Shown here one piece after another: positions 1 through 64,000 of a stretch of 64,000 nucleotides of DNA (position 1 is the first letter of the stretch; each line of letters starts with the position of its first letter). The DNA lies in contig NC_088295.1 of NCBI RefSeq assembly GCF_032854445.1, positions 5,892,501 through 5,956,500 on the forward strand. The letters are read 5' to 3'. The DNA comes from Liolophura sinensis. Taxonomy: Eukaryota > Mollusca > Polyplacophora > Chitonida > Chitonidae. The notes beneath the pieces are model-generated. The model made no database searches and had not been told where the DNA came from. It worked only from the letters and a program-made list of their open reading frames with translations. Made by a program: the position numbers and the translations under genes.

Positions 1-178
1 CATACGAACATGTCCGTATGAATACGTTCTTTTCTGAAGGTGACAATATACAGAACTCACAAGCATGTCCCCACGAGCACGTTCTTATTTTGAAGGTGAC
101 AATAGGGCCTATACAGAACTCACAAACATATCCCTACGAACATGTTCTTATTCTGAAGATGACATCAGGGCCTACTCA
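1..178. repeat. Degenerate tandem repeat, ~56-62 bp unit, cut by window edge
   Basis: Three diverged copies start near positions 9, 65 and 127. Each has an ATGTCC/ATATCC start, an ACGTTCTT-like middle and a GAAGGTGACAATA-like end. The array runs off the left edge, so its full size is unknown. It passes directly into the 31 bp array that follows. Confidence 0.7.
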
Positions 179-1530
179 AGGCTCATACACCCATACTCTT
201 GCGGACTGAAAGCTCATACACCCATACTCTGTATAACTCAAGGCCCCTACACACAGACTGACCGACTCTAGGCTCATACACCCATACTTTGACAGACACA
301 AGGCTCAAACACCCATACTTTGACAGACACAAGGCTCAAACACCCATACTCTGGCCGACTCCAGGCTCATACACCCATACTCTTACGGACTGAAAGCTCA
401 TACACCCATACTCTGGATAACTCAAGGCCCCTACACACAGACTGACCGACACAAGGCTCATACACCCATACTGTGGCCGACTCAAGGCTCATACACCCAT
501 ACTTTGGATAACTCAAGGCCTCTACACACAGACTGACCAACGCAAAGCTCATACACCCATACTTCGACAGGCACAAGGCTCATACACCCATACACTGGCC
601 GACTCAAGGCTCATACAACCATACTCTGGCCGACACAAGGCGCATACACCCATACTCTGGCCGACTCAATGCTCATACACCTATACTCTGGCCGACTCAA
701 GGCTCATACAACCATACTCTGGTCGACACAAGCTCATTCATCCATACTCTGGCCGACACAAGGCCTATACATCCATACTCTGGCCGACACAATACTCATA
801 CACCCATACTCTGGCCGACACAAAGCTCATACACCTATACTCTGGCCGACACAATACTCATACACCCATACTTTGACAGACTCAAGGCCAATACACCCAT
901 ACTCTGGCCGACACAAGCTCATACATCCAAACTCTGGCCGACACAAGGCTCATACACCCATACTCTGGCCGACACAAGGCTCATATATCCATATTCTGGC
1001 CGACACAAGGCTCATACATCCATACTCTGGCCGACACAAGGCTCATACACCCAAACTCTGGCCGACACAAGGCTCATACACCCATACCGGTACTCTGGTC
1101 GCCACAAGGCTCATACACCCATACTCCGCTCGACACAAGACTACATCCAAACTCTGGCCGACACAAGGCTCATACATCCAAACTCTGGTCGACACAAGAC
1201 TACATCCAAATTCTGGCCGACACAAGGCTCATACACCCATACTCTGGCCGACTCAATGCTCATACACCCATACTCTGGTCGACACAAGGCTCATACAACC
1301 ATACTCTGGTCGACACAAGACTACACCCATACTCTGGCCGACACAAGGCTCATACACCCATACTCTGGACGACACAAGGCTCATACACCCATACTCTGGT
1401 CGACACAAGACTACATTCCTACTCTGGCCGACACAAGGCTATTACATGCATACTCTGACCGATAGAAAGCTCATACTCCAATATTTTGACCGACACAAGA
1501 CTCATACACCCGGACTTTGCTCATATAGGC
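179..1530. repeat. 31 bp minisatellite array
   Basis: Roughly 40 copies of a 31 bp unit built on CTCATACACCCATACTCTGG followed by CCGACACAAGG. Spacing of exactly 31 bp can be read between the TACTCTGG motifs at 961, 992 and 1023. The first ~450 bp hold more diverged variants (TTTGACAGAC, TGACCGAC) and the centre is more uniform. Because 31 is not a multiple of 3, the frame rotates between copies; long open frames here reflect the absence of stops in the unit, not coding function. Confidence 0.9.
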
Positions 1531-2785
1531 CTACCAACTTTCTATCCACCCTCTTGTGGGCTTGAATACCTGGATTTCCTTCTGAACAGTGTAACGTACA
1601 GTGTAATGTGCAGTGTAACGTACGCAATCCCATTACTTTTGTTTTATTAATTATCCATGCGTCTATCTTGCGATCATGAACTTGTGAACGCCTGATATCG
1701 ACAACAAAGCTAATATTTAATACGTTTACGTGGCTGTTGCTAATAACAATGTGTTCGGGTGCATGGTGACAGACAGATTAACACAATACCATGCAGGGTT
1801 CTTTCCCTTTATCGTAAATCTTCAGGCATTTGCTTTCACATCGATGACATGAGCAGTATGCTACATCTGTGTCAACTAACTACATCTATAGTAAGCCTCT
1901 ATTATAGTGATCAATTGTATACGAACCCTCACTATATCACTCCGCCTCCATATCGCTACTTACGTGTAGAATATTTTTTTGTTGCCCTGACAACCGGTAT
2001 TACGTTGGATTGCTGCAGAGAGGCTTTTATCATCATTGTACAGCTACTGGGATCAAATATATACAAAGTGGCAGTAACCGGTAGTGTCCTCACAAATCAA
2101 TGTCGAACAGGATTTCCACGAAGTCACCATCCCGGCCGTTGGAGAGCATTAAGGTGCACTATTAGCTTTCGTGAGGAGGGCAAACGTGTATGTTTTTGAT
2201 GAAGACGAGGGTGTTGGATGCCAGTTTCGGGGTTGGGAGTTGATGATTTACAACAGAATGAAACAATACAAACTCTCTGAAACAATGGCACAATGACGGC
2301 CCGTGTTCACTGTCCGAGAAATATTGACGCACATCATGCTAAAAGTTGTGTTCTCGGATCAATGTACCTTTAACAAATCGCTATAAATTATGGAGTCGAC
2401 AGCGTTGTCTTTCTGTTTGATTTGCATTTTTATAGCTGAATACTGTATGAATATGCAAATGGCATATGGAGAGTAAATATTTGTTATGTCGCCGAGTTAT
2501 TATCTGTTCACTAAGATATACGGCTAAACATGTCAGTTCTACCGACAGTAATGAGTCCATCTTAATTTGCCATTTCCCCATCACAATAGTTCTATACTTC
2601 CTCACACACAGATGTGTTACTAAGCGGTGTCATTAAGGAACGGGACAATTTTATCATTTTTTGTGTGTGTTGTTTTGTAAACAAACATATATTCGTTTAC
2701 TGTCTAAGTAAACTTGATTTTTAGTTGTGTGGAAATGGCAATTCATTTGCATTGAACGAAACTTCATGCACGACAGGGTGGGGCC
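1531..2785. other. Intergenic sequence, no feature recognised
   Basis: AT-rich unique sequence between two minisatellites. No ORF with recognisable protein content, no tRNA-like structure and no convincing splice-site chain was seen on either strand. Confidence 0.5.
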
Positions 2786-4180
2786 CTGTTGCATATTAGG
2801 AGGTTGTTGGTCTCCCCATCAGTACAGGAGATTGTTGGCCTCCTGATTCGTGCAGGAGGATGTTGGCCTCCTCTCCCTACAGGCGGTTGGCCTCCTCATC
2901 CGTATATGGGCATGTTGATCTCATCATCCATACAGAAGGTCGGTGGTCGCCTCGTCTGTGCATGGAGATGTTGGTCTCCTCACCCTACAGGAGGTCGTTG
3001 GTCTCCCCATTCGTGCATGGGAATGTTGGTCGCCTCATCCGTGCATGTGGATGTTGGACTCCTCATCCGTGCATGAAGATGTTGGTCTCCTCACCCTACA
3101 GGAGGTCGCTGGGCTCCTCATCTGTGCATGGAAATATTGGTCTCCTCATCCTTGCATGCAGATGTTGGTCTCCTCATCCGTGCATGGAGATGTTGGTCTC
3201 CTCACCCTAAAGGAGGTTGTTGGTCTCTGCATACGTACATGGAAATCTTGGCCGCCTCATCCGTACATAGGGATGTTGATCTCATCACCCGTACAGGAGG
3301 TCGATGGTCGCCACATCTGTGCGTGAAAATGTTGGTGTCCCCATCCGTGCATGCGGATGCTGGTCTCCTCATCCGTGCATGAGAATGTTGGCCTCCTCAC
3401 CCTACAGGATGTCGTTGATCTCCCCATTCGTGCATGGGAATTTTGGTCGCCTCATCTGTGCATGAAAAGTTGGTCGCATCATTCGTGCATTGGGATGTTT
3501 GTCTCCTCACCCCACAGGAGGTTATTAGTCTCCTCATCTGTGCATGGCGATGTTGTTCTGCTCACCTTACAGGAGGTCATTGGTCTCCTCATTCGTGCAT
3601 GGGGGTGTTGCTCTCCTCACCGTACAGGAGGTCGTTGGTCTCCTCATTTGTGCATGGAGATGTTGGTCTCCTCACCTTACAGGGGGTCGTTGGGCTCCTC
3701 ATTCGTGCATGGGGATGCTGGTCTCCTCACCCCACAGGAGGTCGTTGGTCTTCTCATCTGTGCATAGAGATCTTGGTCTTCTCATCCGTGCATGGGGATG
3801 TTGGGCTTCTCATCTGCGCATGTGGATGTTAGTCTTCTCACCCTACAAGAGGTCGTTGTTCTCTCATCATCGGTGCATGGCGATGTTGGTCTCCTCATCT
3901 ATGCATGGGGATGTTGGTCTCCTCATTCGTGCATGAGGTGTTGGTCTCCTCATCCGTGCATGGGGTGTTGGTCTCCTCATCCGTGCATGGGGGTGTTGGT
4001 CTCCTCATCCGTGCATGGGGTGTTGGTCTCCTCATCCGTGCATGAGGGTGTTGGTCTCCTCATCCGTGCATGGGGGGGGGTGTTGGTCGCCTCATCCGTG
4101 CATCCGTGCATGGGGATGTTGGTCTCCTCATCTATGCGTGGGGATGTTGGTCTCCAAATCCGTGCATGGGGATGTTGGTT
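2786..4180. repeat. ~28-30 bp minisatellite array with higher-order variants
   Basis: Tandem units alternate between two related modules: one with CCTACAGGAGGTCGTTGGTC and one with TCCGTGCATGGGGATGTTGG, each followed by TCCTCA. The 3' part (about 3900-4170) is homogenised to the GTGCATGGG module. The CTACAGGAGG module resembles the unit of the array at 4501-4942, which suggests common origin. It is not coding: frames stay open only because the unit lacks stops. Confidence 0.85.
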
Positions 4181-4500
4181 CGGTAGATTCGGTAGATCCA
4201 GGGTCAATCCTGGGTCATACCTAAGACCTTTAAAGAGGAAGTTGTAGCTTCCTCGGATGGCGATCAGCATGAAGGGGATAGTGCAATGACTTGTTGACCC
4301 ATATCAGTGTAATGGCTCGGGCGGGGCCACTTACTTGCCTTCGGTAAATCTTCTCAGTGAAGCAACACTAGATAAAAGAGCGGTGGAAATCTGTCCTGCA
4401 ATAAGGAGGCACATTACACGCACTCTAAGGGCTCCTTCGTCGTCATGTGACTGAAAAATTGTTCAGTATGACGTTAAACCCAATGCACTCACTCACTCTC
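4181..4500 (+). mobile_element. SINE copy 1 (tRNA-like head, CACT-rich tail)
   Basis: It starts with a GATCCAGGGTCAATCCTGGG B-box-like segment and continues through a shared core: CCTAAGAC, AGGAAGTTGTAGCTTCCTCG, AGCATGAAGGGGATAGTGCA, GGCTCGGGCGGGGC. It ends in GACGTTAAACCC then a CACTCACTC tail. The same core recurs at 7002, 20411 and 41393. The family is called from internal homology; its published name is not known to me. Confidence 0.8.
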
Positions 4501-4942
4501 CAGTACAGGCTGTTGTTTGCCTCTTATCCAGTACAGGCTGTCGTTTGCCTCTTATCCAGTACAGGAAGATGTTTGCCTCTTCTCCAGTACAGGAAGTTGT
4601 TTGCCCCTTCTCCAGTACAGGAGGTTGTTTGCCTCTTCTCCAGTACAGGCAGTTGTTTGCCTCTTACCAGTACAGGAGGTTGTTTGCCTCTTCTCCAGTA
4701 CAGGCAGTTGTTTGCCTTTTCTCCACTACAGGAAGTTGTTTGCCTCTTCTCCAGTACAGGAAGTCGTTTGCCTCTTCTCCAGTACAGGAAGTTGTTTGCC
4801 TCTTCTCCAGTACAGGCGGTTGTTTGCCTCTTATCCGGTACAGGAGGTTGTTTGCCTCTTCTCCAGTACAGGCGATCGTTTGCCTCTTATCCAGTACAGG
4901 AAGTTGTTTGCCTCTTCTCCAGTACAGGCGGTTGTTTGCTGA
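4501..4942. repeat. 28 bp minisatellite array
   Basis: About 16 copies of TTGTTTGCCTCTTCTCCAGT plus ACAGGAAG (28 bp), with AAG/CAG/AGG/CGG variation at the end of the unit. It begins directly at the tail of the preceding SINE. The ACAGGAGGTTG core matches a module of the array on the other side of the SINE. Confidence 0.85.
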
Positions 4943-5509
4943 GGCAGAGGAACAATAGTATCCCAGCCCCATAGGCGAAGATCTACGGGTCGCCAATCTC
5001 GCAGCAGCTCTGTGTGGCCTTTTCACTAGCCGGAGGCGCGTTTTAGGCGCTTTGTGGTATCTAATGTCCTGGTAGGAAGGTGGAATAAAAAGGCATTTCA
5101 GCGGCACGTCATATTTAGGGGGCCTTTAGACAGGGAAACTACCATCCCAGTCAAGTAAGCGAGGGTCCAGCAACTTGTGCAGATCTGCAATCACAATCGG
5201 AATTGTATGTACGGCACATCACAAATTTAGTTACAACATTGCAACAATACTGTAACAGTATTCATTAAAGCTGTTTCAGGTTTCATAAATTCATTTTGGC
5301 ATACGACAGCTAATCTATGCTTAACTGTTTGCTTGAGCCTCGTTTTTCAATGCCGACTTTATTTCCCCAATAAAAAAGTGCATCAGTGGATGACTCGAAA
5401 AGAGACTTAGGCTAACCCCCTCTGCAACCCTGTGCATATTTTTAATTCCCCGGCCATAATGTACGTATAATCTAATCGTAATCGGTATAAAACTTCTTGA
5501 ATTAATTTG

Positions 5510-5550
<41 letters not shown>

Positions 5551-6936
5551 CCACCTTTGCACTGGAGGTACATATACGCCTTCATAACAAACAATCCTTC
5601 GTCCCTTGCCCTGGGTACCTGCATGACAGAAGCGCCTTCTGAATTTTGGCCGTTGGGTTGTTTCCCTTACTGCATTCTTCAGCGTCTCTTGGCAGCTTAT
5701 ATCGCATTTATTTAGTTATTTGATAACACAGTCATGTTCATTGTAACATAGCTGGCTGCGTTAGATGCGAATGTCTCCATGAAACTGGAGCTATGACGGC
5801 CAGGTATGTTCCACAAAACTTTAGTTTGGTGCTTTGTTCTATGGTGAGTTCTTGTGGGTGGAGTTTTCTTGTCAGGCTGTTGTTGTTGTTCGGAAAAGAC
5901 CAGGGTCACATTAAAAACTTCATCGTACCTGTCCATTTTGTCTGTGAGACCCCAAATTTTCAACATCATGATCATGCTAAAGTACCAAACTAAAGTTGAC
6001 AGTTACTGAGCAGAATTAGCGTTGTCAGGTTCTTGTTCGCTGATTTCGTGATCGAAATTCGAGTCTAATTACGTGATCGATTATCGAGTCTAATTTGATG
6101 ACGTCGTATCACTATCAGCCTTTGTTAGTGCTCAGTAGTACAAAGTAAAAAAGCTCAATAACATAGGTTACAAACATATCCCATTTAAATCATAAAATCT
6201 ACACTCCTCTATCTTCGTTTGTACATCTTTAGGTCTGCATTACTACTCACTACTACACAGTAACAAAACTTAATAACAAGAGATAGTAATTAAGATATTC
6301 CATTTAAATCATAAAAAAATATGCTCTTCTATTTTCATTTATACATCGTAAGATGGCAAGTACATTGTTTTTGTAAGGGGTTTTTTCTTCCAGATGATAC
6401 TGTGGAATTCAGTGTTTTAAACAGGCCATATGTTGTGAACAATAAGTATCAAAGTAATAACTTTTCCAAAATGATCTCACTCTTTGCATTGACAACATAA
6501 CACAGTAGATTGATGGGTACGTCACTCAAATGATGTAAACATATATGTATGGATACTTCCTTTTGTGTTGATTTTTCTTCCATGTTTGCAGCAATCCCAG
6601 GAAGCGGCCCCACAATGTAGACAACGATGTTGATGACTGCCTGCCAATCTCCAAAAGAATTCATAGGTTACAAATAGAGTGAGATAAAGTATTCCCTCTT
6701 AAATGAATAAATTATAATAATGAAAGCAAGGAGTTCTGTTATACAAGCATGTTGTTTCTTAAGGCCAGTGACACTTGATGATAATCTGCAGTTAAATAAA
6801 CTGTTCTTAGGTGGATTGAGTCATTCAGTACACAAAGAAATAGATCATAAAGAAATTAAGGAAAGATCAAATAGGGAACATACCTGTGGCAGAATTTACT
6901 GATAGGAAAGGTGGTTTTGTGTTCTTCTGTTTTTAG
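4943..6936. other. Non-coding stretch before a partial gene
   Basis: AT-rich sequence with a TA dinucleotide tract near its middle. A GGCCAG|GTATGT donor-like motif occurs near 5800, but no matching coding exon could be built. Upstream exons of the gene ending at 7951 may lie here or outside the window; none was recognised. Confidence 0.4.
5511..5548. repeat. (TA)n microsatellite
   Basis: Uninterrupted TA dinucleotides for about 37 bp. Confidence 0.95.
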
Positions 6937-7951
6937 GCCTGAAGGCAGAAGCTCTACAGAGGAAGAATATCAGAACTTAGTAAGTGCTCTTTCAAAAACA
7001 TGGGTCGAGTCAAACCTAAGACTTTAAAAGAGGAAGTTGTAATTTCCTCGCTTGGCGTTCAGCATGAAGGGGATAGTGCAACGACTGGTTGACCCGTATC
7101 AGTTTAATGGCTCGGGCGGGGCGGCTTACTTACCTTTGGTAAGTTGTCTCAGTGAAGCAGCACTAGATATAAGAGTGGTGGAAATCCGCCCTGCAACAAG
7201 GAGACACATCACATACACCCGAAGGACACCTTCGTCGTCATATGACTGAAAAATTGTTCAGCAGGACGTTAAACCCCAAGCACTCACTCACTCACTCTGT
7301 CAAAAACATGGACTTGCCATACCCAGTCACAGCAGACATAATGTAAATATGAATGGCTGTGAATGTTCTGTTCAGCATTTGTCTGTATGCCACATGTCTG
7401 CATTTATGGGAGTTGCATATGTGTATCACATGATTGAAATGGACATTTACTTGACAGCTTAAAGTAATCAGTACCCAAATTCTGTATATACATACAGATC
7501 AGGTTTCAATTAAAGGTTTGGTTTGATTGCTTTCCAGATGCGTTCAGACAACTGTAATGATCAACACAGCCCAGAAGACCAGAATACATCACCCTGGGCT
7601 CATTTGTCTCAGAATCCATTGATAGGAACAGGGGATCTTCAGTCTGCTCAACCTTTTTCACTTCACGGAAACCAACCTATACAACGACAGAGTGTCCAGA
7701 ACAACCCAGCTTATGTGGCCAATCAGACTGCTGCAAATCATGTCCTCATTCATGATGAGTCTGCCAGTCAGGGGAGATTACTCCCCATCAGTGATCAGGA
7801 CATGGACAGATACAGCCCAGAGTTGCCAGAGGCAGATAATCCACATTATTTCCAAATCAACCGACTCTTGTACGAGGCCAATTCTTCCAGACTTCTGCGC
7901 AGTCGCAGCTCATGTAGGCTTATAAATAATCAGCACCTACACATGTCTTAG
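6937..7951 (+). CDS. Last two coding exons of an unrecognised gene (partial)
   Basis: Two exons can be read. The first is 6937-6979, after a CTGTTTTTAG acceptor and before a TTA|GTAAGT donor. The second is 7538-7951, after a TTGCTTTCCAG acceptor and ending in TAG. The join keeps frame (the first exon ends in phase 0) and gives about 151 residues. The first encodes an acidic stretch (PEGRSSTEEEYQNL). The second is polar, rich in Ser, Gln and Asn, then has an NPHYFQINRLLYEA segment and a basic RLLRSRSSCRL end. A SINE sits in the intron. No domain is recognised, and upstream exons with the real start were not found. It could also be a pseudogene fragment. It would be transcribed convergently with the F-box gene at 10971. 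Confidence 0.45.
7002..7297 (+). mobile_element. SINE copy 2, 5' truncated
   Basis: Matches the 4181 copy from CCTAAGACTTTAAAAGAGGA through the TGAAGGGGATAGTGCAACGA core to the GACGTTAAACCCCAAGCACT end and the CACTCACTCAC tail. Most of the tRNA-like head is missing. It lies in the intron between the two exons described above. Confidence 0.8.
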
Positions 7952-8670
7952 GCCATCAGTATTCTATAGGTATTCTTGGAATTGAAAATATTTATTGTGT
8001 GAAAGGGGAAAACGGTGTGAATGTATTCCAGACCGTACACGTCCAAGCACTTGTTGTGTTACTCTCGCCTGGAGGCTTTACTCACCCAGACACAAACACA
8101 CAAAATGTTGTATAAATAACATGAAGGTGAATACAGAATTCTGCTTCATGGCAACGTAAATTTATAACTACATGTTGCTAACATTCTAAATTTATGTGTG
8201 CTGTGAAGATCTTTCTGTTTTCAAACATACTATAATTGTCTTGCTGTCTGCCACAGGCAGGTGAAGTGCCTGGATGTACCCGGCCTTGAATTGCTTTGTT
8301 GGAAAATAGGAAGAAAAACATTGGTGATAAGAGAGATAATGGATGTTTTGAGTTTCTGTGAAAGTGGTCCTTTATTGTCTGATACGTGCCTCATAATTGT
8401 CTCTCACAGTTACAGGATTTTGCGTAATGTTGCTATGGTATCATGTTGTCCATCTTAACTTCCTAAACATGCATAAAACATCCCTGTGTTGTTATGTGAT
8501 ACAAGTACCAGTCGTTAACTTTTCAGTAAACATAAATGTTGCACAAAGAGTGGTAATCCATTTGACGTTGCTTAATTTTTTTTCTCAAGCTCTTTTCCAT
8601 TAACAGTTTGCAGGTAAGAGAAAAATTTGATTGGATGCGTTGTCTTTTTTTATTGTGAGGTACGAGTACT

Positions 8671-8741
8671 TGACATGTTGTGGGAGAGTACACTGACATG
8701 TTGTGGGAGAGTACACTGACATGTTGTGGGAGAGTACACTG
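8671..8741. repeat. 23-24 bp triplication
   Basis: Three nearly perfect copies of TGACATGTTGTGGGAGAGTA plus CAC. Confidence 0.9.
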
Positions 8742-10140
8742 AGCTCTTCACCTATCCTATTAAATATTGTTTGCTTGTGAGTGTAACAAGTGGTCTCCTT
8801 TCTTCGTGGGGACAGCATAATAGCAGTATCCTGCAAACAAAGTCATGGTGGGGTAACATTTCAAGGGTTAAAATAGCTGATATGAATGAAATGTTGATTA
8901 TGGGTATGTTTGATGATCTTGTAGTTATCGGCCGCATTTGATGATCAGATATCAAATATCGACATAATCAGCATTTGATTTCATACAACTGGCTGTCAGC
9001 CCATTGTGAGTCTTGTGACAGTGAGCATTCAGCCACATTCTTGTGTGGCCATATGTGCAGTCTGACTTGTGTTTTAGTCCACCAGACCTCCACCAGTATA
9101 GTGTGCATATTATGTGGGAAAGTTTGTCAGTAACCTGCAAAAGGTCAGTGGTTCACCCAGGCCATTCCAGTTTCCTCCACCTATAAAACTAACCACATCA
9201 TATAAGTGAAAAATTCCTGAGCATACAGTAAAACAATAAACTTAACCATGATAAATCCCTGTACATGTATACTGTGAAAGCTTTATGTAAGAGTAGGTGT
9301 GTGAAATGAGATTTGTTCATTGTGCTCCGCAAATATTAACTGTATTATTGGATTCTGTACTTAGCGGATCTCATCGCTGTTCAAAAACTGTTTCATCCTT
9401 TCACTTGGGTGACTGTTAATGGTGTACTGTTGATTCGCCTGTCTAAAAGCACTCAGATTTTCTGTGATGAAGTTACGACCAAACAAGACAATAAATTTGT
9501 TCATATCACAATGATTTTGTTGCTTTTTGTTATTCCACAGCTTAATTGAAAGCGTATAGCACTTCATGATGTTCACTACTTCACAGATTATGGGTAAAAA
9601 AAGTTATTTGCTAGTGAAATCCAATTTTCTGTATTTACCAAGAATAGCTCAAGTTATAATCTTTCACTAAGTATCATACCTGCACCTGTACTGTTAATAC
9701 AGTAAAAATCTCTCTAAAGTTTGAAGAAAAGCATGTAACCAGCTTTATAAGTTTTAGGAGCTTTATCACCAATTATGAAAAATGAGCAGGGGCACAGATG
9801 AGACTGACATTTTGTGAACATTAATTATTCGGGCAGTTCTAATTTCATTGCAAAACTAGGATTGGGTATGCACTCATGGTTTTTTTTTTTTGCCGAAAGT
9901 ATAATTTAGCCTCTTTAAACAGAAGCAAGAGTGAATATTGACAAACTGAAGTAGAAAAATGTAGAGCTGCCTCTATTTTCTCGAATCTAACATGGTTTAT
10001 CTTGGCAATGTGGACTTGATGATACACTCGTGTTTATACTTTAACAACTCTTGTATAGTCATTGTAAACCTTAAATTAGCTAGGAATACGTATAGTTGCT
10101 AGACTTACAAGTTTCTTGCACTTCCTACAGTCTTCATCCC

Positions 10141-10350
10141 GGTTCATCCCACCATAATTCTTGCATGTCTGGTCACCGTGGAACACGTAAAATATTCTTG
10201 AGTACCGTGTAAAACACCAATCAAATATATGAAAAAACTGAAATGTCTGTGCAATGAATTTTTTGGGGGGTTACTTACCACTAGCCATTGTGGGTCATTG
10301 AGTGTTGGAATGTTCTCGAGTATGGCGTGAAACACCACTCAAATAAATCC
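10141..10350 (-). mobile_element. Two partial copies of the dispersed GATTGGTG repeat
   Basis: Both are in reverse orientation. Diagnostic pieces are CCACCATAATTCTTGCATG, AAAATATTCTTGAGTACCGT and AAAACACCAATCAAATA, then a second CTCGAGTATGGCGTGAAACA and CCACTCAAATAAAT. They match the intact copies at 41190 and 51915. Confidence 0.65.
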
Positions 10351-10878
10351 GACAGGTATACATCAGGATACCCATGAAATATGCTAACTGCATAACACTG
10401 ACACAGCCATGCAGTAGATTTTTTGTAAACTGACGATAGCGGGGTTGCGAGTTCAAACTCTTTCATCGCTCAAGGTTCTGCACCATGTGACAGGCCAGAA
10501 ACGTTAGGTAACTAGTTTTGATTAAATGTACTGTAATATGGGAATCTGAAAAAAATTCACACAAGTTATATAGAGTAGATGACTGCTGGAGAAATAGAGA
10601 AGCTGTGCTATAGTGAACGTTCATAAAGGTGTGTCATTTGTGTGTGGCACATGGCGAGACAGTTGATTGGTAAATTAATGTCGACAAAAGTTGCGTAACA
10701 TTTCCCACATGTCACATGATACAGTAAAACTTATTTTACCTTTTGCAATAGGGGAATTTGCCCTCTAAACCCCATTATTTAAAGTCCCTGGTAAAAGAAG
10801 GCAATACTTTTTTTGTTTAATTACAGAGATACCTTATTAAATTACTAAACTTAGATATCAAGTATCTGTTTTTAAGAT

Positions 10879-10884
10879 TTTATT
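10879..10884 (-). terminator. Probable polyadenylation signal of the F-box gene
   Basis: TTTATT on the plus strand reads AATAAA on the minus strand, about 87 bp past the stop codon of the F-box/LRR gene. Confidence 0.6.
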
Positions 10885-10970
10885 GCTCAAATGTCACAAT
10901 GACAGTCTCACTCTGATACTCTACCACTGTGAATGCTCTTCATAGAGCCCGAGTATTTCATGGCTGAAAT

Positions 10971-12341
10971 CTAAAAGTCAAATTGATTCCATGAGGCTGC
11001 AAAAGTGTCACAGAGCTTCCAGTCCTGTCCCAGAAGCTCAGACACAGCTCTCTCCAGCTTGGTTTCAGAACTGCCAGTGTTTCTTAGCCAATCTACAAAC
11101 TCATCTGTCCAGTCTGGTCGGACTGGCCAATCAAACTCATAGGACACTTCTACTGTGGGCACCAACAGTGACTGAAGTTTACGTGCCTTTGCAATAAGCA
11201 AAAGTGATGTTGACGACAAAGGAAACCCATACTGTAGAGAATGCAACTGTTCACATTTTCTGACCAGGTCAACCAGTGCAAAGGGTAGGCGTTTATCTCC
11301 AGTCTCAAATGTTTCTATATATGAATTAGTGTACACAAAATGTTCTAATGTGTGTGCATAACTTTCCACAATATGATCAAGAACACCTTTGGTTACTATG
11401 TTAACTAAGTCATCCAAAACCAGACATCGCAGGGGCATGTGAGCTGGGAACGAGTCCTTGATAACCACGATGAACCGGAGGACCAAATCCACCCGGAGTG
11501 AGGGTCGGATGTGAACGGCCTTCAGCCAGAACTCTGCCTCCAACTGGCGACTGTCCTGCACATGAAGTTCCTCGTCCTGATATAGAGTCAGTTCCTCCAG
11601 CTTGTTGGAAATTGTCTTCAGCAGAATATCATTATTAATCTTGTCTCGTCTCACTGTCAGCTTCTTAAGGTTGACAAAGCCAGCGAGGATATCTAAATAG
11701 CCTTCATGCTCCATCAGTGAATTACTGTCCAGCTCTAATTCTGTCACCAACCCCTGCAGGTCACACTGTATTAATTTGATAATCACATTACTGGTGGGGG
11801 GCATTGTCCACTCAATGATAGGGCGCCCCAAACTAATTTCTCTTAGATGACTGCACACAGTTGCTATTGTACACACAGCTCTGACTGCACTCTGACTCCA
11901 CGTGTAGCCACACTCTTGCATAGTTAGAGGACATTTCTGACTTATCTTTAGTACCTGCAGAATTTTGCAGTTCTCTGCTATGGCCAGCAGGATTTTCACC
12001 CCCAGCCTGTTAATCTGATGGGCATAGTTAATTGATATAAATTTCATGTGTCTGCCATATCTTTTGATACACATCAGCAAACATGTCCTCATGTCCCTCA
12101 CAAAGTACACATTGGCCTCTGCCTCTGTTTGGTATAGTACAGCAGGCCATGCCCCGGCAGAATGAAGGTGGCCCTCCCAGGGTGGGATACTGGCTACAGC
12201 ATTCATCTTGTCTCTCCATGTCAGTAAAGACAACACCTTTGTGGCCACAACGGATGGGAAGTCACACACTGGCAAGGCGCAGACTGACATTACTGACTCG
12301 CTGAGCTTTTCACAATCTTCATGCCTCACATTCTTTGCCAT
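10971..12341 (-). CDS. F-box / leucine-rich-repeat-like protein, 456 aa, single coding exon
   Basis: Complete frame from ATG at 12341 (MAKNVRHEDC...) to TAG. Residues ~22-70 look like an F-box: LP..DFPSVVATKVLSLLTW, then WRDKMNAVASIPPWEGHLHS and an AWPAVLY end. The rest has irregular leucine-rich segments (LVTELELDSNSL, FVNLKKLTVRR, KLEELTLYQDEE, LHSLQYGFPLSS) typical of substrate-binding parts of F-box proteins. Such proteins recruit substrates to SKP1-CUL1 ubiquitin ligases; this role is known for the family and inferred here. Overall form resembles the FBXO33/FBXO39 group, but I cannot fix the orthologue. A 3' splice site (TTTCATTGTAG) ends just upstream at 12362, so there is at least one 5' UTR exon. 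The gene is divergent from ATP5MF. Confidence 0.75.
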   Translation of the reverse strand: MAKNVRHEDCEKLSESVMSVCALPVCDFPSVVATKVLSLLTWRDKMNAVASIPPWEGHLHSAGAWPAVLYQTEAEANVYFVRDMRTCLLMCIKRYGRHMKFISINYAHQINRLGVKILLAIAENCKILQVLKISQKCPLTMQECGYTWSQSAVRAVCTIATVCSHLREISLGRPIIEWTMPPTSNVIIKLIQCDLQGLVTELELDSNSLMEHEGYLDILAGFVNLKKLTVRRDKINNDILLKTISNKLEELTLYQDEELHVQDSRQLEAEFWLKAVHIRPSLRVDLVLRFIVVIKDSFPAHMPLRCLVLDDLVNIVTKGVLDHIVESYAHTLEHFVYTNSYIETFETGDKRLPFALVDLVRKCEQLHSLQYGFPLSSTSLLLIAKARKLQSLLVPTVEVSYEFDWPVRPDWTDEFVDWLRNTGSSETKLERAVSELLGQDWKLCDTFAASWNQFDF

Positions 12342-12361
12342 CACACCAACACAAAGATAGT

Positions 12362-13244
12362 CTACAATGAAAGAGAGTTAAACTGTAGTTACAGGATGTA
12401 AAGACTAGCTATTATTTCAATGTTAATACTCTAAAGTCAGTGCTTCATTTCCATAAGCTAATGCTGTAGTGGACAGATATAATAACTTATGCTCTTAAGT
12501 CTGCACACTACTGCCATCTATCTGTATAGAAAAAATGCTATATTATGCTTAAGACACTCACGTTACTACTATGGTGAAAGGTGTGGAAGCACTAATCAGT
12601 CTCTTCCATAGATTAAACATGAACGTTGGTGTGAACAAATTGTTGTGGAAAACATAAATTACTACACATCTGGATCTCACTATCGCGTAGATTACATTGG
12701 CGGTGGCAGGATCATTTCCTCACACATTTTTACATGCCGGCCTACATGTATTGTCTTATATTAGATCAGGATTACCACACACAAAACACACCACTGTCAA
12801 AAATAAATGCAACTTACACAATGAATACGTTTCATTATTTCATTCCTGTAAGCTGCTAACATGACAAAACACACTCAGGAGTAATGTTTAACAGGAGTAA
12901 TTCCAGGATATCATATGTATGACATTAATTTTGTTAGTGTATGTAACATTACCAAATGCGAGCACAACAGTTACATTGCAGGCCAAAAATGTGACGCCGA
13001 TGCACCCACCGACTGGTGAAAACGGAAAATACTACGCTAAAAAAATAGTTTTGTACTCTGTCTGCAATGTTCAGTCTAAACGTCTATTTATATCCAATTT
13101 TCTGTATTTTTTCTGAAGAAATTTACATGATGCGTGTCGCAATTTGTTTTTATTGATGAAGAAGTCCGTTTTTTTTATGACCTCTGCGGAATGCTACAAT
13201 GTGACTCGCCACGGCCATTTCATATATTTGTGGTTGGTATCACG
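12362..13244. promoter_or_regulatory. Divergent intergenic interval (F-box gene / ATP5MF)
   Basis: About 0.9 kb separates the two start codons. It must hold the ATP5MF promoter and 5' UTR, and the upstream non-coding exon and promoter of the F-box gene unless these lie in the ATP5MF intron. No TATA box or other element stands out; a bidirectional promoter is inference from geometry only. Confidence 0.35.
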
Positions 13245-16200
13245 ATGGGCATCGGGGAATATCCTCCAGAGTTTAATCCCAAGATCCATGGGCCTTATAA
13301 CCCAGCACGATATTATGGAAAACGTACGTCTTTGCTTTTGTAAAACGAAATTTGAGAGTCAGTTTGCCTCCATAGATTTGTTTGTAATGTAAGCGCATAA
13401 CCGCACGGTTATTGTACCAACGGCGGTCCAATTTTCGGCATCAGGCCAGTTTTTCGTAACTGATTCCCAGCTGTGCAGTTAGCGTTTATGGCTGGACATG
13501 CTTGCAGGATTTGTAAAGATGAGATTGCAGTCACAGTCTCATGTGGTGAAATGTTCATTTTGTACTCGACGAAGGTCCAGGCCGATTCTCTCTGTTATCT
13601 GACAAGTCTCGCGTAAATAAAAGACTCCAACCTAAAGACCTGCTTTCTGCACCCACTGCTCCTCTATGACACAGGACATGCACGTTGCTGCTCAATACGG
13701 CTGCAGTGGCAGAGGAGCGTATACCGCAGAAGCCTTCATGGCTATAATAAATCTATTCTAAATCGAGTAGGGATGTATGTTGGCAGTGCGGTGGGTGTGG
13801 AAAGCAGGTCTTTAGGTGGGTGTCTTTCATTTGCTCGAAACTTGTCAGGTAACAAAGAGAATAGGCCTGGACCTTCGTTGAGTACGAAATTACCATTGTA
13901 AGTGTCGAGACTCCAATGAAGCTAGGCCGGTAAATGGAAGGGAGTCTTTCCGGGCTAGTCTAAATGGTGTGGCATGGGTAGAGGCCCCAATAACCACTTC
14001 ACCTACTTCTAGCAAAAAATTACAAAATTTTGTAATGATAATCCAATTAAATATTGTTTCATGAGTAAAATGCCTTTGTTGGCATGTTAGTGAAACAACA
14101 CTATATTGGATATCATTACAAAGTGCTGTGTGGCGAGTGGAAGGGAAGGTGTTCCAACAGGGATTTAAGCGGCTAGAGTTAGGTTGAGCGGTTATTGGGG
14201 TCACTACCTGTGCCACACCATTGAGACAAAGTCGCTCGTCTTGTGGTTAAGTTGTTATGAATATAGCATATCCAAATATTTCCCAACCAGCAGTCAGTGT
14301 ACTCAGTCTACACAACATCTGATCCAGATTAGATATTGTGCTAGTTCAGTTCATAGTTTTGAGCATCCAAGTTCCGGCAAGGAGCAGGAGGTGATAAATA
14401 CCATGGAGATAAGTGGGCGACATGCTGATTTTTGCTGATTCCTAAATTTTAAAATACTGTAGGACATTGAAATCGTCATATCTGAACTCTAGACATATTC
14501 TGATTTGTCGTCCAGAAAGAAAAATATGATCAAGTCACTTTTCTCTCTTCAAAATCAGTGTGGATTCTCTATGCATCGGGTGCATTCAATAGCCGGACTG
14601 TATCTTAGGCTATGGGCAGAAATCATAGGTAATGAGCCAGCTATGCAGACGGTAGCTGCAAGCCTTGTCTGAAACCATTAGGGTTTGACAGGTCTGTCTG
14701 AGCGAATTGTTCTTTCTGTTCTACTTCCATAATAAAACCATTGCTGAAAGACTGATTGCATGGTCCTGTCATGTTAAGTTGATTCCCATACATTTTGCCG
14801 GGGGATCTGAGAGTTTAAAAAACCCCGACTCACCATGACTAGTCGACACAAAGTTATTTTGATGAGCAAAAAGGAAATGTTTGTTTATATTCAACAACGA
14901 TTCTGTAGATTCTACAACGTTTCAACTGGGGAAGAATTTACATGTATACATGCAGGAGTGGTAATGAAAGTCCTGTTTTCTTAGATCCACACCAGACATT
15001 GGCATGTGCTGTTGTTTTGGTAAGGCCTTGACCGGCTGGACTTTCCAGTTAAATGATTTAAAGTTAAGGCAGGTAAGTGTCAGAAATTGTGGAAGATAGA
15101 CCTCAATATTTAATTTAATTCAGCTAATACTGTGCTGTCCCCAGATGGCTATTTCAGCTCCTCTCTTTATACTGGGCAAGCAGAGTTGTATAGCCACATC
15201 AGCAACAGGTAGTAAACCATACACTGTTTCACCACAAGTCTGATACATTCTTTCTAAAGAATGTTTGCAGTCCAAAACCGGTTATGGTTCCTGAATGGAG
15301 CATGCACTTTAAACCTCCATAGAAGGGCCTAATGGCCGATTTGTTTTCAAGTAGTTTGCCTTGTCATGAATTTTAAAGTTCTTGTAAGTGGTGCTGTGCT
15401 TTACTGTGCCTCACATAATGAACCTTTTTGAAATGTTTTAAGAATGATGCATCGTGGGTAGACCTCAAGATGTAGCCATAGAGATTTAATTCGGACCAGT
15501 CCTACTCTTTAACAAATCCTGCACCCAAATTTTGATATGTGTCCCATCTCAACTCGGCCAGTAGTAGAGATGTAGCCTATGGAAAAGTGAACGAAAAACA
15601 GGAATGCTAGTGGCCTATCTGATAAGCTATTTTGTCTACTGTGACCCATCATACGGAAATGTAATATAAATGATGACCATGACAAGGTTTTGTGATTATA
15701 TTTTCAGCGGATGCTTCCCTAGGAGAGGTGAAGGTGGGTGAATTAGGGTCCTGGCTTGCTCGTAGGAACTGGACCCCAGCAGGAATGGCCGGCGGTATAA
15801 GTCGAGGTGAGGTCTGACAGATGCTACATGTAGTGCTTAATTGTTTAAAGGCAGCTTTTTATAGGTCCTAACAGTGCTATAAAGCATTCTTGAGCACACA
15901 TGCTCTGCTACAATGTGATGCACAAGGACATTGTCACTGATGTCACAAGACCTGTTGGTCATAGAACTTGGTTACTGTTGTTTTGTAGCCCCCACGTCTG
16001 TTAAAAATTGAATAACAGAATTGTAGTAGCTTGTGACTATTCTTGACTGATGCTAATAGTGGGAGGACATTTCTGATAGATCAACTTCATTTTGGTTCAC
16101 AGCTTACTGGAGATGGGCACAGAAATGGTTGCTAGTGAAGAGAGGAAGTATGGCTCCGATTGCCCAGTCCATTGTGGGCTTATCTGTATTTTACTACTTC

Positions 16201-16728
16201 CTGCAGTATAAAGCACACAGTAAGTTCATGCGGAAGAAAACAAAACATTTAATATTTAATGATGGCAGTTTATATCTCATCATTACATGTATTCACACCC
16301 TTGGCACATATATTCAGATTCATATTGAAATCTGTGGAAAAATGGCATTGTTATCAACAGAGGGAAAGTATTAACTTGTCAGAATGTAGACTGTGTTACA
16401 GATGTGGAGAAAGTAAGTTATCAGAGAGTGGTCTGTGTAATATTACAGATATGGGGAAAGTAACTCGTCAGAAAGTAGGCTGTATTATGGATATGGAGAA
16501 AGTAGTCTTTGTCTAACATATGGGAAACGTATTTTATCTCTCAGGAAGTTGGTTACACTGTAGGTATGAGGAAGGCGACTTGTGAGAAAATTGGTCATAT
16601 TATAAATACTGGTATGTGGAACGTAAATTTATTTCACAGTATTATAAGGAATGGGGCGTCTACATGATTCAGGCATTGTTTTCATTGTTTCTCTTTCAGC
16701 TAACCACCGTCACTTCAAGTACCATTGA
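13245..16728 (+). CDS. ATP5MF: ATP synthase subunit f, mitochondrial
   Basis: Four exons, 13245-13323, 15708-15806, 16103-16219 and 16700-16728, give 107 aa with all joins in frame. The protein begins MGIGEYPPEFNPKIHGPYNP, has the family core GEVKVGELGSWLARRNWTPA, then a Trp-rich AYWRWAQKW, a basic KRGS, a single membrane segment (IAQSIVGLSVFYYFLQY) and a HRHFKYH C-terminus. In the family this small subunit sits in the Fo membrane part of inner-mitochondrial ATP synthase and supports the peripheral stalk and dimer. The ~107 aa length fits invertebrate forms; the mammalian form is shorter at the N-terminus. Intron 1 carries an inverted-repeat element and intron 3 a degenerate tandem repeat. 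No chain-breaking mutation is seen. Confidence 0.93.
13556..13895. mobile_element. Foldback / MITE-like inverted-repeat element in ATP5MF intron 1
   Basis: Two arms of about 105 bp face each other around a ~120 bp centre. The left arm begins GTACTCGACGAAGGTCCAGG and includes CCTAAAGACCTGCTTTC. The right arm carries the reverse complements GAAAGCAGGTCTTTAGG and CCTGGACCTTCGTTGAGTAC. Arms are ~85-90% alike. No target duplication or transposase was seen. The element could be a non-autonomous DNA transposon or a local inverted duplication. Confidence 0.7.
16370..16620. repeat. Degenerate ~50 bp tandem repeat in ATP5MF intron 3
   Basis: Four to five diverged copies of a unit containing a GTAGxCTGT...TTA piece, then ATATGGAGAAAGTA and CGTCAGAAA-type segments. 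Confidence 0.55.
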
Positions 16729-16851
16729 GGCTGGGGTATTCTAGACCTGGGGCGTTAGACATCTACGGCTTGCTCTTTACTCGGATGAACAGTGACATAG
16801 GATACACAGATTCCAATTATAATTTGCTTTTTTGTGTGAAACAGTTTTCCT

Positions 16852-16857
16852 ATTAAA
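16852..16857 (+). terminator. ATP5MF: Candidate polyadenylation signal of ATP5MF
   Basis: ATTAAA about 125 bp past the TGA stop, in an AT-rich stretch. It is the common one-base variant of AATAAA. Confidence 0.5.
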
Positions 16858-16859
16858 AT

Positions 16860-19800
16860 ATGTATATCACCAGTTATTAAAAGCCCAATGGTATAGTTAA
16901 ATGTGTGTTTTGTCTTAATATTCTTCATTGGTTACATGTTGAATGATAGAAAAAATGTGAAAATGTTTGATTTGATTGCTAGGAATTATTTGCATCCCCA
17001 AAGCGGACGCTAGCAATTCATTCTGGAATAAAGCACATAATTGTGTGTAGAGTGCTCCTTTATTTGTAGGCCTACATATACCAACAAAAAATATTTCATG
17101 ATTTGAGAGACATTCAAACGTAAAAATGAGCCCTTTATTCCACTGCATAAGTAGCCAGAGATGGTTGAACAACCAGTCTGATATCTATTCAATGGTGCCT
17201 GTGTTAAGTCTTGCCAATATGCCTTGATGTGTTCATTACACATGCAGCAAAGAGTTACTTCCTTGGGAGTGTCATGCTACAACCAAAAATGTCAAAGTCC
17301 AAACGGTTTTATTCAGTGTCGCTCCTTACTCTGGATATCCTGAATTCTTGTGCCTGTCTTGTTGATCCCATAACATGAAAATTTCAGTTGCAAGCCATTT
17401 AGAAGTTCTTGTCGGTGAGTCCCCTCACCTTCAATTGAGGAGAGATTCTATACCTGACCAAGAAATGTGAATGTGGCCTCTTAATTGTATCCCATATGCG
17501 GTGGAGGGAACATTCTCATTTCATAGCTAAATTTAGCAGCATTTATACACCTAGATAAAGTTAACCAGCCCCCGGAAATACGAAAATGACATGATATGAC
17601 TGGTGGTCAGAGATTTCTAACTTCAGACCGGCCACGGATACTTGATAGTCCTATTTTAAATGCTGATTGATAAAATCCGAAGATTCCATTGGTGTGAACC
17701 ATAGGGGCAAGAATTATGGATTTTTTGCTTATAAAACTTTACACCTTGCTGTATGAACTGTAGTTTGCACTGCTAGACAGTTGCCCTAACAGTTCATACT
17801 CGTTTCTGCAAGGTTATCAAGGTCAGATAACAAACCTATCCAGAATTTTGTGGTCATTAAATACTCTTCCAGAAGGATCAAAGACATTTTAAAACATACC
17901 TCCACTGTGAAGGACAGTGGATATATTTAATAACATAAAGCGCCAACGCAGGATAAACCCACGTGTAGCAGACGATCATGGCCACTGCCAAATTGGGAAA
18001 GCGCGGATGACTTACCTCCCCTGACTGAACTCTTCAGTGTTTACGTTTTCCCAATCAACACGTTGCACGTCAGAAACACTGCTGGTTTCTCTTGTTTCTA
18101 GGACTAAGTACCAGGTGAGGAAGAAATCGAAACATGTTCGTTTGAGGCCAGATATGTTGTTATTTTCATTTAATGATACACGGTCAAGTGCCTTGAAAGC
18201 TGGTGTCATAGGCCTTTGCCGCAACTACACATGGACTCTTTAAGACTGGAAAGAGCCTGTGGCTGTGGTATTACAAGTGCCTACTAAGTACTGTGGTGTT
18301 CGCACCACTGTCTCATCTGTTAGGTATTGTTCCGAAATCAGTTTGTGCATAATATTCCAAAGAAGAAACAACCGAAAACACTGTTTTAAGAGAATAAAGC
18401 AACAAACCCAGAACGACAAAGCATGGATGGTCAAACAATGGGGAAGTATTCATGGTTAGGCCCTATAGCTCCATGAGTAAAGCTGACACCTGATTTAATA
18501 ATGTACTGGCTGACTGAGCAAGTCAGCTTCACTCACACCTGAAATCGATGGTGTTGTAAGCAGAAAAACTTGCTTCCTGCCAGAAAGCTGCGGTAATGCC
18601 TTATAACAAGCACCAACCTGATATATTTATATGTCAGCGATGAGATCAAACCTATCCCGAGCCTTTTTGCGACTTCATTTTGTAGGCTCTGATTATTATA
18701 TGCAGTAAATCCATGTGTTTTCATTGCCAGGGTCTCCATCTCAAAGTGGAATGAAAGCCTTTTTCTATTCGAGATTACCGCACTCTCCTATAATGTCATG
18801 TGATTTGTGCTTGATGTTTGCAGATAACGAAGCTTATAAAGTTGTACTGCTGACAGTTCTTACCGAGTTGCTTCATCTAGTATTTGCAGGTTATCATGTT
18901 AGCTGTGTTCTTCAAACTTGTCTGAGTTATCCACAAATGTGTTCCTCTTTGACAGCTGATGTATCTCGTGGGAATCCCCATCACCTGAACATGAGAACAG
19001 GTTACTTAGTCCCGTCTGATTTCTTCCAAGTTTGTGTGTGGCTGTGTAATTTTTGATATGTTGTTACATTGTCAGATCAGTTGAGCCACGTACATGTGAC
19101 TACATTATGTGAGGTTAGTGCACTTCAAATCATATGTTGTCAAATTATCCAATCTGATTGATTTGAATAATTTATTTGTGATCAAGAGTATTTGACCCAC
19201 AAGATGTTGGTCAGCTCCATCAAACAGGACTGAAAATATTAGTACATAGAACTTCTGGTCAGTTGCTTGTGGTGCCCAGCAAAAAATCTCACTCACCCTT
19301 AAATTTGAGCCTACCCTAATATGTTGTATACAATGATTCCCCAAGTCATTGGGCTTGTAGAGATGTCAAACCTGTCATCACTAATCCATTTTTTAACTGT
19401 AGTCCAGCTGTTGCAACTTGTATTCAAACAGGTCAAACCATGCAACAAACACCATGTTTTGAGTTCTCCTGGCCTCTGGTAGACAGTGAAATCCAATCAC
19501 TGGGATGCTCTTATATTTGAAGGCCCAAGAAAAGAAAAAAAAAAAACAAAAGGGAAGAGAAATCACATAGGAAAAATTTTTTTCGAACCATCAGCACATG
19601 TTCATCACCAGAGGTTGAGTATGAAACAGGCATAGTGCAAGTTTGACTTGATTCAAAGGGTTCACTGCCGGGATCATTTGTAGACGAGGGTTTGCCAGTG
19701 CTGCTTTGACTTTTTGAAAACAGGATGACTTGTGGATTCAATGTGTGGCAAAACATTAGGATGTGTTTGAGGTGTATAGGTAAGTGTAATTTTCCTCACA

Positions 19801-20410
19801 GAGTTAAAATGAACAACTGAACTAATGGAGGACTGCTGCTTGAGTGCCTAGTGTAATCCTCAAGTTTTCTTAGCAGCTGGTTAAAAGTGACTGATGAACA
19901 CCAAGATGACAGATGCCAGGATTTTGATAATCACAAAGATGACAGATGATGACAAATGCCCAGATTTTGATGAACACCGTGATGACAGATGCCCAAATTT
20001 TGATGAACGTCAAGATGACAGATGCCCAGATTTTGACCTGTGAAGTGATCACAGGGTGTATGCCATGTAGACGGCATGGGGGCCGAGATATTTTCCTTAC
20101 TAGTGATCCAGGAGAATCTTCCATTAATCTGTATCATAAATATAATCTTAAATGAATGAAATGCTTACAAGTTGGTTTTCTGTTGAGCAGCAATCTACAA
20201 CTACCAGCTTCAAGACAATGTAGCATAAGTTACAGAGTTCATGTGAAGATTTGTGGTAGCTGAGCCGAAACAATCGTGTGAGTACATATTTTACTAACAC
20301 ATGTATTTGGCTTGCCATTGAAGGAGGTGTCACATATGGGCATGTTATATTCGCTGGCCACGTGCAAAAAACTGTTGGTTTACTCCAGTTTCCTTCATCC
20401 TTGAAACACT
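16860..20410. other. Intergenic region between ATP5MF and SLC38A10
   Basis: No supported gene. Open stretches (for example 18715-19056) lack recognisable protein content and flanking splice logic. A minus-strand CAGGGGAG|GTAAGT donor-like site lies near 18020, but no exon could be tied to it. Non-coding first exon(s) and promoter of SLC38A10 probably lie in or just after this region. Confidence 0.4.
19885..20045. repeat. ~35 bp tandem repeat, about four copies
   Basis: Copies share GATGACAGATGCCCAGATTT and TGATGAACAxC. The first copies are more diverged. Confidence 0.75.
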
Positions 20411-20669
20411 GGCCCAGATGGCTCAGCTGGTAGGGCATCTTTTCGGGTGGCGGGAGATCCAGGGTCAATCCTGGGATTGGTCATACCTAAGACTTTAGAA
20501 AAGGAAGGTGTAGCTTCCTCGCTTGGTGTTTTGCATTAAGGCGAAGTGTAACTGGTTGACCCGTATCAGTATAATGCCTTCAGTAAGTCATCTCAGTGAA
20601 GCAGCACTCGTCATATGACTGAAAAATTGTTAAGTATGATGTTAAACCCTAAACACTCACTCACTCACT
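20411..20669 (+). mobile_element. SINE copy 3, with the best-preserved tRNA-like head
   Basis: The head contains TGGCTCAGCTGGTAGGGCAT, a good match to a tRNA A box, and then GATCCAGGGTCAATCCTGGG as the B-box region. This supports a tRNA-derived RNA polymerase III origin. The core then follows (CCTAAGAC, GTAGCTTCCTCGCTTGG, GGTTGACCCGTATCAGTATA) with internal deletions, and a CACTCACTCACT tail. Confidence 0.85.
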
Positions 20670-20989
20670 TCATCCATAAAACCCATTATGGTGTAAATGA
20701 AGTAGTCTTAATACAACTTTTTACCAGTTAATCATTCGATCAGTTTTCATATAATAGCATCAAATAGTATAACAGTAAATGCAGTACAGCTGTAACTTCT
20801 GTGTTTTTCCTGCTGACTATTTTTCCAAGTAAAGAAAGATTTTTCAAAGAAAATGAAGGAGACATGTCAGATTAAGTGTACTATTCTGTACGAAAGTACA
20901 GTAAAGCTCAGCAGGATGCTCATGACCAAGAAGTTTACGGGTAGATTATATGTTGTAGGGATGATGTAGATAAGACAATTCTCCCCCAG

Positions 20990-21076
20990 GATAATTCATC
21001 AGAAGGGGACGTGCATGTAACTCCAGTAGGAGTTCGAGGAGAACTACTGCCCAGCCGAGGAGAGCGCATTGTAACC
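20990..21076 (+). other. SLC38A10: Open stretch upstream of the SLC38A10 ATG (5' UTR or N-terminal extension)
   Basis: A CTCCCCCAG acceptor ends at 20989. The 87 bp from there to the ATG at 21077 stay open in the same frame (29 codons, starting [12 protein letters not shown]). The ATG start was preferred because MSGPNW... lines up with the N-terminus of known SLC38A10 proteins. An upstream start in another exon would extend the protein. Confidence 0.45.
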
Positions 21077-24000
21077 ATGTCGGGCCCAAACTGGCTAGAT
21101 GTCATCAACCTGGGGAACAGCATTATAGGGGTCAGCATACTGGCCATGCCATTCTGTTTCAAACAGGTCAGTGGTTAATCTGTATTCATTTCTTCTTAAT
21201 ATGGGGTTAACATTACCCTCAATATGAAGGCTACATGTTATTATTTTTATACATAAGGTGTATATGAATGTAATCAAATGAAAGTGTTTTGAAGTCACAT
21301 AAGCACATGCTTTTCCATGCTCAAATCTGGCCTCAGTGGTTGTTTTGTCATGTGAAGTATGTCAAGAGAAAATAATTACAGAGCAAAGCTTTCATTCCTA
21401 GCAGGCCGCTACCTGTATGGCCATATTCAGGGGTTATGTCCAACACAATGACTGTTTGGAACACACATGTAAATGACTGATGTATTATGGTGTATGATGA
21501 TGAGGAGTCATGAGATGTGCCTACATATGCTATGTCTTCTTGTGGCAGGGCGATTCCATCCCGCCACTGAAGTATCATGTCAAAGACACCAGACATGACA
21601 TCCCACCCAGTCACATTTTACTGATGTCGGCCAAGTCACGCAGCTACAAGTACCATTTTAAAGGCTGTTGTGTGAGCTGACATGTTTTTGAACTTTGACC
21701 CCAGGCCTCTTGAGGTCGATGTAACCATTATTTCAAGCGGTCTAAAATGAATCATGATAGTGCTGTTTGTTTCAGTGTGACTTAATCCTGGGTAATGTCC
21801 TGCTGTTTGTTTCAGTGTGGCCTAATCCTGGGTAATGTCCTGCTGTTTGTTTCAGTATGACCTAATCCTGAGCAATGTTGCTGTTTGTTTTAGTGTGACC
21901 TAATCCTGGATAATGTCCTGCTGTTTGTTTCAGTGTGACCTAATCCTGAGCAATGTTCTGCTGTTTGTTTCTGTGTGACCTAATCTTGGGCATGGTTCTG
22001 CTGTTTGTTTCAGTGTGACCTAATCCTGGGCATTGTTCTGCTGTTTGTTTCAGTGTGACCTAATCCTGGGCATGGTTCGGCTGTTTGTTTCAGTGTGATC
22101 TAATCCTGGGCATGGTTCTGCTGTTTGTTTCAGTGTGACCTAATCCTGGGCATGGTTCTGCTGTTTGTTTCAGTGTGACCTAATCCTGGGCATGGTTCTG
22201 CTGTTTGTTTCAGTGTGACCTAATCCTGGGCATGGTTCTGCTGTTTGTTTCAGTGTGACCTAATCCTGGGCATGGTTCTGCTGTTTGTTTCAGTGTGACC
22301 TAATCCTGGGCATGGTTCTGCTGTTTGTTTCAGTGTGACCTAATCCTGGGCATGGTTCTGCTGTTTGTTTCAGTGTGACCTAATCCTGAGCAATGTTTTG
22401 CTGTTTGTTTCAGTGTGGCTTAATCCTGGGCATGGTTCTGCTGTTTGCCAGTGCCTGGATGACAAGTGTCTCCTCCAAGCTTCTCCTTAAGGCTGGCATC
22501 CAGTCACGAAGAAGGTCATACGAATTTTTAGGTAAGGATATCTAAGTTCAAGAATGCTGAATGAGATGACGTACTGTATTTCTTCACTTTTCATAAAATA
22601 AAGATCAGTGTATTGTAAGATTTTTGAAACAGTGTTTGTCTTTATAAACATTTGTGTAGTAGGAGGACATGAATGACCTAGGTTAATTTCTATATGTCTT
22701 ACAGTTGTTTGTTCCACATACAAGACCTTGATGGAAATGCTGTCAATGGGTATTAGCTTATTTCTTCAATGATTTCATCTGATTTTCATTTCCTGTTTTT
22801 TTTCTGTATTTTCTGTTTTCAGCGTATTTTACCACGGGCCACTTTGGGAAGTTGTTAGTGGAATTAGGGTATGTTCTGTGTTTTCTGTGGCTAAGGTAAA
22901 ATTCTAATGATCCCACTGTTACCTGAATGTCACACATAACTTATGTCTAACAATAATTGTTGCTAAATAAACCGATAGCTAAGGACTTTGTGCCATGTAT
23001 GCTAAGGCATTTTTTATATGCGAACATATGTGTTATTTGTGTTGTATGGTTTTCTGGCAGGTGTATAGGTCTAAATGTGGGCTCATGTGTGGCATTCTTT
23101 GTGGTGATGGGAGACCTGGGACCAGCGATTATATCCAGGATGTTTGGCTGGGAGGTGGGTTACCTGTTATATACAGGAGTGAAAATCATTATGTTTAAAC
23201 TCATAGTCAGTGGTCTTTTTGTTTCCAAAGTTGGTACCTAGGAATATGTAATGAGTTGCAATTCGTCATATTTTCAAACAATAATGAAGTTTAGGAGGAT
23301 TTGGTGTTTAACCTTTCGGTTCTTTTGTTTACATCATCATCTCTTCTTGTTTTAAATATCTAACAAACTATCCATTGCTGTACTAGGTGTAGCCCCTTGA
23401 GTTGTAGGTTAAGTTGAAATGAAATTGTAGTTTCTGTTTTTGTTGATGGCAGTTCTTTTGTCTTGAGTATTATAATCTTGCTTGCACATGACTTTTTCAT
23501 GACTGTTGATAGATTAATCTTTAATCTGTAGATAGTAAGGCTTGTGCCTGTAGATAGTAAGGCTTGTGCCTATAGATGATCAGTCGTTCTCCAGTAGATG
23601 ATCAGTCGTTCTCCAGTAGATGATCAGTCGTTCTCCTGTAGATGATCAGTCGTTCTGCTGTAGATGATCAGTCGTTCTCCTGTAGATGGTCAGTCGTTCT
23701 CCTGGAGATGATCAGTCGTTCTCCTGTAGATGATCAGTCGTTCTCCCATAGATGATAGTTGATGATAGATGATCTGTTGACATAGTAAAAACACTTTATG
23801 TGTACACTCTGTAGATCATAATTTTTGTGTGTATAGATGATAATTCTTGTCTTTAGGAGATGTGTATAATGTCTGTACATGGTAATTTTTGTTCATAAAT
23901 GACAGAATTTATGTTTTTAGATGCTATGACTTCTTTTTGTACATCATGAACTCTGGGTCTGTAAATGGTAATCCTTGCCTATGTAAATGATAATTTGTGT

Positions 24001-27000
24001 CTCTGTGTTTGATAATTCTTGCGTCAGTTCATGATAACTTTGCTGTCTATTTGCAGAACTCAGCTCAGCTGCGCAGTGGGTTGATGGTTCTATTAGCCCT
24101 CTGTGTAGCGTTGCCATTGGGACTACGCAGAAATGTGGAAAGTTTGAGCCACTTTAGTGCTCTCTCTATAGGCTTTTATATTGCATTTATCACCTATGTA
24201 AGTATTCTCGTTGGACTAGATTGTAAACCACAGGTAACATTTACTGTTCATTCAAGGTCTTCCGTGTGATGTTTTTGTTATGTCTTGGTTAGTAATATAT
24301 CACTTACAATACAACTAACAATGTTTTACCAATGACTTGAAATAGATTAGGCTTTTCAGATTATTCAGTGTTGTAACATTGTGAATTGATTTTGCCACAG
24401 TTTTGATCAGGATAGTTCGGGTATGCTTAGTGCTTTGATATCTTCTACGGTTTAACCTCTATACTAGTGAGCTAATCTCCATCCTTGTTATTCCTCAGTA
24501 TACTGCTGATTGTGGCTTGTTCTTGTTTTTTGGCTGGTACAGATGTTTGTGGTTGCTTTCCCCACTTTGCTGGCTGGCTCATGGACAGCAAAGGTTAACT
24601 ACTGGAGGATGGAAGGACTGTTCCAGTGCCTGCCCATATGTTCATTGGCTTTTGCTTGTCAGACGTAAGTCAGTAGCTTGGCAAGCCTTAGCCAGTATCC
24701 TGTCAGATGATAATTCAGTAGCTTGGCAAGCCTTAGCCAATAGCCTGTCAGATGATAATTCAGAAGCTTGGCAAGCCTTAGCCAGTAGCCTGTCAGATGA
24801 TAATTCAGTAGCTTGGCAAGCCTTAGCCAATAGCCTGTCAGATGATAATTCAGAAGCTGGGCAAGCCTTAGCCAGTAGCCTTTCAGATGATAATTCAGTA
24901 GCTTGGCAAGCCTTAACCAATAGCCTGTCAGATGATAATTCAGTAGCTTGGCAAGTCTTAGCCAGTAGCATGTCAGATGATAATTCAGTAGCTTGGCAAG
25001 CCTTAGCCAGTAGTCTGTCAGATGATAATTCAGTAGCTTGGCAAGCCTTAGCCAGTAGCATGTCAGATGATAATTCAGTAGCTTGGCAAGCCTTAGCCAG
25101 TAGCCTGTCAGACGTAAGTCAGTAGCTTGGCAAGCCTTAGCCAGTAGCATGTCAGATGATAATTCAGTAGCTTGGCAAGCCTTAGCCAGTAGCCTGTCAG
25201 ATGATCATTCAGTAGCTTGGCAAGTCTTAGCCAGTAGTTTGTCAACTAAGTCGGTAGCTTGGCAGGTCTTAGGCAGTGGCCTGTCAATTAAGTCAGTAGC
25301 TTGAGAACTCTGGCAGTAGGCTGTCAAACTTAAGTCAGTAGCTTGTCAAACGTAAAGCAGTAGTTTGGGAAGTCTGGCAGTAGTCTGTCAGGCATAAGTC
25401 AGCAGCTTGCCAAGTCTTAGGCAGTAGCCTGTCACACATAAGTCAGTGGCTTGGCAAGTCTTAGGCAGTAGCCTGTCACACATAAGTAAGTAGCTTGGCA
25501 AGTCTTAGGCAGTAGTTTGTCAACTAAGTCAGTGGCTTGGCAAGTCTTAGGCATTAGTTTGTCAACTAAGACAGTGGCTTGCCAAGTCGTAGGCAGTAGT
25601 TTGTCATCTAAGTCAGTGGCTTTTCAAGTCTTAGGCAGTAATTTGTCAACTAAGTCAGTGGCTTGGCATGTCTTAGGCAGTAGTTTGTCAACTAAGTCAG
25701 TTGCTTGGGAAGTCTTAGGCAGTAGTTTGTCAACTAAGTCAGTGGCTTGCCAATTCTTAGGCAGTAGCCTGTCACACATAAGTCAGTAGCTTGGCAAGTC
25801 TTAGGCAGTAGCCTGGCACACATAAGTAAGTAGCTTGAGAAATCTGGCAGTAGACTGTCAAACTTAAGTCAGTAGCTTGGCATGTCTGGCAGTAGCCTGG
25901 CAGACATAAGTCAGTAGCTTGGCATGTCTGGCTGTAGCCTGTCAGATTTAAGTCAGTAGTGTAGTAAATCTTAGGCAGTAACATATCAGACATAAGTCAG
26001 CAGCTTGACAAATTAGGCAGTAGGCTGTCAGCTGAGTCAGTAGCTTGACAAGTCTGGCATGGGCTTGTCAAATGTAAGTCAGTATCTTGACAAGTCTTAG
26101 GCAGTAACCTATGAACTAAGTCAGTAGCTGTACAAATCTGGCAGTAGACTGTCAAAAAGTCAGCAGCTTGGCAAGTCTTAGGCAATAGCCTGTCAACAGC
26201 ATCAGTAGCTTGCCATCTGACAGTGGCCAGTCAACGACATGTATTAAGTCACTAGCTTGGCAAAGTCTTAGGCAGTAACCTGTCAAATGTACATGTAATT
26301 CAGTAGTCTGGCAAGTTTTTGGCAGTCACTTGTTGGACATAAGTCAGTAACTTGGCCAATCTTCAGCAGTAGCTTGTCAACTAAGTCAGTAGTAACCTGT
26401 CCAATGTGTCAGGAAAGCATACGTCAGCATCTGGGCAAAGTATTAAAGGCACCTAAAGTCAGTAGACTACAAAACCTAAGTCTGACTCAGTAGACTGCCA
26501 AACATATTGTTTATGTTTACATGGTGTTGAACATTGTTTTGACTGTTGTTTCCTTTTTCTCCTCCAACAGGCAGTTATTCATTATCTATGATTCTTTACC
26601 GGAGCCGTCCCTGAAGACCATGAGCTCAGTGGTCAGTGGAGCAATCAATCTGTGTACAGCTGCCTATCTTCTGGTACATATCTCTGCATAGTGAATTTGT
26701 GGGAAAGTCTGTGTTAACGGGCTCTGCAGAAACATGTGACGTGTTGAAAGCATTACTGAGGAAATCAGGCAGTGCAAGGATATGTAGTGTGTGCAGTTGT
26801 GATGTTTCATATTATGTGCACTATAACAGGTTAAGCTGATCAACAGCATGATGGACTTTTTGATTCTACGTGTACATTTTGCTGTGTTATAAAATATTGT
26901 CATATATTGTTAAAATGACTTCATTAACTTAGAATCAGTGAATGATTATGGTTTAATGCCACATCGGTATGTGGGAAGGCATGCCAGCAACCTGTGGATG

Positions 27001-30000
27001 GGCATGGCTTTCCCCCAAGCTATGCCGGGTTTCCTCCCACCATAATGCTGGCCGCCGTCGTATAAGTGAAATATTCTGGAGTACGGCATAGAACACCAAT
27101 CAAATAAGTAAATAACGCCATATCTGCAATATTTCAGTCCTATTGTTGTGGCATTGGCTTTAATAAGTAAAATAATTTTGAGTATGGCATGGAATACTGT
27201 CAAGTAAATAAATGTACCCACACACTTTTAAGTTGGAAATGCAGAATTGAGAGGTTGGGGAATTTTTTATATAATTATGGCCACCCCAGTTCAATTGTTG
27301 TTTAACAGGCACAAATAATGTTTTTTGATATCGGAGTTGGGTATAAAAATACAACTTGAAAATCATCTTCTTTGTGGAAATTGTAGACTGCTTTCGCATT
27401 TTTTCCTGTTGATGACTTATTTACATGACCACAAAACCTGACATCAAGATTGGACTGGATAAAATAGGGGATTTTCAGTTTTAGATTTATTCTAGTTTTG
27501 GATTTTTTTAGTGTTAGCTCACCCTTAAAACACAAAATAAAGTTGGTGTCACTTCAGGCAAAAAAAACAAAACAATGTTGAGACAAACACTAAGGGATTA
27601 TCCTGGACAGGGCAATATTCTTCTGTGGTTTATCAACTGAGAGTTAACATGTTTTTCTTTTATAAACACCTTTTAGTTCCACTGGTGGTTTGTTTGTTAT
27701 AAGTTGTCAGTATACATGTATATCAATGTTAAGCTGGATTTTTGATTTTGTCTCTGGATACTGGCATATGTGATATTTCTTTACCAGACTGGGTTTTTTG
27801 GATATGTGGCATTCTCGGACCAGCCCTTGGGAGGAGATGTTCTCACACTGTTTCCCGAAACTCTGTTTTCTGAGATCATGAAGCTGGGCTTTGTCTTGTC
27901 TATAGCCATCAGTTTTCCTCTGGTGATTTTCCCATGCCGAGCTGCTGTCTTCACGCTCTTCTTCCCTCAGGTAAGTATCACAGTGCGCATCCAGATTTTG
28001 GATATTGTGCTACTTTTGGTTGTATTTGTTTTTCACTGCAGTATTGTCTTCATTGTTCATTAATGTGAGGAATTTAAGTATGTAAAGAATTGATCAGGTT
28101 CCAGTTTAACTCTGCATTCTTTCTTGTTAACAACTTTCATGTACATGTCCACTTTAAAGTTTTCCTAAAATTCTGAATTAAAAGTTCAACCAAAACTCTG
28201 TGTGATTGTTTTCCACATTATTGTGTATATATATATATATATATAGTGAAATGTCAGGATTTCCTTCGCTGATAAATATCTTATTTCACATGTTAGATGT
28301 CACTTGAGTTATTACATTTTCATAAATCACACATGGATGTCATGACGTGAAAATAGGAACATTTTGTTTTATCTGACAGTACAGCTCAGTAGGATGACAT
28401 CATAGTTCAAGTTTAGTTAAATGTAACATTCTTGCATCATGCAACAAGACAGAGCATCATGCAAGACATCATGCAACAAGACAGAGCATCATGCAAGACA
28501 TCATGCAACAAGACAGAGCATCATACTAGACATCTTGCAACAAGACAGAGCATCATACAAGAAATCATGCAACAAGACAGAGCATCATACAAAACATCAT
28601 GCAACAAGGCAGAGCATCATACAAGACATCATGCAACAAGGCAGAGCATCATACAAGACATCATGCAACAAGACAGAGCATCATACAAGACATCATGCAA
28701 CAAGGCAGAGCATCATACAAGACATCATGCAACAAGGCAGAGCATCATACAAGACATCATGCAACAAGGCAGAGCATCATACAAGACATCATGCAACAAG
28801 ACAGAGCATCATACAAGACATCATGCACTACATCATGCTGTATACAAATCTGTGAAGGTCAACTACTAAAATATTGTTCAGATACACAAAATCATCATAT
28901 CGTGAAAATAAATAATAAATAAAATGTTGCACAAGTGAGAGGTGGAAATGATAAGGCACAGGGTACTTCAGGGGTTATTTCCACATCTCACTCCAGCAGT
29001 ATTTATTTAGAGTATTTAACCTGCACTGTGCAATATCATCCATTGTTGTGTGGGCAAGGAAGTCTCTGATCTAAATGCCTCAATCTGTACAAAAAGACCC
29101 ATTGCTCACTAGTCAGAGTGTTTCCAGCAGAGTGTGACCTGTTTCTAATCAATGCCTAGACCCCATGAAAATCTTATGGTTCAAGTTTAAAACAAGCCAC
29201 TATAAAACCAACAATTATCCAGGGTCTTTTTAGCCTACTATATACTGAGTGGTTTGTAATCTTTTTCTCTATTTAATGTTTCTGATATATAACAAATGAA
29301 TGTGTATTTTTTCAGAAACCCAAATCTCGGGATGACTTTGGGGAAACCAACAGGATACCTGACATACATTTCCGTGCTATTACATTTACTATTGTAATTG
29401 GCACTTTAATAATTGGCATCCTGGTACCCAATGGTGAGTTTGTAATAGACAGTGTTTTTTTGGTTAGTCTGTTTTCTTGGTGTCCATTGGTGAGTTGGCC
29501 GTATTTCAGTATCCTAGTACCCAGTGGTATGTTCTTCACGGTTATTATCTGGGTGCATCGGAAGCACATTGAAAGTGGTACAGCCATTCTGCTGAATGGT
29601 GACCTAATCAGTATGTAATAGACATCATATTTTGAATGAAATATTACAGAATCTTGTCTGTGTGTACAGACATATCTTTATAGTCTTCATAATACATTTT
29701 TGGTAATACTAGGAGAACATTTTGTCATGCACACAATGTCATGATTTGCTTACATGTGACACCTGTTTTATGTTGACAGTGGAGTTTGTTCTCGGCATGT
29801 GTGGGGCTACCATGGGAACTCTGATATCCTATATCCTACCTGCAGTATTTTTCATTAAGGTCTCTGCAAGTCTCAGTGATGGCAAAGGCTTAGCGAGGGT
29901 AAATATCTTTGGTTTTGCTAATGTTATGCGTGTAACATGCTATCAATGTGGCAATACAACCTGATAAATTAGATCTCTACAACACTGAAGGATACACTGT

Positions 30001-33000
30001 GGAAAATCCTAGGTGGTTCATATGCCCATAAGATTGCTGTCTCACAGGTTTGCATGAGCTACTTGACTCACCATTTTCATGAGCAAAATGCTGATGATGT
30101 GCACTTAGCTTGTATGGCCTGTGTCACAGGTTTGCACGAGCTACTTGACTCACCATTTTCACGAGCAAAATGCTGATGATGTGCGCTTAGCTTGTATGGC
30201 CTGTGTCACAGGTTTGCATGAGCTACTTGACTCACCATTTTCACGAGCAAAATGCTGATGATGTGCGCTTAGCTTGTATTGCCTGTGTCACAGGTTTGCA
30301 CGAGCTACTTGACTCACCATTTTCATGAGCAAAATGCTGATGATGTGTGCTTAGCTTGTATGGCCTGTGTCACAGGTTTGCACGAGCTACTTGACTCACC
30401 ATTTTCATGAGCAAAATGCTGATGATGTGTGCTTAGCTTGTATGGCCTGTGTCACAGGTTTGCACGAGCTACTTGACTCACCATTTTCACGAGCAAAATG
30501 CTGATGATGTGCGCTTAGCTTCTATGGCCTGTGTCACAGGTTTGCACGAGCTACTTGACTCACCATTTTCACGAGCAAAATGCTGATGGTGTGCGCTTAG
30601 CTTGTATGGCCTGTGTCACAGGTTTGCACGAGCTACTTGACTCACCATTTTCACGAGCAAAATGCTGATGGTGTGCGCTTAGCTTGTATGGCCTGTGTCA
30701 CAGGTTTGCACGAGCTACTTGACTCACCATTTTCACGAGCAAAATGCTGATGATGTGCGCTTAGCTTGTATGGCCTGTGTCACAGGTTTGCACGAGCTAC
30801 TTGACTCACCATTTTCACGAGCAAAATGCTGATGATGTGCGCTTAGCTTGTATGGCCTGTGTCACAGGTTTGCACGAGCTACTTGACTCACCATTTTCAC
30901 GAGCAAAATGCTGATGATGTGCGCTTAGCTTGTATGGCCTGTGTCACAGGTTTGCACGAGCTACTTGACTCACCATTTTCACGAGCAAAATGCTGATGAT
31001 GTGCGCTTAGCTTGTATGGCCTGTGTCACAGGTTTGCACGAGCTACTTGACTCACCATTTTCACAAGCAAAATGCTGATGGTGTGCGCTTAGCTTGTATG
31101 GCTATCAGAGTAGAAAACCATGTTCTCAAACAAATTCATAGTATCGTTCCCTCTTCTCAACATATGTGCTGCCCTGCAGGTTGTTGCTCTGGGAAAATCC
31201 TTTGATTAAGTAATTCATGTATTTGTTTGATTGTTGTTAAATGCAGTGCTTGAATTGTCACATACTGTCTATGTAGAAAGTTTTATGGGTAGAGGAGACC
31301 TGATAGCCCTGATTATACCACCAGCCTTTGCCAAGTGGTCTCCAGTGAACTTCTTTAACTTCTTAACCAAGACCTTACAATAATGAAAGTTAAATATAAT
31401 GAAATAACAAAAAATTGTCCAAGTCAAAGATAAGCGAGTAGACAGCAACCAGATGGTTCCATATGAGGGTTCCATAGTGACTGTAAAGGTTGTAAATTTA
31501 CCATAAGCAGATATATATAGAGTCTTATACTCTAATTCTTGAGGATAAATGGAACTCGAGCCACCTTTGTGTCAACGGAGGGTGGGTGGTGGTTTTCTGT
31601 GGACTGTCCCAAATCTCTTGTATCCCAGCAACGAATGTCAGGAACATCTTATAACCACAGCCATGACCCACGCAGTAGCTCTTACAGCAACGAATGGTAG
31701 GACCATCTTATAGCCACTCAGCCATGACCCACTCAGTAGCTCTTACAGCAACGAATGGTAGGAAGATCTTATAACCACTCAGCCATGACCCACTCAGTAG
31801 CTCTTACAGCAACGAATGGTAGGAAGATCTTATAACCACTCAGCCATGACCCACTCAGTAGCTCTTACAGCAACAAATGGCAGGAACATCGTATAACCAC
31901 TCAGCCATGACCCACTCAGTAGCTCTTACAGCAACAAATGGCAGGAACGTCTTATAACCACTCAGCCATGACCCACCCAGTAGCTCTTACAACAACGAAT
32001 GGGAGGAACATCTTATAACCACTCATCCTTGACCCACTCAGTAGCTTTTACAGCAACAAATGGCAGGAACATCTTATAACCACTCAGCCATGACCCACTC
32101 AGTAGATCTTACAGCAACAAATGGCAGGAACATCTTATAACCACTCAGCCATGACCCACTCAGTAGCTCTTACAGCAACAAATGGCAGGAACGTCTTATA
32201 ACCACTCAGCCATGACCCACCCAGTAGCTCTTACAACAACGAATGGGAGGAACATCTTATAACCACTCATCCTTGACCCACTCAGTAGCTTTTACAGCAA
32301 CAAATGGCAGGAACATCTTATAACCACTCAGCCATGACCCACTCAGTAGATCTTACAGCAACAAATGGCAGGAACATCTTATAACCACTCAGCCATGACC
32401 CACTCAGTAGCTCTTACAGCAACAAATGGCAGGAAGATCTTATAACCACTCAGCCATGACCCACGCAGTAGCTCTTACAGCAACAAAAGGCAGGAAGATC
32501 TTATAACCACTCAGCCATGACCCACTCAGTAGCTCTTACAGCAACAAATGGGAGGAAGATCTTATAACCACTCAGCCATGACCCACTCAGTAGCTCTTAC
32601 AGCAACAAAAGGCAGGAAGATCTTATAACCACTCAGCCATGACCCACTCAGTAGCTCTTACAGCAACGAATGGCAGGAACATCTTATAACACCTCAGCCA
32701 TGACCCACTCAGTAGCTCTTACAGCAACGAATGGGAGGAAGATCTTATAACCACTCAGCCATGACCCACTCAGTAGCTCTTACAGCAGTGAATGGCAGAA
32801 ACGTCTTATAACCACTCAGCCATGACCCACTCAGTAGCTCTTACAGCAACGAATGGGAGGAAGATCTTATAACCACTCAGCCATGACCCACTCAGTAGCT
32901 CTTACATCGACATGGCAGGAACATCTTATAACCACTCAGCCATGACCCACTCAGAAGCTCTTACAGCATGTTGATGTTACAGCTGGTTTGTATTATGAAT

Positions 33001-36000
33001 GTAACAGGTAGGTCTGTATTTGTTAGCTGTTTGCTGTTATTATTATATTGTTTCTTTCATCGTTTTATTATGTTGATGTTACAGTTTTGTGTTACATGTA
33101 GTTGTGGGCTCTCTGGTCAGCACGTTGTTGTTGCAGTTTGTTTTAGTCGCCGGCTGCCTGATCTGTGTCATCAGTACCCACACCACATGGACCACCCAGA
33201 AGCAGGTGACCATTGACAGTGTTAACCCTCAGAATGCCAATCTCATGCCAGACAACAAACTGAAGGAGAAGGGGCTGCAGAATGCTGTGGACGCCAAGCC
33301 TGGTTAGTGACTTATTCATGGCCAGTCTTTGTGCTTTTGCCTGTTTTAATCCCTAGGGCAAAACTTTCCATATGTCCATGTAACATTATGAGTTTTCTGG
33401 TCAAGCCAATTAAAATCCATCTTCCACTTCAAGGCTCTGTTTACTTTTACAATATTTAAGTCGTCATTGTACATTTTTGAATAGGTGAGGTCGGAGCAGC
33501 TGTGGACAGAGCAGCTGTGGAGAAGCAAGAAGACCCTGGGGGAGGACTAGACAAGGCCAAAGAGGCTCAAATTGAGTCACCAGATAAACCAGACAATAGC
33601 AAAGGTACAGGAGTAATATATGAAGGTTATTCTACAGCCAGTCCTTGACCGAGTGGAATTGTTGTAATCCTATGTCTGTCTATCTGTATGCCCGTTTTGG
33701 TTTTGAGCTTTGGTTGTGAGCAGCAGTTTCTAGGTGTTAGTGCAACTTCATGTTTAATTCCTGGCATTCTGTTTTTGTCTGTGACCTTCATCTGTCTGAG
33801 ACCCAAGAATTGATGTAATCTCCTTTGAGGTAGTTCTGGCATAGATCTGTTACTTTGTGTCGAGTTAATTGATAAAGCAGTTGTAAACTGTTTGATTTTT
33901 GGAACAGCTTCCTCAAGCCATAGCATGATAATATATTTATTTATTTGATTGTATTACACCATACTCAAGAATACTTCACTTATACAAAGACAGTCAACAT
34001 TTCATGGTGGGAGGAAACTGGGCAAAAACCTGTGACCATCTACAGGCTGCTGACAGACTTAGCCACATACATGTACAACCAGAGAGGAAGCCAGCATGAG
34101 CTGGACTTGAACTCGCAGCAAGTCACCAAGAGTCATTGGCCTGAACTAGTATGCTAACTTCAAGGTGATGTTTTGCCTGAAACAATTAAATCATGGCATT
34201 GAAATGCATTTGCAAGTATCTTTGTGTATTTTCACTTATAGTGAAAGATGATAAAGATTCTGTGAAAAAGGAAGAAGGACGACAAGAGCCTCCCATACCC
34301 CATGCACCCCCTGATGAGGTAAGCAGAAATGTAATGTGTAATATTTATTTATTTGATCCTTTCATTTGTCAGGTACCTGACAAACCTTCTGACATCAATT
34401 CACAGTGAGAGTCAAATGTTGGCTTATTGGGCTGCAGATGAACAATGCTTAAGCTAAATGAGCCAGTGCGGGCCCTGAAATGTAACATACACTCATAAAG
34501 TACCCTAATCACCTCCTGATGAGGTGGGCTAGAACAGAAATGTAATATACACTGGCACAAAATCCCATTTACCTCTTGATGAGGTGGGCTAGAACAGAAA
34601 TGTAATATACACTGGCACAATATCCCATTCACCTCCTGATGAAGTGAACTGGAACAGAAATATATTATACACTGGCACAATATCCCATTCACCTCCTGAT
34701 GAGGTGGGCTAGAACAGAAATGTAATATACACTGGCACAATATCCCATTCACCTCCTGATGAAGTGAACTGGAACAGAAATGTATTATACACTGGCACAA
34801 TATCCCATTCACCTCCTGATGAAGTGAACTGGAACAGAAATGTAATATACACTGGCACAATATCCCATTTACCTCCTGATGAGGTGAACTGGAACAGAAA
34901 TTTAATACACACTGGCACAATATCCCATTTACCTCCTGATGAGGTGGGCTAGAACAGAAATGTAATATACACTGGCACAATATCCCATTCACCTCCTGTT
35001 GAGGTGAACTGGAACAGAAATGTAGTATACACTGGCACAATATCCCATTTACCTCCTGATGAGGTGGGCTAGAACAGAAATGTAATATACACTGGCACAA
35101 TATCCCATTCACCTCCTGATGAGGTGGGCTAGAACAGAAATGCAATATACACTGGCACAATATCCCATTTACCTCCTGATGAGGTGAACTGGAACAGAAA
35201 TGTAATATACACTCACACTCCACCCCATTCACCTCCTGATGAGGTGGGCTAGAACAGAAAAGTAATATACATTCACACATTATCCCATTCACCTCCTGAT
35301 GAGGTGGGCTAGAACAGAAATGTAATATACATTCACACATTATCCCATTCACCTCCTGATGAGGTGAGCTAGAATAGAAATGTAATATACACTTACAAAG
35401 TACCCTAATCACCACCTGATGAGATGAGGAAGAATAGAAGTGTACTATACACTCACACTCAACCCCATTCACCTCCTAATGTGGTGGGCTAGAACAGAAA
35501 AGTAATATACACTCACACTCCACCCCATTCACTTCCTGATGAGGTGGGCTAGAACAGAAAAGTAATATACATTCACACATTATCCCATTCATCTCCTGAT
35601 GAGATGAGCTAGAACAGAAATGTAATATACACTCACACAGTATCCCATTCATCTCCTAATGAAGTGAGCTAGAACAGACATGTAATATACACTCACACTG
35701 GGCCCCATTCACATCCTGATGAGGTGGGCTAGAACCATCCTGTCAATAGGCCTTCCACAAAGAAGTAGAAAGCATTTGACTTTTAGGCTTCATGGCAAAC
35801 ATGTATTGAATAAATACATGAAGTTTCGAATAAGGTACTACGTGTATTGTTGTAATCATCATACTTTGGTAGATCAGAAAAGAATATGTGTCTTTTTCTC
35901 ATCTCAAAATTGGATCTTTGACGTTTTGATGTCTCCTTTTTCTAGCCTAACGACCAGAAATCTGATAAAGACAGTGATAATAAAGATAAAAAGGAAGAGA

Positions 36001-38218
36001 AAGGTGAGCTAAAAAATAGTGGTAAGGACAAAGAAAAGAAAAAAGAAGATGACAAAATAGTTCGGGACTCAAAGAAAGAAGATGTGAAGGCTGCAGAGGA
36101 CAAGGCTGAAAAACAGGGGAATGCTGGGAAGGATGAGGCAGCCAAAGACACAGGTGTTGAGGAAAAGAAGAAAAGCAAAGTGGGAGAGGGAGTGGACAAA
36201 GATGTGATTGACAGGAATGAAAGAGAGGCTGAAAAAGAGCAAAGGGAAGAAGATAAGAAAAAACAAAAAGAGTTAATACAGAAACTAGAGGAACAACATG
36301 AGAGTCAGAAAAAACTCATTGAAGAGGAGAAGAAAATTCTTGAAGAACTTAAACAACATCGAAATGAGGTCCACCTCAAGCCGGTAAGTACTATTTGGCA
36401 TGTGGGGTGCATATTTGACATGTGGGGTGCATATAGAAAATTTCACCATTATATATCTCTATTTGGGTTATTTAGTATATTCTGTCTGTTTCTCATCTAA
36501 AACATGGTTTTGTGTTTTTCTAGGGAGACCAGCCGGGCAGCAAGGAAGATTTACCCCAGCAAGGAGGAATAGCACAACAGGGTATGGCTCAACCTGGCTT
36601 GGTACAACAACAGGGTATGGCTCAGCCTGGCTTGGTACAACATCAGGGTATGGCTCAACAACAAGGTATGGCTCAACCTGGCTTGGTACAACAGCAAGGT
36701 GGTGTTCAGCAGCAAGCTGGCTTGGCACAACAACAGGGTTTAGCACAGCAAGTGCAACAGCAGGGTGTCATGCCACAACAGGGCTTGGCTCAACAACATA
36801 GAATTGCACAGGGTGCAATGCAACAAGGTGTAGCACAACAGCAGGTTGTCTTGCCAAAACAGGGCTTGGCTCATGCACAAGGAATGGCACAGGGTGTGGT
36901 GCAACAAGGTGTAGCAGAGCAGCAAGGTGTAGCACAACAACAAGGTGTAGCTCAGCAGCAAGGTGTGGTGCCGCAGCACGGTTTTGTGCAGCAACAGGGT
37001 GCAGCCCAACAACAAGGACAAGTGCAGGCAAACTTACAAGGAGTTCCCCAGCAACAACAAAATCTGGCATTCCAACAAGCTGTGGTACATCAACAGGGAG
37101 TGGGACAGCAAGGTGGGGCACAGCAAGGCATCGTCCAGCAGCAAGCTGTACCACAACAGCAACATTTGGCACAGCAGCAGGGCCTAGCAGAAGGACAAGG
37201 TGGTGCACAACAACGGGTTTTGTCCCAACCTGGCCAATCAAAGCAGGGATATCCCCCACAGGAGGACTTGGCTCAGCAACCATTTGTAGCACAACAAGGA
37301 CTGGCTCAGCAACAGGGAGTGGTTCAGCAAGTGCAGGGAGGGGCACAGCAGCTGGTCCAGCAAGGTGTAGTGGCACAACAGCAGCCAGTTATGGGTCAGC
37401 AACAGGCAGCTCAGGGTCAAGCACAGCAAGTTGTGGGCCAGCAACAGCCACTTATGGGTCAGCAACAGCCAGTAGTGGGTCAGCAACAGCCAGTTGTAGT
37501 TCACCAACAACCAGTTGTAGGTCAGCAACAGCAAGTCATTGGTCAACAACAGCCGGTTGTGGGACAGCAACAGCCAGTTGTAGGTCAGCAAGTTATAGGC
37601 CAGCAACAACCAGTTGTGGGACAGCATCAGGAAGTAGTGGGCCAACAGCAGCCGGTTGAGGGCCAACAGCAGCCACTGGTGGGCCAACAACCGCCAGAGT
37701 TAGGCCAGGAACAGCAGCAGGGATTGGGTCAACAGCCAGCTGTAGTCCAACGGCAGGAATTTGTTGAACAGGCAGGACTAGTTCAACAAGGTGTAGCACA
37801 ACAACAGGAAGTAGCACAACAACAGGGTGTAGTGCAACAACAAGGTGTAGCACAAAAAGAAGCAGGAGTGCAACAGCAAAAATTAGCACGAAATCAGATG
37901 ATGGCATCTGATAGCAAGCAGGAAAAACTAATAGGTGGTGTTGATGGCGTAAACAAACAAGATAATGAAGGCCAGGAAATACTGGAGAATTTGGGAATTG
38001 ACTTGCCGGTGAAGGAGGTAGGCAAACAGCACGGGGAACAACAACAGCATCAGGACGTTGACCTGAAGAGAAAGAAGCGGGACGTAGGTCGAGGGGAGCA
38101 TAACTTCCCAGATATTAGTCAACAGATCAGCGACGACATGGCCGCAAAGGACAAACTGGAAGTAGAAGTTATCGGACGTGATTTAAAGCATGTGGGGGCG
38201 ATAAGGTCCAGTAAATGA
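21077..38218 (+). CDS. SLC38A10: SLC38A10-type sodium-coupled neutral amino acid transporter, ~1209 aa
   Basis: Fifteen exons with consistent phases: 21077-21166, 22414-22531, 22823-22868, 23061-23154, 24057-24197, 24543-24664, 26571-26673, 27788-27970, 29316-29433, 29780-29898, 33137-33302, 33485-33604, 34242-34318, 35946-36383, 36524-38218. Residues 1-~400 form the ~11-helix transporter core: [17 protein letters not shown], then [45 protein letters not shown]. Exon 13 has PPIPH. Exon 14 is Lys/Glu-rich and ends in a coiled coil ([20 protein letters not shown]). Exon 15 (from residue 646) is a Gln-rich repeat tail ending in a basic LKRKKRDVG block. The coiled coil and basic block match human SLC38A10 (about 1119 aa) as I recall it. 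The family carries Gln, Glu, Ala and similar amino acids in internal and plasma membranes. At least seven tandem arrays occupy its introns. Confidence 0.92.
21765..22453 (+). repeat. 40 bp minisatellite made of the exon 2 splice acceptor
   Basis: Seventeen copies of CTGCTGTTTGTTTCAG followed by TGTGACCTAATCCTGGGCAT and GGTT. They begin at 21776, 21816, 21856, 21894, 21934 and then every 40 bp to 22414. The last copy is the real 3' splice site and first codons of SLC38A10 exon 2 (TGTGGCTTAATCCTGGGCATG, Cys-Gly-Leu-Ile). Almost all upstream copies read TGTGAC (Cys-Asp). One copy (21974) has lost its AG (CTG). The unit is not a multiple of 3. Confidence 0.95.
23521..23760. repeat. 22 bp minisatellite in SLC38A10 intron 4
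   Basis: Nine or so copies of GTAGATGATCAGTCGTTCTC plus CT/CA, at a 22 bp period. They are preceded by two copies of GTAGATAGTAAGGCTTGTGC and followed by degenerate GATGAT units. Confidence 0.85.
24650..26460 (+). repeat. ~45 bp minisatellite grown from the SLC38A10 exon 6 donor
   Basis: The real junction TGTCAGAC|GTAAGTCAGTAG (24657-24676) is followed by tandem units that repeat the end of the exon and the start of the intron. An identical junction recurs at 25107-25126. The regular 45 bp part runs to about 25250 with TGTCAGATGATAATTCAGTA variants. Beyond it the array decays to 30-50 bp units such as TGTCACACATAAGTCAGTAG. GT is lost in most copies (ATAAGT, CTAAGT, TTAAGT). 45 bp is 15 codons, so spurious open frames arise on both strands. 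Confidence 0.95.
26945..27115 (-). mobile_element. Dispersed GATTGGTG repeat in SLC38A10 intron 7, reverse orientation
   Basis: The reverse strand reads TTATTTGATTGGTGTTCTAT, ACTCCAGAATATTTCACTTA, TACGACGGCGGCCAGCATTA, GTGGGAGGAAACCCGGC. The far end is diverged. A second short fragment follows at about 27160-27215. Confidence 0.75.
28430..28830. repeat. 32 bp minisatellite in SLC38A10 intron 8
   Basis: About twelve copies of CATGCAACAAGACAGAGCAT plus CATACAAGACAT, with AAGGC/AAGAC variants. It has no exon-derived sequence. Confidence 0.9.
30043..31101. repeat. 82 bp minisatellite in SLC38A10 intron 10
   Basis: Thirteen copies at an exact 82 bp period (starts 30043, 30125, 30207 ... 31027). 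The unit begins CACAGGTTTGCACGAGCTAC and contains CTCACCATTTTCACGAGCAA. Copies are >95% alike, so amplification or homogenisation is recent. No exon segment was recognised in the unit. Confidence 0.95.
31626..32966. repeat. 61 bp minisatellite with a 244 bp higher-order duplication, SLC38A10 intron 10
   Basis: About 22 copies of a 61 bp unit: CAGCAACGAATGGCAGGAAC, ATCTTATAACCACTCAGCCA, TGACCCACTCAGTAGCTCTT, A. The variant ACCCACCCAG occurs at 31971 and again at 32215, exactly four units later, with matching flanking variants. A four-unit block was therefore duplicated. Each unit contains a CTCTTACAG acceptor-like string. Confidence 0.95.
33935..34150 (+). mobile_element. Dispersed GATTGGTG repeat in SLC38A10 intron 12
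   Basis: Starts TTTATTTATTTGATTGTATT, then ACTCAAGAATACTTCACTTA, GTGGGAGGAAACTGGGC, CCATCTACAGGCTGCTG, ACAACCAGAGAGGAAGCCAG and CATGAGCTGGACTTGAACTC. It is nearly full length compared with the 51915 copy. Confidence 0.8.
34490..35745 (+). repeat. 60 bp minisatellite derived from the SLC38A10 exon 13 donor
   Basis: Twenty-one copies at an exact 60 bp period. The unit contains CCCATTCACCTCCTGATGAG|GTGGGCTAGAACAGAAATGT. This matches the real exon end and donor, CCCATGCACCCCCTGATGAG|GTAAGCAGAAATGTAATG (junction at 34318/34319). The array begins about 170 bp after the real donor and ends about 200 bp before exon 14. Most copies carry GTGGGC or GTGAAC at the donor position. At least one (near 35365) carries GAG|GTGAGC, close to donor consensus. 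Confidence 0.95.
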
Positions 38219-38599
38219 GAGAAATGAGAGAGCGATGCGAGATGTGTTACACGTCGGCCAGATGAGTTCAGTTATTACTTGTGGTCTTTACCAGGTTCAG
38301 ATAAAGGCACAAACGTCTGATTATACGTGTTCGGTGGCCTGTGCTCCTAAAATATGGCACAACGTGACGTTGGTAACAAAGAGGCTTGTCTTGTTCATCA
38401 GTACTTTCAGGTGGTAAAATCCGCATTACATTATTGTACATTATTGTTTCTATTTTGTGAGAAGTTTTATTTACGCATGTTGTTTGCTCCTCCATTGGGA
38501 CCAAAGAAGTTTTTTCTTAAAGTCTTAAAGATTTTATTTGTTTATATTGGTCGATTTTAATTCGAATAGCTGAATACCCGCCAAGGATAACATATATGG

Positions 38600-38700
38600 A
38601 TGACAACTGGTGATCACAACTAGCAATGACAACTGGCAATGACATCTGGCAATGACATCTGCCAATGACAGCTGCCAATGACAGCTGCCAATGACTGGAA
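38600..38700. repeat. 15 bp tandem repeat in SLC38A10 3' flank
   Basis: About six copies of AATGACATCTGGC/AATGACAGCTGCC-type 15 bp units. Confidence 0.8.
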
Positions 38701-38938
38701 ATGAGAACCCCAACACGAAATATATGTTGTCCTTGAAATCAGTTTTCGGACTACCCAGTCTTATGATGGATAATTTTTTTTGGTGTCACAGAAATGAAGA
38801 TGGCCTCATTCTCTGCTTGGTGATGTTGATATGTACATAACTGTGTCTCATACTCTGCTTGTCTCATACTTATGTATTGTCTGATTGAAGTATTAATCAG
38901 TTGGTGTAAAAGTTAGTAGCAGTAGGAACCTTTTTTGA

Positions 38939-38995
38939 AATAAATTTTAACATGACCAGTGTTGAAATAATGGGGCTGACAACTTTTGAAATAAA
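38939..38995 (+). terminator. SLC38A10: Candidate polyadenylation signals of SLC38A10
   Basis: Two AATAAA hexamers, at 38939-38944 and 38990-38995, lie about 0.72-0.77 kb after the stop codon. Confidence 0.5.
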
Positions 38996-41189
38996 AATTG
39001 ACAAACAAATCGTTTTCAACAATTACAGGTTTTATTTCCTTTGAAAGTGGTTTCTACAGACCTTACCTCAGTCTTTGGAAAGACTATTCTTTCTACTAGC
39101 CCATCTACTATTGAACAGTCAATTTTTGAAAAAAGAAGAAAGTCACAATCCCGTGGCGCAGTTGATAATTTGAGGCAATTACCTCAATTTGAAGTCTTCA
39201 GCATGAAATCGACTCGTTTCTCTTTTGTGCACCAGGCCAGTCGAGTGTGAATTTACTTGGTCATCAAAGACCTAAGGCTCATCAGCGGTAACCCAGTCAA
39301 AAATGGCTTTCCTTTGAACTTTTCAAGACTTGGAATTTGATAACGTTTGTATCTCGTTAGTGATATGCATTTGTTTGAGATCATATACATCCCCTTAAAC
39401 ACCACCCTTATGTAAATAGTATACAGGCAATGTTTGGAGACGGACAGGTGTAACTGTTGTTACCTTGTCCTTGAAGGTGTGGAGGGTATGAACTACAGGG
39501 CAACATGTGCTTTTCCGATTTGCAATTACCACTGTGTAAGTATTTTGTGTTTCGTACAAATGAATCCTTAAAATATCATTTATATTGTTGTATAAAATTG
39601 TGCTATAAGGGCTACATTTGCGCTTGATAATATATATTACATGTATATAAGGAAATGAGATGTGTAGAGTGCCTACCTGTAGTTTGTGATATCGTTGAGG
39701 AAGTTTAGCGCCTGATTTAGAATAACATGATGGATTAATGTGGTCGGGGGACTATCGGAAGATGGATGACAGCTGACCAAGTGCACCATGCGATTGGATT
39801 AGGTAAATACGCATCTCAGCCGTACCAACGGTGTATATTAAGAAATCGGTAATTCATTGTTACTAGGTTGTAGGTATGACAACAGCAATGATTTAACCAG
39901 ACCAGAGTATATAGCATACTGTAAATGTTCAACCTTTTCGCATTTTTGCAAGGTGTTTATTTAAGCATATACTGAGGGCATTATTCTGTGTAGACTGGTA
40001 AAATTATACTTTTTGCTAATACAGCCAAAGTAATTTTTTGTTCAAAATCATAAACTGCACTGAAATTTCCTCTTTCATATGCCAGAAAGGTTGAGGATTT
40101 AGGGTAGCTGCGGTGCCATATATCATGCCTTAAAATGGGGTGTACATAATATGTATATTATGTGGATGAGGTGAAGCCATCTCTGTAGAAATACTTCTGT
40201 ATGATTCAGTACAATCCTGTGTGGAAGCATGACCTACATTGGCTCAGTTTGACAGCGCATGGACGCGTATGTCTGTGTAAATTGTACTAACAATGTATTC
40301 ACAACCCGATGCCTTGTACATAGGTCTTTACTTCCATTCCATCCAATCCATACCCTCAGCTGCTATTTTCAGTACAATTATACCGACGTGTGTGTGCGCG
40401 CTAGGGGAATAAATCATGCTCGTGTATATCTACATTGTGTGATCATACGGTCCTGTGTGTATTTTTTAATTAAATACTATATCCCATTATACTATGGAGT
40501 TTGGGTTTATATGTTATTATGTCCACAATGGGTCTGGTTGCGCCGAATCTTATCTCCACTATGACCCACTCCCGATTGTAAATGATGTGAAAATGCTAAG
40601 AAATAAGGTATTAGGGCATTAATTTTGAATGTTGAAAGATGCTCAGGTCTCAGGAAACCAAGAACGCATTGAGAAAAAATAGGCCAGCATGAGCAAGTAG
40701 TGTGGGCAACAACTTCTTAGCCCAAAGCTAGCTGGGACACTACTAAGGTGCACAGTTTGGTGTAACCTACCGCATGGACTCTTTCACTGTAAAAGCAACG
40801 ACTTGAACCCGTCATCCGAAGTGTAGACCTGCCAAAGCCATCATTGGTAAACTATCTTTTAACAGTAATCCGGTCTTTTAAATTGAATCGAACAAGTCGA
40901 ACCAGCGTTCGACATGTTTTGAATTCGATTTTCCAAGTCTCGTAAAGGTACGTATTGGCTGCTTGAAAAATAATCTGTTGATAACGAAATCTATTGTTTA
41001 TAGTTCATTGATATATTCGCAGGCAATAAAAAGCAAAAAACAAGTAAATTCCCAACGAATAGACCTTTTGGAAGAGGTTTTCAAAGAGCCAGTCCGTACC
41101 TTGCCCGGCCTTGGCGGAAGTTCGAACTCAAAACATGGCAGACATTGATTTGACTTGTTTGATTCAAGAGTTTAAACAGACTTCCATCT

Positions 41190-41392
41190 ATTCATTTATT
41201 TGATTGGTGTTTTACGCCGTACTCAAGAATATTTCACTTATACGACGGCGGCCAGCATTATGGAGGGTGGAAACCGGGCAGAGCCCGGGGAAAAACCACG
41301 ACCATCCGCAGGTTGCTGGCAGATCTTCCCGCGTACAACCAGAGAGGAAGCCAGCATCAGCATGAGCTGGATTTACATATACACGGAAGGCG
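41190..41392 (+). mobile_element. Dispersed GATTGGTG repeat, good copy
   Basis: TTCATTTATTTGATTGGTGT, TTTACGCCGTACTCAAGAAT, ATTTCACTTATACGACGGCG, GCCAGCATTATGGAGGGTGG, ACCATCCGCAGGTTGCTGGC, GAGAGGAAGCCAGCATCAG. It runs without a gap into a SINE, making a composite. No reading frame is supported. Confidence 0.8.
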
Positions 41393-41645
41393 GTAGATCC
41401 AGGTTCAATCCTGGGTCGTGTCACACCTAAGACGCTTGGCGTTCAGCATGAAGGGAATAGTGCAACGACTGGTTGACCCGCACCATTATAATGGCTCGGG
41501 CAGGCGGCTTACTTGCCTTCGGTAAGACGTCTCAGTGAAGCAACACTAGATAAAAGAGCGGTGGAAATCCGTCCTGTAACAAGGAGGCACATTACACGCA
41601 CTCAAAGGACTCCGTCAACGTTAAACCCAAAGCACTAACTCATAA
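41393..41645 (+). mobile_element. SINE copy 4, joined to the preceding repeat
   Basis: GGTAGATCCAGGTTCAATCC, then the core (CGCTTGGCGTTCAGCATGAA, AGTGCAACGACTGGTTGACC, TAGATAAAAGAGCGGTGGAA) and a shortened ACGTTAAACCCAAAGCAC end. Confidence 0.8.
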
Positions 41646-41702
41646 TATAGTAGGCTATACGTACCGACAATGTTCAGGAATTAAAAAAAACTCTAAGGCA
41701 TA

Positions 41703-41708
41703 TTTATT
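41703..41708 (-). terminator. Candidate polyadenylation signal of the chitinase gene
   Basis: TTTATT on the plus strand reads AATAAA on the minus strand, about 330 bp after the chitinase stop codon. Confidence 0.4.
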
Positions 41709-42033
41709 ATTAGTCTAATGTTAAATGGGATATTGTATTGCAAAATATAAAGGTATAAAATATAAATCTTTTTATATTGGGACAACTGTTTAGCGGATTG
41801 AATCTGATATAGATCGTACATTTGGGAGAGATTCTGTAATGAAAATATGAGTGAAGTACGAAATCCGACGGGGTCCTTATGAACGACTGTCTATATCACA
41901 GACACTGGTGACGAAATACCCATGCCAAACCCTTAATTGGGGCCTTATTTACCACAGCCAATTGGCAGGGGGCGGAATGCCAACTGGCAAGTTAAGTCTA
42001 AAAGTAGGGGTGGTGCTGACGGAATGTCCAAGC

Positions 42034-45000
42034 TCAAGCTTGAAGGGCTTTATTAACTGTTGTCAGCAGAGGGTATTTCGTTTTCTCTTCTCCCATTCCA
42101 CAGAAATCATCCAGGTCTAATGACCACACCATGACACCACCGAGTTTGTTCTTCTTGGCGAAGGCAACCTGCAGAACAAGGTCATTTTAAAACAAGTTTG
42201 TTATCCGGTAGAGTTACATGCAGCACCTACTGGTATAGGGCCTATACAATGTACACAAGATAATGTAGAGATAGTGGCGATGATAACACATCTTCACGGA
42301 AAAAGAATGCCTTTGCTACATATTGGTTATTTGGGGACACATAGTATTTTCCATACTCCTTACAGCGCATTCGTCGCTCTCTACCACTGGCTTTACATCA
42401 CTGCCACTAATAGACAAGTAATGTGGAGCCTGTGAGACGCGCGTAGGCTTGATTTGGCTTATCCTCATCATTCGTATCCTCTCGCGGAACTAGGGCCTAC
42501 TGTGGAACTATTTACATGGCATTCATCAGTAAAATTGTTTCAGATTTGGCTTAGAATCATGCTGTACAACCTCTAGATAAAGAGAATGCATGTGTATAAA
42601 GTATTATTAGAGAAAAAAAATTGAGACCGATTGATTGTTTTCTGACATCACTGTCTACCTCATCGCCGACGCCCCATGCAATGATCTCGGCTTTGTTCAA
42701 GATTTCTGTACAAAATTTGCTATTGGTGGCAGTGACGTAAAGCGAAAGGTAGAGGTCGACGCATGTGCTGTATGAGTACTTTCTATAGGCAATGCGCATG
42801 CGCGGAACACTAGGCCTACACGTACATACGGTGTACTAATTAACGGAGTATTACAGAACATATATTGTGTCATGTCTATCGTATATACTGCTACATCTGT
42901 AGGCACATTACTGAGGGTTTACGTTAGGTCGTGTTTCGTCCGCATAAACTGTCATAAACCTAAAAACTGTCACAAATACACAGATAAAAAACACAGACAT
43001 GAAAAAGGTAGTGTACATGTACCTTTAACTTAAGACTCTGTTCATCATCATACCCGGCCCACTGATTGCCCTTCACGGCGAATGGAACCTTCTGCTCGTC
43101 ACACCACTGCCGCTGTCCTCCTCCGTCGAGCAGTGTGGCAATCTGGAAGTGAGAATGTCAGCTGAGTTCTAGAGAAGGTATACCGAGTATATACTGGGGA
43201 GAAGAGGAGAAAGTGGGGGAATACTGTGGCGAAGAGAAGAAAGTGAGGGAATACTGGGGTGAAGAGGAGAAAGTGGGGGAATACTGGGGTGAAGAGAAGA
43301 AAGTGAGGGAATACTGGGGTGAAGAGGAGAAAGTGGGGAATCCTGTGGCGAAGAGAAGAAAGTAAGGGAATACTGGGGTGAAGAGGAGAAAGTGAGGGAA
43401 TACTGTGGCGAAGAGAAGAAAGTGAGGGAATACTGGGGTGAAGAGGAGAAAGTGGGGGAATACTGGGGCGAAGAGAAGAAAGTAAGGGAATACTGGGGTG
43501 AAGAGGAGAAAGTGGGGGAATACTGGGGTGAAGAGAAGAAAGTGAGGGAATACTGGGGTGAAGAGGAGAAAGTGGGAAATACTGTGGTGAAGAGAAGAAA
43601 GTGAGGGAATACTGGGGTGAAGAGGAGAAAGTGGGGGAATACTGGGGTGAAGAGAAGAAAGTGAGGGAATACTGGGGTGAAGAGGAGAAAGTGGGGGAAT
43701 ACTGGGGTGAAGAGATGAAAGTGAGGGAATACTGGGGTGAAGATGGAAAAACGACAAAATCCCAGGGTGAAGAGGAGAAGGCAAAAAAAAAAAAAATACT
43801 CGGTTGATGAGGGGAAATTAGTTGAGTGGAGAGGGCAAAGAGAGGAAATACTGGGGTGACGTGGAGAAGTGAAAAATAGTGGGTGAAGAGGGGAAGGTGA
43901 GGAAATTCTGAGGTGAAGAGGGGAAGGTGAGGAAATACTGAGGTGAGGAGGGGAAGGTGAGGAAATACTGAGGTGGAGAGGGGAAGGTGAGGAAATACTG
44001 AGGTGAGGAGGGGAAGGTGAAGAAATACTGAGGTGAGGAGGGGAAGGTGAGGAAATACTGAGGTGAGGAGGGGAAGGTGAGGAAATACTGAGGTGAGGAG
44101 GGGAAGGGGAAGAAATACTGAGGTGGAGAGGGGAAGGTGAGGAAATACTGAGGTGAGGAGGGGAAGGTGAGGAAATACTGAGGTGAGGAGGGGAAGGTGA
44201 GGAAATACTGAGGTGAGGAGGGGAAGGTGAGGAAATACTGAGGTGAGGAGGGGAAGGGGAAGAAATACTGAGGTGGAGAGGGGAAGGTGAGGAAATACTG
44301 AGGTGGAGAGGGGAAGGTGAGGAAATACTGAGGTGAGGAGGGGAAGGTGAGGAAATACTGAGGTGAGGAGGGGAAGGTGAAGAAATACTGAGGTGAGGAG
44401 GGGAAGGTGAGGAAATACTGAGGTGAGGAGGGGAAGGTGAGGAAATACTGAGGTGAGGAGGGGAAGGTGAGGAAATACTGAGGTGAGGAGGGGAAGGTGA
44501 GGAAATACTGAGGTGAGGAGGGGAAGGTGAGGAAATACTGAGGTGAGGAGGGGAAGGTGAGGAAATACTGAGGTGAGGAGGGGAAGGTGAGGAAATACTG
44601 AGGTGAGGAGGGGAAGGTGAGGAAATACTGAGGTGGAGAGGGGAAGGTGAGGAAATACTGAGGTGAGGAGGGGAAGGTGAGGAAATACTGAGGTGAGGAG
44701 GGGAAGGTGAAGAAATACTGAGGTGAGGAGGGGAAGGTGAGGAAATACTGAGGTGGAGAGGGGAAGGTGAGGAAATACTGAGGTGAGGAGGGGAAGGTGA
44801 GGAAATACTGGGGTTAAGAGGGGAAGGTGAGGAAATACTGAGGTGAGGAGGGGAAGGTGAAGAAATACTGAGGTGAGGAGGGGAAGGTGAGGAAATACTG
44901 AGGTGAGGAGGGGAAGGTGAGGAAATACTGAGGTGGAGAGGGGAAGGTGAGGAAATACTGAGGTGAGGAGGGGAAGGTGAAGAAATACTGAGGTGGAGAG

Positions 45001-48000
45001 GGGAAGGTGAGGAAATACTGAGGTGAGGAGGGGAAGGTGAAGAAATACTGAGGTGGAGAGGGGAAGGTGAGGAAATACTGAGGTGAGGAGGGGAAGGTGA
45101 GGAAATACTGAGGTGGAGAGGGGAAGGTGAGGAAATACTGAGGTGAGGAGGGGAAGGTGAAGAAATACTGAGGTGAGGAGGGGAAGGTGAGGAAATACTG
45201 AGGTGAGGAGGGGAAGGTGAAGAAATACTGAGGTGAGGAGGGGAAGGTGAGGAAATACTGAGGTGGAGAGGGGAAGGTGAGGAAATACTGAGGTGAGGAG
45301 GGGAAGGTGAGGAAATACTGGGGTTAAGAGGGGAAGGTGAGAAAATACTGGGGTGAAGAGGGAAAGGTGAGAAAATACTCAGGTGAAGCAGGGAAGGTGA
45401 GAAAAAACTCAGGTGAAGCAGGGAAGGTGAGAAAAAACTCAGGTGAAGAGGGGAAGGTGAGGAAATATTGGGGTGGAGAGGCAAAGGTGAGAAGATACTA
45501 ATGAAGAAGGGAAGATGAGGAAATAATGGCGTGAAGAAGAGAAGGTGAGAAAATACTCAGGTGAAGAGAGCAAGGTGAGGAAATACTGGGGTGAAGAGGA
45601 GAAGTTGAGAAAGTACAGCCTACTGTGGTGAACAGGGAACGGTGAAGATGGAAAGGTGAGGAAATACTGAGGTGAAAAATGGAAACGTGAGCAACCACTG
45701 AGGCGAAGAGATGAAGTTGAGGGAATACTGTGGTGAAGAGGGGAAGGTGAGACAATACTGGGGTGAAGAAGACAAGATGAGAAAATACTGTGGTGAAGAA
45801 AAGAAGGTGAGGAAATACTGCAATGACGAGGGAAATACAAGGAAATACTGGAGTGATGAAGAGGAGGTGAAGAGGGAAAGGTGAGGAAATACTGTGATGA
45901 AGAGGTGAGGTAAAAAAATACTGAGGTGAAAAAGGGAAGGTGAGGAAACACTGCAATGAAGAGGGGAAGGTGCGGAAATACTGCGGTGAAGAGGGAAAGG
46001 CGAGGAAATACTGAAGTGAAGAAGGGGGAGGTGTAGAGAGGAAGGTGAGGAAACACTAGAGTGAAGAAAGGTGAGGTGAAGAGAGGAAAGTGAGGAAATA
46101 CTGCGGTGAAGAGGGGAAGGTGAGAAAATACTGAGGTGAAGACGGGGAGGTGAAAAAGGGAAGGTGAGGAAATTTTGGGGTGAGGATATGAGCTGAGTTC
46201 TAGTGAAGGTGTACCGAATATATACTGGGGAGAAGAGGAGATAGTGGAGGAATACTGTGGCGAAGAGGAGAAAGAGAGGGACAACTGGGGTGAAGAGGGT
46301 AAAAAAGAAATACTGAGGTAGAGAGGGTAAGGTGAGAAAACACGATGTATTGAGGTGAATAGGGAAAGGGGAAGATGGGAAGGTGTGAAAATGCTGTGGT
46401 GCATGAAGAAGAGAAAGTTCGGAAATATTGGGATATGGACCCAACGGACTAAAGTGGGGGAAGTGAGGAAAGAGCCGGAGGTAATCAGGGGGTTGACAGG
46501 CCGATCAAAAAGTGGAGGAAGTGAGGAAAGAGCCGGAGGTAATCAGGAGGTTGACGGGTCGATCATAAAGCGCAAGGAGTGCGGAAAGAGCCGGGGGTAA
46601 TTAGGATGTTGACGGGCCGATCATAAAGTGCAGGAAGTGAAGAAAGAGCCGGGGGTAATCAGGAGATTGATCAAATCAAATCATTAAATGTAAAAATGAA
46701 ACAATGTAATTTCTCTCTTGAGTTACATTTACCTCATAGTAAGAGAGAATGCCGGGTTGTCGGGTGTACTTTCCGGCTTGTCCCACCGAGGCCGGATCGC
46801 CGGGGGCTGATTTGGATAAGTTTTTCAGGGTAAAATCGTGACCGTACATTGCCAGGCCCAGGTTGATCTTCTCAGGAGGTGCTCCTTTACTCAGCCAATG
46901 TTGAACTGCCCAGTCCTTATGACAAAACAAAGGAAGGTGCTAAGTCGAATTTAAACCAAACAGCATACCCGCAGAACGAAAGTGGTTCGTGCACCCTTAG
47001 GATCTACTGCTCCTCCAACATGTAACTCTGATGCGAGAATATTTGTCCCATCACTGCGCAAAACAGTAGTATTTTAGTCTGGTAACTTGTCTCAGAGAAC
47101 TTTTTTGCGATACCCACGTTAGGTGTAACGAAGGGTCAGGGATAAACCTTTTTGCCTTTATTCGATATGTTTTAAGATATGTTCCTTCGACGAATACGAC
47201 CATTAGAAAGCGTTTAGAATTGTACTTGAGGTTAACTCTTAGGCTTAACGTTACTGCTATTAAGAAGAAGGCTAATATAAGAAGGAAGGTCCGCTGTCCG
47301 GATACACTGTCGTGAATAGCATGCACCTTGGGCCAGGTATATTCTCACCATATACAATTGAAGGGTGGTAATACGTGTACTTATGGAAACCATGGGAAAA
47401 CCACACAATTCCACCTGAAGACAGCTAGTCTAGCTTCGTGTTTTCTGTTACATGTGTTATGTCTTACCATGTTGAGTAGCTTCTGGTCGCCTGTTTCGTC
47501 TTTGCGACCATACAGAGGACTGTTAAAGCCAGTGAACTTCTCCCAGGCGCCGTGGAAGTCGTACGTCATCAGATTTAGCATGTCCAGCGACCTGATCACG
47601 CGCAGAATATACAGAGAGTTAACTTGTGAAAAGAGCTGGAGATTTCGTCAAATTTGATCAGCGTCAATTTATTACAGAATTCGTTGCATCGTTCGATGTT
47701 AAATATTGTTGTTGACATTTGAGTTCATGTTAATGCGCCTTGATATCAGACATATGTAATGATTGACTCACTTGGATATTTCGGGGACGTCGTAAGCGGA
47801 ATCGATCTCTTTTTGTCCAGCACCCACAGCTGCAGAGAGTAAGAGGCGGGGTTTCCCTGTTGCCTTAGCCTCTGCCTCGAAGGCCGCCCGTAATTCCTGT
47901 GAAGGCGAGAAGGTAATAAATTATCTGTTTCATTGTTCCTTAACGTCAAACTCAAGAATTTTTCACCTACACGATGATGGTCAGTTTTATGGATGAAGGA

Positions 48001-49308
48001 ACCTGGAGTGCGCGGTGTAAACCACCGACCATTGGCAACTTTCAGACGAACTTTCCCACGTGTGACGTACAGATATGCACATCTCAGTGAACGTTAGGCT
48101 GCTTATTGTCACCAAGGCCCCACGAGCAGACGCGTGAGACGTTAGAACACTGCAGGACGTCAGATATCAATATGCACTTCCATTACATGTGAGACGACTG
48201 GGACGCTGCAGGACGTCCGATATCAATATGATTGCACTTCCACTGCTGAAGACTTTGGGAACATTCCAGAACGTCAGATATCAATATGACTGAACTTCCA
48301 CTACGTTTGGGACTCGATAGAACGTCAGCTATCAATATGATTGCTTTTTCATTACGTAAGACGTTTGGGACGCTGTTATCAATATGACTGCACTTCCGTT
48401 TGACTTGAAGACAAATATTTTAGTGGACTTGAAGAATTGGGCTTACAAACGGCATTAGCGCCACTCAGCGTGAACCAGTTGGACCATGCACGTGAAATCA
48501 GACAAAACAATATTTCAAAAAATCTTTGGCATTAAAGTACATGTAATGGCCTCTTACGGTCAGCAAGCTTGTGAAGTGGGCTCTGTCCTCGGGAGGACTT
48601 CCCCGATTGGCTGGATACTCCCAGTCAATATCCAATCCGTCAAAGTCTCTCTTTCGCAGGAATTCGATGGACGTGGTGACAAACTCTTTTCTATTGGCTG
48701 CCGTCTTGACCATGGCTGTGAAGGGGGCCGATCCCAGATTCCAGCCTCCAACAGCCAATAAAGTCTTTAGCTTAGGGTTGATCTTCTTCAGGTCATTAAA
48801 CCGGCTATACCTATACGAATTGCATGATCAGTATCAGAATTATAATGTTGGTATTACACATTGTCATTATACAGTTAATTTAACATTTATATCATTTGAC
48901 TGCCTGGATCTACTAAGCTTCACCGCATGCGCAATACCTACTGACGATGGAGACCAATCGGGGTTAAGAAAGACTGGGAATGCTCTGACGTCACAGCATA
49001 TACATGTTCTTTAGCATCCTTCACAACAATGAAGATATATCGTTATAAATAAATGAATAATAAATAAATAAAACTTACATTCCCTTCATCCATGGCGTCG
49101 ACTCATCATTCCACTCAAAGGCCTTCAGTTTATTACCGTCGAGCTTGGCGAAGGCGTATACCCCGTGGGTGAGTAAATGGGGATCGACATTTTCGGGGAA
49201 GAATTTCCCGGTTCCGGGCCGGTACTGGGACCAATTCGTGTAATAGCACACACAGCGGTACTCTGCCGGGTCTGAATCAGGGAGAATACACAGAAATAAC
49301 AGCGCCAT
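42034..49308 (-). CDS. Glycoside hydrolase family 18 chitinase, ~389 aa
   Basis: Seven exons on the minus strand, in gene order: 49308-49079, 48810-48558, 47896-47772, 47591-47468, 46915-46733, 43142-43023, 42168-42034. All joins keep frame. It follows acidic-mammalian-chitinase-type proteins throughout: [37 protein letters not shown], the catalytic [10 protein letters not shown] (acid Glu about residue 141), [49 protein letters not shown]. The conserved catalytic residues suggest an active endochitinase of the secretory pathway acting on chitin. It stops just after the catalytic domain (NKALQA), with no Ser/Thr linker or chitin-binding domain. The N-terminus is uncertain: ATG at 49308 gives a short hydrophobic leader (MALLFLCIL), but an upstream exon is possible. 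The largest intron (43143-46732) is almost all minisatellite. Confidence 0.92.
43190..46450. repeat. 30 bp purine-rich minisatellite, >3 kb, in the chitinase intron
   Basis: About 100 units. The left block (43190-43790) alternates GAAGAGGAGAAAGTGGGGGA and GAAGAGAAGAAAGTGAGGGA, each with an ATACTGGGGT end. The centre (43860-45480) is a very uniform 30 bp unit, GGAAATACTGAGGTGAGGAG plus GGGAAGGTGA. The right part (45480-46450) is degenerate. The plus strand is >85% purine in the centre. On the gene's strand each unit reads CCTTCCCCTCCTCACCTCAG, like a 3' splice site. Because 30 is a multiple of 3, a long false open frame results. Confidence 0.97.
46455..46665. repeat. ~58 bp tandem repeat, four copies, chitinase intron
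   Basis: Copies share GGAAGTGAGGAAAGAGCCGG, GGTAATCAGG and TTGACGGGCCGATCATAAAG. It lies between the 30 bp array and exon 5 of the chitinase. Confidence 0.85.
48110..48400. repeat. Degenerate ~60 bp tandem repeat in a chitinase intron
   Basis: Five copies share GACGTCAGATATCAATATGA and TGCACTTCCATTAC-type ends, with TTTGGGACGCTGCAG between. Spacing is irregular. It lies between exons 2 and 3 as read on the minus strand. Confidence 0.75.
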
Positions 49309-51149
49309 AGTTGGGAAGGTTCCGTTCAAGTGCAACAGGCTATGAACACATGCATTCTATGTGTAAATCGATAGACCTGTGTTTTTTGCTTCAGCTGCCA
49401 ACTGCCTGCAATTTTTCCTTCTGGCGCAGGCAACATGATCACGAGTGTATCTTAATCTTAACTGCCAAACTGTTTACCGCGTTAAAGTTGTGACAAACAT
49501 GTACCTCAAGAATTTTAATTTTATTACTAATAGTTATCTTTCTTCACAAAAACGAATATCAGCATTTAAGGTATGGAATGATCTCCGATATTAGTCTAAA
49601 ACACCTTCGTGATCTTGGGAGCCAATCTTAATGGCGTCACATATTCCTTGGTAAACCGTTAAAACTGCACACGAATGCTTAGAGCAGACTAAGTCACAGG
49701 CAGCTTTTTAAGGTACCATGCAATATTAGTTAATGTAAATGACTCAAAATGTGAGACCAGATATAGGGTACCTCTCTCAAAGTGATCAGAACGTATCTGT
49801 ACGTCTGCCCTCGCCATCTTCCGCGGCAATGACACAACTGGTCAGACACCAAGTATTATAAACTTCCTTGATATTCAGTTAGACAGCTCATAATCGGAGG
49901 TATATGTACATAGCTGAGCTTATACAACCGCCTTATCTCTTGAACAACCACACAGCTATAAATAGATAATGCCCCGGCCACTTGTAAATGGCGGGTTATA
50001 TACGATGGTTATCCATTTCACCACTGCTGTCACGTCTGGACTACATGCGCAAGTGACGAGAATGTAGCTGTGCATGGTTACAAAGAAGTTTTATAATTTC
50101 CTGCAACGATGAAAAGTCCCCGAGACTATATTCGCATAGCTGACGCAACCTTAATATTTGTACACAGTGAGTAGGCCTAAACATGCAGCTTACAGTTCCG
50201 GTTGACAAAGCCTCTGATAATAGGCTACACACGGAGCCTGTAAACCCCTGCTGGCAAATACTAACCCAATCCATACATCGTCAGGCACTTATATACCAAC
50301 CATCCTCACAAGGAACCAGTTCAGCAATGAATACATTATTACCCAGTAATATCGCCATCTTTCCTTGTAAAAGTTTAAATAAAGTAGCGAAATATATAGT
50401 ACTGAGACAGCATCTAGAACACATGCATCTATATAATATAATGATGACCATGTAATAGGCTATTTGTTGATAGTCGGAAATATGCCCTATGTTTAGTTTT
50501 TGAACACCATGTAATACGCTAAAAATGCCTAACGGTTGGATTCCTATGTATTCTCGCAAATTTGTGTTGATCTATTGAACCTTTCATGGCTTTGATAAGG
50601 CATCTGGATGTAGCCTTCGTTAGGCCCTATATATATATGTGGGTCAAATTATCGATCACTAAAATCTCAGTCTGTATGAGTTTACTCTATATACGTGTAC
50701 ATTCTTCTCATCTCCTCAGAGCTCAATTAAGTCGTCCGATATGAAGTAGGGTAGGGTATACATACCCAATGTATAGGCTCTGTAGGTGTCATATAAATAC
50801 ACGTAATAATGGTTCTGTTTCGGGGTACAGGACTATATTATATACAGAATATATACTCTTCGTTCATGCACACCTTGTGGAGCCTCGCTGATGACGTTTA
50901 AGTACACGTATACATGTGTGCAATGCAGGCCGACAGACATCTCAATCTGCCAATTGCCAACAGAATCAAAGGCAGGCTTGTACCCATTTTACGTCTGACA
51001 TCGTTACCTAAGTAACAATTATACCTTATATTCATACAGCATGGGCATAATGCATGCATGGTATGTTTACTTGCACATACGCTATTCTTGATGCATTACA
51101 TTGCCAGACTTACTACCGACACACACTTGCTCACACAGAACTTGCTTAC

Positions 51150-51306
51150 CTGTATCCGCCATGTTTTTACCTTCTGAAACCTTCATTCCTGGGCCTGACT
51201 CACGGTCACAAGTGCGGGGTTCTTTCAACCACCTGACCGTGTTTTCACACAGCCTGTCTGCCACTCCTCGGGCCGCATACATGTACACAACAAAGTAAAC
51301 AAGCAT
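51150..51306 (-). other. Candidate upstream first coding exon of the chitinase
   Basis: On the minus strand, ATG at 51306 opens a frame beginning MLVYFVVYMYAARGVADRL, which looks like a signal peptide. It stays open for 52 codons to GATACAG|GTAAGC at 51150, leaving one base over. The chitinase exon has an acceptor CTCCCTGATTCAG ending at 49272 and continues ACCCGGCAGAGTAC. The join restores frame (Asp-Pro-Ala-Glu-Tyr-Arg). A shorter start at 51162 (MADT) is also in frame. If used, the 49308 ATG lies in an intron. The intervening ~30 residues resemble nothing known to me. Confidence 0.35.
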
Positions 51307-51729
51307 TGGGTCGGCCCCATACATACACCACCCACGTGACCCTTACGGTTTACTGGTCACATTATGCTTCCCGGTTTGATGCGGTAACCCCCTCATTCTT
51401 AACGCAGTAGCAAGACCCGTTCTTAAACTAAAGCACAAACATTCAGGTTATAATCTTGAACGCACATGATGATGCTCCTATAGGATCTATAGATGTGAGG
51501 GCATGTCGCCTTACATGTATTTATAGGTCGAAATTTTAAAAAAATGATGATAGGCCTATTTATCGACGCCATAATGGAGAATTATGGAAAAAACGTCCAA
51601 TCGAATTTTTACTGCTATTTTAGAATAGCCCAAATAATTACCTCTTCACAATTAACATTGTGAGTGCGTTTAAATTCGGATTATAACTTTTCGAAAGTTT
51701 AGAGTAATTTTAACACTATAAATAGTACA

Positions 51730-51902
51730 TGTACGATGTAGCCTACACTTCTGACATTTACTGAATTCAAACGTGCGGATTGTCGGGTGTTTCCTTCGGG
51801 CTCTGCCCTGTTCCCTCCCATCATAATGCTGTTCGAAGTGGTATAAGCGAAATATTCTTGAGGAAATTTACGGCGTAAAACACCAGTCAAATAAATAAAC
51901 AA
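51730..51902 (-). mobile_element. Dispersed GATTGGTG repeat, reverse copy
   Basis: The reverse strand reads TATTTGACTGGTGTTTTACG, CTCAAGAATATTTCGCTTAT, AGCATTATGATGGGAGGGAA, AGGGCAGAGCCCGAAGG. It contains a small insertion (AAATTTCCT) before CTCAAGAA. Confidence 0.8.
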
Positions 51903-51914
51903 ATGAAGTACCGA

Positions 51915-52150
51915 ATTTATTGATTTATTTGATTGGTGTTTTACGATGTACTGGTTCCCAATAATATTTTACTTATTCGATGGCGGCCAGCATTATATAT
52001 TGTGGGAGGAAACCGAGCAGAGCACGGTGCGTACCCACGATCGACCATCTGCAGGCTGCTGGAAGACCTTCCTACATACGACCGGAGATGAAGCCAGCAT
52101 GGGCTAGACTTGAACTCACAGTGACTACATTGTTGAGAGGCTCCAGAATT
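51915..52150 (+). mobile_element. Dispersed GATTGGTG repeat, forward copy, head to head with the previous one
   Basis: TTATTGATTTATTTGATTGG, TGTTTTACGATGTACTGG, GGCGGCCAGCATTATA, GTGGGAGGAAACCGAGCAG, ACCATCTGCAGGCTGCTGG, GAAGCCAGCATGGGCTAGAC. This is the longest copy at the 3' end in the window. Confidence 0.8.
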
Positions 52151-52364
52151 TTAGTTCAAATATCACAGCACGTAAGAACTACTACCTTCTATATCTAGCT
52201 ATAAATTTACAACTCTGTATTGGTCTCACCAGAAATTGAACTCGGATCTCCATAGCTGAACTCCAGAGCTTTATCGACTTAGTTAAAGGTCAGTTGCCGT
52301 TTGGAACGCATGATGCCTCCTGGTAAAGGTGCCCAAAGACTGTGAAAGACAAGCAACAACTTAT

Positions 52365-52480
52365 ACAAACCCACGAATGGTCGTAGGTTTCCCCGGGGTT
52401 CTTCCTGGGTGTCCCTACAATAATGCTCACAGTCGTCGTGTGTTCTAAAAGAAGTGAAATATTCTAAATAAAAACACTAT
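52365..52480 (-). mobile_element. Degenerate GATTGGTG repeat fragment
   Basis: Reverse-strand resemblance through the CCCACGAATGGTCGTAGGTT, GGTTCTTCCTGGGTGTCCCT and ACAATAATGCTCACAGTCGT segments. The TTGATTGG end is lost. Confidence 0.6.
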
Positions 52481-53247
52481 GGTGTTCAGGCCTAATTGCG
52501 GGAAAATTCCATAGAGATGGCTGCATGCAAATCCCTCTTTGGGCCTAACCTTAGAATTACCTTAATAAAATGTTAACGTTAACGAAATCCGAGCCGAGTA
52601 TGTCCGGGTCATGCGGGGACTTGTGTATTGGAGTTCTAAGCCAAAAGTTATGCAAAATGCCCCGGTTTCTGCAACCTAGGGGCACACCTAGGCCTACACG
52701 TCGTCCTACATGCACTTCAAAACTAAATTCCATCTGTTTTATTACATGCAGTGGTAAACTAGCTGATTCGAAGTTTGGCATGTTAACGGCTACACCGGTG
52801 TTTAGAATAGGGTTCTCTTTAAACCTAATCCAGATAAATACTGCGCAAAATTCCTCTGAAACGTAAGTTCGGTTAAGTTTTATTATGACACACATGTAGT
52901 TTTGTAGGACTACGTACTATTGCAGAGAGAGCAACATGTCAAATAAGGTTAGATTATAGTGAAACATTTGTTGAACACTCTGATTTGCTATATTCTAAAG
53001 CAGCCAGGCAATGATGATGGCTGTTACATACATATACACACATACATACAAAATATAATTCTATGGTAATAAGTACGTCATATTTCATGGCGCTGCATTA
53101 AGTGCTAACGTGTATTACGTTGTACATGTACATATATCTAACGCGCTTGTCTAGAGTAGCCTCCCTTTAAGACGTTTCCTCAAAAGAAGTTGAATAAGTC
53201 CATCTTGTCAACCAACGCAGCAGTCGATCCGGTCGGCCGGGTTAAAA

Positions 53248-56200
53248 ATGGTTTCAGTGAGGACTTCCACCTTACTGATCAATCTTTTCATTTTCTTTGC
53301 CATTCTTAGCACACTTCTAGGAACTTTTCTGGCGTTGCCATTTTTTATAGCAGCTGTGGGATGTCTATTTTATTTCCGCTTTGATCAAGTGGAAAAAGAG
53401 GCGTCCGATGAAATCTTGGTATCGAGAAAAGGCCCACATATCATAGCTCACCGCGGCGCCAGTCTAGATGCGCCTGAAAACACTATCGAAGCATTTAAAC
53501 TGGTAATTGTTTGTTCTGACAGTTCTCTTTCATAGTTGACGGATATGCACAAATGAGTGTAAGTTGTATTGTTCCATGCAACACAGCTAACTTGAAGACA
53601 CAAATAACTTATTTAATCTGGTTACCGGTATGATGTTCAGTTCCTGTCATTTGTCCATTTTTAAGTGAAATACATGTATGTACCACCTCATAAATACAAC
53701 CTTAAGATGCACAAAATGGTGTTCTCGGTCGACTGTTCAGACAAAATCAGTTTTCAGGGCGTGATTTCAGAGGCTGTTAACAAAGAGAGTGAACGGGTAA
53801 CATTAACGTCAAACGTAACTGTCATGACGACACATACTGTAGACATATGTTACCATAGTAATGTCACTTTACGTAGTGTTACACCTTCTTTATAACAGGA
53901 CCCCAGGCTGTTATATTTTAATATTTTTAGAAAATAAACACAGCAATGAAATGAGTGGCCTTGTGAAGCTGCATGTTGGGATTATGTGTGACATTGTCTT
54001 TTGATGGTAGGCTTGTAAAAATGGTGCAACTGCAGTCGAACTGGATGTCGAATTTACACGGGATGGTGTGCCAGTAATATTACATGACAGTACAGTTGAC
54101 AGGACAACTAATGGCACAGGAGAGATCAGCAGCTTTACTCTGCCAGAGCTTAAGGTTCTTAGGGCATCTGCTATCCACAGGTAATCTTCTGCTTAGGTGA
54201 TGATGATGTGGAATAACTTCATTATGCAGGATTATTTTTAAACACTGGTTCTGGGTGTAAAAATATGAATTCTAAACTGACTTGCTTGTACCTTGAAAAT
54301 ATTTTATTTATGTATTTATTTCATTGTATTTCATATTGCTGTACTGAAGAATTTTTCACGGATATCATTTCATTTAGTTTAATGAGTGGTGGAAATGATC
54401 TAAAATACTCCAAACTAATCATGCATGTTAAGTGTTATGAACATGTCTTGCGTACACTGTCCTATGGTATATACAGTTGCTTCCCAGTAGTCCACTTCTA
54501 TTTTCATGAATGTTATATTTGTATTTGCAGCAGTAGATTTCCTGATGTCCGCATACCCACCTTAGAGGAAGGTGTCAGACAATGCTTGCACATGGGAATG
54601 AAGATTTTCTTAGATTGTAAAGGCATCAATGCCTCAAAAGTAAGATTCAGTAGAAAGTTATTGTTTGGAAATGATATACCTCATCATTTAGATGTGGATA
54701 ATGGTGTAATCTGGCAGTAAACAAGGCTTGAATGGATCAATTGGTGTATGACATGCTTGTTGCTAGTGTTTCACTCAAGCTGCTATGTCATTGTTTGTCA
54801 GTATAGTACCATCAGTGAAGTAAAGTATGTGTTGACTATGTTTTAATGACTTTTCTCCTCTTTTCTTTTTAAATGTGGTTACACGTGTACATGCATTAGC
54901 TTTTCACTAAGTACATGTAGCATACTTTGATCTGACTTGCAGACTGCTGACACCATTGCAAATCTCTTCCAAAAGTATCCAGACTTGTATGGAAATGCTG
55001 TTGTTTGTTCGTTCAACCCATGGATTATTTTGAAGGTAAAAAAATTAATAAAACAAAATGAAGGTTGTTTAGGTCAGTTTGCATGTTATGTTTTTTTGTC
55101 TTGATCCAAGTATAGTTATACAGTCTATACCTCTCAAAGCACAGTGAGCCTAGATTTCTAGATTCTAATATTATAAGTAATAATATTGTTTTATTCCAGA
55201 CATATACAAGTCCATGGATATAGAATAAAAATTGCAGCTGTCTGTGTGTTCACACAATAATCTGTCAGTTTAGGCAGTGTAGGTTATATTCTTGTGTGAC
55301 CATATTCTAGTCTACAGAATTTGATTGCTTTTTCATAAGCGGTCACAAACATGGACATTCTTACATGTTCTGATTGCTGCTGTTATGTATGACTATTTAA
55401 CGTCTTCATGTACTGTTAGTCTGCGGACCTTTGTGTTATATGTTATAAGCATAACAGGCCCTGTTATATATGTACAGTGCGGACCTGGCCGAAAGCACCT
55501 TGTTCAATGCTCTGTTTATTTAACTGGATGTTCATTGGCTGTTAATTCTGTGTCTAAGAATAGTTGAATCCACCTGGCACGTATATAAGCCGTGTTTTCT
55601 GTGCAGAGTGGAGGTATTTTTTGCTGCATCCACTGGGAGCCAGGAGAGTGTGCGACGCTCTCGTATCGAGTCCATTATTTTGATATGAGCTGGTGATGCC
55701 AGTTTCATTTGGGAGGACAGTTTTTTATGCCGGCACCGTTTATGTACCACAGTAGTACTGATGTCTGGTTTATGTGAATTTCTGCGGAAGTCACGTTTAT
55801 TGGTGTTCGGATCTTGATTATGATTATACAGTGTGGACTGTGTAATTTGTTTAACACGCTGACCTCACCTGACCGACAAGGTCGTCAAGGACTCTAAACT
55901 GAAGTTTTCAGTTTTGCAAAGGACGTTCGTTCTGCCACAAGGTGACATTACTCCACGTCTCTGAACGGCTCGTTTGTGAGCTTCTGCGGGAGCTGTGACT
56001 GATCTGAAGTGGATTATACCTCCATGCCTGTATTTACCCTGTGTTGTGCTCTGCGGGTGTGACGTCATTCAAAGGCTTGACTGTTCCAGTTCTGTGTAAC
56101 CTGTGTACTGTGTTCGTGTTCGCTAACCTGGCGAAGTACCTGTCTAGGACAATTTGTGACTTGTGTGAATTGTGTGTTTATCCCATGGTCTTTACATTGG

Positions 56201-57566
56201 ATTTCCTGGAATACATTCCTTGGGATGCAAAGGTGAACTGGAAACTTGTAAAGACCGGTAATACTGATGTGTATGTTGTTGTTGTTGAACTGTCTGTAAA
56301 ACTGTACGTCTCATTTTATATATAAAGCATTGTTTACATTGTAATATTGAGTCACTGAGTCTGTTTTCTGTTGCCGTTTTCAATACCGTAACACTGCCAA
56401 CTGCTCATTACTATGTTGTTTCAGGTTCGCAGAAGAGATCCCTTGATCGTGACAGCTCTGACACATCGTCACCATTTTCTCTCTATTAAGAGCCCAGGAT
56501 CAGATGAACCACGATTTGCTGAGCGATGGAAACAGTTTTTGGCAGGTCCATTGGATATGCTGTTAGAGTGGAGTCATAATTCCTGGCTTTGGTATCTCTG
56601 TGGTAATTCTGCTTTCCTGGCTCACATTGACCAGGTGTCTGTGTAAGTACACACCTTCCAGTTGCACATTGACCAGGTGTCTGTGTACATGTAGGTACAC
56701 ACTTTCTTTCTCACACTGACCAGGTGTCTATGTACATGTAAGTACACACTTTCTGGATCACATTGACCAGGTGTCTGTAAGTACACACCTTTCTGTCTCA
56801 CACTGACCAGGTGTCTGGTTCATGTTTCACATTGACCAGGTGTCTGTGTAAGTACACACCTTTCTGTCTCACACTGACCAGGTGTCTGGTTCATGTTTCA
56901 CATTGACAAGGTGTCCGTGTAAGTACACACATTCCTGGCTCACATTGACTCACATTGACCAGGTGTTTGTAGTTACATATTTTTGTAATTTGATTTATTT
57001 ATTTATTTGATTCATGTTTTACGCCATACTCAAGAATATTTCACTGATACAATGGCGGCCAGCATTATCGTGGGAGGAAATTGGGCAGAGCCCAGGGGAA
57101 ACCCACGACCATCCGCAGGTTGCTAGCAGATTTTCTGATTTTAACTGCCAAGCTGTCAAAAATTGCACACCTCCCTTAAGACCAACTCTGAACATATGTT
57201 TGTAATAAGGTATTTATTTTGTGATTTGTTTATCTTGTGTCATTGATTTTCATGTCATTCTCGGTTTAGAAGTTCAGCTTAAATCTGGGGGCCAGAGACT
57301 TTGAAGAGGTAGTAATTAAAATTAGTGTTGAGAAGTTACCTGTATATATACATATATAGCCATATATCTACTTCTGTTATTATGTATTATGTGTGCATGT
57401 TTTCAGGAACTATGTGAATGGCTGGCGTGCCCTGGGTGTCAGCGTTTTGGTGTGGACAGTGAATGAGCCACACCAGAAGGAGATGTGTCTGAAGTCTCTA
57501 GGCTGTCCCTATCTCACTGATACACTGACAGATTCAACAACTAAACAACACTCCAAGAGGGAATAA
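53248..57566 (+). CDS. GDE1: Glycerophosphodiester phosphodiesterase 1, 334 aa
   Basis: Six exons, 53248-53502, 54011-54180, 54531-54639, 54943-55035, 56425-56642 and 57407-57566, all joins in frame. Residues ~8-45 are hydrophobic, one or two membrane segments as in GDE1. The GDPD catalytic core follows: IAHRGASLDAPENT (His68-Arg69), VELDVEFTRDG (Glu95, Asp97) and VILHDSTVDRTTNGTG (His110), the residues known to bind metal and act in catalysis. C-terminal parts also match GDE1: VVCSFNPWII, VTALTHRHHFLS, WYLCGNSAFL, VLVWTVNEP, YLTDTLTDS. The family hydrolyses glycerophosphodiesters such as glycerophosphoinositol, releasing glycerol 3-phosphate, and is membrane-bound. Length matches the human protein (331 aa). 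Exon 3 has a tandem NAG acceptor. The donor of exon 5 has seeded a tandem array. Confidence 0.94.
54300..54420 (+). mobile_element. GDE1: Degenerate GATTGGTG repeat in GDE1 intron 2
   Basis: TTTATGTATTTATTTCATTG, TACTGAAGAATTTTTCACGG and AGTGGTGG follow the order of the repeat's first ~90 bp with many substitutions. Confidence 0.45.
55462..56393 (+). mobile_element. Possible solo LTR in GDE1 intron 4
   Basis: About 930 bp starting TGTTATATATG and ending CAATACCGTAACA, so it has TG...CA ends and a short TGTTA/TAACA inverted pair. Inside is a TATA-box-like CACGTATATAAGCCGTG followed by G/T-rich sequence, as in an LTR promoter. TATATAAAGC lies near the end. No clear target-site duplication was found (GGCCC before, CTGCC after), and no gag/pol sequence is present. 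Base composition differs from the AT-rich intron around it. Confidence 0.4.
56610..56965 (+). repeat. GDE1: Minisatellite grown from the GDE1 exon 5 donor
   Basis: The exon end and donor, CACATTGACCAGGTGTCTGT|GTAAGTACACACC, are followed by about eight imperfect copies of the same junction at 30-50 bp spacing. Some keep an intact GTAAGT (near 56780, 56843 and 56918). Others read GTACATGTAAGT or GTACATGTAGGT. Confidence 0.93.
56995..57130 (+). mobile_element. GDE1: Dispersed GATTGGTG repeat in GDE1 intron 5
   Basis: TTTATTTATTTATTTGATTC, ATGTTTTACGCCATACTCAA, GAATATTTCACTGATACAAT, GGCGGCCAGCATTATCGTGG, ACCATCCGCAGGTTGCTAGC. Truncated at its 3' end. Confidence 0.8.
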
Positions 57567-60200
57567 CCAAAGGCGTGTGAGTTGAGGTACTGGTAGTTTG
57601 ATACCATGTTAACAAGGGAGTAGGCAAGATGTAGTGGAAAGTGTAGATTATTTTTCCTAATTATAGTAGATGATAAAGCCTGAAGACTGTACTAGTCAAG
57701 TGCTTCAGTGTGATATTACATGCCAGAAACTATGTTCTAGAGTATTGTTGTCTTGTCTGAATTTTTTCTTTATATTACCTAAATTACCTCTTCTAAGTTA
57801 TGCTAACTTTAAACTTGTCTACTTCGTTGGTAAATCTGGGCATTGGGTGTAACATACTGTGCTGCTTTTGTGTAGGTCTTTATGGTGCCTTGTGGAACCC
57901 AGATTCATTCTGTTCATGTGTAATTTCCCTTGTAAAGCCAAGGTTCTTTCTGTTATTGTGTTAGTGCCTTGTGGAACCTAGGTTCATGTGGTAATCTCTC
58001 AAAGAGACTTGTGGAACCCTGGTTCTTTTTGTTCATGTTTAATAGTCCCTTGTGGAACTGAGGTTCTTCATGTTCATTAGTTTGTCTCATGGAGTCTTGT
58101 GAAGGTCTGATTTATGTGTTTAATAGTCCCTAATAGAATCCAGATTCTTTATGTGCATGTGTTTAAAAATCCCTTGTGGAATCCAGATTCTTTCTGTTTA
58201 TTTGTTTAATTGTACTTTGGATTTTCAGGTTCTTTTTGTTCATGTGTTTAATAGTCTCTTGTGGAATCCAAATTCTGTTTATGTGTTTAATAGTACCTTG
58301 TGATTTTCATGCTTTTTCTGTTCATGTATTTAATATCTGTACCTCTTGGTGGAATAGAGGTTCATTGTGTTCATTTGTTAAATAGTCTGTTGTGTAATCC
58401 AGGTTCTCTCTGTTTATGTGTCTAATAGTCACTTTTGGAATGCCGGTTCCTTGTGTTTATGTGTTTAATAGTCTCTTGTGGAACCAGATTTTTTGTGTTC
58501 CAAGAGTTGAATAGTCCCTTGTGGAATACAGGTTCCTTGTGCCTTATGGAACTCTGGTTCTATCTGTTCCTGTGTTTATGTGGATGTCCACATGTTAGTC
58601 CTTAGTAGTACAGCCATGGTAAATTCAGTTCATGCATTCAGGTAAGTCCCTTATGGAATCTTGATTCTCTGTGTTCATTTCCAATTTTTTTTGTGTGTGA
58701 TAAACCCATGAACAAACATTTCGTTTCAGCCATGTTGTGTGTTTTATTGTTCTGCTGTGCTCTTTATACAGTGCTACATGTATGACATGGTTTTAAGTGT
58801 AGCTTGAACTACATTTTGAAAGAAATCTCCTAAATAACCATCTTGTTATATATAATGCATATATGCGCTAGATTTATACATGAACAAACGTTTGTGTAAT
58901 GTTTATGGTGTGCATTTGAGCCAGTTTTGTTGTATATACAGAAATGTTCAGTACGTGTTTGTTCAGCAATCTCTGCGATTTGTTTAAGCATATGTTGCAT
59001 TATCTTGGGACTATCAGTCACTTTATTGATTTATTTGTGATATTAAAATACTGGGTGATAGATCTTTCCTGTGACTAACTTGATGGTATTATTGATGTTA
59101 TTAAGAGGGTAGCAAACATAAGCACTACATGTTTACAGCAGAGGTGATCCCGCTGAAGACATTCTGTAAGAAAATGAGCATTTTGTGAACCCAGCATGTG
59201 CATGTATGTGCCAGGGCTAATATGTGCTTATTACATACTGGTACTGTCCATCACATTTTGTGCTGGGTTTCATGTATAAATGTATGTATAACATACATAT
59301 CTACTATATACATCTCTATTTGGTTGTACATTGGCCAGAAAAAATAAAATTCAGTTAGCATTTTTGTCAAATCTTTTCACATTTCACTTGTGTCCGAGGA
59401 TGTTTCAATATTAAACTACTGACCAGGGTTTTAATCTTTACATGACATTAGATAATGTGATGCAGATTCATTGTGGACCATTTCTCCTCTATGCAGGGTG
59501 TACATCGTATATCCTGAAATGGGAATTTACTACATCATCACACACATGCCTTAGACATATAATCTTCTGTTAAAGGCAGTGGCAGCAAAAATACAAAGTT
59601 GACATCAGCTGAAAGACCATTTCATTTCAAATATGTTTTTCATTATGTTTTATTCTTAAAATGTAGAAATGTAGCAGTAACAAGCATTTTAGGTGTTTCA
59701 AAGTGAAGTGATGTCAGTGAGACCTGTTTAGGTAGTATGGCCCTATATGTCCACCTGGATTACTTGATATTTACTCAAACTGAAATGAAAATGTTTAAAG
59801 ATATTGTTTGAATCAGAATGAATTGTCTGATATTGCATTACAGATTTTGTCAGCTTTGTATTTTTGCTGTTATTTCCATTAAGGTGTGAAGTCAGAAGAA
59901 GCTTGTTGACAGTCTTGATTTTTTCTTTTTACCTGGACGATTTAATGTAGAATTTCCTCATGAGGATGATCATTATTTTCGACATCAGATCATTTTATAT
60001 TATGTTTAACCCTAATTGTGATGAAATGTTTGAAATTTTATTTTTTAATCTAACCAAATGTGATGATGCTTTACCTCAACTTTTTTGTTTAGTACATTGA
60101 ATTTCTTGCCGTTTGCACCGTAAAACACTAAAAGTCTGTATTCACAGTTGTAAAATCAATACAGCTTTGTGTTTATAGCACAAGACATGTCTTGTTTATT
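57567..60200. other. GDE1 3' UTR and downstream non-coding sequence
   Basis: No coding sequence is supported. It contains a degenerate tandem array (57890-58680) and AT-rich unique sequence. AATAAA-type hexamers occur near 59343, but the true 3' end cannot be chosen by eye. Confidence 0.4.
57890..58680. repeat. Degenerate ~43-50 bp tandem array downstream of GDE1
   Basis: Repeated CCCTTGTGGAATCCAGGTTC, TTTCTGTTCATGTGTTTAAT and AGT, with many substitutions and small indels; about 17 copies. Confidence 0.8.
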
Positions 60201-60239
60201 CTGGTTTGTTCAGGTTTCTTACAAATGCTAGACCTCTTT

Positions 60240-60800
60240 GTCTTCAGAATTTGGGAATGATATCTTTGGCAACCGCTGTCACAGATATCGGTACACGCCC
60301 ACATCGTTTCACAGTTTGGACACGTGGGTATGGTATCTTTGACAGCTGCTCTCTCAGACATCGGTACACGCCCACATGGTTTTCACAGTTTGGACACTTG
60401 GGTATGGTATCTTTGACAGCCGCTGTCACAGACATCGGTACATGACCACATGGTTTTCACAGTTAGGACACTTGGGTATGGTATCTTTGACAGCGACTGT
60501 CACAGACATCGGTACACGCCCACATGGTTTTCACAGTTTGGACACTTGGGTATGGTATCTTTGACAGCGACTGTCACAGACATCGGTACACGCCCATATG
60601 GTTTTCACAGTTTGGACTGTACGGAATGGTATCTTGACAGCCGCTGCCAAACGTCTATACATGCGGAATTGGTTTTCACAGTTTGGATACTTGGGAGTGG
60701 TATCTTTGGCAGCGACTGTCACAGACTTCGGTACACGCCCACTTGTTGTTCACAGCTTGGACACTTGTGGATAACATCTTTGGCAGCGTCCACAGAGGAA
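60240..60800. repeat. 74 bp minisatellite
   Basis: About seven copies of a unit with ATGGTATCTTTGACAGCGAC, TGTCACAGACATCGGTACAC, GCCCACATGG and TTTTCACAGTTTGGACACTT. Frames stay open across it on both strands, but content is repetitive and not protein-like. Confidence 0.9.
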
Positions 60801-60837
60801 GGTATGAGGCAGCAGCCGAGGAAACATCTCTAGGTAG

Positions 60838-61040
60838 GACATGGAAAATTTTTTATTAGTAGCAGTTTCACCCGGCAGAATCAGAATCGTCAGGTTTAAA
60901 AGAGAAGACGCCAAAATGCAAAATTTAACTAGTGGTTTTTTGTTATTATCCCTTCATCAGATTGGTAACGGACATATATCTGTGCAATGGCATAACCTAG
61001 CCACTCCATTATATATAAGAGAGTTTCTTTATAGTGGCTT
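60838..61040. other. Unique stretch between two arrays, origin unclear
   Basis: On the minus strand it reads CTGATGAAGGGATAATAAC and later CCTGACGATTCTGATTCTGC, then GGGTGAAACTGCTAC. This CCTGA...GAAAC style occurs at 3' ends of some invertebrate retroelements. The resemblance is weak and no reverse-transcriptase sequence is nearby. Confidence 0.2.
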
Positions 61041-61069
61041 AACCAAAGGTTGAGTAGATGTAAGTATTC

Positions 61070-62390
61070 TGTACACGAGTACATACACGAGGACAAAGAG
61101 CTCCATAAAGACTACAACCCTAGTCCCATGTCAGACAAAAACAGCACAAAGCCTACAACCCCAGCCCTATGTTAGACAAGAACACGATAAAGGCTACAAT
61201 CTTAATCCCATGTGAGATGAATGCACCATAAATACCACAATCCTAATTACATGTGAGATACGAGCACCCCTTAAAACCTACAATCATAATCCCATGGGAG
61301 ATAAGAGGACCATAAAGACTACAGTCCATATCCTACGTGAGGCAAGAGGACCATAAAGACAACAATCCTAACCCATTGTGAGATAAGAGCACCATATAGA
61401 TTACAAACCTGTGACGTGACGTAAGAACTCCATAAACATTACAATCCTTATCCCATGTGAGATAAGAGCACCATCAAGACTACAACCTTAATCTCATGTG
61501 AGATAAGAGCACCATAAAGACTACAATCCTAATACCATGTAAGACGAGCACTGTTAAAGACTTCACTCTTAATCCAATGTGCGATAAAAGCACCATAAAA
61601 ATTACAACCCAAGTTCTATGTGCGGTAAGAGGTCTATAAAGACTGCAATCCTAGTCGCATGTAAGATAAGAGCACCATAAAGACTTATACTAGTCCATAT
61701 GAGATAAGAGCACCATAAAGACAACAACCCTAGTCCCACGTGAGGTAAGAGCTCCATGCAGACTACAGTCCTAGTCCCATGTGAGACAAAAGCTCCAAAA
61801 CGACTACAACCCTTATTCAATGTTAGATAAGAACAGCACGAAGACTACAACTCCAGTTCCATGTGAGATATGAGCAGCACAAAGACTTCAATTCCATGTG
61901 AGACAAGAACAGCACAAAGACTACAACACTAGTCCCATGTTAGATAAGAAGAGCATAAATACTACAACCTCAGTCCCATGTGAAATATGAGGAGCATAGA
62001 GACAGCATGTGAGATAAGAGCTCCAAAAAACTACATTCCTAGTCCCATGTTAGAGAAGAACAGCACAAAGACTTCAGCTCCAGTCCCATGTTAGATAAGA
62101 CCAGCACAAAGACTACAACCCCAGTCGTATGTTAGACTACCCCAGTTCCACGTTAGACAAAAAGAACACAAAGACTACAACCCCAGTCCGATGTTAGATA
62201 AGAGCACAAGACTACAACGCCAGTCTCATGTAAGATAAGAACAGCACAAATATTACAACCTCAGTCCCATGTAAGGTAAGAGTCGGCACAAAGGCTACAA
62301 CCACAGTCCTATGTTAGACAAGAACAGCACAAGACAACCCTAGTCCCCGTCGGCCAACGATTAGCCCTAGTCCCATGTGTGATAACAGCG
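61070..62390. repeat. Degenerate ~40 bp tandem array, ~30 copies
   Basis: Repeated GTGAGATAAGAGCACCATAA, AGACTACAATCCTAATCCCA and T. The right half shifts to an AGACAAGAACAGCACAAAGA variant. Divergence is high, so it is older than the SLC38A10 arrays. Confidence 0.88.
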
Positions 62391-64000
62391 GCGAGCAGGC
62401 TACATGTACTAATAATTCAGAAACAAGTTAAATGAGTTGGGAATCAAGAGCTTCGTACACAAATGTCTGATTTAATACAGGCTCGAATTTGATTGGCCAG
62501 TGTAAGAGATAGGCCACTCTAACTTATGCTTAGCGTAAGCTGAATATGAGGTATGGTAGATTTATTCAAGGGTGACCTAGGATGTACGATTTAACCCAGG
62601 AAACCTTATATCCAGTGCTTCGATTCTGGATCCCTTTAACGTCAAATTGTCAGAAAAATCAAACAGATCCAATGAATTTTGTGTGAGTTGCTTGAGGAAT
62701 TACAGTGTTAATTCAGCCTTTATGCAATGCAAATGTTGTCACATTTCAAAAACGTGAATTATACTAATGATTATTCATTTATCCGTTGCAGAAAACTTCG
62801 TGTATTGTTGATTATTCATTCTTTTTTCTGAATTGGACAATATTTTTATCTGATTATTATTTACATGTTGCGATTTTGCTGCTGTCAGACCCGTTATAGC
62901 GTCTTATCAGTGTTAAACAGGCTAATGAGGAAATCGGAGACTTCCCAGTTCTGTTTGATCACAATTGATCACTTTTGTCTCCCAGTTCTTTCGACAATTA
63001 TCTAAATAGGACTTGTAGCGTCGGTTATTTGTCTATTACTTTTATTGATCAACACCGTTTTTTCGGCATCGTTATGGAATTAATCTTTATATTTCGGTAA
63101 GAAAACTCATTACTGCGTGTCTCGTTTCAGTGGCATTTATTGTGGAAGACCCTATCTATTTCAGCTAATATTTCATAAATGATCTGCGTAAAGAAAAAAA
63201 ATTGCAAAAAATCCACAGCTTCTAAAAGGCCTACTGATTTCTGATAACGCAACTTCCACGACAGACTCATGTATTATATGAGGGCCAGTATGAAACCACT
63301 TTATTATGCGTTGAATATCTTGACTAACTCACTCATATAGGTGTATATACTTCTAAAATCTGTCTTACTTTGTATACCGTATAGACCTATATCTTCACAA
63401 CCACAGCAGCTCACCACCTAACATGCCTAAAGAACAAATGCAGGTAATGTCTAACCTGGGCCTGGTCATGTCGGCCATCTTACACCTATAATGTATCTAA
63501 TGATCGCGAGTATATGTCTGTGTGCAATTGTACGAGATGGAAGTGACGTGCATTTACGTGCTGTTGGCGGAGGCAATACACCACGGTCACGCATCACGTC
63601 ATCTACTGATCCCAGCAGTTGAGACTTCCCTGCAGCATGGCCCACATCCAATGACCGCTAATATACACATATACACATTAAGCAGCCATGACAGGGAGCA
63701 CAGGCAAACAGTTATTTCCTTACCACTTATAGTGATGACTTCATCATGTTATGTTTTCGGGATTTATTTCAGCTTTTTGAATGGGGATTTTGAATTGTAC
63801 TTCATGCTATTTTTTTTTTTACACTGGGTGAGAAGTTATTTAAGAAGATTTTGCAAATTAAATATTTATCAAGTTACACGAATAGATAAAGGTGGTTCAA
63901 CTCGTTTAAGATGTTGAACATCGCCAGGTATCTAAGCACGTTTCTTGAATCTTGACATCAAAGTTCCAACGCTTTTGTAGCCTGAGTACACTGACCCACT
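62391..64000. other. Non-coding sequence to the window end
   Basis: AT-rich unique sequence. The longest open stretch (63522-63917) has no recognisable protein content. No RNA gene or repeat family was identified. Confidence 0.4.

Follow-up and report, generated by a model that had tools for sequence, protein, structure and literature searches.

The tandem arrays that repeat exon-intron junctions in the analysed region are interpreted as mirage-type minisatellites, which arose, with a probability of about 0.75, by chance duplication of a junction primed by microhomology and by later expansion, the edge copy being held by selection and the inner copies tolerated as decoys. The gene structures, the content of the repeat units, the microhomology at clean array edges, the unequal decay of splice sites, and the sharing of an array among paralogues were observed directly.

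Sequence Sample and Array Detection

The window, a stretch of 64 kb (positions 5892501-5956500), was chosen for its junction arrays and analysed together with the adjoining 200 kb (L009-L028), giving a total of 264 kb. Coordinates above 64000 run on from the window into L009 and beyond. Arrays were called with TRF, and those with units of at least 12 bp were classed as minisatellites. In total, 67 such arrays occupied 52.4 of 264 kb (about 20%), and within the sample introns had a somewhat higher array density than other sequence. All array copy numbers were obtained from one assembly and depend on it. The exons of SLC38A10 and GDE1 were rebuilt by hand using splice sites and reading frame, and domains were assigned by Pfam. 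An array was taken as junction-spanning when at least 6 bp of its unit lay on either side of an exon-intron junction. The intron set comprised 62 curated introns from eleven genes or paralogues, and 63 after the last chitinase intron was added. Candidates discarded for want of a supported exon were a junction hit at 216611 and several whose exon score was about 10-12. A gene finder with coding potential masked in arrays placed the exon edges wrongly at arrays 1 and 4; junction arrays can drag exon ends away from their true position, which calls for caution in annotation. The features are listed in Table 1.

Table 1. Genes, exons, and junction arrays of the analysed region; a caret marks the splice junction
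Feature	Coordinates	Strand	Description
SLC38A10 gene, 15 exons	20990..38218	+	single open frame, canonical GT..AG introns, Pfam Aa_trans
Array 1	21761..22447	+	17 copies, 40-bp unit, intron-1 acceptor and 34 bp of exon 2
SLC38A10 exon 2	22414..22531	+	opens with 34 bp that form the last, coding copy of array 1
SLC38A10 exon 6	24543..24664	+	last 8 bp TGTCAGAC and donor AGAC^gtaagt open array 2
Array 2	24657..26412	+	about 39 copies, 41-45-bp unit: exon-6 end, donor, intron start
SLC38A10 exon 13	34242..34318	+	end CCCCCTGATGAG^gtaagc, very likely founder of the array-3 unit
Array 3	34477..35735	+	21 copies, 60-bp unit with copy of exon-13 end and donor
GDE1 gene, 6 exons	53248..57566	+	single open frame, GT..AG introns, Pfam GDPD
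GDE1 exon 5	56425..56642	+	last 31 bp and donor CTGT^gtaagt make up the first copy of array 4
Array 4	56612..56949	+	about 7 irregular copies: GDE1 exon-5 end, donor, intron start
GRIN-F E8 exon	181125-181215 = L020:7125-7215		array L020:7200-7520, 35-bp unit
GRIN-D E8 exon	209419-209509 = L023:5419-5509		decayed run in intron L023:4884-5418
GRIN-C E8 exon	227910-228000 = L025:3910-4000	-	junction inside array L025:3510-3923

Junction Arrays in SLC38A10 and GDE1

The original prediction had placed four arrays on exon-intron junctions of SLC38A10 and GDE1, and TRF recovered all four close to the predicted sites. Both genes and their junctions are real: the exons join in frame across canonical GT..AG introns, and the proteins gave full-length Pfam matches to Aa_trans (SLC38A10, 4.8e-50) and GDPD (GDE1, 5.1e-37). 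Unit content confirmed the predicted division into one acceptor (array 1) and three donors. In arrays 1, 2, and 4, the units were certainly born from the adjacent exon edge. The same is very likely true of array 3, whose unit matches the exon-13 edge but which begins 159 bp after the genuine donor (34318/34319), not contiguous with the exon.

The unit of array 1 is GCTGTTTGTTTCAG^TGTGACCTAATCCTGGGCATGGTTCT, the caret marking the exon-2 acceptor of SLC38A10 (22413/22414), which lies within the array and gives an in-frame exon join. The array contains 17 whole units and a 9-bp overhang, TGCTGTTTG, which is the microhomology of its two edges (exon GGTTCTGCTGTTTGCC vs intron GCTGTTTGTTTCAG, 9 bp). 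The word GCTGTTTG is present both at the end of intron 1 and in exon 2, 40 bp apart, and short direct repeats of this type are able to seed slippage. Inner copies are homogenised (TGTGACC...), and the coding edge copy reads TGTGGCT... (GGC vs GAC) and encodes an in-frame CGL. Among the inner acceptors, 14/16 score like real acceptors; if those upstream were used, a stop would follow after 42-114 nt.

The donors of arrays 2 and 4 are likewise located inside the repeats, at 24664/24665 (exon 6 of SLC38A10) and 56642/56643 (exon 5 of GDE1). In array 2, the GT was lost in most copies, and five donors besides the genuine one exceed the 5th percentile of real donors. Array 4 has a unit of 40-47 bp with a 71-bp higher order, and four of its copies score at least as high as the genuine donor. 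Read-through from either exon reaches a stop no more than 3 nt past the genuine donor. Positions -23 to +33 of the exon-13 edge aligned with the unit of array 3 at a score of 29, a value reached at 17/2651 random array-flanking positions. The donors of array 3 exceed the 5th percentile of real donors in 17 cases, none being stronger than the genuine one, and read-through from exon 13 meets a stop after 87 nt. Reading into the arrays thus ends in stops, and correct proteins therefore need the edge copy; the host frames are intact only when this copy is used.

The introns of SLC38A10 also contain arrays of other than junction origin (23526-23756, 28435-28838, 30037-31102, and 31626-32968). The last exon of the gene (window 36524-38218) encodes a long Q-rich tail of imperfect in-frame coding repeats with lengths of 18, 21, 42, 63, and 81 bp.

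Arrays at a Shared Donor of NMDA-Receptor-like Paralogues

Two further detectable junction arrays (GRIN-C and GRIN-F) and one decayed array (GRIN-D) were found in the adjoining 200 kb. All three occupy the corresponding donor, that of exon E8, in a gene cluster whose proteins match Pfam Lig_chan and which we take to be of the NMDA-receptor type; the E8 donor was located by alignment of the paralogues. The GRIN-C unit (82 bp) carries the exon end GGTGCACCGA(C/G)GG^GTAAGG and a tail resembling a piece of a SINE; the array edges share the microhomology TGGTG, with one mismatch at the far end. In GRIN-F, the array occupies the entire intron, its edges share CATGG, and some copies are stronger than the genuine donor, as in array 4. 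The GRIN-D intron retains decayed copies of the GRIN-F exon-edge unit that fall below the TRF threshold, the best internal copy scoring 17 (300 shuffles: mean 9.0, maximum 16). The E8 intron of GRIN-E was examined for the exon-edge unit, and none was seen. The 82-bp unit of GRIN-C contains a degenerate 35-bp unit, and therefore a single ancestral birth at E8, inherited by the paralogues and later re-expanded in one of them, is the simplest reading and probably the correct one.

A recurrent SINE-like element (TTTATTTGATTGGTGTTTTACGCC..GGCGGCCAGCAT) was noted at L025:3480-3560 and at positions 57000-57140 and 51920-52120 of the window; it is reminiscent of molluscan SINEs. The far breakpoint of the GRIN-C array apparently came from one copy of this element. 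Exon E6 of GRIN-F (L020:4082-4370) contains an in-frame 93-bp array repeating 31 codons. GRIN-F may be a pseudogene, since it has stops in E1 and E10.

Other Tandem Arrays

The units of the four window arrays, searched for in the 264 kb, matched at their own loci only, and an origin from a dispersed element was rejected within this sample. An intronic array of LITAF1 (L009:2517-3869, 33-bp units) begins at intron position +3, against the donor; it was rejected as a junction array, its unit being without an exon edge. At 60251-60788 of the window (- strand), the C-terminal coding end of a LITAF-like exon and its stop codon region (CPNCENHVGVYR..) are repeated in a 74-bp array; here, a terminal exon was amplified, not a splice junction. 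The last chitinase intron contains a 3-kb array with a 30-bp unit (window 43191-46173), which on the gene strand forms some 80 pyrimidine tracts, many of them with a terminal CAG, shortly before the real acceptor. Its derivation from that acceptor was rejected (score 13). Elsewhere in the genome, CAGGTAAGG occurs in every 54-bp unit of a 6-kb array (G000:C1:1375435-1381670), and many more donor-word arrays occur in the first 4.3 Mb of C1.

Frequency of Arrays at Splice Junctions

The number of junction arrays was compared with chance after collapsing each array to one founder unit, the null being founders distributed uniformly over introns. For 23 intronic arrays in 62 introns, 2.3 junction-spanning arrays were expected and 6 were seen (P = 0.012); with the last chitinase intron (25 arrays, 63 introns), 2.5 were expected (P = 0.023), and P rose to 0.083 when the E8 arrays were counted as one birth (five independent births). 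These values apply to a local sample selected for the effect. Outside SLC38A10 and GDE1, 2 junction arrays were found vs 1.3 expected (P = 0.38). Because the window was selected for its arrays and so little excess is left outside the discovery genes, the local data do not establish that arrays occur at junctions more often than by chance, and any such excess is at most modest; nor do they establish the original view that four arrays within 36 kb lie far above chance.

A word test was performed on the whole genome (609 Mb), in which triple occurrences of an 8-letter word at array-like spacing were counted per 1000 single occurrences. The donor word MAGGTRAG formed triples at 46.0 per 1000 (4859/105692) for units of 28-58 bp and at 53.3 per 1000 (5628/105692) for units of 59-89 bp. 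Three control words of equal composition ranged from 18.1 to 28.1 per 1000: the reverse of MAGGTRAG (18.5 and 18.1), AGRTGAMG (21.6 and 21.0), and the reverse of the latter (28.1 and 24.9). For CAGGTAAG, 41.3 per 1000 were obtained vs 22.9 for its reverse, and for the acceptor word TTTYCAGG, 11.5 vs 6.6 for its control. Over-representation in arrays is thus about 2-2.5-fold for donor words and 1.7-fold for the acceptor word, in counts that are dominated by a few large arrays and combine real junctions with look-alikes.

Both data sets bear on the alternative that array birth is favoured at splice sites, for example through R-loop-linked breaks or pausing at exon edges, with junctions several-fold over other intron positions. 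Such a splice-site-targeted process formed part of the original prediction, and the six local arrays and the raised counts of donor and acceptor words argue for it. Against it, the local excess is driven by the genes of discovery, and the paralogue cases are explained by one inherited origin. The word test is also non-specific: within the 264 kb, MAGGTRAG triples come solely from the purine-rich array antisense in the chitinase intron, and the word is absent from all six real junction arrays. The higher density of arrays in introns and genes would by itself raise donor-word counts. The twofold genome-wide excess of donor words leaves room for a real bias, and the word test makes a junction bias possible without demonstrating it. 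Overall, targeting of this kind is regarded as unlikely, and it is doubtful that the genome has a real, several-fold bias of tandem duplication starting at active splice donors. A special splice-site-targeting process is not needed to explain the arrays.

Origin and Fate of the Junction Arrays

The preferred reading, chance duplication followed by expansion, involves the following steps. In a minisatellite-rich genome, a stretch of 35-80 bp that happened to span an exon-intron junction would have been duplicated in tandem, the initial duplication being primed by short direct repeats at both ends of the stretch. Either slippage or unequal exchange would then, as we infer, have enlarged the array. 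As every unit has a single exon edge, new copies would be added towards the intron, and the genuine copy would remain the one adjoining the exon body, held by selection on the protein and the splice site. Inner copies would be homogenised and free to lose the splice site, as in most of array 2, or to retain it, as in array 1. Exchange at exon-edge microhomology, another element of the original prediction, is supported by homologies of 5-9 bp at the three clean-edged arrays (array 1, GRIN-C, and GRIN-F), the only ones at which microhomology is clear; erosion has affected the remaining edges. Among 32 high-identity arrays, partial-copy lengths showed only a weak skew towards small values.

The spliceosome presumably uses the edge copy, and mis-spliced RNA, if any, would be destroyed. 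In the cases examined, use of a wrong site would truncate the protein, and the copies would therefore be tolerated decoys rather than working sites. The opposite reading, that they are decoy or alternative splice sites or splicing-factor sponges maintained by selection, draws on the 14 inner acceptors in array 1 and the 17 donors in array 3 that score like real sites, and on human IFI6, which employs repeat copies as donors according to the account of Turri 1995 in PMC4526556. It is very improbable: GT is gone from most array-2 copies, the use of copies yields early stops, homogenisation alone suffices for the likeness of the copies, and amphioxus mirages leave splicing undisturbed by RT-PCR (PMC3087553, PMC3902484). 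Misassigned junctions or an assembly error, with repeats merely resembling exon edges, would agree with the assembly-dependent copy numbers and the separation of array 3 from its exon but are scarcely credible against frames that close exactly, full-length Pfam matches, and an E8 donor set by paralogue alignment.

Comparison with Known Systems

Junction-spanning minisatellites have been described in gene-by-gene reports, mainly from amphioxus, and the arrays found here are additional cases of this known but little-studied phenomenon, the mirages. With six detectable cases in 264 kb, one at the same donor of several paralogues, the region is a natural laboratory for studying how the spliceosome chooses among as many as 17 near-identical acceptors. 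A possible link of array birth to splicing and a possible shift of exon edges by arrays are further questions for the region. If true, a donor-initiated duplication bias would link transcription or splicing to minisatellite birth, perhaps also in other minisatellite-rich genomes.

Intron gain by tandem genomic duplication (PMC4974935, PMC3443670) likewise involves a duplicated segment carrying a splice signal; however, the copies described here are located inside pre-existing introns, the frames are continuous, and neither a new exon nor a new intron between duplicated AG/GT was found. The human IFI6 (6-16) minisatellite is also a tandem repeat carrying a splice donor beside an exon. Two of its downstream units serve as donors (Turri et al. 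1995, as cited in PMC4526556 and PMC3618361), whereas the use of copies in the present genes would usually truncate the protein.

The closest counterparts are the amphioxus mirages, known from globins (PMC3087553), PGBD5 (PMC3902484), troponin C as cited there, and Adh3 (Canestro et al. 2002 NAR, as cited in PMC3087553), in which 5' and 3' boundaries are both duplicated and splicing was reported to be undisturbed (PMC3087553, PMC3902484). For amphioxus Adh, variation in array length is reported as well. In both systems, several genes per genome carry a minisatellite-like unit that spans a 5' or 3' boundary; here, it spans the genuine boundary in arrays 1, 2, 4, GRIN-C, and GRIN-F, and in array 3 by homology. 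Both boundary types are also duplicated here (the acceptor in array 1, donors in the others), GT/AG is kept by many but not all copies, and homogenised inner copies are distinct from edge copies. The present arrays differ from those of amphioxus in their host genes (SLC38A10, GDE1, and NMDA-receptor-like genes), in reaching up to 39 copies with units of 35-82 bp, and in the presence of one array in decayed form in a paralogue.
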